Source: Eutreptiella sp. 'Long Island Sound 2002' | Taxonomy: Eukaryota; Euglenozoa; Euglenophyceae; Eutreptiales; Eutreptiaceae | Assembly (NCBI GenBank): GCA_964036045.1 | Contig: OZ038395.1 | Span: 6,215,753 to 6,279,752, forward strand | DNA: 64,000 bases | Direction of reading: 5' to 3' | In this document: piece by piece, positions 1-64,000 of the stretch | Layout of the letters: each line of letters begins with the position of its first letter | Numbering within the stretch: the stretch's first letter is position 1 | Notes under the pieces: generated by a model | Seen by the model: only the letters and a program-made list of their open reading frames with translations | What the model was told of the DNA's origin: nothing | Database searches by the model: none | Translations under genes and position numbers: made by a program

Positions 1-1429
1 ACGCCTGCATTGGCCACGGCACCTGTACCCAAGTGCCTGCTGCGTCCCAGCTGTTACAGAGATGCGTCGGTCGCTCAATTTTTGTTGTTTGTGGCTTGTC
101 GACCCAGACAACCGCTTTGGTGAGATTGAATAACCGTCTCGTTGGCCTAATATATTTTTAGAGTCTGACAAACGTACTGACAACAGAGCAACAAAGAAGG
201 ACGGCAAGTGTGTAGGCCCCAAGGCTCCTACATGATGCACAGCCCCCCCGCCAGGTTGGGGGCCGCCAAGTTGCAGGCGCATGAGCCCACAACGGCCACA
301 TGGAAATTTGGTGGGCGGAGTGATTGAAGTGGGCCCATGGACAGACCAGCAGGCGCGGGTCTGCGGTCGGACGCCAGCCTGTTGCACGACACATTGCATT
401 ACCAAGCGGTGGATGGCCCCCTTGATGACACGTCCTCGCCGCTACTCGGTGGGGGAGGACAGGTGACAGTGTAGCTGGCCCAAGATGGCCTTGCAGACGG
501 TGGGGGGGGGGGTGACTTTTCTGGACCCCCTTGGGCTAATTCACAAAATGCCATTCGTGTTCCGCATGTGTCATTCTGGTGATGGTGATGGTTCGGGTCC
601 CCTCCAGGCCACGCTCGTGGCTGTCAGTGGATGGGTTTGGACCTTTGGGGGGCTGGGGGTTCTGGTCAGAGGGCTCTATACCCCCCCGACATATTGAAAA
701 AATCCAGGGAATCCGCCCCAAATCCCTCTTGAGCCCGATTCTTTAATGTGCGTTTAATGTGCATCAACCAAACTGGAGCTTTCAGAACAGCACTGTTTGG
801 GACACAAGAATCAAATGTACCGCAGAATCATTATGCATATGCAACTTCGGATTCAAAACAATTGTTCCCTAAGAATTCCAGCACCAAGCACACACAGCAC
901 GTTGCATCGAACCCTTTGAGCCAGAAATCAGGCCCCACTGCGTCCTGCCTTGGGCTGTGGATAAAGACATGGAGGGCCGCCTGTTCAGATACCCGACCCC
1001 AGCCCATCCCCTCCGGGCCTTCGGCTACCACATAGGTCCTGATCATTGTTAGCCAGATTCTTGGCGCCATAAGTATTTGTCCAATGCTGGGTCTACAAAC
1101 GTTCTTAATCCATGTTTGTCTACTCAGAATACTCGAAATTTAATGGACAACTCGGAAATGATGGCAAAACATTAAAAGGACCAGCAAACAAGGGTAAATG
1201 GACGAAACAATTTTGATCCCAACATGTATGCGTCAAAATGATCAGCGTGACGTGGCAATCATTTTGAAGTGTATGTGCGGGGTACCCTAGAAGCCCCCCC
1301 CCCCCCCACCGGGGTCCCCATGGCGTCATGCCAACCCCCCCCTCCCCCCGGGGTCCATTGGTGATCCCGATGATGCAAGTATAGGTACCCTGACAATCCA
1401 GGAACAGCGTAACAGGGGAGGGAGTTTTA

Positions 1430-2640
1430 TATTTTCAGTGAAAAGCCCTTGGGGCTACTTCTTTGGGTGGCACTGGAAGCCCAGTGGTATTTCAGGTGGC
1501 GCATCAAGGATGCGGGGAAAGCCACACTCCAAGTATTCCTTTTAATTGGATTCAAGCCCTGTTCAAGTGGGCGTCTGCACTGAGGGGTGCAGGGAAACAC
1601 GACGATTGAGAGAGCGAGTGGATGGGTTTCAGCAGGCACTGCAAGACAGCCTGGCACACCATAGGTACCTACTCCAAGCTCCCGCACCCATGGGGTTGAG
1701 GTAAAGGGAGGAGCGGAGAAAGGCGGAAGACCATAACAATGGGGCAGCGACGCCCCGCTCGCTAGCCAGAGGGTGTGCGAGCCAAGCCAGAAGGGCCAAA
1801 ATCTAGCCGGCCTTGGAAACGGCACAACAACAAGTGCAGTAGGCGTTAGAGGAAGGTTGGAGGCCCGTTTATGCGGATGGTTGGTCCAAGCAACTATTGA
1901 AGGGTAGCAAGCATCGGGCGGGAGGGTTTGGTCTATACACTCCGGCGGGTACCACCTCCCTAGAAGTGCAAATATCTGAGCCCCTCCCAACGAGTATGGG
2001 GCAAACGAATGATGTTGCCGAATTATGGGGCAGGGGGTCTACAGGTCCTCAAACACATCTCAGGACAACGACCAGTGGTGTCATCGGACTTGGAGTCTGT
2101 GATCTTTGGAAGGCAAGGGCAAGTACAACAGTGGTGGGATATTGCATGGGCGGGTGCAATAGGTCCGATCATCAACATACCTATTTGGGATGCAAGGATG
2201 ATCTATGGGAAGAAAAATTCGAAAACTTGGGGCGCAAGATACGTTGGATATACTCGCCCGGGCATGCGGGGATGCAAGGTAATGATGTGGCCCACGGACT
2301 TTCGATGGAGGGGCTGCGAGCAGTGTTGAAAACCTGGAGTGTGACCTATGGGCACGCTCATGCACCTCCTTTTCTACCACCGAGGTTACGTGTCACCACT
2401 TGGGGTGGAAGACCTATCCCCAATTGAGACCCATTCATTGGTAGGGGGGCTGGGCACATTCGTGACACACTTGGGTAATGGGGGCACACATCCCGACAGT
2501 GAACACCCGGTGTGGGTATAGTGGGTGTAGTGATGAAGCAGCAGATGAGCTATATGGGTTGTTGCTCACGGGGTATGCACATTGGGCCACTCATTGGTAT
2601 TTATGGTGTGGTGAGGAAGGGACCATACTCAACCAACCAA
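1430..2640 (+). pseudogene. LINE-like pol remnant with RNase H domain and Cys/His tail
   Basis: C-terminal part of a non-LTR retrotransposon polymerase, broken by stops and frameshifts. From about 1550 a frame with several stops leads into an RNase H fold at about 1861-2340. Visible motifs are the YADG aspartate (codon 1876), the AEL glutamate (codon 2020), an SSDLES strand in a shifted frame, and a closing SPGHAGMQGNDVA motif typical of LINE-type RNase H (I/Tad/R1-like). The reading frame shifts away and returns within the domain. Around 2505-2640 a further frame gives a C-x4-C ... C segment like the zinc-binding tail found in such polymerases. The reverse transcriptase itself was not found. 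The element is probably dead. Confidence 0.75.
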
Positions 2641-2942
2641 GCACAGCATAGGAGAAACACACCTAGCCAGACTGCCACAAGGTCCAAGGGGGCTTTCGCC
2701 TTGTGGAGGCCGCGGTGGTGGCACGGGTGGGGGCCCTGTCTCAATCACAATCCGATTAAATGATAGCTGAAATAAAAGGGGAATCAAGGGGATGAAATAG
2801 AAGCTGCAATGTGTGGTGGTCCTATGACTGGTTATATAACTCGTCAAAACAACATCGCAGATAAGGTACGTGGCCGGCACACCGGAGACGGGGTCAACTC
2901 TCTCCCCCTCCTCCACACCTCAGGCAAAAGGAGAAGAGCAAG

Positions 2943-3847
2943 ATGGAAGGCCACAAGGAACAACACTCACCACAGCGGCAAGAGGCGGAGCAGCAAGGTG
3001 ATGAGAGTGGAAGACACGGAGTAGATAGTGACACCGACAGTGAGATATCAATCTTGAGATGGTTGCAAGGTCTAAGGAAAAAGAGAGCGGGAGGTCAAGG
3101 CCATGAGAACCCAGAGCTGGACGTGGTGGAACAAGAAGAGACAAAAGAACAACCAAGGCAAGAAGAGAGGAGAAATGTCCCTGGCCAGGGAGAGCCACAC
3201 CCATCTCGAGAAGTAGGGGCGGAGGGGTTGGAGAAGGAGGCGATGGATGAAGAGCCAAGGCAAAAACCAAAAAAGAAGGAGGATGGCAACAAGATGCAAC
3301 ACCCAACAGGAGTTGGAATCCATGTGTGGAAGGAAGCCCAAGAGAGGGGGCGGACAGAGGAGAAGGAGAACTCGAACGAGGGTAAATTAGGAGGAGCAAA
3401 ACCACAACCAAGGGAGGGTGAATGGCAAGTGGAGCTCCCCAAGGACATATTGGAGACATGGAACCAAGCAGTCTTGGAAGCAACAAGGCAAGGGAAGGAG
3501 ACCATGGGATTGTTGTGGGGGACAAGGACACGAAATGGGGTCAAAGTAGGGGGTGTGCATATACCAAGACACAACGTACAAACAAGAAACTATTGTACAG
3601 TGGGAGAGAAGCCCTCGCAGAGGTGGTCAGTGGGGGCACATCCTTAGGAGGGAAATTGGTCGGTTGGATACACACGCATCCGGGACATGAGCCGGTGCTA
3701 TCAGCCTTGGATGTGTGCACGCTCAACACAATAGGCCAAACGCTATGGTCAATCATACCGGAAGGAGGCCCAGCAGTTGGAGTAGTGCAAAGTTGGACCT
3801 CACTGGCGGATGGAGTGGCGTGTACCCCGCTGAAGGGTGGCTTATAG
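2943..3847 (+). pseudogene. Retroelement ORF with AMSH-type JAMM metalloprotease domain, frameshifted
   Basis: The first about 180 residues are charged and low-complexity (Glu/Lys/Gln rich). A JAB1/MPN (JAMM) domain follows. The upstream glutamate sits in ETMGLLWG (codon 3498) and an IPRHN strand follows. After a -1 frame change near 3605 comes GWIHTHPGHEPVLSALD (His codons 3671 and 3677, Ser 3701, Asp 3710). This is the full HxH-x7-SxxD zinc signature, in the form typical of AMSH, the Lys63-ubiquitin-specific deubiquitinase family. It lies between the RNase H remnant and a gag-like Pro/Gly-rich region on the same strand, so it looks like retroelement cargo. The frame break is present in both duplicates, so it predates duplication or is a programmed shift. 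Confidence 0.7.
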
Positions 3848-3849
3848 GC

Positions 3850-5349
3850 CTACACAATGTCGGCCTTGGGCACAGAGGTGGCAAACAAATGTGCCGCAAT
3901 CCGCAAAAAGACACCGGGAGTGGAACATTAGTATCATGAGCATATTGGTGGAGTATGGGATGATGATGACCCGCACCCAGTTTGGAGGGAGCAGGAGGAA
4001 GTGCCGCTGGTCCTGGTGGAGATGGAGGAAGGTGGCTGTATGGACATGGGAAACAACAAGTGGTGGACCAAATGGTTGGGAGTGGGAAGCTCACCAAAGA
4101 AAAAGGAGTGCACAAAGCTCAACGACGACGAGGAGAGTGACAGCAGCACGAGCAGCAACGGGACAACAAGCACGGACACCAAAGTCAACACGTGCACCAA
4201 GTTCTTCTCTGGGGGTCCAACGAGGCCTCAGCGAGATGCCCGATGTGGCAACACAAGCCCACCGGGGGCCGCGCTCTCAAGGGAGTGACCACGGCAGTAA
4301 GTCCCAGCGTACTGGCACTGAGAAGCGGCAAGACGAGAGACATCTTCCCTCGCGTAGCAACTCAACCAGAAAAGGGACGCACCACATTGTTAAGCGCCCG
4401 GACCAAGCCGGGATAAGGGTGCCACCAAGGGGCCCATCACACCTCCACCCAACACGGGGCAACAACCTCAACCCAGCAAAAACTCGCTCCTATGTGGAGG
4501 TGGTCCGGGGAGCCGCGCCAAGAAGTGGGCAGCCAACCACGGCAACTGGCCCAACCCACAACACCCGCTACATCCTACTTCCCCGCGCAGCACCCGTCCT
4601 CTCCCACTCCTCAACCCACAGCACCCACTGCGCCACCCAACTCCCACCACGGGGTAGAGCCGCCCGCTCCTACCCAACAACGGACAACACCCACCACAAC
4701 CCACACCCATGCGCGCCATGGGTGGCCAAGGGGACACAACCCGCAGCGAAGGCAAGAAGGAGAGGGTAGGGGGTTCGTGTTGCGCTCACCAAAGGAAGGA
4801 CTGAGCGCGGGAACTTGGAGGCGAAAGGTTGTTATGTGCCCCTGTCGGGGAAACGACCCCGCAAGTGGACATCCCAGGGCCCACCAGCCGCCGCTGGGGA
4901 GAGGTACCTCACCGCCGGCTTGGGATGGCCGCTTGGACGCACATGGCCAACGGCGCAGGCATTTGCCTTCCTCTGCGTGGACTCGATGCAGAGAAGTGAA
5001 ACAGGGCAAGTCCGGAGGCTCCATTGGCACAACCAACCAAGGGAATGGAAAGGGAAGGGGTGGTGAGAGGCCGATGGGCACCACGGCCTATGGAGGGAAA
5101 GGCCAAGGGAAGGGAAAGGGAAGGGGAGAGGGAAGGTTAGGGCAGGGAGGAAGAGGAAGGTCACATGGTGGTGAGAGGCGGATGAACACCACCGCCTATG
5201 GAGGGAAAGGCTCCAAGGGAAGGGCAGCGAATGGCAATCGGCCAGTGGGCGCCGCCAGCTGCAGACGAGAACAACACACCATGGCGTCATGCCAAAACCC
5301 CCCTCCCAAGGTGCGGCTTAGTCATAAACCTTGCACAATGGGGGAATAG
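3850..5349 (+). pseudogene. Gag-like Pro-rich and Gly/Lys/Arg-rich retroelement remnant
   Basis: Several overlapping broken frames. One gives an acidic stretch with a KKK motif and a Ser/Thr-rich linker (about 4001-4285). Another gives SYVEVVRGAA (about 4490), a motif style common in retroelement gag proteins. A Pro/Thr/His-rich region follows, then a Gly/Lys/Arg-rich tail (about 5040-5230) with two copies of a GGER-x-M-x-TTAYGGKG unit. The low-complexity basic tail would suit RNA binding. It ends near a CCATGGCGTCATGCCAA word at 5279 and poly-C. Composition-based call; no enzymatic domain seen. Confidence 0.45.
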
Positions 5350-6029
5350 AGAGCTCAAGGATAGGGTAAGATCAATGTCTTAGGCCCAACCCCAATTCCC
5401 ATCTACCGTCCGTTGGGCAAACCAAATTCAATCCCCGGCGTCCCATTCATATTCATGGGTCGCTTGGGCACCAGTTCAGGCTGTTCGGTGAATCCCAATC
5501 AGGTTCAGAAGTCTCGGACCGTTCGGTGCCTCCCACTCAGCCAGAAAGGTTCCAACCCATGCCCATTCCCATAACCCTAATACCATGTAACAACACCACG
5601 GTCCCTCTCCGGACACCCGATATGTTTCGCACACATTTCGGTGTTGAACACCCCCCTCCTCTGCCCCCCACGGAATCAGATAGGTCCACATGACGCTTTG
5701 GGGCTTGGTGCAGCTTCTGCAGCATCTCTAGCCTGTGGGGACCTTGTACGTCAAACAAAAATATCTTCTCCCAAAACCAAAGTCTCCCACTGCATAACCA
5801 GGTTTCAGACTCAGCTACTGCTCCCTGCTTGTCAGATCCGCATAGTAGAACTGGACACGTCTGAACCTTGACCCCAACAGGTTGTCTCAAGTACCATAGA
5901 GATATTCGAGCAGGATACGCCGGCTCGTCTTCGTCTGCACCAGTATCAGCTCGTTGAGGCCGCAACAGTCAATGTGAAGTGCAATTGCGATTTTCTGATC
6001 GCGTGCAGTCCCTTTTGCTGTTACAGGAC
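5350..6029. other. Non-coding spacer upstream of gene A
   Basis: No convincing gene. A short stretch (about 5795-5850) resembles 35125-35185. The sequence directly upstream of the gene A start shares with the gene C promoter region only a short pyrimidine/CAG segment before the ATG. The TATA-bearing promoter seen at C is missing here, replaced by unrelated sequence. Confidence 0.5.
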
Positions 6030-6549
6030 ATGGATGTCGCGTCAAGCAGTGCTTTGTATTTGCTTCCACATCATGTCCTCGAACGTCAACATCCCATTGT
6101 CCACAAGTGGCGGACAGCTGTATGCTGCTTTGTAGCGATGGTGACTGCAGTAGTTGCACTGGGTGTGATCAGTGTTGCAAGTGCGGATCCACCCAGTGTT
6201 GTTACGTTAGCAAGGCCCACTCTACAGATGCAGCCAAGGGCAGATGCCATGGCTGCCGTTTCCGCACGATTGCACGCTGCAAGCTCATTGCTGGCACCAC
6301 CCCCGATGTACGCAGCAGCTAACCAGCCCAGTACACTTGCTGCTGAACAGTCTGCTCAACATGCTGCACAGCGCCCGGATATGGACCGGAAGCGGATCCC
6401 GATTTATGTAGGCGGCGTGGCTGGGATGATCCTCATCATTACTGCCCTGTTGGCCACATGCTTTCGAAGCAATACCGATTACCAGCCTTTGGAGAGTATA
6501 CTGTATGGTGAGGCCCAGATTAGTACCGTTACCATTGCAGCTGTCACTG
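6030..6549 (+). CDS. Gene A exon 1: two-membrane-segment N-terminus
   Basis: First exon of a modular membrane-anchored protein. ATG at 6030 is chosen because homology with copies B and C begins just before it. The exon encodes 173 residues plus one base (phase 1). A first hydrophobic segment (AVCCFVAMVTAVVALGVISV, about residues 36-55) is followed by a Pro/Ala/Gln-rich loop of about 85 residues. A second segment (YVGGVAGMILIITALLATCF) and a short acidic tail ending in AVTG close the exon. The GTATGC donor is at 6550. Topology and localisation are inferred from hydrophobicity only. The gene may no longer be expressed because its promoter appears displaced and its Tudor exon is broken. Confidence 0.65.
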
Positions 6550-6742
6550 GTATGCCAACCAGGACTGGGCTCAAGGGGGTTTGTTTACCTTCGTGGTCTT
6601 GTGGTAGTACGAAGTTATGATAAGGATATTGGACAGGGCCCCTGGTAAAGACCCCCAAGCTGTGCGGGTCTCACGGGGGTGGCATTGAGCCACGGTTGTG
6701 CATTATGGATTATAATACTTTGGTCTTTGACCCCATTCTTAG

Positions 6743-6835
6743 GAAGCAAGGCTTTCGTGGAAGTTAGCATTGTGGATGTGCTTGACCAGGCCGCATGGCA
6801 ACCCTGACCTGTTGGTAACGGTAACAGACATGACA
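6743..6835 (+). pseudogene. Broken Tudor-like cassette exon of gene A
   Basis: It follows an acceptor (TTCTTAG) in phase 1. The first about 18 codons (GSKAFVEVSIVDVLDQAAW) match the Tudor-like exons of C (63857) and E (28808). Similarity then stops and a TGA follows within three codons, so the rest of the barrel is gone. Skipping this exon would keep the frame into the BRCT exon, because both flanking joins are phase 1. Confidence 0.6.
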
Positions 6836-7048
6836 AAACACGGCCGGGTGATGCAGTTGTCTCTTTCTTTGCAACCGCCCTTCAATGTCTTTGGAAAGAA
6901 CCTGCATTGCCGTGTTGCAGCCTAAGGGATTTGAAACCCTGAGATGTGGTCAATGTGCCGGTGATCAGGTCCGTACAAACCCATGCTGCAGTGGCTCTTC
7001 TGGAAAGACTGTGCATACCAAGCGCACCCACCATCATTCTCTCTGTAG

Positions 7049-7348
7049 GTCATAGAGATCAGGGCTGCGGTCTGCCCCGGCCCATTTTCTGCATTGCTGG
7101 CCGATTTCGGGCTTACACGCACGCTCGCCTCAAAGCTCTTATTGAGGGGAAAGCTGGGGCCGTCTCTGATACAGTCAACTCCTCTGTGGACGCTTTGGTC
7201 TGTGGTGTGAGAGTAAAGGGTACGAAGAAGTATGAAAAGGCCAAAGACTTGCAGATTCCCACCATCAGCGTGGAGGAGATGTTCGAGAGCATTAGATTGG
7301 CAGACACAGAGAGTGGATCAAGCTTTGCCAACGACGATGTTCGCTCAG
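7049..7348 (+). CDS. Gene A BRCT cassette exon
   Basis: Begins after acceptor CTCTCTGTAG and ends at a GTAGCC donor. It is 300 bases with phase 1 on both sides, a symmetrical cassette. It encodes a BRCT domain of the RFC1/NAD-ligase style: FCIAGRF, then helix HARLKALIEGKAG, AVSDTVNSSVDALVCG, the KKYEKAKDL helix, IPTISVEEMF. Such domains bind phosphopeptides or DNA ends. The frame stays open past the donor for about 110 more codons, so intron retention or an alternative end is possible. Gene D has a homologous exon at 13903-14196. Confidence 0.75.
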
Positions 7349-8702
7349 GTAGCCCTCGCCCCTGGGCTCCGCTTGAGAGGGCAGAGGCTGAAGGGAGGCT
7401 TCAAGAGCGGTCGCAGCGCTTAGAAAAGCGGGCGGGCAGTTACAAAGCGGTTGGAGGACCATTTGGGGTTGGGGGCAGACGGAAGCGATCCGGGCCTTAC
7501 CTTCACCCCCGAAGGAGCGAGGCTGTCCTGCCACCCACGTTCATCCCTTCTTGTCGTTTGCAAGTGGAGATTGGGGAATCACACTTCATGCCATGCTCAC
7601 TGCTTGTGTCTCGCGGCGCGCGCAAACAACGCCCTTGTCAAAGCAACAGTAGGTGTTGTTTCCATCAAAGTTTGGAAGTTTAGTGTTGCTCTCGCAAGGG
7701 CGGGGGGGGGGGGTAGTACCGGTACTGGAGGCAGCATGTTTGCAGCGTGTGAATGATCGTTTGCAGAAAAGGGCAATGACGGCATCGTGTTGGGGAGTAA
7801 CAGGTCATGGGCCATGAGTGCCACTTGCAGGGGCATTCCGTGAGTTCTGGCACCTGCGGTTGGGTGGCGATGCCAAAAGCCTGACGGTCCGTCTGGGGTT
7901 TACGCTCAGGGCGTCGCATTCGGCGACCGCCTGTTGAGACCTGTGCCCTCTGTGTACCGGAGAAGGAGAGGACAGAATTCCTGCACAGGGTTGGGACTAA
8001 TGGCTGGACAGTGACCGCACCCCTGGGCACAGTGTAAACACCGGAGTTGAAGGTCTGTTACCGGAGTATAGGATGATTCTGCTGTGGCCATAGAGACGGT
8101 GTGCCCGAAATGGATGAGCTCTGTGCACACAGGGGTTCGAATAATACAGCAAAACATTGCAGTAGGCTACAGATTTTTTGGGCCAGGAGCGTGGCATCCA
8201 GTGCAGCAGCCCTTAGGGCAACAGTGACCTGTACATTTGGAGGCGCAGTCGTTATTGGAGTGGGCGTGAATACCCTCTTGATCCCGTTGGGTTTGGAGGA
8301 GATGTCTGATGTTGTGCCCGAGATCCCGAGGGTTTGGACCAAGACACAGGTCCGGAGGGGGTGGAGGGCGACAGGAAACTGTTTCGTAGTCTGACATTAC
8401 CAGTGGACCGCTTGGAGGAAGAGGGTTGGCCCTCCGGAGAAGGGATTGGGAAAACTTCAAATGTGAACTCGGGATACAGTGCAGATGAAGGCGGTGAGGA
8501 GGGTGGGAGGCGTAAGAAGATATGGAAAAACACTTGTGACATGCGGCTCAAGTACCTTTGTGGAGGTCAGTGCAGAGGAGATTGGCGGCTTCACACATTT
8601 TCACAGAGCCCCACTAGTGTGTTACTGTTTGGGCGCGTACTGCAAATGTTGGCAACTCTCAATGCAGTGGTCCTTGTTGTGTTGGTTTTGTGCATGTTGC
8701 AG
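7349..8702 (+). other. Gene A intron between BRCT and nuclease exons
   Basis: No cassette exon could be supported. In copy 2 the BRCT frame runs open to 54374, but copy 1 has indels near 7630-7720 that close it, and the remaining differences do not look coding-constrained. A polypyrimidine-rich stretch precedes the TGTTGCAG acceptor at 8702. Confidence 0.5.
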
Positions 8703-9454
8703 GTTTGGCAGAAGACCCATTCCCGAAGCTTGAGTTACACGAAAACCCTTCAAAACTGTCATCTGATTCGGAGGCAGAAAAAGCACACCTGAGACATTTC
8801 GAGCAGGTTGGCTTTGATTGGTTCTGCGAGAAGGTGGTTTCCATGTCTAATGACGATTTCATGCAGAAGTTGGGTGCAGAATACCCAAGCTGGGACCGGC
8901 AGGTCAAGGACTGCGTGAGAGAGTTAAGAAATTTAAACGATCAAGAACTCCAATGCGAGTTAGTGTACTCACGCCAAATTTCCTTGATCTTACAACATTT
9001 CTTTTTTCCTAATGGGGCTGGTGTACAGAATGCGGTCGCACATCAGTATGCAATACAAAAGGACCGCCGCACGTCGTGCAAGCCCGCAGTGGCCGATGGT
9101 GCCGTGCTCCTGAAGGGCCAGATTAGGGCAGTGATCGAAGTGAAACGGGAGCAGGCTGATCCAAGCAATCAAGCCGCAGCCTATGCCGTCGAGGTCAGTA
9201 GGTATGAGTATGAGCGCACGGAATACCCAAGGGTCATTTCGGTTGGTTTTAATTACAGAATCGTGTCCTTCGAAATCGTTATTCCAGCCCTTACCTCTTC
9301 GGGTGAGGCGGTTGTAGTGCGCATTAAGATTGCAAAGGCGAAGATCTCTTCGTTCAAAGTTGAGTTGCCATTGCTATTAATGAAGCTCAAATACGCTGTG
9401 CATAATCTTCCAGACCCCCTGCCGGCCCCTCTTCCTCTTAATGGCTCAGAATGA
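8703..9454 (+). CDS. Gene A terminal exon: PD-(D/E)XK nuclease module (CR-effector type)
   Basis: Enters in phase 1 and ends at TGA (9452). The nuclease core is visible: Asp in VADGAVLL (codon 9095), then Glu and Lys in AVIEVKRE (codons 9137 and 9143), then SNQAAAYAVEVSRY. This is the D...ExK and Q motif order of restriction-endonuclease-fold domains found in Crinkler/RHS-type eukaryotic effectors. The end matches the PLPAPL segment that links nuclease and kinase in genes D and E, so the protein stops exactly where the kinase would begin. Predicted protein with exons 6030-6549 and 7049-7348 is 523 residues. Predicted role: nucleic-acid cleavage. Confidence 0.75.
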
Positions 9455-11222
9455 TTCAAGTTCAACATTGAAAATTCACCCGTTTTGAGAGCCAGCCATG
9501 TTACAGGTGCTGCCATGGCACTGAAACCAGATGGGACTTCCATCAGCATATCCGCAGGCATTAGCTTCAAGCGATGCGCACGCCTTTTTTTTTTTTATGT
9601 GGTGTGCAGACCATCCCACTCATGCTTCGTTGAAATACGTTTCATTTGTGATTTGGAGATAATTAATCGTCAGTTTTTGTCCTGGCCTTTCGTTCAGAAA
9701 AGCTCCTGTGACGCCGTGTTTTTTTTTCTTGTCTATCTCACATTACTGTTGGTGATTTGCAACGTATTTATCGGAAACTGCATGGCCTAAATTGCCTCTG
9801 CCCAAAGGAATGCAGAGCACTTGCTGCACAGCCAAAGTGTATCAGGTGTTCGAGGCAATGCCTAAAACTGGGTTGTTTACGAGCAGACTCTGGAGATTGT
9901 TCTCGGACGTGTGCACATTGTGCCATAGAGCATCTCCGGTTGTGTTTCAAACGATATATATGATACCCTGTCTCTTGTGCCATCAGCTCCACGAGCTCCA
10001 CCCATGCCTCTGCTTGCGCACTGGTATGCCATGACCCCAGTTTATATCAGATTTACCACTCATCCCAGCGGCAGCACATGATTGCCCGTGATGACGTTGT
10101 TGAAAACGTTGTTTTCACCCCTTCCCATTGTGCCAGTCATCCTGCTGGGGTTGAAGTCAAGGTGCTGCCATGGGCTGTCCTGGTCACGACATACTGACCT
10201 GTTTCCTCGCTCTCGTTGGGAGATGGTACCAGGCTCCATTTCAGCAGCTTTACCTTTGTCCGTGCGTGGCCATCTCATTTCATTAGTACAAACTGTGCAA
10301 CCATGATGTCATCTTTGCTTCCGTCTTGTCTTTGTGCTGTTCCTCTTTGGAGGCTCCGTTGTGTCGTTCGTGCAAAGACATGTGCATACATCCGGCAGCA
10401 TATCAACTGGTGAATGGGCAGTTGTACAACACAAAGGAGAACAATTAGCAGGCCCAGATTCGGTGTTTGGGCGTGAAATTGAAGACCTTCAGTGCCGACT
10501 GGCTGATTTGCAGGGACCTCATGCCCCGTCCCGTTCGCTTGCTACCGTGCAGCAAACGATTGTGCGCCGATTGCCATTCCGGTGGCAACGTGATGTCATC
10601 GAAGCCCTCATTGATCTGATGAACATGACCGGCCGCTAGCGCTTGAGTGAGAATGTCTAGAAAAATCTCTAGCACACCTGCCAACCTTGCATTGAGCCCC
10701 ACTTTAGATGGAGGACCTAGTCGCACAAGTTGAATCACGCAATGACGCGCCCACAGCCCGTAAGGTCCGCATCCAAAGCACACACCCTTGTGGCCAAATC
10801 ACGGATCTTGTTCTTGTTTGGGTTGCCAGGCAGTTTGTGTGGCCCCCATGTACCAACAGGTGAGCAACCAACCCACCTATACACAAGTGGAGGATTCCCT
10901 CCTCAAAAGGCGGACAAGTACGTACACCTGGAAGTACCAAGTGGCATACTCTTTCAGCCTTGATGGCATGCCCCCCTCCTCCGGTTCGATGGGACAGTTC
11001 CTTTTGTGGACCTCAGCAGCAGCACAACACACAAGCGTGCAAACATACACCCACCCACACACCAAACATGTGCCAACCACCTACACAAAATTGTATATCC
11101 ACAAAGACTGCATATCCTTAAACAACTTTGGAAGAAACTGTGCAAGACTTGATTCATGGTTCCAATGCATCTGAATGCACCATGTGGGCGAATCAACATG
11201 CCTTTGTTGTTGCTTGTCCAAG
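9455..11222 (+). other. Duplicated 3' flank with Cys-rich ORF and broken coding-like fragments
   Basis: The gene A frame stays free of TAA, TAG and TGA for about 110 codons after its TGA. At 9757-9963 a 68-residue ORF rich in Cys (CLCPKEC ... CIRCSRQC ... CSRTCAHC) is present in both duplicates. About 10060-10200 and 10430-10639 give further plausible protein-like stretches, the last ending in RWQRDVIEALIDLM, but stops and frame changes interrupt them. I do not recognise a family. It is probably a decayed mobile element or gene. Confidence 0.35.
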
Positions 11223-11312
11223 TGTAGTACTCATCACCAAGAGAAGAATGCAGCAGATATGTCCGGACAGAAAGTTTGTCTTGACTTCTAGCCGAACAGC
11301 TCAAGTCAACTA

Positions 11313-11985
11313 AAACAAAAACCAGTAGCAATCATTCATCACCAAAGTGACAAAAACACATCGGGTCTCACCCACATTTTCCTCAAACTGCAGAAGGTAT
11401 TGGCTTTTTGGCTAATTTGTGTGCATCTCTGAGGAATGTGTGTTCCATTGGTTCAAATGAGTCCATGTTTCATCAACCACGTTCCACTGTCACAATAGGG
11501 CAAAGCAATAGTCCATCCTATCGTATCCAAGAAGAACTATACGAGTGCTGTTTATGCTGCTTGGAACCCACCAATTTGTTCACAATGTTACCCAGAGCTC
11601 CCTTCCTGGATAAATGCTAAGCTTGAGTGTTGTTCCCGCATTTTCCTTGTGCTTGTGTTGCCAGCATGGGAAACTTGTACCCGAACAACTCAACGAAGTT
11701 AACCACAAAAAGAATACAGTAGAAATCATTCATCACGGAAGTGACAAAAACATATGAGGTCCCACCCACAATTTCCTCAAACTGCAGAAGGTATTGGTCT
11801 TTTGGCTAATTTGCGTGCATATCTGAGGAATGTGTGTTCCATTGGTTCAAATGAGTCCACGTGTCACCAACCACGTTCCACTGTCACAATAGGGCAAAGC
11901 AACAGTATACCCTACCATGTCCAAGGAAAACTCTTTGAGTGCAGTTTGTGCTGCTTGGAACCCACAAATTGTTATTATTGATGTT
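11313..11985 (+). repeat. Tandem pair of about 300-bp units, each with an open frame
   Basis: Unit 1 (about 11313-11620) and unit 2 (about 11693-11981) are roughly 85% alike. Both hold the same reading frame starting after a TGA: SHPHFPQTAEGIG, then NVCSIGSNES, PRSTVTIGQSNS and a closing CLCCLEPTN. The aligned frames contain no indels despite substitutions. No family recognised. Confidence 0.55.
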
Positions 11986-13043
11986 GTCACGTGACAGTTG
12001 TTGGTGTGCTTGTTGCAGCGCATGTGGTTATTAGGGGGTCGCTTGCACCTTTAAAACCGTCTTTCCTGGAGAACTTGTAAAAAGCCTGCCCTCAGTGCAC
12101 GCATTGCAGCTCTGTCCTCTCTTGTACTCCCTGTGTTCAGTTGGTGTGCAGTCAGTAACCCCTGCCCCTCCATGTCCAAGCAACACTAGGCATTGGTTCT
12201 GTCTTTTTTTTGCACCGTGGATTTCGCTGCATTTTGTAATTGGCCCAACTGTGTGCCATATGTGCTGTGCAATATTTTGGTTTTCAGTGGCAGGATGTTC
12301 ATATTTTGTGTCAAGGAAGCTCAGTTGGCCAAGATGGCATTTGTATACTGTTTGGTTTTCAGGATAGTACACAATGTCTTGGATGAAGCCTGGTTGGCTG
12401 TTGTACTACCTAGCCTGTGGACCCATAGTGTCCATTGTTTTCCAACTGTATGTGCCAATTTCTGGGCCCCCAATTGTCACTGTTTATGAGTGTTTGTTCC
12501 ATCTTTCCACTCTTTGCTTGTGCACCACCGTCTCAACTTCCAACCCCCTCAGGATTTCACCCTCAAACCTCTTGAGGATTGTTTGCACTTGTACCATTCA
12601 CAGTGCGACGTATAAGCAACTTCCTTCTCTCAGCAACACCAGGCGTTGGTTCCGTCAATTTCTGGTCAAATATCGTTGCTTGGACAAGGGTTGGGGGTGG
12701 GAGCAGCTCCATTCCGTGTCGGACTGGTTCCTAGAGCGTCCTTAGAGCGTTCCTAGAGTGAAGATTGCCATTTTTATGAATTTCTGAAAACAAAATCATG
12801 TGCCATGACTCAGCTGGTCACAGACCGGAGGAGATAACAGAGTGACCATGAATGTAGCACTGCTAAGAAGACGAAGAGCCCGGCTACAGCTCTAGGAACC
12901 AGTACAGCCCTCAACAACTGTCAGCAGTTCTCTGTAATCCTCTGCAATTCAGGACAATCTCTCCCTGCACAGAGTATGCTATTTAGACTGTGTAAAAGAC
13001 AATTGTGCGGCAGCCCGTGCTCTCATTCGCTCTTGCACAGTGA
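11986..13043. other. Unassigned spacer upstream of gene D
   Basis: No supported gene. T-rich sequence with short open frames. A short CTAGAGCGT-type repeat lies near 12732-12755. No canonical TATA box was found close to the gene D start; TATTTAG lies about 60 bases upstream. Confidence 0.4.
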
Positions 13044-13566
13044 ATGGTTGCCGCCGACTTAACAATGCCCTTTCAGCCATTGTCGTCATCTGTGCACTAC
13101 ATTTCTGGGCCGCGTTGGCGGTACATGCCGGCGCAGTGCATGCGCGTGCCCATATACGCTGCTGTGAGCATCGCACTGGCTATGATGGTTGTCATATCCA
13201 ACAGTCTACATGCCCCTTTGCGATGGAGCACATTGTTTCCCATTTTGCGATCTTCAACGACTGTGCACCCTCAACATTTCGAATCAACACCCAATTTTCC
13301 TAAAGCTGAGTCCACAGAGCCCAGACCGCCAAGCACACCTTGGAGGAGTGCCATGCAGTACCAGTCCAAGCTCCAGCCTCATGCCACACAACATGTGCAG
13401 TGGCGTGAGCTTGAAGCTGCCAGCCTCTCCTCGCATGCATTCGTCCTCTCCGTGCTCCTGGCTATTGCTCTGTTGCTGACAGCTGCCTTTAAGCCCAGAC
13501 TGTGCCGTCCTTTCAGAAGCGTCGCCACGGACTGCTTACATGACATTGCCATGGTGCCAGCCACAG
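13044..13566 (+). CDS. Gene D exon 1: two-membrane-segment N-terminus
   Basis: 174 codons plus one base (phase 1), starting at ATG 13044. The first hydrophobic segment is YAAVSIALAMMVVIS and the second FVLSVLLAIALLLTAAF, separated by about 75 polar residues rich in Pro, Ser and Gln. A short tail ends in AMVPATG, like the AVTG/AATG ends of A, B, C and E. The GTATGC donor is at 13567. Sequence identity to A is very low, but the architecture, length and splice phase agree. Confidence 0.65.
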
Positions 13567-13902
13567 GTATGCGTGAGAGGCTCTTGTAGGCGATGTCCAT
13601 CCAAGGAGACTGCGACAGCAGGGACATAGCAGCCATATCAGTGCACTGCTATGTCCCCCATGTCCTTGCAAGCTGGGTACTGGTGTTGCTGGTGTTTGTT
13701 GTTTTTGTTGTCCTTCTGTTGCTGTCCTAGATGTCGTCTTGTCCTACCCTTCTCAATAACGTACATGTGTATGGAGTCAGTTGTCCTCGGGGCTCATCAC
13801 TGAGTCCAAGTCTCAGGACAAGTCGGTGGACTACTGTCCGAGCTGCTGCACGATTTCTCTGTTGTTCTCAAAAACCTGTGTGCCCTACTGTCTTCTGTGT
13901 AG

Positions 13903-14196
13903 GTCATAGAGATGAAGCTTCCGCTCTGCCTGTTTTCTGCATTGCTGGCCGGTGTGGGGCTTACACCCACGCTCATCTCAAGGCGCTTATTATCGAGAAA
14001 GGTGGGGCTGTGTCAGATACGGTCAACTCCCGTGTGGACGCTTTGGTCTGTGGCGTTGGAGTAAAGGGCACTAAGAAGTATGAAAGGGCCCAAGACTTGC
14101 AGATCCCTACCATCAGTGTGGAGGAGCTTTTTCAAAGGATTGGATTGGGAGACATGGACAGTGCGTCACGTCTTGATAATGATGACGTTGGTTTAG
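13903..14196 (+). CDS. Gene D BRCT cassette exon
   Basis: Acceptor TTCTGTGTAG, donor GTCTCT at 14197; 294 bases, phase 1 on both sides. Strongly similar to the gene A BRCT exon: GHRD at the start, FCIAGR, GGAVSDTVNS, DALVCGV, KGTKKYERAQDLQIPTISVE. Here BRCT joins straight to exon 1 with no Tudor-like exon between. Predicted phosphopeptide- or DNA-binding module. Confidence 0.75.
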
Positions 14197-16762
14197 GTCT
14201 CTTTGCCCTCTTGTGTGAACTCCTCAGCAGGCAGCTGCTACCCATGCTATCGTTTTAACTCATTGTGAATTATGTTTATCCCCCACTCCCACGAAAACTG
14301 AGGGCGGCTCATTGGTATGGTTACGTATGGCTGGGTATGGTATAGTATGGTCGCTTTTGCTTGCATGCCTTTGCACTGAAGTGTGCGATTTCAAGGGGCT
14401 TGCTTTGCAACACGGGTATGCACCCCACGTGAGATACCCTGCACCAGCAACCACCACTGAAGCCTTGGCTGTGGACTTGGTGGGTCCCTTTGCCAAACGC
14501 TCAGTCTCTAAGCCCACCATGCTGGTACGGACCCCCATTTCCCCCAACATTTTCGAGCAATGACATTTTGTTGGTTTTTCGGATTCCCCAGATGTTATTT
14601 TTGCCTGATTTTGTGTAGTTTCCCACGGTGACATGAGTGATTATGGTTTTTCGCCTGGCGGTCCAGTCAAACTGCTGTGTTCTGCTACATTGTCCCTCAG
14701 CCACTTGCTTGCCCCACCTCAATCTGCCTCAGGCTGCTTCCTCCTGCCGTACTGTGCTTCCAGCACTGTTTTGCTTCAGCCACACTGTGCCTCGGGCATT
14801 GGTTTGTTGAGTCGCCGAGTACTTCAGGCATTTTGCCAAGTCTTGTGCCCCAGGCCCCGATGTATACTGTCGCACGGTTCTTTCGGCTGTGGCTCACACT
14901 GTTGCTGAGGCAGAGATTTCTCCTGCCACATTCTGCCTCATGCACGGTTTCTTGTATCACAGTCTAACTCAGCTACGCGCATTGGATGTTGGCTTTTCCA
15001 AACTCTCCGAACCCCATTAACAATCCGTCTTAATGATGGAGGGGGCGGGGGTGCAAAGAAAAATGCTGTTTTACTGCAGCCAACTTGCACATGAAACAAG
15101 TAAAGCACTATTTTCGCCAGACGATATGCAGGCTCTGTGCCCCCCATTCTGCGCTTGCCTGTTTGTTCCATAGGTTTGTCAGAATCACCTCGAAGAGGCT
15201 TGTTAGATCAGGCGCAGGCGCGGACGCCCTATACCCCCCCCCCCCCATTTGGGGATCATTCGCGTAGGATACCCCAAAGTATGGTATCGGATGTTTAACC
15301 CGTTGTAAAATCATCATTTTGGGAGCGAAATCCTCCAATCAATTTTTTCGATTTTGACCCCGCTACCCCCCCCTCCCTCACCCGCGTACCACTTTTTGGG
15401 CTGATAGGTGGGGGGGGGGGTCAAAATCACCTCGAAGAGAGGTTGTTAGATCAAGCACAGGCGCGGACACCATACACCCCCCCTTTGGGGGGGGGGTCAT
15501 TCGCGTAGCAAGGCATGATATTGGATGTCCAACCCTTTGTAAAATCATTATTTTGCCCAACAAAACAATCCCCCAATGGATTTTTTGATTTTGAGGCCTC
15601 TATCCCCCTGAAACTGGATACCATTTTTGGGGAAGGGTGGGGGGTTGGGGATTGGGGGGAGGCGGTCAAAAAGCTGTTTACCTAAAAGCAGCCAATGCCG
15701 TGCATTTAATGGCTCCACATTGTTAGAGGATGCGCATGCAAAGTTATTTTGCTCGTGGAACTGATACTTAATGCGTAGAAGTGTATTGTTGAGGGTTTGA
15801 GATGACAGGTGTTAGGTCTTCGAGGGCTATGGTTGCAAGGATAGCACCACATTTACAAGCAATGGAGTATGCAAAGTACACACTGATGAAAGGGCAAAAA
15901 TGTTGATAACAACAAAAAATTGCCAAGACGGGCTCTAACAGCATCACAAAGCTGTAGAAGGTGTGAAGGATACATCCAAACAATACTCCAATTACATGCA
16001 CAAGCCCGGACAATGCCTACAGAAAAGTTTCCACCCCCCCCCTAGTGGGAGCCCCCCGCCTGTGAAGGACGGCGGCACGGATTGACAAGTCGGTTAAGAC
16101 TATGTCTCTTCCGAGCTCGCCCTCCCGTGCGCTAGGCTGGGTGCAGGGAGGCCGGAGCTGCCATGTCGGGCACCCCAGGGGGCCGAGTCGTTGATGGGGG
16201 CTGCCGCACTGATAGCCCCAGTGAAAACTACGTGGTCTGGCGGCCTGAGCGCAAAGGCATTGACCGCCTGGGCCGCGCCACACGATCCCCTGCGACCTGC
16301 CGTGCTGTGGGGCCTTGGGGGGCTTCTGAATGACTTCATAACTGCCTAACTGATTGACTGACTGTGCTCTCTCCAGCCTGAGGCAACCGGCCCACGTTCA
16401 AGGCTGCATCAGCTCATCCAGAAGGCCCGAAGGGCGCGCTTCTCTGAAGTAATCATTGCATTGCCAGCAAAGGCGGCGTTGGAGAGTGGTGCTGGCAATC
16501 GGGCAGTAGCGATGGTGGCATTGGTAGTCGGAATGGTAGTGGCGCTCCTGGTGGCCCTGTTGGTGGTGGTGACCCGTGATCCCGTTGTTTGGATGGCAGT
16601 GGGACCTGGTCCAGCCCCCCCGCCCCCCCCGTGTCTGTTGATTGCCAAGGTGTGCATAATACAAAGCAAATGACCACAGGCTCAATCGCTCATGTTTGGC
16701 AGACGAAACAAGTCCACGAGTATTATCCCAATGGGGCCCTCAATATCTGTTTTACTCTGCAG
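14197..16762 (+). other. Gene D long intron with dispersed repeat
   Basis: No further phase-1 cassette was identified. Two tandem units of a dispersed non-coding repeat lie at about 15180-15690. The segment about 16040-16130 resembles 57670-57740 (a G/C-rich motif around GCCTGTG and GGCGACACGG). A GTGGT-rich tract at about 16500-16580 gives an artificial-looking hydrophobic frame. The 3' end is a good acceptor (TTTTACTCTGCAG). Confidence 0.5.
15180..15690 (+). repeat. Dispersed repeat, two units
   Basis: Each unit opens with AATCACCTCGAAGAG followed by TTGTTAGATCAAGC, a C-rich tract and TCATTCGCGTAG, then a TTGTAAAATCAT segment. Related copies lie at about 37006, 38692 and 60548 (plus) and in reverse at about 46580-46740 and 59990-60165. 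No coding capacity. Confidence 0.75.
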
Positions 16763-18060
16763 GTCGGACAAGAATCCCAGAGAAGCTTGCAGCTGACTTC
16801 AGTCCGGCTGAAATCGTGTCCTACCGGCAGGCTGCAGACAAAGGATTACTGCAGGACATTCAACCATGGATCCATCATTTTTGCATTGAATTGCAAGCCA
16901 AGACCGAGTTTAGTGACACACTCAGAGCACGTGCTATTGAATTTTCACGGTTCATTGCTGCCTGGCCTGATAATGATGTGCTTCATCTGGCCAAAGATGC
17001 ATATCGACGTAAGTCAGCCTTTTCTGCGATGGTTGCCAACCGACTAGACCGTTTCTTGTTTGAAAACGAATGGGATGGGATGCTGCTGCACCGCTCCACT
17101 ATGGTTCACACTGATGAGCCAGACTTCCTTGTACACTACTTTGGGCTCAGGAGTACAATGCGTCTTGTAGGGCAGGTGGAGGAGGCCATGGGTGGGGCTG
17201 CTGCCTACGCAGCCAGAGCAAACCAATCGGACATGTTTGAATGCACTGAACACCCCTTCATTGTCAGCTTTACTTGTGACCGCATTGATGCTAGTCTGGA
17301 CATTCTAATTTCAGGGCGGTACGAGAATGACCCAGCGCTTTGGACGTGTGGGATGGGACTTGCATCATGGCACTCAGAGCGCGAGATATCGCTGCTGCTG
17401 ATGAAGCTGTACCATGCAGTGCACAATTTACCTGAGCCGTTGCCCGCCCCTCTTTCCGCACCTGTTCCGTTTCCAAATTGGATTCCTGAGAAGGTGCGTT
17501 TATTGTCCCTCGTCTCCGGAGTTGAAGCACGCAGCACAGTGCAATATGGACAGTTCTGCTACAAGTTTCTGATCGGTTTTAGCGATGTCCAGGTCTATCG
17601 TGATGCCAAGGAAGCCGTTTCACAGCTGCATGTTATGTGCATTTTTCCTGTTCCACCATCTTCCCACATCTTCGCTGTAAGGCTGCCTTACATAAGGGAT
17701 GTTGGTAATATCTCAGCAGAGCCAACTCATTTTCTGGTTCTAATTGACCAGCTTCAGCAATTCCACCGCCACGGGATGGTACATGGCGATATTTGCCGGT
17801 CTAATCTGCTGTTAGCGTCGGATCCATCCAAGTCTCTGCTCATTGGGTTCGACTGCGCCTCGCCATGTGGCACACATTATAGTTCGAATTATACTTCTTC
17901 AATGCCGGAGAGACACCCTATTGCAAAGGCAGGTCAGGAAATGCGCCCGGAGCATGACATTCACAGCCTCCTCTATATCGTTTCTGGCATCCGTGAAGCC
18001 AAAAATGAGCTGACTGATGCCAAATGGGATGTTGTGGTGCAACAGCTGCAGCAGCATTAA
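16763..18060 (+). CDS. Gene D terminal exon: dead nuclease-like domain plus degenerate kinase
   Basis: Enters in phase 1; stop TAA at 18058. The N-terminal about 230 residues align with the nuclease of gene A around EPDFLVHYFG, GAAAYAARANQ and LLLMKLYHAVHNLPEPLPAPL, but the E-x-K pair is absent. The C-terminal part is a CR-effector-type protein kinase fold. It keeps HGDICRSN (Asp codon 17788, residue about 615), but the metal-binding DFD is GFD (Gly codon 17845, residue about 634). The PEHDIHSLLYI helix is kept. Predicted whole protein is 704 residues. Loss of the metal ligand argues for a pseudokinase or a decaying gene; the open frame over 1.3 kb argues against recent decay. Confidence 0.75.
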
Positions 18061-20743
18061 CAGTTGCTGCTTGCTCCCCGGATTGCAATTTGCATCCTAT
18101 CAATCATGAATTTGTGGAACAAGTTTCAGTGCATTGTGCATACTGATGTTTTGACTGCCAATTCTGTTTCACGAATTGGTCACTAGCTGGTGTAACCACT
18201 AAAGTCTTATACCCTTCTTTAAGGTCTTGGGTTGAGCTACCCCTTCTAGCAGCAGCAGGAACCAGCGATCACGCGTGAAATGGGCAAAGTCAGAACTCCG
18301 TGATGCTGGCTCAGCCTCTTCCGAAGGTTTTGGTGCTTGATAGTCGTAAAGCTGAATAACACAAAGTTTGAGCCCAAAACTCAGCGGTGGCAGCCGCCTA
18401 CGGGCCTGCAAGTGCAGGTGGTGGGTTCTTAAAACGGCCAAAAAAAATACCTCTTTTGGATTATCACTTTGATTCTGATTTGATTTGATTTTGATGTAGT
18501 TGTGTTGAGAAAGCGTCTGTCAACGTGGAACGCATCTGTATTAATCAGTGTGCCACTCTTGGATCGTGTCTGCTTCGTGAAACTTTTTTTTTGGGGTCTG
18601 TCTGTGGAGCTTTGCAAATTTGAAGCACCGGTGAAACATTGTAAACATCAACGAAGAAAAAATCTGGCTTCATTTTCCATCCTGACTGGTTGGGCATGCC
18701 CAGGCCTTGTCGAGACACCCTTCTGTTGCTGGTACGGGACAAGGTGGTGGTAGCATCAATTCATCCTTGCATGAGTGCATACTGTTGCTGGACTCTGTAA
18801 ATCACATGGTGCCTCACCATAGGTCACCATTTCCTGCTTCTTTGCGATAGGCACATTTGGTCTTTCATGGGCACTGACAAGTCTCTCATGTGCTCTCTGT
18901 CCTGCCAACATGTTCTCGAGGCTTGCCCTACACAGATTCCGTGACATCACGTCACCCAGGCGGCATTATCTGCAAAGTTCACCGCCGTGTCCATTGCTTG
19001 GCATGAAAGCAAAGAAGTAAACAAGTGAACAAGGAAAGGAGCCCTCAGTTGCCTTTGGTCGCTGGGCATGCAATGTGTATCTATCTGACCACTGCTCCAC
19101 AACCTCTGGGAGAAAATCAAATCACCCAGTGTTGTCAGATCGCGAGGTGAGACAAATGTTTTTCTCTGGATCTCGGTTTGTCCTCGCCAGTGCTTCCACG
19201 GGCTGCAAAAGCGAACAAATGACCTCCATGACACCAAATGGTGGGATCCTGAAGTTTAAGCGACAGCCACGGAAGGGGCGCTGGAGAGATGGAAGCATGG
19301 TGGACAGGCATGGGATAGTCCATAGGTCTGGTGGATGTAAGGGGTGTGGCAAACAATCGGGCTGCCGCAGCGCCTGATGGTCTGGCCATAAGGGAACAGG
19401 AAGGAGTGGAGTACTGGCACAGCACCTGGTACGAAACACGCTGGCACCGCCCCGGGGTGTGTGTGCCGCTTCTTGATTTCACCTCACACCTCTCGTGAAA
19501 CTCTTTGTGACTGTGTGGCCAAAGCAAAGGAGGGCAAGTCTCAGGCACTGCCCTGCTGCACGACAAAACGACCCATCTTCCAAGTTACACCACGTTGTTG
19601 TGATAGACACCTTTCATATCTCGCCCCCCCCCCCCCCGCCCCCCGCCCTTGCATTACGCAGCCCACATCAGTTGTGGTGCAGAGCACCCTTCAAAGCCGC
19701 AAAGCGATGAGTTTTACTGGGTCTAGAACACTCCCAGGGCCGTGCAGCAGAGTTGGCGCTTACCAAGCAGAATGTATGTATGTATGAGTGGCGGTACTAT
19801 TGGTCTGCTCTCATCCCCCCAAAACTGTTTTTCCCGCTTCTTTAACTTCTCAACTAGCACTCCCCCATCATTGATACAGGCAAGACAATCCAAATCAAAA
19901 GGTTGATACCATGGCGTTTCACTAGCCTTTGTAACTACATGGGGTGGTTGTGGGGGGTGGTTTTCCTGTTCTCATCACTACTACCAGGGTCTGAATGCCA
20001 GTTGGACCCCATTTGTCTGATTTGTTGTTCCTGAAATCGGGTTTTGTTGGCCAGGCCCTGGCAGAATCACCTAAAACACCCCAAAAATAGTTTCGCCACC
20101 TTGGGGGGCGCAGAGGGCAGAAAACCTGAGTCCCCCAAAATTGAGTTTAAAATCACAAAACGTTGTCATTGTCATTGGATGTTGTCAATGTTGAGACTTT
20201 CTTCCCCGCCCCTCCTCTCTCTCCCTCTCATATTGCTGCGCCCACCTTCCACAGATAACGGCAACAACGTACATACAGACACTACCCAGCCACTCAACAC
20301 AGCAGATACAAGCAACCCAACCCCCCCACACTGCACTGAGTGCTGGTCTGAAAATGTTCCTTGAGAACAATAATTATATGCAGTATGCCCCCATGTTGCT
20401 TGAAGATGGTTGCACTCGCATGCATGAGTTGCGATGTATGCCTGCAGCAGCACTGCGTGCCTGTGGTCTTCCTGTGACAGTTGTGCATTTTATTGTTGAG
20501 CCATGCACGCAGCAGGGTCCAACAGGGGAGTAGAGGTCTGCAAGTGCTGCACCTGATCAGTGTCCTGCTGCTAAGAGACGATAAGTGCAGAGTGCTATGA
20601 CAGGGAAACCTGGCCCTGTGGGTGCCACGCCAAAAGATTTTGCCCCAGCTCGTTTCAAGCGGTTGGGCCTGTCCAGGGCCAGTAGTGGTGTGGCCCGATG
20701 ATGTACTGCGATCTCCCTGATGCTTTTTTGGCCTGACAGTCCG
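18061..20743. other. Unassigned spacer after gene D
   Basis: Nothing that I can support as a gene. Contains T-rich tracts, a poly-C tract near 19623 and a short ATGTATGT microsatellite near 19770. A minus-strand open frame (18199-18441) looks mildly protein-like but has no recognisable domain. Confidence 0.4.
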
Positions 20744-20982
20744 ATTATATGTATACGGCGGAAGCCACGGAGCCACCATTTCCAGGGTGGTTCTGGGGCA
20801 GCGAGCCAGGTTCTGGCCTAGATTGCATATCGCACTGGTTGAGGGGCACAAAGGGATACGTCCCTGGCCCACTAGGGCTATCACCGGGAGTTGTGACCCA
20901 ACCCGAGGACGCCAGTGTGGCCATACAGGCGTAACCGAGCTCCCTGGTCAAATGGTGAAACCCCCTCCTATTATATGTATAC
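20744..20982. mobile_element. 213-bp SINE-like insertion with 13-bp target-site duplication
   Basis: A perfect 13-bp direct repeat, ATTATATGTATAC, at 20744-20756 and 20970-20982 flanks 213 bp of G/C-richer sequence. The insert contains GGTTCTGG-type words reminiscent of a polymerase III B box near its 5' third but has no A-rich tail. It has no coding capacity. Exact flanking repeats around a short insert indicate transposition or retroposition; assignment to SINE is tentative. Confidence 0.55.
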
Positions 20983-21829
20983 ACAGACGTATTCTTTAAT
21001 ATATCTGTGCAATGTGCTCTTGTTCAGAAACCATCCACCACTGCAGTTGTGAAAACTCTGTTACAGTAAGCAACACTGGATGAGACAAAGGGGATTTTCG
21101 GGGGATTTCCAGAATTGGGACGCAATAAATACCCTAGTTTTTAAGGATTGGGACACATTGACAGCATATTTTGGCGGTTTACATTTCCCGCCGGACATTT
21201 ATTTCACCTCCCCATGCAGTGGCTGGAGGTGGTGCAATGACAATCAATATCTGGTATTGCCTCCCACAAGTGCCAGATACACACGGACTCAATCACCAAG
21301 ATCCGGAACAACCCGCACGTCAAGACAAGGCCAGGGTGACTGCTGGGTGATACCAGCTCCAATGGAATACCCCCGCCCTGCGGGTTAACCCCACGGCTCT
21401 CCATCGTTGGGGGCTACAGGTTGCCCCCCCAAGTAAACCAACACGCAAGCGTGATGTCTTGGCCGGCCTATATCCTGTTGCCCTCGTGCCACCCCTCTTC
21501 TGCACCTGCACCAGTTGTTTTGCCCTCAATCGTGGCACATGTTGCCGGGTCAACAATTGTTTTAGCACTTCAATATAACATATCACAGACGGCTTTTTGT
21601 GGTTTTCAGGTTTTGTTGGAGTGTTCAGTACAGGGTTGCACTATATTCGTGAGCAATTTCCTATCTACACTCCCAGGTTCTTATACCATGGCACTCGAAA
21701 CCAAGTTTGCAGTTGTAACATGCACATTACTGCCACTTTTCACTCTTTGATTGCCAGGGCCTGGTATGAGGTTCCGCCCCTCCCATTTTGTATACTTACT
21801 CTGCCTTCATGGGAAACCGCCCGTTTGGC
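20983..21829. other. Unassigned spacer
   Basis: Open frames at 21080-21388 and 21421-21750 have no recognisable domains and neither is supported by splice signals or by another copy in the window. Confidence 0.35.
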
Positions 21830-22325
21830 GCCCCCTTGCCATGCTGTTCCCTCGGAGTAGGTTTATGGACCGTCACCATGTCAACCCAAAACAATTGCGC
21901 ACCGGAATGGTTGGATTTTGTTGTTGTGCCGCTGCTGCCCACTGTGCATACTCTTGCTGGTTATGTTGAATCGCTTTTCCTGAAACAAAATTCGACAACA
22001 CAGCTATGTTTCCTCCTGGTACAAATGTGGTCTGCTCAACAGGTGGGGGGGCGGGGCCTGTGGCAAAGGTCGTCGGTCCTTAGAGTGCGGGGTACTTCGA
22101 GTGCATAGCGGCGCATCAGTTACGAGCGTGAAGGCAAGACAGTGCTGCACATCCATGCATCTGTCCATTGCCTCTCACAATTGTGTTTCACTGCAATTCA
22201 GTGCCTTAATTTCGCTGTTTTTCAGCAAAGCAGTGCTGCCCATTTGCCCCGGCGCCCCCTGGGAACCGTCATTTGGCAGCCACTGGGTAGTGGGGGACAG
22301 ATACGCGCCGGTAGGTGGGGACAAG
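21830..22325 (+). mobile_element. Degenerate copy of the SH3-like-ORF TIR element
   Basis: Older relative of 60940-61506. The shared blocks are GACCGTCAC...TCAACCCAAAA near 21870, FPPGTNV near 21990, a frameshifted remnant of the ERDGKT region near 22110-22150, a GTCATTTGGCA block near 22268, and GGTGGGGACAAGGG near 22315 (compare the right terminus of the younger element). Stops and indels break the frame. Confidence 0.55.
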
Positions 22326-22517
22326 GGAGAGGGTTTGTAGGCAAACCTGCGAATTTTGGCCTTTTAAGCATGCAACCCCCCCCCCGGCCCACCCCCTCCG
22401 CCAGCTGCAGATGAGAGCAACAAATCCAAGGCGACTTGCAAAACCCCCACCCCCTCCCTTTTCAACCCCACCCCCTTCTTGTCCTCCATTGACTTCGTCA
22501 GCCTATTCCTCCTGCAC

Positions 22518-22853
22518 CTCACTGTGGATGGTGTGCATGCCATTTCAGTTGCATAGCAGCCAGCATATTTGATCTTTGCATAGCAATACTCTCAATTGCG
22601 TTTCACAGGTATGCTCCGTGGGCATTTGCTCCAGCAGTGTGTGCGGTGGCATTGGAATTGGCCTCTGCAAGGTGGGTTTGTGCTTGCTGTGATCAGCACA
22701 GTAGAATATGCCACCTGCATGAGGGCAAAAATGGATATTGACTGAGGAAAGACGTTCTGTTATTGTATGCACAGCCCCCTCAATACAGCAAACCTATAGA
22801 GCCACAACCGCATATGACACTGAAGCAAACAATAAATCAGACCAACGCAAAAT
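22518..22853 (+). repeat. Repeated 3'-terminal-exon-like module with AATAAA
   Basis: About 88% alike to 60227-60556. Within it an acceptor-like CGTTTCACAG is followed in phase 1 by a 46-codon open frame ending in TGA (about 22744), then by about 90 bases and an AATAAA signal (22831-22836). This is the layout of a last exon with 3' UTR. At 60.3 kb a one-base deletion shifts this frame, so coding status is uncertain; another frame (WVCACCDQHSRICHLHEG) is open in both copies. Confidence 0.5.
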
Positions 22854-25400
22854 TTCCACATTTTTGCTTTCTTTCTTTCTTGCATTTATGTCACGCATGT
22901 CTGTTGCACAGCAGATTCCAATTGTTCATGCTTGCACTTGATTTGATGTGCAATGTGGGTATTTCCTGGTGTACACTTACGAGACAAGGGGACACAGTGA
23001 ACATGTAGAGTAAGATAAGGGCCCCAAGTACAACCAGTCCAAGGTAGGGTCAGGCCATCACACAGTATTGAACCCACCCCGTATTTGAACATGGGAGCCA
23101 CGTCATATCTTTTGTAACCACTGTTGCATATGATACAAGGTGTTCGCAACGATATGTTTCGGACCCCTTGCGCTTTGTTTGCCGACCTTGAGGTGAATCT
23201 TCGCTTCCGACTAGTGGCAAATTACAACCGCGTCGAAATTTCATTTTGTCCCCCACCTACGGCTTGAAGCATGCCGCAGCATGCTGCAGCACAGCCAATT
23301 TTTCCTGGGGACCGTTGGTGCCTGCTCTAATGGCAGCAACACATCAAGCTCTAGTAGCAGCAGCAGCTCCAGCAGCAGCAGCTCTAGTAGTAGCACCCCT
23401 ACTTCAGTCATTCCTAGCACAAGCAGTGGTAACAATCCTGCACAGAGCAAGAGTCCTGCACAGAGCAGCAGTCCTGCACAGAGCAGCAGTCCTACACAGA
23501 GCAGCAACAACCTCAGGGAATCATGGGAGGGACCCAGCCAGCCAACATCAACAAGAACAACCCCAACCCCCCAACCCCGTTTCAAGGACCCGGTTTCCCA
23601 GAATCAGCTCAAAACTTTAGCCCAAAGCAGCGGATTTCTGGCAGTGGCGGTAATAAAGACCATTTGATGGGGCTGTTTGTGTTCTGGTGATGGATGCCTG
23701 TGTGCAACTTTGTTCCATTTCTGTTAACAGACAATTCTCATGATAAAGTATTCTGTTTGTGGCAGCAAGGGGTCAACATTGGCTTCAACCAATGACCTTG
23801 GCACAACTCAACAGGCCCGGTTTCACGAACAACACCTAGAAGGTAACAGGGTCTCTTTTGTGTACATTGTGTGTGTGGTACCTTCAACAAGCACCGTTCT
23901 TTGCAAAGCAGACAGGTACGTACCTTGGCAGTACCACGGACCAACGAAGACAGTGTGACGATTGTTGCCAAGAAGACCAAATCTGATCAGCCGAAGTAGC
24001 TAGGTGCGGGGAAGCATGTTCCAGAACGTTTGACAGTTGATCAATGTGTTGAGAAGTATGGTAAGTATGGTAAGTATGGGCTGTACAATGACAACGGGCT
24101 ACTGATATTCAATGTCGCGGGAAGAAGGTGGATTATCCACGGAAGGATAACATCCGGACCCACATTACCATCCCACTTCATGACCATAACTGTGAACGTG
24201 AACGTGCTGGCGCACCGCACCATATGTATTGGCACCGGGCTACGAAGACCATGTTCGGCAACGGAACCAACGCAAACCAGACAAGGAGGAGCACCAGAGG
24301 AACCGACTTGCGGCATGGGAAAAGCTGGACCTTCCGCGGCATGCCGTAAAACTGGTATTAGTTGATGATGCAAGGTATTGTGCAAAGTCCTCCGGGGAGC
24401 ATTTTGCTGCTGTTTTAAAAATGCTAAATTGTGTATCTGCCGCGGCCATACGGGAAATTGATTTGCTGCATCCATTGCACGAACACCCAAACATGACCCC
24501 GCTGTGTACATATCTGAAGTGTTTGCGGACCGTGGTACATGGAAACTGATCCACTTCCAAAGGGCAAAGGTACATTAGCCTGGTCCTTGTCTCCGTCCTT
24601 TTCTTCATTGTGGGGTGCCTCAGCATGGAGCAACTCGAGCTCAACAGCCAAAAATGTTGCATGATGTTGAGAAGCATCACATGCTGAGGACCACCGCGTA
24701 TCCGCTTAATCATGCAGTTTTTGGCCAACAAAGGCAATATACCACGAAATAGTATGGGACAAGGCAATTGTAGTGCTTGAGAAGCAGCACATCATTGTGC
24801 ATTTGAAGCCACTTTTTCGCAGTTTTGGTAAGCCCATCGGCAAGTTTTTGATTGGTTTGCAGGTGGATATTGTTCCCAAGGGCTGTGCTAATACAATACG
24901 CCACCCCATGGCGCATTGGTTGTACAGTAGGTTGCTATAACTAGAGGTTCAGTGAGAGGTGTATGTGGTAGATGGGCACTCTGCACCAAGCGTACAAACG
25001 GTCTTGAGCCTCTTGCATAACGCTGATATGAAATAGCACTGCACCAAACAATTGCAAAAGGTTGGCCAAAAGTGTTTGGATGTCATCAAGAAATCTCAAA
25101 AGACCCAGCTGCCATTTTATGATGAGGTGCGGCTTTTGGTGCGGCTTTCCAAACAATTCCGATTTACTTCGGGTTTCTACAGGACTGCAAGTGCATAACA
25201 ACCAAAAGGAAGGTGTTTTTGGGCCCTTGCACAGCAAACCCCACCCAGGTGCCCTTTATGCCAATTTGCTTTAGCCCAGAACGTTGTGCCTGAACCAGTG
25301 GATTTTGTCCCCTGAAAAGGGGGGGGGGGGTTGCAAGAACGACAACAGAGCATCAACATGATTAGGGCATAGGACGAGAAAACATACATACATACATACA
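22854..25400. other. Spacer with AGC microsatellite and broken gene-like fragments
   Basis: At 23340-23500 an AGC-rich microsatellite encodes a Ser-rich low-complexity frame; I do not regard it as a gene. At about 24030-24545 neighbouring frames give protein-like stretches (KPDKEEHQRNRLAAWEKL, then LVLVDDARYCAKSSGEHFA) with frame changes, suggesting a decayed element. A CATA microsatellite lies at 25382-25411. Confidence 0.4.
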
Positions 25401-25411
25401 TACATACATAC

Positions 25412-25855
25412 ATGCATCAACCCTCCGACACTGTGACACCCCGTGGCCAAGTGATCAACAGTTGCGGCTCTGTTGCCAACCAATCTGTGTTTCCACAACC
25501 AGAGCTACCTGGTGTAGCCCCACACACAAGACCAAGGCGACCAACCTTCCTGGACAGCCACAGAACTCAATCTACCTGCATCTGCCTGCCCAGAGTGACC
25601 TACCGCAACAGATGTCCGCACAACACCTCCCACCCCGCCGGACCGACGTGACCCATTATGGTCCGATTGCCACTTCGTCTTACCTGCCTGAATGCACACC
25701 TGACACGCATCAATCCGCCGATAACACAGTGACGCCCTGTGGCCACGTGTTCAACAGCTGCGGCTTTGTTGCCAATTGCGGTGTCCCAATCTATGGTCCC
25801 ACAACGAGGGCCACCCGCTGCAGTCCTGAACACAAGACCTGTATGTTTCCATTTT
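25412..25855 (+). repeat. About 296-bp tandem repeat, 1.5 units
   Basis: A segment beginning near 25451 (GTGATCAACAGTTGCGGC) recurs near 25747 (GTGTTCAACAGCTGCGGC), giving a period of about 296 bp. The same sequence is found at about 62160-62560. No consistent coding frame. Confidence 0.65.
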
Positions 25856-26940
25856 GAATAGCTATCCGGGAGTGGAGGTGGCCCCGTAGAGAAAAAAGCG
25901 GACAAGGCTGCAGGGATATGGTGCCTCCGTCAGGTGCAGTTGCCCAGGGCTTTTTTGTACTGGTTTGTATAAGGGCTGAAATCAAGTAATTGTCCCAAAG
26001 CATTCGCACCATGAGGGGAATGTACCGCGCTGGGCATGCTGGGCACGTGCCGGACAACTTTTTTTTGGCCACTCGCTCCCAGCAGTCTGGCTCCCTTACG
26101 GTCCGGTCCACCCAAGCAACCCCAGTCCTGATCTTTGAGGACGTCCCAAAAGTGTCCAGCAAGGGACATGCAGCGTGCATTTGGGAATATGCTGTTCATT
26201 TGTAGCTCTGCAGAGGGGCTGGTGTTGGGGTCTGTTTGGCTGGCAGGGAGATCAATATTTGGCCCGCTTGGGCCTTCTGTATGGGGGCTGATCTGGGGGC
26301 TGAAGTCTGGGGCATTTACTCAAAAGGAACGCGCTATGCATGCACCAGGCACACCTCAGGCAAGCACCGACACCCCCCATTGTGTCATGTTCTTGGAGTC
26401 CGACCACTCAGGTCGCTTGTTTGCTGCAACGCCGGATTTGAATATGAGAAGTACGTACTGGACGGTGTAAGTCTTTGGAAGAAACGGGTGGATTTCTCTC
26501 AGTGGAGGGGCCCTTTGTTTGGAACGCGTTCTTGGGAGTGAGTTGACTTTTACGGTAAGGGATGGCAGTGTGCTGGCTAAGATTTTGGCGCTTTTGTACC
26601 TGTTTGCAGTTGGAGTTGTATGGGCGCTGTTTTGGTGGTTGAGATTCATGACACGAATGTGCAGCGTTTGAAGCCGTCAGATGCCAGGGGTGTGCGCTTT
26701 GAAGTGGACCATGAGGGCACTACGTGTTAACAGGTCCACTGGATGGTATTAGGATGACTACGGCTGCAGAACTGTATCCATTGTCGGTTTTCTGTTCTGC
26801 ACGGTGCATTACAATAACGGTCGCACAGCCAAGGGTGATATCGTGAGGTATTGTGTCATCGCCAGAACGTTATGAGAAAGCCCACCATTTCGTGACATGT
26901 TGTCCCATTTTGCAGGGCGTGGACCGCCGCTCCTGGCACA
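25856..26940. other. Spacer upstream of gene E
   Basis: No supported gene. Short open frames only. No TATA box was seen in the 60 bases before the gene E start; CCATTTTGCAG just upstream could be a splice acceptor, so an upstream non-coding exon is possible. Confidence 0.35.
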
Positions 26941-27430
26941 ATGTCTCTTCTACCATTGGTGCCTGTGCGCAGCAGTCCCAGGCTGGTGTGTGATTGGGCC
27001 ACCGTCAAGAGCCACGTCCCAACGTATTGTATTGCAGCCATTGGAACCACAACAGGCATTCTTACATTAGTCTTGGTCGGCACGCGCCCAGAATTATCTC
27101 TAGCATCGATTGCTCCTCTGCATTTGAGGCCAGCGCCTCATGTGGTCACCGCCGTTTCAATGAAGACCACATCGCCCATCTCAATATCAAATCCCAACAG
27201 CGATCAATCCATCGTGTCCCATCGTTCAAGTGAGACTCTCCATAGCCCCCGGGTGGATGCCCCCGTAACGACGCCATTTGGTACCGTATTCACGGTGCTG
27301 ATCAGTGGGACTTCGGCGTCTGCGGCTCTTGTATTTCTGTGCACTTTGCGGAACACCAGCAAGTCCCGCCTTTTGGAAGGTGTCGTGGTAGCCAGCAGTA
27401 ACAGTAACGTGGCCATGGCAGCTGCAAGTG
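26941..27430 (+). CDS. Gene E exon 1: two-membrane-segment N-terminus
   Basis: 163 codons plus one base, phase 1, from ATG 26941. The first hydrophobic segment is YCIAAIGTTTGILTLVLVG (residues about 29-47). The second is FGTVFTVLISGTSASAALVF (about 112-131), separated by a Ser/Thr/Pro-rich loop. The tail ends in NVAMAAASG before a GTATGT donor. It shares no clear sequence identity with exon 1 of A or D beyond the ending, but has the same plan. Confidence 0.65.
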
Positions 27431-28807
27431 GTATGTAACATGCATGTGCAAGGCTTCTTCTTGGCTACCTCTGTAAAATTCAGCTGTTTGACTCTTTGTA
27501 CATGACCTGATGGCTCATCATATTTCGGAAGGGCGTTCAGGATTTCACTTTCCGTGGTCGAGCTGCACCCCCATTGCCGTGAGTATAGACTTCGCCTGTC
27601 TTTTTCGCTACGACTGGGAGGGCGTTTCCGGCCCTCCCCGCTGCGTTTACTTTCAAGAGGGGGAGCTTGTAGATAGTGAGGAACGGGACGCAGGGTGTGG
27701 GCACTGTGCAGACTGATACATTACCGGACCCACTGTTCCCCCGATTTTAAGCCACTACAGTTGGCGGTTGTGCTCCTCCTCAGTTGGTGGTTTTGCTCCT
27801 CCTCCCCATCATTGGGCCTGTCTAATGTCTACCTGAACGAATGGCTGTGTGATACCTATTCCTTGTTTGCCCCAAGGCCTTGCTGTAGGGGGTCTATCCC
27901 CCATTCCCCCCAAAGGTCTGCGATGCACGAGTACCGCCCCTGCACCGAGCGGACATTTTGTTACCCATTACCTGCGATTCACCTGGGGGATAGACCGCGT
28001 GACCGTGCCCGCTTGGGGATTGCAGCATTCAGCGTCGGTATCCTTTGCCATTTGATATCATATTGTTTGCACTTGCTTTGACTGTACCTCGCTTTCCATT
28101 CATGGGAATGCCATGCACGCAGTCGCATGCAGTGCAAAGTTTCGGATGTCGGTAGCTACCTGAATCCTAGTTTGTGCCCTTTTGCGGAGGTTTGTTGTTC
28201 CATAGTAGGGTTTTAAGCTTCTTATGCATTCGGGACATGACATATTTGAATGACTATCCATTTTCACCTATTTTCACCTATTTGTACCCATTTCACCCAC
28301 TTGCCGTTTTGGTAGAATTGAGAAGAATCAACGCAACAGTTAGCAGCCTTCATCAGGACTGCCAACAAAAAATTGAGCGAAGACGTGAGGTGGACATAAG
28401 AGTTGGTTTGTCACGCAACTCCTACACCAATCACGCTTCTGCATTCACCCTGCATCATGTATTGTGACGGCATGGACAGTATGGGTGAGGGCTCGTGAGA
28501 GGTGGGTGAGGGTTGGGGTTAAGGACTCCCATGCTTCAACGTGGCGCCTTGAGTTGGGGTCAAGGACTCCCACGTGGTCCTTCGCGAACGCATGGACAAT
28601 TCTCTGATGATGAAGTCGGTGATCACCATGGCGCTTACACACGGTGCGGGGTGCAGTACTTTATATTGGGCGGAAGAGGGACAAGCTCAGGGACAAGAGG
28701 GACGAGTTGACTGAAGTCCAACAACAAATATATTGTTATACAGAGGTGGCATGGGGGGTGGGGGGGGGGCGGTTTTCACTGCAAAATGACTGCATCTCAA
28801 TGTGTAG

Positions 28808-28990
28808 GACGCAAGGATTTTACAGAAGGTGCGACGGTCTATTTGGATGAAGATGGTACATGGCTCCCGGGGGTTGTCATCAAGACGTGTCAAAATGGCT
28901 GGCGCACAATCAGAGTAGACGGTCGCGAGAAGCCCCTTCGTATTCGAGGCACGGAACAATTGCGACCCAAAAAGCCTACTTTCACCGATG
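28808..28990 (+). CDS. Gene E Tudor-like cassette exon
   Basis: Acceptor TGTGTAG, donor GTGTGC at 28991; 183 bases and phase 1 at both ends. It encodes a small beta-barrel: FTEGATVYLDEDGTWLPGVV, then NGWRTIRVDGREKPLRIRG, with alternating strands, a Trp at the start of strand 2 and a GW turn. It matches the gene C exon at 63857 and the broken exons of A and B. Tudor/agenet-type barrels bind methylated Lys or Arg on histones or other proteins. The fold call rests on pattern, without a profile search. Confidence 0.7.
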
Positions 28991-29210
28991 GTGTGCGACG
29001 AACCGTTTTTGCTCTTCGACCACTCCGTCTGCATGCACGCACCTCCCTTCTCAAGGTCCAGTGCCGTTGGTTGTACACCCACTGCTCTTGCACCCGGGAG
29101 CCATGCTTGTCTAAGCACCAGTGGACCCGAGTTGGTGCTTTGCCAAAGGGATTTGGTCGCCGCTCCTGCGTCATTTTGAGTGCCACTGCTTGTGCTTTCT
29201 GTGGAATCAG

Positions 29211-29336
29211 ATGGGACCGCGGGAGGCGACGATATGAATGAGATCAGAATCAAGTTGGTGGACACTTTGGCGGAGTTGGAGAATACCAAAAGAGAACTGA
29301 AGGAAGCCAAAGAGCAACTGAAAGAATCGATTGCAG
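29211..29336 (+). CDS. Gene E coiled-coil cassette exon
   Basis: 126 bases, phase 1 at both ends, between a CTTTCTGTGGAATCAG acceptor and a GTGAAT donor. It encodes 42 residues: an acidic start (GTAGGDDMNE) then a heptad-rich helix (LVDTLAELENTKRELKEAKE) suited to a short coiled coil or helical linker. Its symmetry and its position before the kinase exon make it a plausible cassette. It is small, and its acceptor is only moderate. Confidence 0.5.
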
Positions 29337-30341
29337 GTGAATTTCCTTGCGAGTAAAGGGGGGTGCCCAGCAGTTCAAGGTCTGATTCAGTGTGTCTGGG
29401 GGCCCCCGTCTTGACGTGGGGAAATCATCGGAGAAATTGTTGTATTATGCTCCTTTGGCCAATTACATCGCTCGAACGTTGTCACTGTGAACAATGACTT
29501 GCTCGAGAGGAGACTACGCCCGCCCCCCCCCGCGCCGAAGAAGGTGTCCTGTGGGACATCATAGTTTTCTCCAACCGTCACGGTATCTGCGTGCACTTTC
29601 CTGGAGGGAAAACCTAAACAATCTCCTAAACTGATGGTCTTGTTTTCCGAAGTCGGGCCTCTTGGGATTCAAGACGCGGGGGCAGGATTTCACGATTTCG
29701 TGAACCAGCTGCATTGGTCTTATTGCACCGGGGGTGACTGGGTACGCCTGCCTCTCCTGGGGCTGGATGATGTTTCTGCAGATGTCACGGCGCCCACTGG
29801 GCTCCCGGGCGGCGGGGCTTTCTGGGCAGGGGGTTCGGGCGAGGCATGCACAGCTTGTACAAGAGGGATCCTGCGGACACGCGCCGCTGGCAAGGGCTGA
29901 TGGCACCGGGGCATGAAGGCGGGCTGGCAAGGGATGGGGAACCCCACCCCCCCAGCGGGGACTGCCAGCGATCCATACGCCCCCCTGGGGAGCATGGGCG
30001 GGCTTCCAGCAAGCAGACCCACTCAGTAGGTGCGACGGGCCGCGCTCCATGGGGCGAGCCTTGGGGGGTTGGCGTGCCGGTAACTGCCGTTTGACTCAGC
30101 AGCCAACCCCTTGCACAACAGCGTCCTGGACCTTAGTAGAATGATGCCCTCCGCGATATGATGTTTCCCAACACCGAATGCAGTTGAATCATAGCGTTGT
30201 GGCAATGCACGGAAAAGTAAATGGGAATGAGAATCAGTGATCAGCGGTTTGAGAACTGTACATTGCATTGCGATGTAAACTCGCACAGCAAAAGCGTTCG
30301 TAAATCGTGTCCCTCCTTACAACTGGTTCTTCTGTTTTCAG

Positions 30342-31663
30342 GTGCAGGCACAATCCCGGACAAGTTACCTGCTTTGTTCAGTGCCGCTGAAATTGTTTCA
30401 CATGAGCAAGCGGATGAACAGGGGTTGTGCAACGTCATCCCGCCGTGGATCCATCATTTCTGCATGGAATTGGAGGCCAAGACCGACTTTAGTGATGTGC
30501 TGAAGGCTCGGGCTCAGGAAACGCTTCGTTTCATTGCGGCGTGGCCTCATGAGACGGGGATGCTTCGTCTTGCGAAGGATGTGGAGCTACAACAGTCCTC
30601 ATTCTCTGCAATGGTAGCCAACCGACTGGATCGCTTTTTGTTCGAAAACGAATGGGATGGGATGCTGCTGCACCGCTCCACGATGGTTCACACTGATGAG
30701 CCAGACTTCCTTGTGCACTACTTTGGAGACAAGAGCACGCTGCGTCTCGTGGGGCTGGTGAGTGATGCGGATGCGGAAGATCCCGGAAGTCAGGCGGCTG
30801 CTTACGCCGCCAGAGCAAATCAGTCCGAAATGTTTGATTGCACCGAGCACCCGTTGATAATCAGTCTTGTTTGTACCCGAGACTCTTTTGACGTAGAAAT
30901 TGTGATTTCGGGTCGAAACAAGGACAAGCCAACGCTGTGGAGGTGCCCCATTGGGACGTCGTCATGGCACGATGACCATGCGATGCTGCTCATGAAACTG
31001 TACCACGCGGTGCACGATTTACCAGACCCATTGCCGGCGCCTCTTAGTGCACCATTGCCCTTTCCGCAGTGGAACCCGGATGATGCGCTTTTGTTGTCTC
31101 ACATTGGAGGGTCGCTCGCGCGCAGCGTCGTCAGGTATGGAGATCATTGTTACAAGTTTGTCACCAATGATTCGCTGGTTCAGGCACATCGAAATGCGAA
31201 GAAAGCAATTTCGCAGCTGCACGTTCTGCACATTGACCTCCTTCCACCCTCGTCATCAGTATTCGCCATACGACTACCTTACCTCAAAGACATTGGCAAT
31301 GAGGCAGCTGAACCCGCGCATTTCCTGGCTATAGCTGACCAGCTTCAGCAATTGCATCGCCATGGGCTGGTGCATGGGGATGTTCGTCGGTCCAATCTGC
31401 TTTTGGCATCCGATCCATCGCAGTCTTTGCTCATTGATTTTGATTTCGTTTCACCGCTTGGCTCGTATTACATTTCGACGTATAATCCGTCATTAGTAGA
31501 GAGACACCCTGATGCAAGGCCACGTGAGGAAATGCTCCCGGAGCATGACATTCACAGCCTGCTCTACATTGTACTTGCCATTTGTGGGATCAAAGAGGAG
31601 CGGTCTGACCCCAAATGGAATGTCGTCATACAGCAGTTGGTAGCCACCCATGCCGGCCCATGA
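30342..31663 (+). CDS. Gene E terminal exon: dead nuclease-like domain plus intact CR-type kinase
   Basis: Enters in phase 1 after TTCTGTTTTCAG and ends at TGA (31661). The N-terminal about 230 residues are homologous to gene D and, more distantly, to the gene A nuclease, but the E-x-K position reads GLV, so cleavage is unlikely. The kinase part keeps HGDVRRSN (catalytic Asp codon 31379, residue about 613), LIDFDF (metal Asp codon 31436, residue about 632), YNPSLVERHPDA and EHDIHSLLYI. These match the HGD/DFD kinases fused in Crinkler/RHS-type effectors. The predicted four-exon protein (26941-27430, 28808-28990, 29211-29336, this exon) is 706 residues. This is the only member in the window with a complete kinase signature. 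Confidence 0.8.
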
Positions 31664-32650
31664 TTTTGGATTTCTCTCCCACAAGTGTGGTTTGTCCACG
31701 TTGGTTTGCATGATGATAATAGATTTCGACCCCAGTCCGGAGGTGAGGCCCAGGATGAGGCTGAGGCTGAGGCGCACACTCAATTCTGGATTGGGTGGTC
31801 ACCGCCGGTGGTCGTGCCATTCTGCCTCTGTTAGTTGATTGCATTCTACCTACTCTGCCTGATGGCAGTCTGGGATACCGGCGCAAAGGAATCGTCTTTT
31901 GGGGTAGACTGGGGCGCACCACATCCCCTTGGCTGCATGATCAACTGGGGCTGGGCGGCCACATGCGTATGCGCCAATGCACTGCATTTGTCGCGTGCAC
32001 TTGATCCGTTTGGGTGTCTCTTGCTCCAAACGGTGGACACAGCACATGTTCTATTTGGTCCCTTTTCACAGGGCACAATCCGCTTTGTGTCGAGGCCGGA
32101 GGTTTCTCAACCTGCCAGTCCGAACACCACCCCAGGAGGCACCAGGCCGCCTGGCGATTGGCTGCCGCCGCTCAAGTGCAAACCCACTGAGCCCTCAACC
32201 CCAGCCTCGAAATGTACTGGTTTCGGGTGTGATTTGTGCAGCCGTGAGCTAAGGGGCGGGAATGCCTTTTGGAGGGGGGGGGCCAATGATGACCAACCAA
32301 ACCCCCCCTCCCGGCCCCACTGCCTCCACTCCTTTCGTTGTGGGGGTGGAACATATTTGGACTCAGGCAGCGCCCCCAGTCTGTACGCCAAAAAACGCAC
32401 GAGAAGAACGTTTTTGTTTTGTGATCTGGTGGGATTTGTTGCGTGTGTGAATGGATTGGGCCAGCGCCCCCGAGTGCGTTGGGTTGCAATGACGCCACTT
32501 CTGCAAAGGGTATCCCACCAAAATGCCTGAGCACGACCGGATTGAGCACCAGGGGAAGGCATTGCCACAGCCTAAGGCCGGGCTTGACTCGAACTTGTAG
32601 GCAACCTCCCCCTTAGCGCAACGAGCACGTTTTCGTCGACGTCTCGGTCA
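31664..32650. other. Spacer downstream of gene E
   Basis: A 231-codon open frame spans 31835-32530 but is rich in Pro and Cys and shows no domain. The opposite strand is also open over much of it, which suggests compositional openness and not a gene. No AATAAA was seen soon after the gene E stop. Confidence 0.35.
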
Positions 32651-32654
32651 TCAG

Positions 32655-32845
32655 CATCATTCCATTGTATTACAAGGCCTAAGCGCATTCCCCGTTTGTG
32701 GTTTCGTTCTTTCCTTCCCAAAAGGTGGTTGATTGCTGATCACACCGATGCTGGAAGCGTACCCGGGCATGTGCATGTACAATACTATCTCTAAAACAAA
32801 GTCGGCAATGCAGTCGGTCAATGCCCCATTGCCCCATTATAAATA
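32655..32845 (+). promoter_or_regulatory. TATA promoter module, copy 1
   Basis: Similar over about 200 bp to the region upstream of gene C (62825-63024). Matching blocks are a CCATTGTATTACA/CCATTGCATTGTA segment, GGTTGATTGCT, ATCTCTAAAACAAA, GCCCCATTGCCCC and TATAAATA (32838-32845). An ATG lies 40 bases after the TATA start, compared with 38 in gene C. Conservation of the box and its spacing suggests a functional or recently functional core promoter. Confidence 0.6.
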
Positions 32846-32877
32846 CCCGTCCACAGCACGACACATCAGCCTTGTAT

Positions 32878-33018
32878 ATGGGCTCTTCTTCTTGGCGCAT
32901 TCTTGGCACGTCTGACGGAGACATGCAATCTACCCCCCCCCCTTTTGCGCCATGGCGTCATGCCAAACCCTCCACTTTGCGCAAGCACCGGCTTGTCCAA
33001 GCACGGGACCACATCTGA
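32878..33018 (+). pseudogene. Short ORF after the promoter module, probably a truncated gene start
   Basis: 46 codons from the ATG placed like the gene C start relative to its TATA box. It begins MGSSSWRILGTSDGDMQST and runs into poly-C and the CCATGGCGTCATGCCAA word (32950), then stops. There is no membrane segment and no match to the family first exons, so the original first exon has probably been replaced or interrupted. Confidence 0.3.
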
Positions 33019-35417
33019 CCGTCGTTTTCCTGGTTGTTACTGACCGCAGTTTTGGTGGTCAGAAATGTAACTTGCCAACCAAGGGCAAGCTGTGCAATTG
33101 TCGAAGATGAGGCGTAAGGTTGGAAAGGGTTTCTATTCCACAGCTCCTGATGCCCCAGATGGACAGTGAGGACGTCCGGAGTATGCTGAAATTTGGATGC
33201 ACATTGTTCAGATGACGAATGGGACAATTGTGGGCAGGGGTGAGGTATGGGCAAGTGGTCGCCACGTGCTTTCTTTTGGCACCGCGCATCGTGCGCAAGC
33301 ACGGGCTCGTCTAAACACGGGACCCCGTCCGATCGTCGTTTTTCGTTTCAGCGTGCTTGCACAAAGGGGGGGGGCGACCCCTGTGTGTGGCGGATGGTGT
33401 TTTCATTGTGCTTTGTTGTGCTGCTGGCACTATGTTACAGTGTGTGCGGTGGCTGATAGAGGGTCAGAGGGCGGTAGGTAGGGGGTCAGCGCACTTGACG
33501 AGCATCTTGGGATGCATTTCAGTCGGCCTGTGTGCCATGTGGTGGTGATAGAGTTTTTAAGGTGACGCCCGGCAGAACTTGACTAAATGCAGCTGCATTT
33601 GTGACAGTCTTGTAGTAAAGAGAGGAAGTCATCCTACGCGCTGGGCTTGGGCCAGTAGGGGCGGCATAGTGTTTACGACTGACGCGCGGAGCTCTCAAGC
33701 TGCAAAAGGAAGGGTTTGGGTGGGGCGTTAAAACTGGGTGTTGCCACCGATTCAGCACCGGAACGGGAGGGGGTTACGACAGTCCATAGGCGGGTAGTCT
33801 CCCCTTGTCGAGAGGGATGGTGTCAAGACATCAACGTGCACCTCCTCCTTGGTACCATTTGTAAGGCAAGTGCTCTCAATGGCCGTTGAATCGTGGTGTT
33901 CCGTTCGTGGTGTAGGTTTCGCTGGTTCTGCATTTTAAGAGAATTTTTTCTGGCCTGTGGCACCTGTGGCATGCCCTGTGGCAAGCAAGAGTAGCCCTCG
34001 TTGCAGAAATGAGGGGCTGGTGCCATGCCAATGAATGTAAAAGTGGCAATCCAGGGAACAAGACTCCTCAACCACAGGAAGTTGCTTGCACATCATGATC
34101 CATTCTCTAGTTGTGCCTTCCTGTGGCGGAGATGGAAAAAAAGGAAGAAATTGGACTTGAGGTGCATGCCTTTGGTGCAGGATCGCCATATAGCACAGCA
34201 CTGCCTTTCATATGGACTCAACGAACACTGTGTTTGATGACAACAAAATAGAAGACAATGAATGCTCTGAAGCACAACAATGCTTGTCCTGGCGTTGAAT
34301 AAATGCCAAAATTAGGAAGGAATTGAATGCTTTGAATGTTTGTCCAAAAACAAATTGCCGCGTCCTCGCACTACACACATACCTGGCAACTCTCTCATCA
34401 CCAAAGTCGATCATCCCACATTCCTTTGGAGACGCTACATGAAGCAATTGCTGCACGCGAGAACATGCACCTCCCTTTTATGCCACCGAAGGTACGACAT
34501 TGAGCTGAGGAGACGGTTTCTTCAACCATTCGATATGTTGAAACCATTAGTCATTCCCGCTTTTGCAGGCAGGTGAGGCAATGCCGCAGCGACCTGCACG
34601 CCTCCATTGCAACCTCTTGGCGACGTATGGTCGTCTGGAGGGTTAAGGGCAGGCAACTGCTGCACCATTATGCTACATCAATGGATGCACATGTGCCAAA
34701 CAAAAAGCGACCCTGGACTTAGAGCCTGCGTACGTGGCGCCATTCATCCATGCAGACACTCACCAACATCGCCAGCCAACGGTTACAGGAGGGGTGGTCC
34801 TTTAGAGAGGATTTTTACAGAGCTATCGCTGCCACTGTGCACCAGCTTCGAAAACGGTCCAGTACAAGTCTGTCTGATTCATAGCCAATACGCACACAGC
34901 CCACCTTAGCAGAGGGACCCGCTACATGGGAGCCCCCCACACCGCCAACACCCCACTGAATTCTGCAGTGAAGCATACCCTACCCTCTGACACCATATGT
35001 CTGTTCGCTACCTCCCCTGTTCTTTGTACACCCACTCATCTGTGCTTTACACCCCCCTATCCTTTTCAGCCCACAGTCTTAGTGCCTAATGACCACTGGA
35101 AAGCCTACGGACGTGGCAGTCCCCCACTGCATAAACCGGTTTCAGACTCAGCTAATCCTCACTAAGTGTCAGATCCAGATCCGGTACCACAGTCATTTGT
35201 GGGATCATCGAAGGACAGGACAGGAATGTATAGGACTGGATGGGATAGGAATGTAGAGGACTGGATCAAAGGTATTCGTTTGTAGCCAGTGCACTCCTCC
35301 CTACTCCGGGGTTGCAGGATTTCCTGTGACATTGCATGTCTTCGTTTCAATGTGCGTTGATTCGCTCACCTTCTCCGAACTAGGGTTCGTTCACACAGGG
35401 CTTGGTGTTGCTGAGTG
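33019..35417. other. Unassigned spacer
   Basis: No supported gene. A short segment near 33286-33350 resembles 32975-33045 (GCGCAAGCACGGGCT/GCGCAAGCACCGGCT). A/T-rich stretches near 33940 and 34240-34340. The segment about 35125-35185 resembles 5795-5850. Confidence 0.35.
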
Positions 35418-36066
35418 ATGTGGTGTGCTGTTCTGTACCTCCCAACTGTGGAATTGGAGGACCTGAAGGCTTTGCAGCCAAAAGGCATATCTCGCTTCAG
35501 GTGGATGTTTCTGAGCATGGAATGGCTGCGGCATGTCATGTTAAGGCCATGTGCTGAGCCAGCGACGCTGTGCCATGTGCGCGCTCCGCACAGCCCTTGC
35601 GCAGTGCCGTGCTGGACCCTTCGCACAGCGGTGGTGATGCTTGTTCTGGTGTTGGCTCTCGTAACACGCAACGACGCTCCCGCGCCCTCGGTGCTCACGA
35701 TGGGCGTCAAGTCACTGCCGATCGCTGTGAATGCCGCGACACGACCGGCCGCAGGCGCACATCACAAATCGTTCAGTCCTCAAACACAAAGCCCCAGGGC
35801 CACGGCGGTGGTACCAGACCAGTCACTTGGCACTGGTCCTTCGGCCGTCAAAGCAACGGCCACGCGGTGTTGGGGGCCGTGGGGGATACCGTGCGCCGCT
35901 GCATGGCCCATGGAGCGGTGATTCGTGATGATGGGGCTGCTGTTCATATGGGCGTGCCAGCGTAGGCCTGGGCAGCGATGGAGGATGTTGAGGACCACGG
36001 GCACAGGGAAGGGGGACGAGTTGCAGGCCTTGGCAGCACAAGGCCCTGCATCACCGGACGCTTCAG
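35418..36066 (+). CDS. Exon F: two-membrane-segment N-terminus with one in-frame TGA
   Basis: From ATG 35418 the frame runs 216 codons plus one base to a GTGTGC donor at 36067. That is phase 1, as in the other family first exons. The first hydrophobic segment is VVMLVLVLALV, then a loop of about 85 residues rich in Pro, Ala and Thr, a second segment FVMMGLLFIWA and a tail ending SPDASG. A single TGA (35919-35921) lies just before the second segment. With only this interruption it could be a recent nonsense allele, a read-through codon or a sequence error. The downstream partner is unknown; the next phase-1 acceptor exon seen is the mTERF-type exon at 41123. Confidence 0.5.
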
Positions 36067-36529
36067 GTGTGCTTTGTGCCTGTGGGAAGGCCCCCTTGGT
36101 ATCTTGATAGGGCTGTTCCCGCACACGTACGCCGCTGTATGAATAGAAACGGAGGGGGCGGTGCATTTTGTGGACATGCATGACACACCACGAGTTTGGG
36201 GGTCCTTACGCTCACAGTCCCCGAAGGATGGAGGACGTCTGGACCGCGCTTCGTGCAGTAAGTGCCAGAGCCGTCAGAGACAGCAAACAATGCCAGTGCC
36301 CGTGCCTTCGGACGGAGAAGGGGACCAAGTGCCATTTTCCTCTGGCATCGTGATGTACTTCATTGAAATTGGTGCTTCTTTATGCATTTCCTTGCACCGC
36401 GTGTTGCTTCGCATGTGTACGGTAGGGATGGTACAAGAAATGTGTTTTTAACTTGGTGGGGGGAGGGGAGGGGGGGGCGCTTTGGAGGGCATAGAATGGA
36501 CGATTTACGACTTACAAAATGGGCTGACA

Positions 36530-36730
36530 GCTTGCATTGCAAGAGTTCCACTGCGCCCAGGCAGTGTGGCACTGCATTGTAGGAATAGCACTGCCCACTG
36601 CCCCCAGGTAGTGAGGCAGTGCATTGCAGAAGTTGCACCGCCCACTGCCCCAAGGCGGTGAAGCCGTGCATTCCGGGAGTTCCACTGCCCACTGCGCCCA
36701 GGCAGTGTGGCAGTACATAGCAGGAATTCC
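36530..36730. repeat. 47-bp tandem array with internal dyads
   Basis: About four units spaced about 47 bp, each with a GCATTGCAGGAGTTCCACTG-like core and a CACTGCC ... GGCAGTG inverted pair. Each unit could fold as a hairpin. No coding potential expected. Confidence 0.65.
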
Positions 36731-37005
36731 GATGCCTGAACGCTATGAACTCCGGCGCGCCGCAGGCACCGAATTTACTTTCGGGGCCCCAAAGGTGTCA
36801 AAAAAGCCAAGTTTCCCCAGAAACCCAAGTTTGGCTCCACTGTCCCTCTTTGTCACAGTGTGCAGTATATTTTGCGGGCAGGGCCGCGCACTCCCGCCTG
36901 TCATGTGGTTGTCCACTTTGCATAGTGCCTGTTTGAGGGGAGGCACGATCAGAGGAAACAGCCAAATATATTTGGTGGGTCAAGAATGGTTGGACAAATC
37001 ACCTC

Positions 37006-40000
37006 GAAGAGGTTTCTTAGATCAAGAGCAGGTGCGGGCGCCTTATGCCCCCCTCTTTTGGGGTCGTTCGCGTAGCATAACACAAGGTATAGTATCAGAT
37101 GCCCAACCCCTTGTAAAATCATCATTTTTGGACAGAACCTGATCCCCCAATGAAAATTTTGATTTTGCCCCCCCCCCCCCTTCCCCGTAGCTGGGTACCC
37201 CTTTTTTTTTGGTGTTTGTGTGTGGGGGGGGGGGGAGGGGGGGTTGTTTTTTTAATCACTTGTAGAATCATGATTTTGTCCAATGAACGCATCCCTCACT
37301 CAGTTTTTGGTCAGAACCCCCCTAGACCCCCCCGCTGGTAACCCACTTTTTTCATGGGGTGGTGGGGTGGGGGGGTCAGAATGTCAAAAAAAATGACTCT
37401 TTCATCTTTTGGGTCGAAAATCATGAATCTTTTGGGGTTTTTTCGATTTTCTTTGAGCCAAAAAGAGTGTTTCTGGCCACCAAATCCAGAGGGTTTGTGT
37501 GGAGCTGGGTGGGATGAGCGCCAATGCAGTTTATGCAGTTTTCAGCCATTTTTGCTGTGTTGGCGGTTTTGGTGACCTTAGTGACACTATGGTACCCACT
37601 TTGAGGGGTGCAACTGGGGATGTTGTGACAGTATACAGGGTACAAAAGCACGTGTTTTGCAGCCTCTAGCCTTGCTTTGGGCCTGTCATGGCCCATGTGA
37701 AAGACGTAAAATGACCGTTTCCACTAATCGGGACCTACATGTGTTGGATGAAACATGCACTTTTCCTAGCAACCCTTGACGGTCCTTAGGGACATGTGGG
37801 TTGTTGTGGGGTGATCATTTGGTCACAATGGGATTATATACAAAGCCATGGGGAGCCATGTAGCACCACCTAGGCCCTTTTATTGGGGGTTATTGGCCGT
37901 CAAGAGCGCTGTTTTGGGGTTGTTTGCACTTTCGTGGGCAAAAGTTAGTTGGTATGTAGCCACCATGGAGCGTTGATTCAGACGCCGGTCCCATTCCACT
38001 TTTTTCTTATGTATGGACCCTCTCACCAATCAGGGGGGCTCGTCGGTGCTATCTCCAAGTTTTCCACATTGGCCCCCTTATAGGACCCCACAGGTGAGGA
38101 ATTGGGCATTTTCAAGCCGGCATGGGTTGGCTGAAAAATGGTGATTCCCTAGGCGACATGGGACAACCTCCAAGGGTCATGCGACTGTTGTTAGGTGGTC
38201 ATTTGGTGACACCGGGGGTATATAGAGACCCATCAGGAGCCACACAGCACCATCTAGTCTATTGGTTTTTGTTGGCTTTTACAAACCCTGATTGGGGTGG
38301 GATGATGGATGATGAGGATAGAGGATCCCTAAATTGGAGATGCTCATTTTGAAGCAATCCCAAACTGCTTACACCAATATTTCTATAAAAATATAGAATG
38401 GCCTACTTTGACGACGACAGGCTGGTGTGAAAGTAAGTTTTGGATTGAGAAGCGACAATTGTGACCCTAATTGGGTGGGATGATGGATGATGATGATGAT
38501 GGAGGATCCCCAAATTGGAGATGTTGAATTTGACGCAATTCCAAACACTGCTTACACCAATATGTCTACAATAGTTCGAATGTATTTAATATGATGTTGG
38601 TTTGGTGTGAAAGTAGGTTTTAAAGTGAGAGTCTACAATCGTGACCGTGATTGAGGAGGGATAATGGAGGAGGAGAATTGAAGATCCCCAAACACCTCAT
38701 AGAGGTTGTTAGATCAAAGCCAAGCAGGCCCGCATATATGGGAAAACACCACATACCCCATTTTGGAGCCTATTCGCGTACCCCATCCTGAAGGGTTGAA
38801 GGTTGAATTGTTGGTTTAACCCCTTGTGAAATCATCATTTTGTCCAATAAATGCATCCTGGAATGAGTTTTTGTTTGGGACCCCCCCAGACCCCACACCT
38901 CCGCTTGAAACCTAGTTTTTTGAGGGATGGGGTTGGGTCAAAAAAATGTCCAAAAAATCCCCCCCCCCTTTTGGGGGGTCGAAAATCACGAATCTGTTGG
39001 TTTTTTTTGGATTTTGAGCCGAACAAGTGTCTTTGGGTTTACCTGGAGCGGGGTGGGAGTGCTAATGCAGCTTGCACAATTCTCAGTCTTTTTTGCTTTG
39101 CTGGCGGTTTTGGCAGCCTTAGTAACCCCGTGGTACCCACTAAGGGGTGCAACCAGGGACCTGCTATGTGTACTCTCGATGGACACTTGGTGGAACTTCA
39201 GTCACGAGTTTAAAAAAAACCAGGGATGTTGTGAGAGTATATGCCTATTAGGATACAAGAGGACGTTTTTTTGCCTCTAGCCTTGCCTACAGATGGTCAT
39301 GGCCCGTGTGAAAAATGCGAAATGACTGTTTCCACTGAAAATGACCTGGACATGCACTTTTTTTGGCAATCCAAAATTTACTTTTTGCGGCGACCCTTGA
39401 TTGTCCCCAGGGAACATTGGGCTGTTGTTGGGTGGTCATTTGGTAATTATGGGAGTATGTTTAAAGCCATGGGGAGCCATGTAGAACTAACTAGGCCCTC
39501 TTAGTGGGGCTTATTGGCCCTCAAGAGCGTTTTGGGGTGATTTGCACTTTCGTGGGAAAAAGTAGATTGTCCAATAGCCGCCACTGTGCGTTGATTCACA
39601 CCCTGGTCCCATTCCACTTTTTTCTTGTTTATGGACCCTCCAACCAATGGCCGGGTCCGTTGGGTGGTATGTCCAAGTTTTTCAGATCGGCCCCCCATAG
39701 GGCCCCACGGGTGAGGACTTGGCCGTTTTCAAGCCGGCATGGGTTGGCTGAAAAAAGGCGATTCCTTGGCGGCCTGCGACGGCACCCAAGAACGCTTGAG
39801 CTATTGTTGGGACATCATTTATTGACAACGGGCTTGCGTATGAACACAAGTTTAACCCCTTTCAAGCAAAGTTTAGAACCCCCGCGCCTCTTCCCTTAGT
39901 CACATTTTTCGTTTGCGCGGTGGACCGGCCGAAGGCAATAAAAACCAAGATGCTGAATCCCAAAATTTACTTGCATCAAGAAATCTACAATGGACCTTAT

Positions 40001-40290
40001 CTAACATCTGTTTGGTGTGAAAGTAAGTTTTGCATTGAGAGGCGACAATTGTGACCCTGATTCGGGTGAGATGGTGGACGATGATGATGATGGAGGATCC
40101 CCATTGGAGATGCTGATTTTGAAGCAATTCCAAAACCTGCTTACACCAATATATCTGTTGTAGTCTAGAATGGACCCAATTTTACGTCGGTTTGGTGTGA
40201 AACTAAGTTTTGCATTGAGACTCTCAAATTGTGACCTTGATTGGGATGGGGTGGTGGATGATGATGATGGAGGATCCCCAAGCTCACTCG
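37006..40290 (+). repeat. Composite repeat block: dispersed repeat and 178-bp satellite, duplicated
   Basis: A dispersed repeat (CACCTCGAAGAGG start, TTGTAAAATCATCAT segment) leads into about 1 kb of sequence at about 37253-38130. This recurs at about 38817-39750, an offset of about 1564 bp. Satellite-like monomers of about 178 bp follow each (38290-38690 and 39990-40290). They are marked by TTGGTGTGAAAGTAAGTTTT and a GATGATGATGGAGGATCCCC segment. No gene seen. Confidence 0.75.
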
Positions 40291-40299
40291 TCCACTTTT

Positions 40300-41122
40300 T
40301 TTAGATGCGCATGGCTCGGGGCATTTTCTCTATGAGATGGACTTTCAGCAGGCAATCGGATTGCTGTTGTTTAGGCTATTTCGTGGCACCCGGAAATTTC
40401 TATTTAAAACCACGCACATGATGACTTTTCTCAGTGCCCTCGTTGTGCCGATTATCAAACTGCCAATTTTCACTTGTTCTGAAGTTTGGATCCCAGGTCT
40501 CCTCAAGGGATATTTTGGTTCAGGTTTAGGGGTCTCGTTCTTCGTAAATCGCAATGGGGTGGGGTGCTCTTATATCCCTTGATTCCTACTGTACTGTAGG
40601 GTTTTATGCGCACACACTGGGGGCGCAGAATGCAAACATTGCTGCAGTGCGAATGGAGCCATAGAGAGGTGATGCACGTCATCGAACGCTATTCGGTTGC
40701 TTGCATATCCCTGGGCGTTACACCTAGACACACACAGGCACACACACACACACACATACACACACATGGGGCATGTGCGTGGGCACGGAGAGAGAGATCG
40801 GGATGCATCAGCTGTAACTAGTCTTGATGTTGTGCTGAGAGAGGGGAAAGGCTGCTAGGAGCGGAGCCTTAGCACATTGCTGCAGTTTGGACAGAGCTGT
40901 AGAAATGGTGTATGATAGCGAATGCTATGGTTGCATTTAATGATTGGGTGGCACACACACACTCACACAGACACACACCTCTTTGCCTGTTCCTGCATTC
41001 ACATTGGCGTTTCATCTTCTTGTGTATGTTCCACATGAGGCTTTGTGAGCCTAAGGCTTAGGGCCCCCACAGTCGTTGGCTCTCTGCGGTGCATGCAATC
41101 CCAAATTGCCTCCAAACTGTAG
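40300..41122. other. Spacer before the mTERF exon, with CA microsatellites
   Basis: CA-repeat tracts at about 40727-40768 and 40952-40980. Short open frame 40337-40582 without domain. The end is a moderate acceptor (CAAACTGTAG) leading into the mTERF exon. Confidence 0.45.
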
Positions 41123-43806
41123 GTATGGGCATTGAGGAGGCCGTGGAGTACTATGTTGGTGCCAACCTTCAGGCCCTTATCGAGAAATATCCCTCAATGC
41201 AGGACTGCTCCGTGGAGAATGTGAAAGCGATTGCCGAGTACCTGCAAGAGCTTGGGGCTGATATGCGGGCCATCGTACAAATGTGTCCAGGCATATTGCA
41301 TTCTGACATCCATGAAATGCAAGCGGTTGTTGGATTCTTGCAGGAGTTGAGGGTTGACTTGTCAAAAGTAATAAATGCGGTGCCCTCCCTGTTGTGTTTG
41401 AGGTGAGAGCAGGTTAAGGATGATACGATTTATTTGCAAGAATTTGGTCTGGACATACGTGCAGTGGTAGATGAGCAGCCGCAGGTGGTTGGGGTTGGCA
41501 GGGAGCACATGCAGCGGTGCGTTGCATATCTTGATGAGCTGGGCGTGGATGTCCGCAAGGTAGTGAATTGCCATCCGGCGGTATTTTTGTATTCTGTAGA
41601 GACCCTGCAGTGGACGGTTGGGTATCTGCAGAACCTTGGTGTGGACACACAACAGGTTGTGCAACAGCAGCCACAAGTTCTTGGTTTGCAGAACCTGAAG
41701 GAAAAAGTGAGGTACCTGCAGGATTGGCGAGTGGATGTGGTTTCGGTGGTGAATCAGCACCCAGCAGTGCTGGGGTACAGTATGGAGAACGTGGAAGCTG
41801 TTGTTAGCCTTCTGAATAAGCCAGGTGTGGATATCGCAAGAGTAATAGGGCTTGATCCGGAGCTTTTGGGATGTGATGCCATGTCTCTGTTTGACAACAT
41901 CTTCTACGGTGTGTTATCTGAACTGCGCATAGACATGGGAACAGTGGTGAACTCTGTGCCGCAGGTACTCCGCATGGCGGCGGAGGACTCTTCCTCGGTC
42001 ATCACCCATTTGCGGGAGCTGTGTGTACAATGTCGCACCGTCGTGCAGAGGTATCCAGAAGTGCTGCTGCTTCCTGTGGAGGATATGAGCGCGACCGTTG
42101 CATATTTGCAGGGTTTGGGAGTTGATACCCGAAGAGTTGTGAACATGTTGCCAGAAGTGTTTGGTTTTAATATTTCACAATTGCAGAGCACAGAGGCATA
42201 TTTACGGGGGCTGGGTGTAGATGTGGCCATTGTGGTAACCGGACACCCGGCTGTGTTGTCGTGTGACAGAGAGAGCATGGACCGGACAATTGCATATCTG
42301 CAGTCCCTGGATCTGCAGGTGCCCGAAGTGGTGAACCGACATCCGGCCATGTTTTCGTATAGCGTGAAGACCATGAAGAGTACAGTCGTATATCTTGAGG
42401 AGCTGGGTGTGGATGTGGGCAAAGTAGTGAATCGGCATCCATCGGTGTTTGGGTATAGTATGGAGAACATGAAGGGGACGGTGGCATATCTTGAGGAGCT
42501 GGGTGTGGATGTGGGCAAAGCAGTGAATGGGCGCCCATCGGTGTTTGGGCTTCGTATGGAGAACATGAAGGGGACGGTGGCATATCTTGAGGAGCTGGGT
42601 GTGGATGTGGGCAAAGTAGTGAATCGGCTTCCATCGGTGTTTGGGCTTAGTATGGAGAACATGAAGGGGACGGTGGCATATCTTGAGGAGCTGGGTGTGG
42701 ATGTGGGCAAAGTAGTGAATCGGCTTCCATCGGTGTTTGGGTATAGTATGGAGAACATGAAGGGGACGGTGGCATATCTTGAGGAGCTGGGTGTGGATGT
42801 GGGCAAAGTAGTGAATCGCCATCAATCGGTGTTTGGGTATAGTATGGAGAACATGAAGGGGACGGTGGCATATCTTGAGGAGCTGGGTGTGGATGTGGGC
42901 AAAGTAGTGAATCGGCATCCATCGGTGTTTGGGTATAGTATGGAGCACATGAAGGGGACGGTGGCATATCTTGAGGAGCTGGGTGTGGATGTGGGTAAAG
43001 TAGTGAATCGGCTTCCATCGGTGTTTGGGCTTAGTATGGAGAACATGAAGGGGACGGTGGCATATCTTGAGGAGCTGGGTGTGGATGTGGGCAAAGTAGT
43101 GAATCGGCTTCCATCGGTGTTTGGGCTTCGTATGGAGAACATGAAGGGGACGGTGGCATATCTTGAGGAGCTGGGTGTGGATGTGGGCAAAGTAGTGAAT
43201 CGGCTTCTATCGGTGTTTGGGTATAGTATGGAGAACATGAAGGGGACGGTGGCATATCTTGAGGAGCTGGGTGTGGATGTGGGCAAAGTAGTGAATCGGC
43301 ATCCATCGGTGTTTGAGCTTCGTATGGAGAACATGAAGGGGACGGTGGCATATCTTGAGGAGCTTGGTGTGGATGTGGGCAAAGTAGTGAATCGGCATCC
43401 ATCGGTGTTTGGGCTTCGTATGGAGAACATGAAGGGGACGGTGGCATATCTTGAGGAGCTGAATGTGGATTTGGTTAAAGTAGTGAATCGGCTTCCATCG
43501 GTGTTTGGGTTGAGTATTGAAAACAATATTGCCCCAAAGGTGGAGTTTCTGACGCAGGGAATGGGGCGATCCGTCTCGGAGATTGATATTTCCCCGGCCT
43601 TCTTAAGCTACAGTTTAAATAAGCGCAGTAAGCCGCGATACATGTATCTACAACACCTGGGCCACAACACAGGCCGTAGTCTTGGCTATTTGATGACATC
43701 AGCGGATCACAATTTTGCCAGAGTTGTTGCAGGGACAAGCCTTGAGAAATATACAACTTGGTGCAAAGAGTATGGCATTCTTTCAGAGACAGATACGTCA
43801 GATTAA
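41123..43806 (+). CDS. mTERF-type helical repeat protein exon, about 26 motifs, one in-frame TGA
   Basis: Mitochondrial transcription termination factor (mTERF) repeat protein. Members bind nucleic acid in mitochondria or plastids and act in transcription, RNA processing or ribosome assembly. The exon enters in phase 1 after CAAACTGTAG (a start at ATG 41125 is also possible) and ends with TAA. About 26 consecutive 32-residue motifs can be read, each with a YL-x-ELGVDV helix and a VVN-x-xPxVF turn. The C-terminal SYSLNKRSKPRYMYLQHLG segment is the usual mTERF ending. Known mTERF proteins mostly have around ten motifs or fewer. A single TGA (41404-41406) falls at a variable first position of motif 4, where homology continues on both sides. 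No organelle-targeting peptide is visible in this exon; an upstream exon, possibly F, may supply the N-terminus. Confidence 0.8.
42373..43523 (+). repeat. 96-bp tandem array inside the mTERF exon
   Basis: Eleven nearly identical 96-bp units plus one variant at each edge. Most of each unit is invariant. Changes cluster at the codons for the HP/LP/RP turn (CAT or CTT) and the last two residues (YS, LR or LS). The earlier motifs of the protein are far more diverged, so this block has been homogenised by recent amplification or unequal exchange. Confidence 0.9.
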
Positions 43807-46042
43807 GATTTGCGCTTTGATGAGGGTGGTTCCGCCTCTCCAATTGCAGCTGCAGGCAAACTGGATTTTGCATCTGAATGATGTGCAGTGGCACAGTGAT
43901 GGGCCGGCGTATCAGGACACGGGATGCATTGTAAGGGGAGGGGACGAGAGTGATGTGTTAGTAGAGGTGAGGAAAAGGAGGTTGTCGCGGTTCGAAGCCG
44001 TTACTGACGGTTACAAATGCCTTTGGTGCGAGGCGTTCGGGGAATGGGAGAGAGCGGCCGGGGCATTGGCTCGGGCCATGGAAAGTGGAGTGAGGGTACC
44101 CCCCTGACTTCCAATGCAACCCGGCTTACGTTCGGGATGGTGTTGATAAGTCATGGGGTACTGTGAGGAATGACATGCGAGGCGACACAACGCCACTGCC
44201 AATGCCGGAAAGTCCTGCCACACTGACGTTGGGCTGTAGGATGTGTTGCCTTTCTCCGATCACTGCAATCACATGTGATGTGCTGCATCGCTTTCGGCAA
44301 TCAGCCGATAAACCACTTTTCGAGGCTTCAGTGATTTATTCTTCCTCCTCATCGTCGTCCCGCTCCGTGTTGCCCAGGGCTGTGTGTATCATTTGTCCAT
44401 CGTAACATGTCGAGCGACGAAATCGAAACAGAGGTCTCTGGACACTGCAGTACGTGGCTGCGGATGGCGGCGAGAGGGCAGGATTCGTGGGAGTGATACC
44501 ACTGTTTGCCTCTTTGTCTGGTGATGGCGCACAACATCTTGTCCTTCAAGAGGGAGCTTGGCCTTGTCCCTTGGCGACATGTGCCCACGGCGCCCGAGTC
44601 GGCTGATCAAACGCTTGTGGCCTCACCGCATTCCCCGTTGCATTGCCGCACGCCAAGGACCCCTTCCGCATTCTTGTCCCTAGGGTTGTGGAGGGCTGTT
44701 GAGTGTGGGCCACACCCTCTATTGCCCTTGGGGCACTGGGGATTTGGTTCCTTTTGATTTGGCTGATTGATGGAAGTGGCCCAACAACACCCCATTTCCT
44801 CGGCATGTGTTTGATTTCGTTGGGCAGGCAGGCGCAGGAGCTGTGAATCAGTGAGGCCGACGATTGCTGCAGTGCGGGTGGAGCTACCGAGGGATGGTGT
44901 GTACTGTGATATTCCACAGTCTCTTGGGCGTCACACAAGCATAGGCTCAGCCGAAGAGACATTTGTTGGGATGCGCATTTTTGGGCCCTGTTTCACCTGG
45001 CGGGCTGAGTCAAGACACGCTCCGATGCCTGGCAAACCTGCCGCATTACCCTTGTGTTTTGCAGTGTGGAGCCTTAGCGTGAAGAATGTCGAATGTGGTG
45101 GCTTGCAAAAGGGAGCCTTAGAGGACCCCTCGCCCCCCTTTGGCCCTGTGTTACGTTGTCCCACAGCAGATGTGGTTGGGCGCACCGTGCAGATTCCACG
45201 GTTGAGAATGGGGGGATATGCATTGCAATCACACCCACAAAACTGATTTCCCCTGCCCTTTCCCATGCTGCACCCCCCATCGCCCCGTCCAAGCGGCATC
45301 AATACCTCAACCAACGCAGACGTCCCCAGTCGTTGCCCTGTGTTGAACCCAAACCAAGAGCAGGAGCGATACAGTCCCTCGAGCTATTAGGGTGTAGACA
45401 ACGTGGTGGCGAACGCGCTGCACATGGGACATGGAATGCTGACAGCTGAGGGCCCCCTCTCAGAGGACTCACAACTATGCGCCCTCGTAGGGGACGCATC
45501 TGCAAAGTTTGAGACGCGCATGAGCAAACCAACAAACACCTGTTGCTAAACACATCATTCACTGCCATAATGCAAATTGGTTACAGATCAGTGGGGCCGG
45601 GCGGAGACTTCCATGAAGGCCAGCATTGTGCCCCGACGAATACCGTTGCATTGAGAATGCTTGCTTTGCCGTGGGTGGACCGGTACCGCATGCAGCCGCA
45701 CATTTTACCATTCGGTTTTGGTTATAGAAAAGCGGTTGGAGGAAAGAACGCCATTGACTTCGGTGCACCCACATCTTTGACTACAAGCACCGCAGCGTGT
45801 GGCACCCATCCCCCTGGGCTTGCGTGTGACTCCCACTCGCTCTCTCTCTCTCTCTCTCTATCTGTCTGTCTATCCGTCTGTCTGTCTATCTGTCTGTCTG
45901 TCCGTCCGTCTGTCTTTGCATTGTTGTTTTTTTGTTGGTGGGGGGCAGGCACAGCCAAGGTCTGTCATGGTTTTACATACTGGTTTGTGTGGGGTTAAAA
46001 CATACCCAAATTCCCAGCAGAGGTATGTACAACCATTAAGTT
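43807..46042 (+). other. Spacer with a small TGA-interrupted ORF and microsatellite
   Basis: From ATG 44407 a frame runs to 44757 with one TGA (44494). It begins MSSDEIETEVSGH and later reads LVMAHNILSFKRELG; no family is recognised and it may be chance. A 95-codon frame after the mTERF stop (about 43820-44107) has no recognisable domain. Microsatellite TC then TCTG/TCCG at 45836-45915 abuts the duplicated segment. Confidence 0.35.
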
Positions 46043-46318
46043 ACGCCTGCATTGGCCACGGCACCTGTACCCAAGTGCCTGCTGCGTCCCAGCTGTTACA
46101 GAGATGTGTGGGTCGCTCAATTTTTGTTGTTTGTGGCTTGTCGACTCAGACAACCGCTTTGGTGGGATTGAATAACCGTCTCGTTGGCCTAATGTATTTT
46201 TAGTGTCTGACAAACGTACTGACAACAGAGCAACAAAGAAGGACGGCAAGTGTGTAGGCCCCAAGGCTCCTACATGATGCACAGCCCCCCCGCCAGGTTG
46301 GGGGCCGCCAAGTTGCAG

Positions 46319-46741
46319 CGGGTCAAAACTTTGTTGGCCAAGAGCTGCCACTGTGCGTTGATCCACACCGAAGTCCTCGAGAATTTTTTCTTGGATATGA
46401 ACCTCCAACCCAACAATGGGGGTCCCAAGTGCTATCTCAGGGTATTGGCCCCCCATTGGGACCCCAGGGGAAGGCATGATTTGGCTGAAAAATCGCAATT
46501 TTCGGGTTACCTCCAACAACCTTTGGGGACCCTTGGGCTGTTGTTGGGTGATCATTTGGTGACAATAGGAGTCCACCCAAAAAGTGGTCCCCAGGTATGG
46601 GGGGGTGGCAGGGTCAAAATTGAAAGTTTCATTGGGCGATGGTTTTTCCTCCCAAAAATGATGATTTTACAAGGGGTTAGACGTCAAATATCATACATCA
46701 GACGCGAATAACCCGCCAAAACAGGGGGTATATGGCGCTTG
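46319..46741 (-). mobile_element. 423-bp dispersed-repeat fragment present only in duplicate copy 2
   Basis: In copy 1 the flanks are contiguous (after base 276). In copy 2, 423 bp intervene. The right half is the reverse complement of the dispersed repeat (TGATTTTACAAGGGGTTAGACGTC). The left half resembles the 39560-39650 region (CTGCCACTGTGCGTTGAT). No terminal inverted repeat or target-site duplication is evident, so deletion from copy 1 is as possible as insertion into copy 2. Confidence 0.7.
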
Positions 46742-47886
46742 GCGCATGAGCCCACAATGGCCACATGGAAATTTGTTGGGCGGAGTGATTGAAGTGGGCC
46801 CATGGACAGACCAGCAGGCGCGGGTCTGCGGTCGGACGCCAGCCTGTTGCACGACACATTGCATTACCAAGTGGTGGATGGCCCCCTTGATGACACGTCC
46901 TCGCCGCTACTCGGTGGGGGAGGACAGGTGACAGTGTAGCTGGCCCAAGATGGCCTTGCAGACGGCGGGGGGGGGGGGGTGACTTTTCTGGACCCCCTTG
47001 GGCTAATTCACAAAATGCCATTCGTGTTCCGCATGTGTCATTCTGGTGATGGTGATGGTTCGGGTCCCCCCCCTCTCGTGGCTGTCAGTGGATGAGTTTG
47101 GACCTTTGGGGGGCTGGGGGTTCTGGTCAGAGGGCTCTATACCCCCCCGACATATTGAAAAAATCCAGGGAATCCGCCCCAAATCCCTCTTGAGCCCGAT
47201 TCTTTAATGTGCGTTTAATGTGCATCAACCAAACTGGAGCCTTCAGAACAGCACTGTTTGGGACACAAGAATCAAATGTACCGCAGAATCATTATGCATA
47301 TGCAACTTCGGATTCAAAACAATTGTTCCCTAAGAATTCCAGCACCAAGCACACACAGCACGTTGCATCGAACCCTTTGAGCCAGAAATCAGGCCCCACT
47401 GCGTCCTGCCTTGGGCTGTGGATAAAGACATGGAGGGCCGCCTGTTCAGATACCCGACCCCAGCCCATCCCCTCCGTGCCTTCGGCTACCACATAGGTCC
47501 TGATCATTGTTAGCCAGATTCTTGGCGCCATAAGTATTTGTCCAATGCTGGGTCTACAAACGTTCTTAATCCATGTTTGTCTACTCAGAATGCTCGAAAT
47601 TTAATGGACAACTCGGAAATGATGGCAAAACATTAAAAGGACCAGCAAACAAGGGTAAATGGACGAAACAATTTTGATCCCAACATGTATGCGTCAAAAT
47701 GATCAGCGTGACGTGGCAATCATTTTGAAGTGTATGTGCGGGGTACCCTAGAAGCCCCCCCCCCCACCGGGGTCCCCATGGCGTCATGCCAACCCCCCCC
47801 CCCCCCGGGGTCCATTGGTGATCCCGATGATGCAAGTATAGGTACCCTGACAATCCAGGAACAGCGTAACAGGGGAGGGAGTTTTA

Positions 47887-49097
47887 TATTTTCAGTGAAA
47901 AGCCCTTGGGGCTACTTCTTTGGGTGGCACTGGAAGCCCAGTGGTATTTCAGGTGGCGCATCAAGGATGCGGGGAAAGCCACACTCCAAGTATTCCTTTT
48001 AATTGGATTCAAGCCCTGTTCAAGTGGGCGTCTGCACTGAGGGGTGCAGGGAAACACGACGATTGAGAGAGCGAGTGGATGGGTTTCAGCAGGCACTGCA
48101 AGACAGCCTGGCACACCATAGGTACCTACTCCAAGCTCCCGCACCCATGGGGTTGAGGTAAAGGGAGGAGCGGAGAAAGGCGGAAGACCATAACAATGGG
48201 GCAGCGACGCCCCGCTCGCTAGCCAGAGGGTGTGCGAGCCAAGCCAGAAGGGCCAAAATCTAGCCGGCCTTGGAAACGGCACAACAACAAGTGCAGTAGG
48301 CGTTAGAGGAAGGTTGGAGGCCCGTTTATGCGGATGGTTGGTCCAAGCAACTATGGAAGGGTAGCAAGCATCGGGCGGGAGGGTTTGGTCTATACACTCC
48401 GGCGGGTACCACCTCCCTAGAAGTGCAAATATCTGAGCCCCTCCCAACGAGTATGGGGCAAACGAATGATGTTGCCGAATTATGGGGCAGGGGGTCTACA
48501 GGTCCTCAAACACATCTCAGGACAACGACCAGTGGTGTCATCGGACTTGGAGTCTGTGATCTTTGGAAGGCAAGGGCAAGTACAACAGTGGTGGGATATT
48601 GCATGGGCGGGTGCAATAGGTCCGATCATCAACATACCTATTTGGGATGCAAGGATGATCTATGGGAAGAAAAATTCGAAAACTTGGGGCGCAAGATACG
48701 TTGGATATACTCGCCCGGGCATGCGGGGATGCAAGGTAATGATGTGGCCCACGGACTTTCGATGGAGGGGCTGCGAGCAGTGTTGAAAACCTGGAGTGTG
48801 ACCTATGGGCACGCTCATGCACCTCCTTTTCTACCACCGAGGTTACGTGTCACCACTTGGGGTGGAAGACCTATCCCCAATTGAGACCCATTCATTGGTA
48901 GGGGGGCTGGGCACATTCGTGACACACTTGGGTAATGGGGGCACACATCCCGACAGTGAACACCCGGTGTGGGTATAGTGGGTGTAGTGATGAAGCAGCA
49001 GATGAGCTATATGGGTTGTTGCTCACGGGGTATGCACATTGGGCCACTCATTGGTATTTATGGTGTGGTGAGGAAGGGACCATACTCAACCAACCAA
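47887..49097 (+). pseudogene. LINE-like pol remnant with RNase H, duplicate copy 2
   Basis: Counterpart of the remnant at 1430-2640, at a constant offset of 46457. It carries the same stops and frame shifts. One difference near the RNase H start restores a Trp codon where copy 1 has Leu (copy 1 base 1898), without changing the frame. Because the lesions are shared, the element was already dead when the segment duplicated. Confidence 0.75.
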
Positions 49098-49399
49098 GCA
49101 CAGCATAGGAGAAACACACCTAGCCAGACTGCCACAAGGTCCAAGGGGGCTTTCGCCTTGTGGAGGCCGCGGTGGTGGCACGGGTGGGGGCCCTGTCTCA
49201 ATCACAATCCGATTAAATGATAGCTGAAATAAAAGGGGAATCAAGGGGATGAAATAGAAGCTGCAATGTGTGGTGGTCCTATGACTGGTTATATAACTCG
49301 TCAAAACAACATCGCAGATAAGGTACGTGGCCGGCACACCGGAGACGGGGTCAGCTCTCTCCCCCTCCTCCACACCTCAGGCAAAAGGAGAAGAGCAAG

Positions 49400-50304
49400 A
49401 TGGAAGGCCACAAGGAACAACACTCGCCACAGCGGCAAGAGGCGGAGCAGCAAGGTGATGAGAGTGGAAGACACGGGGTAGATAGTGACACCGATAGTGA
49501 GATATCAATCTTGAGATGGTTGCAAGGTCTAAGGAAAAAGAGAGCGGGAGGTCAAGGCCATGAGAACCCAGAGCTGGACGTGGTGGAACAAGAAGAGACA
49601 AAAGAACAACCAAGGCAAGAGGAGAGGAGAAATGTCCCTGGCCAGGGAGAGCCACACCCATCTCGAGAAGTAGGGGCGGAGGGGTTGGAGAAGGAGGCGA
49701 TGGATGAAGAGCCAAGGCAAAAACCGAAAAAGAAGGAGGATGGCAACAAGATGCAACACCCAACAGGAGTTGGAATCCATGTGTGGAAGGAAGCCCAAGA
49801 GAGGGGGCGGACAGAGGAGAAGGAGAACTCGAACGAGGGTAAATTAGGAGGAGCAAAACCACAACCAAGGGAGGGTGAATGGCAAGTGGAGCTCCCCAAG
49901 GACATATTGGAGACATGGAACCAAGCAGTCTTGGAAGCAACAAGGCAAGGGAAGGAGACCATGGGATTGTTGTGGGGGACAAGGACACGAAATGGGGTCA
50001 AAGTAGGGGGTGTGCATATACCAAGACACAACGTACAAACAAGAAACTATTGTACAGTGGGAGAGAAGCCCTCGCAGAGGTGGTCAGTGGGGGCACATCC
50101 TTAGGAGGGAAATTGGTCGGTTGGATACACACGCATCCGGGACATGAGCCGGTGCTATCAGCCTTGGATGTGTGCACGCTCAACACAATAGGCCAAACGC
50201 TATGGTCAATCATACCGGAAGGAGGCCCAGCAGTTGGAGTAGTGCAAAGTTGGACCTCACTGGCGGATGGAGTGGCGTGTACCCCGCTGAAGGGTGGCTT
50301 ATAG
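49400..50304 (+). pseudogene. JAMM-domain retroelement ORF, duplicate copy 2
   Basis: Same charged N-terminal region, JAMM glutamate, frame break and HxH-x7-SxxD motif as 2943-3847. Only a handful of base differences separate the copies, and none alters the metal-binding residues. Confidence 0.7.
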
Positions 50305-50306
50305 GC

Positions 50307-51806
50307 CTACACAATGTCGGCCTTGGGCACAGAGGTGGCAAACAAATGTGCCGCAATCCGCAAAAAGACACCGGGAGTGGAACATTAGTATCATGAGCAT
50401 ATTGGTGGAGTATGGGATGATGATGACCCGCACCCAGTTTGGAGGGAGCAGGAGGAAGTGCCGCTGGTCCTGGTGGAGATGGAGGAAGGTGGCTGTATGG
50501 ACATGGGAAACAACAAGTGGTGGACCAAATGGTTGGGAGTGGGAAGCTCACCAAAGAAAAAGGAGTGCACAAAGCTCAACGACGACGAGGAGAGTGACAG
50601 CAGCACGAGCAGCAACGGGACAACAAGCACGGACACCAAAGTCAACACGTGCACCAAGTTCTTCTCTGGGGGTCCAACGAGGCCTCAGCGAGATGCCCGA
50701 TGTGGCAACACAAGCCCACCGGGGGCCGCGCTCTCAAGGGAGTGACCACGGCAGTAAGTCCCAGCGTACTGGCACTGAGAAGCGGCAAGACGAGAGACAT
50801 CTTCCCTCGCGTAGCAACTCAACCAGAAAAGGGACGCACCACATTGTTAAGCGCCCGGACCAAGCCGGGATAAGGGTGCCACCAAGGGGCCCATCACACC
50901 TCCACCCAACACGGGGCAACAACCTCAACCCAGCAAAAACTCGCTCCTATGTGGAGGTGGTCCGGGGAGCCGCGCCAAGAAGTGGGCAGCCAACCACGGC
51001 AACTGGCCCAACCCACAACACCCGCTACATCCTACTTCCCCGCGCAGCACCCGTCCTCTCCCACTCCTCAACCCACAGCACCCACTGCGCCACCCAACTC
51101 CCACCACGGGGTAGAGCCGCCCGCTCCTACCCAACAACGGACAACACCCACCACAACCCACACCCATGCGCGCCATGGGTGGCCAAGGGGACACAACCCG
51201 CAGCGAAGGCAAGAAGGAGAGGGTAGGGGGTTCGTGTTGCGCTCACCAAAGGAAGGACTGAGCGCGGGAACTTGGAGGCGAAAGGTTGTTATGTGCCCCT
51301 GTCGGGGAAACGACCCCGCAAGTGGACATCCCAGGGCCCACCAGCCGCCGCTGGGGAGAGGTACCTCACCGCCGGCTTGGGATGGCCGCTTGGACGCACA
51401 TGGCCAACGGCGCAGGCATTTGCCTTCCTCTGCGTGGACTCGATGCAGAGAAGTGAAACAGGGCAAGTCCGGAGGCTCCATTGGCACAACCAACCAAGGG
51501 AATGGAAAGGGAAGGGGTGGTGAGAGGCCGATGGGCACCACGGCCTATGGAGGGAAAGGCCAAGGGAAGGGAAAGGGAAGGGGAGAGGGAAGGTTAGGGC
51601 AGGGAGGAAGAGGAAGGTCACATGGTGGTGAGAGGCGGATGGGCACCACCGCCTATGGAGGGAAAGGCTCCAAGGGAAGGGCAGCGAATGGCAATCGGCC
51701 AGTGGGCGCCGCCAGCTGCAGACGAGAACAACACACCATGGCGTCATGCCAAAACCCCCCTCCCAAGGTGCGGCTTAGTCATAAACCTTGCACAATGGGG
51801 GAATAG
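50307..51806 (+). pseudogene. Gag-like low-complexity remnant, duplicate copy 2
   Basis: Counterpart of 3850-5349. In the second GGER unit this copy reads MGTT where copy 1 reads MNTT, making the two internal units identical here. That suggests copy 2 keeps the older state. Confidence 0.45.
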
Positions 51807-52486
51807 AGAGCTCAAGGATAGGGTAAGATCAATGTCTTAGGCCCAACCCCAATTCCCATCTACCGTCCGTTGGGCAAACCAAATTCAATCCCCGGCGTCC
51901 CATTCATATTCATGGGTCGCTTGGGCACCAGTTCAGGCTGTTCGGTGAATCCCAATCAGGTTCAGAAGTCTCGGACCGTTCGGTGCCTCCCACTCAGCCA
52001 GAAAGGTTCCAACCCATGCCCATTCCCATAACCCTAATACCATGTAACAACACCACGGTCCCTCTCCGGACACCCGATATGTTTCGCACACATTTCGGTG
52101 TTGAACACCCCCCTCCTCTGCCCCCCACAGAATCAGATAGGTCCACATGACGCTTTGGGGCTTGGTGCAGCTTCTGCAGCATCTCTAGCCTGTGGGGACC
52201 TTGTACGTCAAACAAAAATATCTTCTCCCAAAACCAAAGTCTCCCACTGCATAACCAGGTTTCAGACTCAGCTACTGCTCCCTGCTTGTCAGATCCGCAT
52301 AGTAGAACTGGACACGTCTGAACCTTGACCCCAACAGGTTGTCTCAAGTACCATAGAGATATTCGAGCAGGATACGCCGGTTCGTCTTCGTCTGCACCAG
52401 TATCAGCTCGTTGAGGCCGCAACAGTCAATGTGAAGTGCAATTGCGATTTTCTGATCGCGTGCAGTCCCTTTTGCTGTTACAGGAC

Positions 52487-53006
52487 ATGGATGTTGCGTC
52501 AAGCAGTGCTTTGTATTTGCTTCCACACCATGTCCTCGAACGTCAACATCCCATTGTCCACAAGTGGCGGACAGCTGTATGCTGCTTTGTAGCGATGGTG
52601 ACGGCAGTAGCTGCACTGGGTGTGATCAGTGTTGCAAGTGCAGATCCACCCAGTGTTGTTACGTTAGCAAGGCCCACTCTACAGATGCAGCGAAGGGCAG
52701 ATGCCATGGCTGCCCTTTCAGCACGACGGCACGCTGTAAGCTCATTGCTGGCACCACCCCCGATGTACACAGCAGCTAACCAGCCCAGTACACTTGCTGC
52801 TGAACAGTCTGCTGAACATGCTGTACAGCGTCCAGATATGGACCGGAAGCGGATTCCGATTTATGTAGGCGGCGTGGCTTGGATGATCCTCATCATTAGT
52901 GCCCTGTTGGCCACATGCTTTCGAAGCAATACCGATTACCAACCTTTGGAGAGTATACTGTATGGTGAGGCCCAGATGAGTACCGTTACCATGGCAGCTG
53001 TCACTG
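52487..53006 (+). CDS. Gene B exon 1: two-membrane-segment N-terminus
   Basis: Duplicate of the gene A first exon, same length and phase, about 2-3% different, all without frameshift. The second membrane segment has a Trp where A has Gly (GGVAWMIL). Several differences match gene C and not A, giving a mosaic pattern among the three copies. Confidence 0.65.
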
Positions 53007-53199
53007 GTATGCCAACCAGGACTGGGCTCCAGGGGGGTTGTTTACCTTCGTGGTCTTGTGGTAGTACGAAGTTGTAATAAGGATACTGGACAGGGCCCCT
53101 GGTAAAGACCCCCAAGCTGCACGGGTCTCACGGGGGTGGCATTGAGCCACGGTTGTGCATTATGGATTATAATACTTTGGTCTTTGACCCCATTCTTAG

Positions 53200-53292
53200 G
53201 AAGCAAGGCTTTCGTGGAAGTTAGCATTGTGGATGTGCTTGACCAGGCCACATGGCAACCCTGACCTGTTGGTAACGGCAACAGACATGACA
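53200..53292 (+). pseudogene. Broken Tudor-like cassette exon of gene B
   Basis: Same truncation as at 6743: the barrel stops matching after the AAW residues and a TGA follows. The lesion is therefore older than the duplication. Confidence 0.6.
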
Positions 53293-53490
53293 AAACACGG
53301 CCGGGTGATGCAGTTGTCTCTTTCTTTGCAACTGTCCTTCAATGTCTTTGGAAAGAACCTGCATTGCCGTGTTGCAAACCCTGAGATGTGGTCAATGTGC
53401 CGGTGATCAGGTCCGTACAAACCCATGCTGCAGTGGCTCTTCTGGAAAGACTGTGCATACCAAGCGCACCCACCATCATTCTCTCTGTAG

Positions 53491-53790
53491 GTCATAGAGA
53501 TCAGGGCTGCGGTCTGCCCCGGCCCATTTTCTGCATTGCTGGCCGATTTCGGGCTTACACGCACGCTCGCCTCAAAGCTCTTATTGAGGGGAAAGCTGGG
53601 GCCGTCTCTGATACAGTCAACTCCTCTGTGGACGCTTTGGTCTGTGGTGTGAGAGTAAAGGGTACGAAGAAGTATGAAAAGGCCAAAGACTTGCAGATTC
53701 CCACCATCAGCGTGGAGGAGATGTTCGACAGCATTAGATTGGCAGACACAGAGAGTGGATCAAGCTTTGCCAACGACGATGTTCGCTCAG
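53491..53790 (+). CDS. Gene B BRCT cassette exon
   Basis: Nearly identical to the gene A BRCT exon; one visible residue change (ESIRL to DSIRL). Phase 1 at both ends. In this copy the frame past the donor stays open to 54374, giving an alternative 3' extension of about 194 codons if the intron is retained. Confidence 0.75.
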
Positions 53791-55134
53791 GTAGCCCTCG
53801 CCCCTGGGCTCCGCTTGAGAGGGCAGAGGCTGAAGGGAGGCTTCAAGAGCGGTCGCAGCGCTTAGAAAAGCGGGCGGGCAGTTACAAAGCGGTTGGAGGA
53901 CCATTTGGGGTTGGGGGCAGACGGAAGCGATCCGGGCCTTACCTTCACCCCCGAAGGAGCGAGGCTGTCCTGCCACCCACGTACATCCCTTCTTGTCGTC
54001 TGCAAGTGGAGATTGGGGAATCACACTTCATGCCATGCTCACCGCTTGTGTCTCGCGGCGCGCGCAAACTTGTCAGAGCAACAGTAGGTGTTGTTTACAT
54101 CAAAGTTTGGAACTGTAGTGTTGCTCTCGCAAGGGCGGGGGCATGGGGTGGAGTACCGGTACTGGAGGCAGCATGTTTGCAGCGTGTGAATGATCGTTTG
54201 CAGAAAAGGGCAATGACGGCATCGTGTCGGGGAGTAACAGGTCATGGGCCATGCGTGCCCCTTGCAGGCGTATTCCGTGAGTTCTGGCACCTGCGGATGG
54301 GTGGCGATGCCAAAAGCCTGACGGTCCGTCTGGGGTTTACGCTGAGGCCGTCGCATTCGGCGACCGCCTGTTGAGACCTGTGCCCTCTGTGTACCCGAGA
54401 AGGAGAAGACAGAATTCCTGCACAGGGTTGGGACTGACGGCTGGACAGTGACCGCACCCCTGGGCACAGTGTAAACACCCGAGTTGAAGGTCTGTTACCT
54501 GAGTATAGGATGATTCCGCTGTGGCCATAGGGACGGTGTGCCGGATATGGGTGAGCTCTGTGCACACAGGGTTTCGAATAATACAGCAAAACATTGCAGT
54601 AGGCTACAGATTTTTTGGGCCAGGAGCGTGGCATCCAGTGCAGCAGCCCTTAGGGCGACAGTGACCTCTACATTTGGAGGCGCAGTCGTTGTTGGAGTGG
54701 GTGTGAGAACCCTCTGGATCCCGTTGGGTTTGGAGGAGATGTCTGATGTTGTGCCCGAGATCCCGAGGGTTTGGACCAAGACACAGGTCCGGAGGGGGTG
54801 GAGGGCGACAGGAAACTGTAGTCTGACATTACCAGTGGACCGCTTGGAGGAAGAGGGTTGGCCCTCCGGAGAAGGGATTGGGAAAACTTCAAATGTGAAC
54901 TCGGGATTTAGTGCAGATAAAGGCAGTGAGGAGGCTCGGAGGCGTAAGAAGATATGGAAAAACACTGATGACATGCGGCTCAAGTACCTTTGTGGAGGTC
55001 AGTGCAGAGGAGATTGGCGGCTTCACACATTTTCACAGAGCCCAACTAGTGTGTTACTGTTTGGGCGCGTACTGCAAATGTTGGCACCTCTCAATGCAGT
55101 GGTCCTTGTTGTGTTGGTTTTGTGCATGTTGCAG
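53791..55134 (+). other. Gene B intron
   Basis: Counterpart of 7349-8702 with scattered substitutions and small indels. No cassette exon recognised. Confidence 0.5.
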
Positions 55135-55886
55135 GTTTGGCAGAAGACCCATTCCCGAAGCTTGAGTTACACGAAAACCCTTCAAAACTGTCATCTAATT
55201 CGGAGGCAGAAAAAGCACACCTGAGACATTTCGAGCAGATTGGCTTTGATTGGTTCTGCGAGAAGGTGGTTTCCATGTCTAATGACGATTTCATGCAGAA
55301 GTTGGGTGCAGAATACCCAAGCTGGGACCGGCAGGTCAAGGACTGCGTGAGAGAGTTAAGAAATTTAAACGATCAAGAACTCCAATGCGAGTTAGTGTAC
55401 TCACGCCAAATTTCCTTGATCTTACAACATTTCTTTTTTCCTAATGGGGTTGGTGTACAGAATGCGGTCGCACATCAGTATGCAATACAAAAGGACCGCC
55501 GCACGTCGTGCAAGCCCGCAGTGGCCGATGGTGCCGTGCTCCTAAAGGGCCAGATTAGGGCAGTGATCGAAGTGAAACGGGAGCAGGCTGATCCAAGCAA
55601 TCAAGCCGCAGCCTATGCCGTCGAGGTCAGTAGGTATGAGTATGAGCGCACGGAATACCCAAGGGTCATTTCGGTTGGTTTTAATTACAGAATTGTGTCC
55701 TTCGAAATCGTTATACCAGCCCTTACCTCTTCGGGTGAGGCGGTTGTAGTGCGCATTAAGATTGCAGAGGCGAAGATCTCTTCGTTCAAAGTTGAGTTGC
55801 CATTGCTATTAATGAAGCTCAAATACGCTGTGCATAATCTTCCAGACCCCCTGCCGGCCCCCCTTCCTCTTAATGGCTCAGAGTGA
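55135..55886 (+). CDS. Gene B terminal exon: PD-(D/E)XK nuclease module
   Basis: Same length as the gene A nuclease exon and about 1.2% different, less than the flanking introns. The Asp of VADGAV and the Glu/Lys of IEVKR are kept, as is the terminal TGA despite a neighbouring synonymous change. Predicted protein with its exons is 523 residues. Lower divergence than the introns and preserved catalytic residues suggest this module may still be under selection. Confidence 0.75.
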
Positions 55887-57642
55887 CTCAAGGTCCATGT
55901 TGAAAATTCACCCGTTTTGAGCACCAGCCATGTTGCGGGTGCTGCCATGGCACTGAAACCAGATGGGATTTCCATCAGCATATCCGCAGGCATTAGCTTC
56001 AAGCGATGCGCACGCTTTTTTTTTGGTGTGGTGTGCAGACCATCGCACTCATGTTTCGTTGAATTACATTTCATTTGTGATTTGGAGATAATTAATCGTC
56101 AGTTTTTGTCCTGGCCTTTCGTTTGGAAGTGCTCCTGTAACGCCGTGTTTTTCTTCTTGTCTATCTCACAACACTGTTGGTGATTTGCAACCGTATGTAT
56201 CGGAAACCGCATGGCCTACATTGCCTCTGCCCAAAGGAATGCAGAGCACTTGCTGCACAGCCAAAGTGTATCAGGTGTCCGAGGCAATGCCTAATACTGG
56301 GTTGTTTACGAGCAGACTCTGGCGACTGTTCTCGGACGTGTGCACATTGTGCCATAGAGCATCTCCGCTTGTGTTTCAAACGATATATATGATACCCTGT
56401 CTCTTGTGCCATCAGCTCCACCCATGCCTCTGCTTGCGAACTGGTATGCCATGACCCCAGTTTATATCAGATTTACCACCCATCCCAGCGGCAGCACATG
56501 ATTGCCCGTGATGACGTTGTTGAAAACGTTGTTTTCACCCCTTCCCATTGTGCCAGTCATCCTGCTGGGGTTGAAGTCAAGGTGCTGCCATGGCCTGTCT
56601 TGGTCACGACATATTGACCTGTTTATCGCTCTCGTTGGAAGATGGTACCAGGCTCCATTTCAGCAGCTTTACCTTTGTCCGTGCGTGGCCATCTCATTTC
56701 CTGAGTACAAATTGTGCAACCATGATGTCATCTTTGCTTCCGTCTTGTCTTTGTGCTGTTCCTCTTTGGAGGCCCCATTGTGTCGTTCGTGCAAAGACAT
56801 GTGCATACATCCAGCAGCATATCAACTGGTGAATGGGCAGTTGTACAACACAAAGGAGAACAATTGGCAGGCCCAGATTCGGTGTTTGGGCGTAAAATTG
56901 AAGAGCTTCAGCGCCGATTGGCTGATTTGCAGGGACCTCATGCCCCGTCCCGTTCGCTTGCTACCGTGCAGCAAACGATTGTGCGCCGATTGCCATTCCG
57001 GTGGCAACGTGATGTCATCGAAGCCCTCATTGATCTGATGAACATGACCGGCCGCTAGCGCTTGAGTGAGAATGTCCAGAAAAATCTCTAGCACACCTGC
57101 CAACCTTGCATTGAGCCCCACTTTAGATGGAGGACCTAGTCGTACAAGTTGAATCACGCAATGACGCGCCCACAGCCCGTGAGCTCCGCATCCAAAGCAC
57201 ACACCCCGGTGGCCAAATCACGGATCTTGTTCTTGTCTGGGTTGCCAGGCAGTTTGTGTGGCCCCCATGTACCAACAGGTGGGCAACGAACCCACGTATC
57301 CACAAGTGGAGGATTCCCTCCTCAAAAGGCAAACACGTATGTTCACCCGGAAGCACCAAGTGGCATACTCTTTCAGCCTTTATGGCACGCCCCCCTCCCC
57401 TGGTTCGATGGGACACTTCCTTTTGTGGACCTCAACAGCAACACAGCACACGAGCGTGCAAACATACACCCACCCACACACCAAACATGTGCCAACCACC
57501 TACACAAAATTGTATATCCGCAAAGACTGCATCTCCTTAAACAACTTCGGAAGAAACTGTGCAAGACTTGATTCATGGTTCCAATGCATCTGAAGGCACC
57601 ATGTGGGCTAATCAACATGCCTTTGTTGTTGCTTGTCCAAGT
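55887..57642 (+). other. Duplicated 3' flank, copy 2
   Basis: Counterpart of 9455-11223. The Cys-rich ORF persists (56177-56392) with about six amino-acid changes. The later coding-like fragments also persist with different breaks from copy 1, consistent with independent decay. Confidence 0.35.
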
Positions 57643-58448
57643 CTCTAAATGTAAGCTTGATATTTGTTGGAGCCCGCCTGTGGTGAACGGCGACACGGAG
57701 GGACGAGCCGGATGAGACTAAGTCACTTCTGAGGTGGCCCGCCCGTCCAACCGCCGAGGCAGTGCGTGCCAACTCTGGGGACTCCTCAGGAGCTGCAGAG
57801 GAGCCCTAGACGTCTTTTGGTCTGTCGAAGTGGGAGGAAGTGCAATGGAGTGCTGACGCGCAAAATTGCACATCCACTCTCTCCTGCCCTCCCCAGACCC
57901 AAAATAAATCCTGGGGGAACCTGAGTTTACGTCCTACTCATGGACTGCAATGAACGAGATTGTGTGGGTTACCCGGCACTCCGGAGGGCGCTCCCGCTAG
58001 TGGGGATTCGATAAGGAGCCCTCCCTGCCACCGCTCTCTGGGCAGCCCCACGTGCCCCTTCCGCTCTCATCCGGAGCCGTGACCCCACCCCTTCCCGGAC
58101 TTGACCTTGACCTGCTAGGACCCTGTGGCATCCCTGTGGACGCTGTGAATACCTTCCCTAGACCCCACCGTAGCGCCTTTGCACGTGTTTGCTTAGCAGG
58201 GGGAAGTTGTGGTCTTCCCCCATCACTGCCGCTAGGGGGGTGGGGGGGGCAGCGGCATGCCCCACCGTGGTCTTCCCCGCCACCACCCGGGATGCCCCGC
58301 CATTGGGGCATCGCTCTGCTGTTGGCAAGATTAAGGTGTGACCTTCCCCTACCATCGCCAAGGGGGGGCAGGAGGGAGGGGCAAGACTCTCGAGGCGGCT
58401 GTTCCCAGCTTTGGCAACCTCACCTCGCGTAGGTGCGTGAAAACAGGG
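57643..58448. other. GC-rich spacer
   Basis: No supported gene. Starts with sequence resembling the intronic segment at about 16040-16130. Pro-rich frames on both strands at about 58000-58430 reflect composition. Confidence 0.35.
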
Positions 58449-58690
58449 GTGAAAAACACATAAAGAGGGTCTAAAACATGCTTTACATAGGATATTTGAT
58501 CATTCATAACGATGAAATATCCGACGTAAAGTGTGTTTTAGACACTCGTTGTGTGTTTTTCACCCTATTTGGGTGTTTTTTTGTTGGGGGGGGGGGGGGG
58601 CTCCCAAGGGGGCTGGGACACAACTTGCTCATGCGGTTTTCAAGCGTGTGCTGCTCAAAAGTGTAAATTTCCGAAACTGACTTTTGTTAT
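58449..58690. repeat. Imperfect palindrome in a repeated unit
   Basis: About 55-bp inverted arms (GGTGAAAAACACATAAAGAG at 58449 against TGTGTGTTTTTCACC ending near 58563) enclose a short A/T-rich loop. The right arm continues into a unit also found at 61815-61970 and 61990-62155 (CACCCTATTTGGGTG, a G-rich tract, GGCTGGGGCACAAC). Confidence 0.65.
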
Positions 58691-58786
58691 ATTGTGACCA
58701 TTCACAATGGTCAAAATGTTTAAAGAAAAATTGAAATTGTTCCACTCTCTCTCTCCGTCTCTCAAGAGACGTCCCACCGTAGAGCG

Positions 58787-59272
58787 ATGCGCACATGGGA
58801 ACGACCGCAGTCGTACCATACCAAGTCATGGGCGGTGAAATATCTCGACCAGTGCCTCTGTCCCAGTGCCGCAGACCCAGGGGCACAACAGGTAGCTTCG
58901 GCAATGCAGTATCTGGCCCAGCCTTGGTTTCTGCATCAGCGTGCCGTTCTTGGGGCCTCACTGATGGGTTCATACCGCGACGTGCTAGATGATCTGGTGC
59001 GGCAATCACGGCACTGGCACTCCCTTCTGCGGCGTGCTATAGTGTGGACCACCTCCGCAGACCAGCACTACCAGCGGCATAACCGAAGGATTCAGCTCTT
59101 TTCGGTGATGAGCTCTGAGCGCGCCGCCCACCGGGTGGAGTCGCCTCTGCCTAAACGTCAGTGCCGCAAAAGGCCCGGCATCCTGGGCCAACGCCCGCCA
59201 CCGGTCATGGCCCCTGCAAAGCGACGAAAGCTTGTCACTCTTGAGGACCTGTGGGGAATGGCACACACGTGA
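58787..59272 (+). CDS. Small basic protein ORF with nuclear-localisation-like motif
   Basis: Uninterrupted 161-codon frame from ATG 58787. It reads like a folded, mainly helical protein (YLDQCLCPSAADPGAQQVAS, then RDVLDDLVRQSRHWHSLLRR). It ends in a Pro-rich basic region, PLPKRQCRKRP followed by PAKRRKLVTLEDL, which resembles bipartite and monopartite nuclear-localisation signals. No family recognised, no duplicate in the window, and the gene may have upstream exons. It could be part of a mobile element. Confidence 0.4.
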   Translation: MRTWERPQSYHTKSWAVKYLDQCLCPSAADPGAQQVASAMQYLAQPWFLHQRAVLGASLMGSYRDVLDDLVRQSRHWHSLLRRAIVWTTSADQHYQRHNRRIQLFSVMSSERAAHRVESPLPKRQCRKRPGILGQRPPPVMAPAKRRKLVTLEDLWGMAHT

Positions 59273-59544
59273 TCCAGCATGTCTTAACCTCCTTAAATCT
59301 TACGCATTATAGGCTTGCCATATGGCGTGGCGGTTTTGCCTACCGCATCAGAGAGCCCTCTGGTATACGCATGTGAACTCTGGGTCTTTGCCATGTGCCC
59401 CGCGTTGCGGGGATCCACTGTATCATATGCTGGAGACGCCCACTTTGCCAAGCACAGTCTTGAGTACTCTTTGAACTTCTGGAGTCAGCCAAAAAAAAGA
59501 AAAGAAAAGAAAAATTGAAATTGTTCCACTTTTGACCTGCACAG
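59273..59544. other. Short spacer
   Basis: Nothing recognised; an A/G-rich tract near 59490 precedes the inverted-repeat arm. Confidence 0.4.
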
Positions 59545-60226
59545 GGTGGAACACTGCAGAAAACAACAATTTTTGCGCACACCAAATGCCATTGAACCAC
59601 CTGCAAACAGCAATTTTGGGGCTTTTGGGGGGTCCATGGCACAGGCTACATAGGCCTAGAGGCTACGACGTGGGTCCCCATGGGTGCTCAAGTACCCGTA
59701 TCGTCACCAAATGATCACCCAAACCCATTCCAGGGGCAATGGAAGGGTTTCATAAAAAAGTCGAATTGTCAAAATTTTTCAGGTGCCACTAAACAGCCTA
59801 ACCAGCGTGAAAACGGCTAAGTCCTCATTGGCAAGGGGCCATATCAGGGGGTACCTGGAGCTAGGACCCAAGACCCCCGCCATGGGTTAGGGGGTCCATA
59901 TACAAGAAAAAACTTCTTCGGGACCCAGGTCCAAATACACACAGAGCGGTCACAATACACAAGGAAGTTTTGACAACCCCCCAGCCCCGCAAAAAGGGGT
60001 ACCCGGTTACGGGGGTGTACCTGGGTCAAAATCCAAAAAAATCTTGGGGGATTATTTTCGGTCCTAAAATGCTGATTTTACAAGGGCTTAGATGTCAGAA
60101 ACCATGCTTTGGGGTATGCTACGCAAACGACCCCAACAAAGGGGGGTACCGCCTGTGGTCCAGAGCTCGGGCCGTCGGTGGACCGGACGTGACCGAACGG
60201 TCCGACCCTCGTCTTGACCGGTAGAG

Positions 60227-60556
60227 CTCACTGTGAATGGTGTGCATGCCATTTCAGTTGCATAGCTGCCAGCATATTTTGGCCTTTGCATAGCAATACT
60301 CTCAGTTGCTTTTCACAGGTGTGCTCCGGGGCATTTGCTCCGGCGTTATGTGAGGTGGCATCGGAATTGGCATCTGCAATGTGGGTTTGTGCTTGCTGTG
60401 ATCAGCACAGTAGGATATGCCACCTGCATGAGGGTAGAAATGGATATTGACTGAGGAAAGATGTGTTGTTATTGTATGCACAGCCCCTACAGCAAACCTA
60501 TAGAGCCACACCCCCATACGACACTGAAGCAAACAATAAATCAGACTAATGCAAAA
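60227..60556 (+). repeat. 3'-terminal-exon-like module, second copy
   Basis: Matches 22518-22853 at about 88%. The acceptor-like CTTTTCACAG and the AATAAA (60535-60540) are kept. A one-base loss after the acceptor shifts the phase-1 frame seen at 22.6 kb, so one of the copies, or the frame assignment, is non-functional. Confidence 0.5.
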
Positions 60557-60939
60557 TCACCTTGAAGAGAGTTTGTTTGATCAAGCGCAGGCGCTGTATA
60601 CCCCCTTTTTTGTCATTCGCAGGGTCGTTCGCGTAGCATACCCCAAGGTATGGTTTCTGACATCTAACCCCTTGCAAAATCATCATTTTAGGACCGACAA
60701 TGATCTCCCAATAATTTTTTGGATTTTGACCCCTGCCCCCCCCCCCCGCCCGCCCGTACCCGGGTACCACTTTTGGGGGGGGGGGTCAAAACTTCTTTGC
60801 GTATTGTGACCGCTATGTGTGCATTTGGACCTGGGTCCTGAACAACTTTTTCCTAACCCATGGTGGGGGTCCCAGGTCCCAACTCCAGGTGCCCCCAGTC
60901 ACCCCCCCCCCCCCATATGGCCTATTGCCTGTGAGGACT

Positions 60940-61506
60940 CACACACACCCTTGTCCTTCCCCACCCCTTGACCTTCCCCGGGGGGAGGGGGGGGTTGGCA
61001 CAAGGCCTTGGTGGTTGGCTCTGTTAGCCTATGGCGGCGCCTATTGGCCTCTCGCCTTTGAACCTTCCGGGGGGCGGGGGGTGACCGTCACTTGGTCAAC
61101 CCAAAATTTTTCGTTGCGGCTCACTGTGTTGTTGTGCGGGTGACTGTGTTGTGGGGCACTGCCACATGTATCCCTTGTACTCATGGCAGGACATTTTGCT
61201 CACTTTCGCTGAAATGGAACTTGACAGCACAACCATGTTTCCCCCTGGGACAAATGTAATGTTCATCCGCTCCACGGGGGAACCTGTTTTGGCGCAGATC
61301 GTTGGACATTCGGAGCACGGTGATGCATATCGCCGCATTACTTATGAGCGCGATGGCAAGACCATCTTGCACGACATGCGTCTATTCGCGTACAGTGGTA
61401 GTGCGGTTCCCCAGGGGGGGATGGGGGACCGTCACTTGGCAACCGTTCCCCAGGGGGTGGTGGGGGGCCGTCTTCCCTGTGGTGGGGAAGGACAAGGGGG
61501 GGGGGG
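60940..61506 (+). mobile_element. 567-bp element with perfect 18-bp terminal inverted repeats
   Basis: CCCTTGTCCTTCCCCACC at 60948-60965 is the exact reverse complement of 61481-61498. Comparison with the uninterrupted left arm of the surrounding inverted repeat shows that only this segment is extra, which gives the boundaries. It is non-autonomous: no transposase, only the SH3-like ORF. A degenerate relative lies at 21830-22325. Confidence 0.65.
61214..61401 (+). CDS. Small SH3/Tudor-like barrel ORF within the TIR element
   Basis: Intact frame from ATG 61214. The core is FPPGTNVMFIRSTGEPVLAQ, then IVGHSEHGDAYRRITYERDG and KTILHDMRL, an alternating-strand pattern fitting a single SH3-like or Tudor-like barrel. 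The open frame continues to 61537 through G-rich low-complexity sequence. After AYSG a GTAGTG sequence in phase 1 could act as a donor. The same protein segment, frameshifted, is at about 21989-22150, so the ORF travels with the element. The fold is inferred from pattern only. Confidence 0.5.
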
Positions 61507-61814
61507 TAGGCGATTTCACGCTGGTTTGGCTGTTTAGTGGTTAGTTTCAAAAATCCACTTTTTATGAGGCCCTTCCGTTGACCCTGGGATGGGTTTGGGT
61601 GATTTGGTGATATTTGGTGACATTACGGGTATTGAGCACCCATGGGGACCCATGTAGTGGCCGCCAGGCCTATGTAGCCTGAGCCATGGGCCCCCCTGAA
61701 AGCCCCAAAATTGCTGTTTGTAGGTGGTTCAGTGGCATTTGGTGTGCGCACAAACTTCATGAGCAGTTTTCCACCCTCTACGGCTCAAAAAATGGAAAAT
61801 TTAAAAAAAACTTT

Positions 61815-62155
61815 TTTCATATTCCGACCATTCACAATGATAAAACATCCTATGCAAGGCATGTTTTCGACCCTCTTGGTGTGTTTTTCACCCTATTTGG
61901 GTGTTTGCCGGGGGGCAGGGGGGGCGAGGGGGCTGGGGCACAACCTGCTTGTGCAATCGGCTCAATAACAGAAATTTTTGAAACCGATTTTTTTTTATAT
62001 TCTCACCATTCACGATGATCAAACATCCTATGTAAAGCATGTTTTAGACCCTCTTCATGTGTTTTTCACCCTATTTGGGTGTTTTGGGGGGGCTGGGGGG
62101 CAAGGGGCTGGGGCACAACCTGCTTATGCAGTTTTCCACTCTCGGCAGCTCAAAA
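61815..62155 (+). repeat. Tandem pair of about 175-bp units
   Basis: Two units (61815-61970 and 61990-62155) share ACCATTCAC, ACATCCTATG, GTTTTTCACCCTATTTGGGT, a G tract and GGCTGGGGCACAACCTGCTT. A third, paired with a palindrome, is at 58495-58690. Confidence 0.7.
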
Positions 62156-62159
62156 AAAA

Positions 62160-62560
62160 ATCCATCTATTTGCATGTGCATGCCCAGGGTGACCTATGGC
62201 AACATATGTCCGCACAACACGTCCCACCCCGCCAGACTGACGTGACCCATTATGGTCCGGTTGCCATTTCGCCTGCTGAAAGTACACCCAACACGCATCA
62301 CCACGTGTTCAATAGCTGCGGCTTCATTGCCAATTCTGCTGTCCCAATCTGTGGACCCACAACCACGGCATCCTGGTGCAGTCCCGAACACAAGGCCTGG
62401 GCGACCACCCCTCCTGTACAGCCACAAAACTAGAATTACTGGCATGTGCATGCCCAGAGTGACGGCAAGTGTGGCCAGAGTGACGGCCCAGAGTACGGCA
62501 ACTAATGTCCACACAACAGGACCCACCCCGCGTCAGATCACCCGCACGCCATCCCATGTA
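62160..62560 (+). repeat. Second locus of the about 296-bp tandem repeat
   Basis: Similar to 25412-25855 across blocks such as CCACCCCGCC, GACGTGACCCATTATGGTCC and AGCTGCGGCTT, with deletions. A partial second unit (CATGCCCAGAGTGACGGC) follows. Confidence 0.65.
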
Positions 62561-62824
62561 TAAATTGTTACCCGGGTGCTCTGACTACGGTGCGACACAT
62601 GAAAGCATTGTCACACGCCGTCTGAGAAATGTAATATATCTGGCTCAGGGCCCGGATTTCGACCTGTGCACCACAATTGGTGGAACACCAGATGAGACAC
62701 GAACCGAGGAGACGGAAAATCGCATGCACTTGTCCAATCTCATTTCCTGAGTACCCCGAGTGAGTTGGGCATGTTACCATGACGCCACTTCTGCCCAGGA
62801 CAGGTGCCCATTACCACCCATCAT

Positions 62825-63024
62825 CGCCTCTCGTGCCATTGCATTGTACGGTCCAAGCACATGCCCCATTTGCGGCTTTTTTCTTGGTTGATTGCGGGTT
62901 GATTGCTAATCATACAGATGATGGAAGTCAAAAGGGGCATGCTCTCATGCACGCCACAAAATTGTATCATGACATCTCTAAAACAAACTTCACAAGTGTA
63001 TGCGCCATTGCCCAATTATAAATA
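62825..63024 (+). promoter_or_regulatory. TATA promoter module, copy 2 (gene C)
   Basis: Homologous to 32655-32845. TATAAATA at 63017-63024 lies 38 bases before the gene C ATG (63055), implying transcription starts a few bases before the start codon and a very short 5' UTR. Genes A and B lack this module. Confidence 0.65.
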
Positions 63025-63054
63025 GCAGTGCGCTGCCTTTTGCTGTTACAGGAC

Positions 63055-63574
63055 ATGGATGTTGCGTCAAGCAGTGCTTTGTATTTGCTTCCACACCATG
63101 TCCTCGAACGTCAACATCCCATTGTCCACAAGTGGCGGACAGCTGTATGCTGCTTTGTAGCGATGGTGACTGCAGTAGTTGCACTGGGTGTGATCAGTGT
63201 TGCAAGTGCGGATCCACCCAGTGTTGTTACGTTAGCAAGGCCCACTCTACAGATGCAGCGAAGGGCAGATGCCATGGCTGCCCTTTCCGCACGATGGCAC
63301 GCTGCAAGCTCATTGCTGGCACCACCCCCGATGTACACAGCAGCTAACCAGCCCAGTACACTTGCTGCTGAACAGTCTGCTGAACATGCTGCACAGCGCC
63401 CGGATATGGACCGGAAGCGGATTCCGAGTTATGTAGGCGGCGTGGCCTGGATGATCCTCATCATTAGTGCCCTGTTGGCCACATGCTTTCGAAGAAATAC
63501 CGATTACCAGCCTTTGGAGAGTATACTGTACGGTGAGGCCCAGATGAGTACCATTACCATGGCAGCTGCCACTG
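63055..63574 (+). CDS. Gene C exon 1: two-membrane-segment N-terminus
   Basis: Third copy of the A/B first exon: ATG directly after CTGTTACAGGAC, 520 bases, phase 1, GTATGC donor at 63575. Both hydrophobic segments are kept (VALGVISVAS and YVGGVAWMILIISALLATCF). It shares some variants with A and others with B. Unlike A and B it follows a TATA promoter and precedes an unbroken Tudor-like exon, so it looks like the functional parent or a better-preserved sister. Confidence 0.7.
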
Positions 63575-63856
63575 GTATGCCAGCCGAACTGGGCTCAAGG
63601 GGGCTTTTTCACCTTCGTGGTCTTGTGGTAGTACGAAGTTTTAATGAGGATACTGAACAGGCCCCGTTGTACTGGATGGACCCCAGTAGAACCCCAAGCT
63701 GCGGCATCGGTCTCACGGTATTGGCCCCAGTTGTTTGTCTTGTTTTGTGATTCCTTTCCGCTGGTATGGCTGCCCCTGCGCTCATTGAGCAACCGTTGTG
63801 TACTATGCAATGCTTCGGCGTGCACATGTGTTGACCTCATTTGACATCATTCTTAG

Positions 63857-64000
63857 GAACCAAAGGTTTTGTGGAAGGTGCCATTGTCGATGTGCTTGAA
63901 GAGGGCGCATGGCGGCGGGGAGTCATTGTCAAAAAGTTTAGAAATGGTTGGCGCAGAGTGCAAGTTGGCAATCGCGAGGAGCCCATGAAAGTTCGTGGAA
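63857..64000 (+). CDS. Gene C Tudor-like cassette exon, cut by the window edge
   Basis: After acceptor CATTCTTAG the phase-1 frame reads FVEGAIVDVLEEGAWRRGVI, then NGWRRVQVGNREEPMKVRG, to the end of the window without a stop. It is the intact version of the exons broken in A and B and parallels gene E 28808-28990. Confidence 0.7.

Follow-up and report, generated by a model that had tools for sequence, protein, structure and literature searches.

What kind of protein results when a header with two hydrophobic segments, DNA-reader-like domains and a nuclease-kinase module are encoded by successive exons, and in which compartment would such a protein act? This question is raised by a 64,000-nucleotide stretch of the genome of the euglenophyte Eutreptiella sp. 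'Long Island Sound 2002' (hereafter, the window), which the initial annotation described as carrying an actively recombining family of membrane-anchored effectors. The gene family resides in a ~106-kb tandem array on contig C18, which was enlarged by a 46-50-kb tandem duplication; G5 is a copy of G1, and G2' and G3' are copies of G2 and G3, respectively. The 2.28-Gb host genome also contains genes for RbcS polyproteins (frames of 1,693 and 1,642 aa), a trait described for euglenophytes (PMC6242988). Scans of the window for Rfam families (at gathering thresholds) and tRNAs yielded no match, and no relative was detected in the viral contigs searched. The explanation that we moderately favor is that the array consists of euglenophyte nuclear genes in which a class I plastid presequence, small cassettes resembling readers of nucleic acid or chromatin (ligase-like BRCT, Tudor/Agenet-like and coil) and a Crinkler/RHS-type payload are joined at phase-1 introns; the putative payload would be a nuclease of the PD-(D/E)xK fold without a kinase in some genes and, in others, a nuclease-kinase with a lost nuclease motif.

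Gene models and intron phase

The genes, all on the plus strand, were named by their starts, namely, G1 (6030), G2 (13044), G3 (26941), mTERF (35505), G5 (52487) and G6 (63055), and appear to correspond, in this order, to genes A, D, E, F, B and C of the initial annotation. In seven gene models, five inside or starting in the window and two flanking copies, all 18 introns are GT-AG and phase 1; these are not independent cases because G5, G2' and G3' copy G1, G2 and G3, and 11 introns are left once the copies are removed, with introns 2 and 3 of G6 being repeats as well. The header exons of G1 (6030..6549), G2 (13044..13566), G3 (26941..27430), G6 (63055..63574) and mTERF (35505..36066, ending in ASG) were re-derived as ending in phase 1, as originally proposed; the G5 header (52487..53006) is a duplicate of that of G1. 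The nuclease, kinase and mTERF exons all begin in phase 1, again as proposed.

The cassettes between header and payload are symmetrical. The 183-nt Tudor/Agenet-like exon (28808..28990) and the 126-nt coiled-coil-like exon (29211..29336) of G3 are both 1-1, as are the BRCT exons, for which the previously given length of 300 nt holds in G1 (7049..7348) and G5 (53491..53790; one difference from G1 in 297 bases), whereas the G2 exon (13903..14190) spans 288 nt and reaches the previously given 294 nt only with an alternative donor 6 nt downstream, which is also in phase 1. The reported cassette content of each gene was likewise recovered: BRCT in G2, Tudor-like and coil exons in G3, and a decayed Tudor-like exon followed by BRCT in G1 and G5. 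The decayed exon of G1 (6743..6805) contains an in-frame stop, with 19 residues being 58% identical to the G6 Tudor-like exon; its G5 counterpart lies at 53200..53262. The first Tudor-like exon of G6 (63857..64000) extends past the window to 64039, and the flank beyond adds two further exons of this type, remnants of a decayed BRCT and a nuclease exon. Uniform phase and symmetrical cassettes are among the features of an exon-shuffled 1-1 family.

GT or AG dinucleotides that would give another phase also lie within 60 nt of the chosen splice sites, so that the phases assigned here are predictions that rest on comparative signs. Across the three duplicated gene pairs, the alignments of all 10 exons (5,802 bases) contain no gap columns, compared to 2,816 gap columns against 6,861 aligned bases in the introns; none of the 10 exons has an internal stop or frameshift, and the splice dinucleotides are kept. 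This comparison supports the gene models.

Payload and reader-like cassettes

The nuclease exon of G1 (8703..9454) encodes the motif D131..E145-x-K147 and stops before any kinase; the D..ExK motif is also intact in G6 and in G5 (55135..55886), where the frame likewise stops after the nuclease. By contrast, the nuclease-kinase exons of G2 (16763..18060) and G3 (30342..31663) have lost the nuclease ExK, and the kinase is intact in G3 (HGD..DFD), with DFD changed to GFD in G2. A REase-fold nuclease with a catalytic D..E/DxK motif coupled to a protein kinase is characteristic of Crinkler/RHS (CR) proteins, which bears out the initial assignment of the payload. According to a review of CR proteins, REase and protein kinase are paired in about one sixth of CR C-termini, the N- and C-terminal parts are modular, and the kinase is proposed to regulate the REase (PMC5289972). 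Among the protein matches listed outside the window's contig are P0003, P0008, P0009 (E 1e-26) and P0010 (E 1e-12), with the best local alignments spanning 79%, 19%, 21% and 19% of G3, respectively; the profile used in one of the protein searches already contained P0003. The known CR header is ubiquitin-like, with an LxLFLAK motif; Pfam scans of the header-exon frames of G1, G2 and G3 found no Crinkler family, a result that comes without a positive control, given that P0003 and P0008 also produced none.

Several features might suggest a decaying pseudogene array devoid of present function: the altered kinase motif of G2, the lost nuclease motifs of G2 and G3, a broken nuclease piece upstream, and stops in the mTERF copies. 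In the latter, the TGA at header codon 139 is present in the window copy and absent at that codon in the flanking one, and the in-frame TGA at 41404, within the repeat exon (41123..43806; Pfam mTERF, E 1.7e-120), is common to both. Yet, the intact frames of the 10 duplicated exons speak against decay, as do the pooled pN/pS values of the payload exons: 0.27 (p 0.002) in the nuclease-kinase and 0.23 (p 0.03) in the nuclease. We regard this explanation as highly improbable. Among the six exon classes tested, the headers also gave a significant value (0.48, p 0.02); those of the BRCT (p 0.67), Tudor-like (p 0.33) and coil (p 0.20) exons were not significant.

The initial annotation described chromatin-reader cassettes, which HMM searches confirmed for BRCT (Pfam E 9e-10 in G1 and 3e-10 in G2; overall, 1e-9 to 3e-10) but not for the Tudor-like exons: that of G6 matched Agenet at E 0.057, short of the family cut-off, and a Pfam scan of that of G3 gave no match, so that the Tudor/Agenet identity is only a lead. 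The coil was recognized by eye, and no family scored above the cut-off. When BRCT was compared with solved chains, the sole match at E 0.01 or better was a DNA ligase domain (1l7b, E 7e-4).

The header as a candidate plastid presequence

Two N-terminal hydrophobic segments are present in all seven family headers and in the flanking mTERF header. Although the G1, G2 and G3 headers are only ~23% identical to one another, their layout is nearly constant, with an N-flank of 29-31 residues, a gap of 69-70 and a tail of 25-29. Measured by the same method, segment spacing is 69-70 residues in the family, 80 in the flanking mTERF and 67 in a host RbcS; for class I presequences, a double TMD with a spacing of 60 +/- 8 residues is described (PMC6242988). 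By composition, the segments are separated by a hydrophilic, transit-peptide-like stretch, as in class I presequences, with 13-29% S+T, 11-14% P, 4-6 acidic residues per 69-70 and a net charge of 0 to +3; the G1-type header is low in S+T (13-14%) and rich in A (20-24%). A scan for this geometry recovered eight loci (12 of 226 ORF starts), of which seven are the headers of the family and the eighth is that of the flanking mTERF; ten shuffles gave 0 hits among 427 ORF starts. An unbiased two-segment scan returned the five headers of the window along with four other ORFs. Three of these are on the minus strand and were set aside as lying inside a repeated, retroelement-like stretch; the fourth, on the plus strand at 56511, was set aside as differing from the headers in spacing.

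The header ends also resemble the processing site of a known plastid protein, albeit a single host RbcS. The RbcS gene on contig C11 has an N-flank of 25 residues, a gap of 67 and VSMAAATG shortly before mature RbcS, to be compared with TMAAATG in G6, AMAAASG in G3, AMVPATG in G2 and TIAAVTG in G1; this MAxxTG-like motif was defined after the sequences had been seen, and the presequence of the C14 RbcS, which ends in SMVSIAG, departs from it. Four other RbcS places (C1, C5, C4 and C17) had no clear presequence, in a genome search that gave at least 156 matches, with 150 of 330 candidates scored. For PsbO, a gap of about 67 residues and a phase-1 intron were obtained for one of 12 possible joins, picked by splice signals, and the presequence exons would belong to the PsbO domain. 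PsbO pieces on the small contig C1884, which gave the impression of deriving perhaps from another organism, were left aside. Double-segment presequences are also known in dinoflagellates, which have form II rubisco; a dinoflagellate host was discarded in view of the RbcS polyproteins.

Taken together, the presequence-like geometry and the RbcS-like end site suggest that the family proteins are probably imported into the plastid rather than being membrane-anchored effectors; the two segments of the original "two-membrane header" are real, but a membrane anchor is the weaker reading of them. Should the proteins nevertheless be anchored or secreted effectors, the two segments would form TM helices holding them in a membrane of the ER or the surface, and other organisms would be the target of the payload. 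Such a role would fit both the Crinkler/RHS type of the payload and the presence of two hydrophobic segments. Angomonas is a euglenozoan as well. One of its CR proteins is described as having a hydrophobic header (PMC5289972). We nonetheless consider this scenario improbable: in geometry and end motif, the headers are similar to the RbcS presequence of the host itself, the family occupies a single locus in the genome searches covered, and the same header type is carried by a gene of the array with mTERF repeats, a family that is organellar. Slightly less probable still is a nuclear-envelope hairpin, in which both segments would stay in the membrane, with the payload on the nucleoplasmic side, and the BRCT and Tudor-like domains would tether or cut chromatin. 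The BRCT domain, the Agenet/Tudor-like lead and the even number of segments agree with such a topology; the restriction of solved BRCT matches at E 0.01 or better to a DNA ligase does not, nor does the poor conservation of the G1, G2 and G3 headers with spacing and end motif kept, a pattern typical of targeting peptides.

Probable cassette exchange, proposed function and known systems

The genome searches gave no support for a dispersed family. They placed 7 of 7 nuclease-kinase, 5 of 5 Tudor-like, 3 of 3 G1-header and 4 of 5 BRCT matches within the C18 array, the fifth BRCT being on C21 and 36% identical; these counts cover the G1 header as the sole header query, and within this scope the searches did not disclose the cassettes at unrelated loci. 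It is conceivable, although we rate it below an even chance, that no shuffling occurred and that a single header-Tudor-BRCT-nuclease-kinase ancestor was duplicated in tandem, with different exons lost in each copy. The constant cassette order, the decayed Tudor exons of G1 and G5, the decayed BRCT of G6, and the tandem duplication itself would all follow. Simple descent would not, however, be expected to give different synonymous divergence among the exons of one gene pair, as is the case for G1-G2 (BRCT, 28 of 66 sites; nuclease, 116 of 150; Fisher p 1.6e-6) and G6-G3 (Tudor-like, 20 of 43; nuclease, 124 of 148; p 3e-6), as counted by a simple NG86-like method under which the nuclease values are saturated. 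Furthermore, tblastn at E 1 found no Tudor remnant in the introns of G2 and no BRCT remnant in those of G3. On these counts, divergence is more recent in the BRCT and Tudor-like exons than in the adjoining nucleases, which suggests that the cassettes probably moved within the array, recombining between genes, and that loss occurred as well. Of the notion of an actively recombining family, the signs of exchange are supported, namely, the synonymous discordance and the three-fold repeat of a 1.8-kb unit holding the Tudor-like exon in G6; presence and absence of cassettes alone fit differential loss.

The likely function would be cleavage of plastid DNA; plastid import, the DNA substrate and regulation by paralogues are inferred parts of the model described here. 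The precursor would enter the endomembrane system via the first hydrophobic segment, be held in the membrane system by the second, and, upon delivery to the plastid, be cut near the MAxxTG-like site, freeing a soluble stromal protein. The BRCT and Tudor-like domains would direct the G1/G5/G6 nuclease to plastid DNA, which it would cleave, and its regulation would fall to G2 and G3, the kinase paralogues with a dead nuclease. Euglena cells can bleach permanently through plastid loss. More speculatively, and rather unlikely in our estimate, a Crinkler-type conflict nuclease might have been captured by the nucleus of a euglenophyte, have acquired a plastid address from a presequence exon and then have been directed against the plastid DNA of its own cell, with the active G1/G5/G6 nuclease and nuclease-dead G2/G3 kinase arms together switching plastid DNA turnover or loss.

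Crinkler/RHS-type nuclease-kinases are mostly discussed as effectors against other cells, and our literature search found no paper joining Euglena with Crinkler among the 5.39 million covered. If the favored explanation holds, a selected payload preceded by DNA-reader cassettes and a plastid-like address, in an alga with plastid genes, would represent a toxin tamed for organelle use. The ~106-kb array displays phase-1 exons that were duplicated, decayed and probably exchanged, and illustrates how a presequence may form an exon of its own.

Like the class I presequences of euglenophyte RbcS and PsbO, the headers contain a pair of hydrophobic segments separated by a hydrophilic stretch, and they approach that of RbcS in spacing (67 compared to 69-70) and in the MAxxTG-like end; unlike in C11 RbcS, where the frame runs from the presequence straight into the mature protein, the putative presequence of the array is a separate exon that ends at the motif, in phase 1. 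Phase-1 introns throughout, symmetrical exons and the multiplication of one exon in G6 are shared with known 1-1 exon-shuffled families, although here exchange is visible only within one tandem array. As in the DNA ligase, BRCT is single, but it precedes a nuclease and is not part of a ligase. With CR proteins, the family shares a REase-like nuclease joined to a kinase and modular ends, and it differs from them in the plastid-presequence-like double hydrophobic N-terminus, in the BRCT and Tudor-like cassettes held between header and payload, in the apparent partial splitting of nuclease and kinase activities between paralogues, and in its confinement to one locus in searches of the payload, Tudor-like exon, BRCT and G1 header.

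Gene models and the tandem duplication

Manual and scripted re-derivation of the exons yielded the following architectures (window coordinates of gene starts in parentheses). G1 (6030) consists of a header, i.e., a first exon with two hydrophobic segments, followed by a decayed Tudor-like exon, a BRCT exon, and a nuclease exon; G2 (13044) combines a header, BRCT, and a nuclease-kinase exon; G3 (26941) combines a header, Tudor-like, coil, and nuclease-kinase exons; G5 (52487) is a close duplicate of G1; and G6 (63055), with a header and a Tudor-like exon in the window, continues past the window end. The phase-1 exons behind two-segment first exons noted in the initial annotation were confirmed, with all 18 introns of seven models, including the flanking copies G2' and G3', being GT-AG and phase 1 (11 without the copies). 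Other-phase GT and AG sites are also present near the chosen splice sites, and the choice thus needs support. Pyrimidine-AG acceptor-like sites lie just upstream of header ATGs (5958-6030, 12990-13044, and 26900-26941), a placement compatible with leader trans-splicing or with an intron in the 5' UTR.

Adding 80 kb of flanking sequence to the window (C18:6215753-6279752 in a 2.28-Gb genome) revealed a tandem duplication of 46-50 kb, with identity mostly 94-98% in blocks >2 kb and down to 88% in shorter ones, so that three pairs (G1/G5, G2/G2', and G3/G3') test the gene models. The 10 exons of these pairs (5,802 bases) contain 0 gap columns and no internal stop and retain the splice dinucleotides; their introns contain 2,816 gap columns. 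Divergence is 0.8-1.2% in payload exons (those encoding the nuclease or nuclease-kinase) versus 2.8-4.3% in introns. The pooled pN/pS ratio amounts to 0.27 in nuclease-kinase exons (Fisher p 0.002), 0.23 in nuclease exons (p 0.03), and 0.48 in header exons (p 0.02); in BRCT, Tudor-like, and coil exons it does not reach significance.

A 5.7-kb retroelement-like stretch upstream of G1 (276-6030) and G5 (46741-52487), with a weak RNase H match (1843-2424) and a Prok-JAB match just below the cut-off (3422-3844), shows only 20 differences in 5,744 bases, compared with ~3% in gene introns, which argues for recent conversion or homogenisation. Downstream of G1 (10307-10636) and G5 (56726-57055) lies a reading frame with no Pfam match; bin 10500-10749 has 2 differences in 250, and its neighbours 11 and 21. 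Frames 61085-61534 (no Pfam match) and 22109-22414 have a common peptide, RRIxYERxGKT, which we take to resemble the tail of a retroelement integrase.

Cassette distribution, loss, and probable exchange

In genome-wide searches scoring the best candidates only, all matches among those scored fell in the array region for the nuclease-kinase (7/7, within C18:6183542-6284882), the Tudor-like exon (5/5), and the G1 header (3/3), as did four of five for BRCT, the fifth being on contig C21 and 36% identical. Hence, as far as these four cassettes go, the family forms a single local array; slightly further left there is also a broken nuclease piece. The right-flank part of G6, made of three copies of a 1.8-kb unit, adds two Tudor-like exons, BRCT remnants (two decayed pieces), and a nuclease exon with 71% identity to that of G1. 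The three near-identical Tudor-like exons of G6, each 1-1 (locus L013, C18:6279609-6283420, from window position 63857), are an example of cassette multiplication.

Exon losses alone could give the observed cassette patterns, given that cassette order is constant in all genes and that decayed exons, Tudor-like in G1 and BRCTs in G6, persist. However, exons of one gene pair differ in age: synonymous change between G1 and G2 affects 28/66 sites in BRCT versus 116/150 in the nuclease (p 1.6e-6), and between G6 and G3, 20/43 in the Tudor-like exon versus 124/148 in the nuclease (p 3e-6). Transfer of reader cassettes (BRCT, Tudor-like) or payload swap within the array accounts for this discordance better than simple descent. 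We take loss with occasional exchange to be the fair reading, and the exon-shuffled family of the initial annotation stands in part.

The header as a putative plastid presequence

A homology-free two-segment scan recovered all five window headers and four other ORFs unlike them. The G1, G2, and G3 headers are only ~23% identical; their N-flanks measure 29, 31, and 29 residues, the gaps between segments 70, 69, and 69, and the tails 28, 25, and 29. According to the passages on presequences and polyproteins in PMC6242988, class I presequences comprise a signal peptide, a transit peptide, and a second membrane segment, with a 60 +/- 8 rule, and RbcS polyproteins occur in Euglena. The host likewise has RbcS polyprotein genes (frames of 1,693 and 1,642 aa). 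Measured as the headers were, the RbcS presequence on contig C11 has an N-flank of 25 and a gap of 67, ending VSMAAATG-EKD ahead of mature RbcS; the PsbO gap is ~67, using one of 12 possible joins. On the small contig C1884 (G000:C1884), perhaps a contaminant, PsbO is split differently and its leader gives the impression of being different.

Headers end in TIAAVTG (G1), TMAAVTG (G5), TMAAATG (G6), AMVPATG (G2), and AMAAASG (G3); in each, the intron splits the codon of the last G. Across 103,119 ORF positions in the region, [MI][AV]xx[TS]G is found 25 times, a count that includes the headers. AMAGTTG is the RbcS linker or presequence end in 9 of 15 listed rows (partly overlapping), all from contig C14; the C14 presequence end SMVSIAG does not fit the motif. 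Both this motif and the limits of the geometry scan were fixed post hoc, the headers already being known. The scan, of 144 kb, retained 12/226 ORF starts at 8 loci, namely, the seven family headers and the flanking mTERF header, versus 0/427 in ten shuffles.

Proteins of the mTERF family are generally organellar, and the same header type, with a gap of 80, on the flanking copy of the array mTERF gene (35505 in the window) thus fits a plastid destination. The two mTERF copies, which have an in-frame stop in common, may be decaying. The mTERF exon contains a 96-bp tandem repeat of 12.1 units (42368-43525), with apparently more units in the flanking copy.

Geometry, end motif, and likeness to RbcS make a plastid presequence the best reading of the header, although not yet proof. 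The initial interpretation, a membrane-anchored effector family, was supported in part, for its Crinkler/RHS-type nuclease-kinase payload, with the membrane anchor as the less likely reading of the header. Import into the plastid would release a soluble stromal protein, with the reader cassettes carrying the nuclease to plastid DNA, its presumed substrate, and nuclease-dead kinase paralogues possibly controlling the nuclease. Among the papers searched, none combined Euglena and Crinkler. Judged from sequence, this euglenophyte array encodes predicted Crinkler/RHS-type nuclease-kinases that, unlike the known ones, add a plastid-presequence-like exon and reader cassettes.
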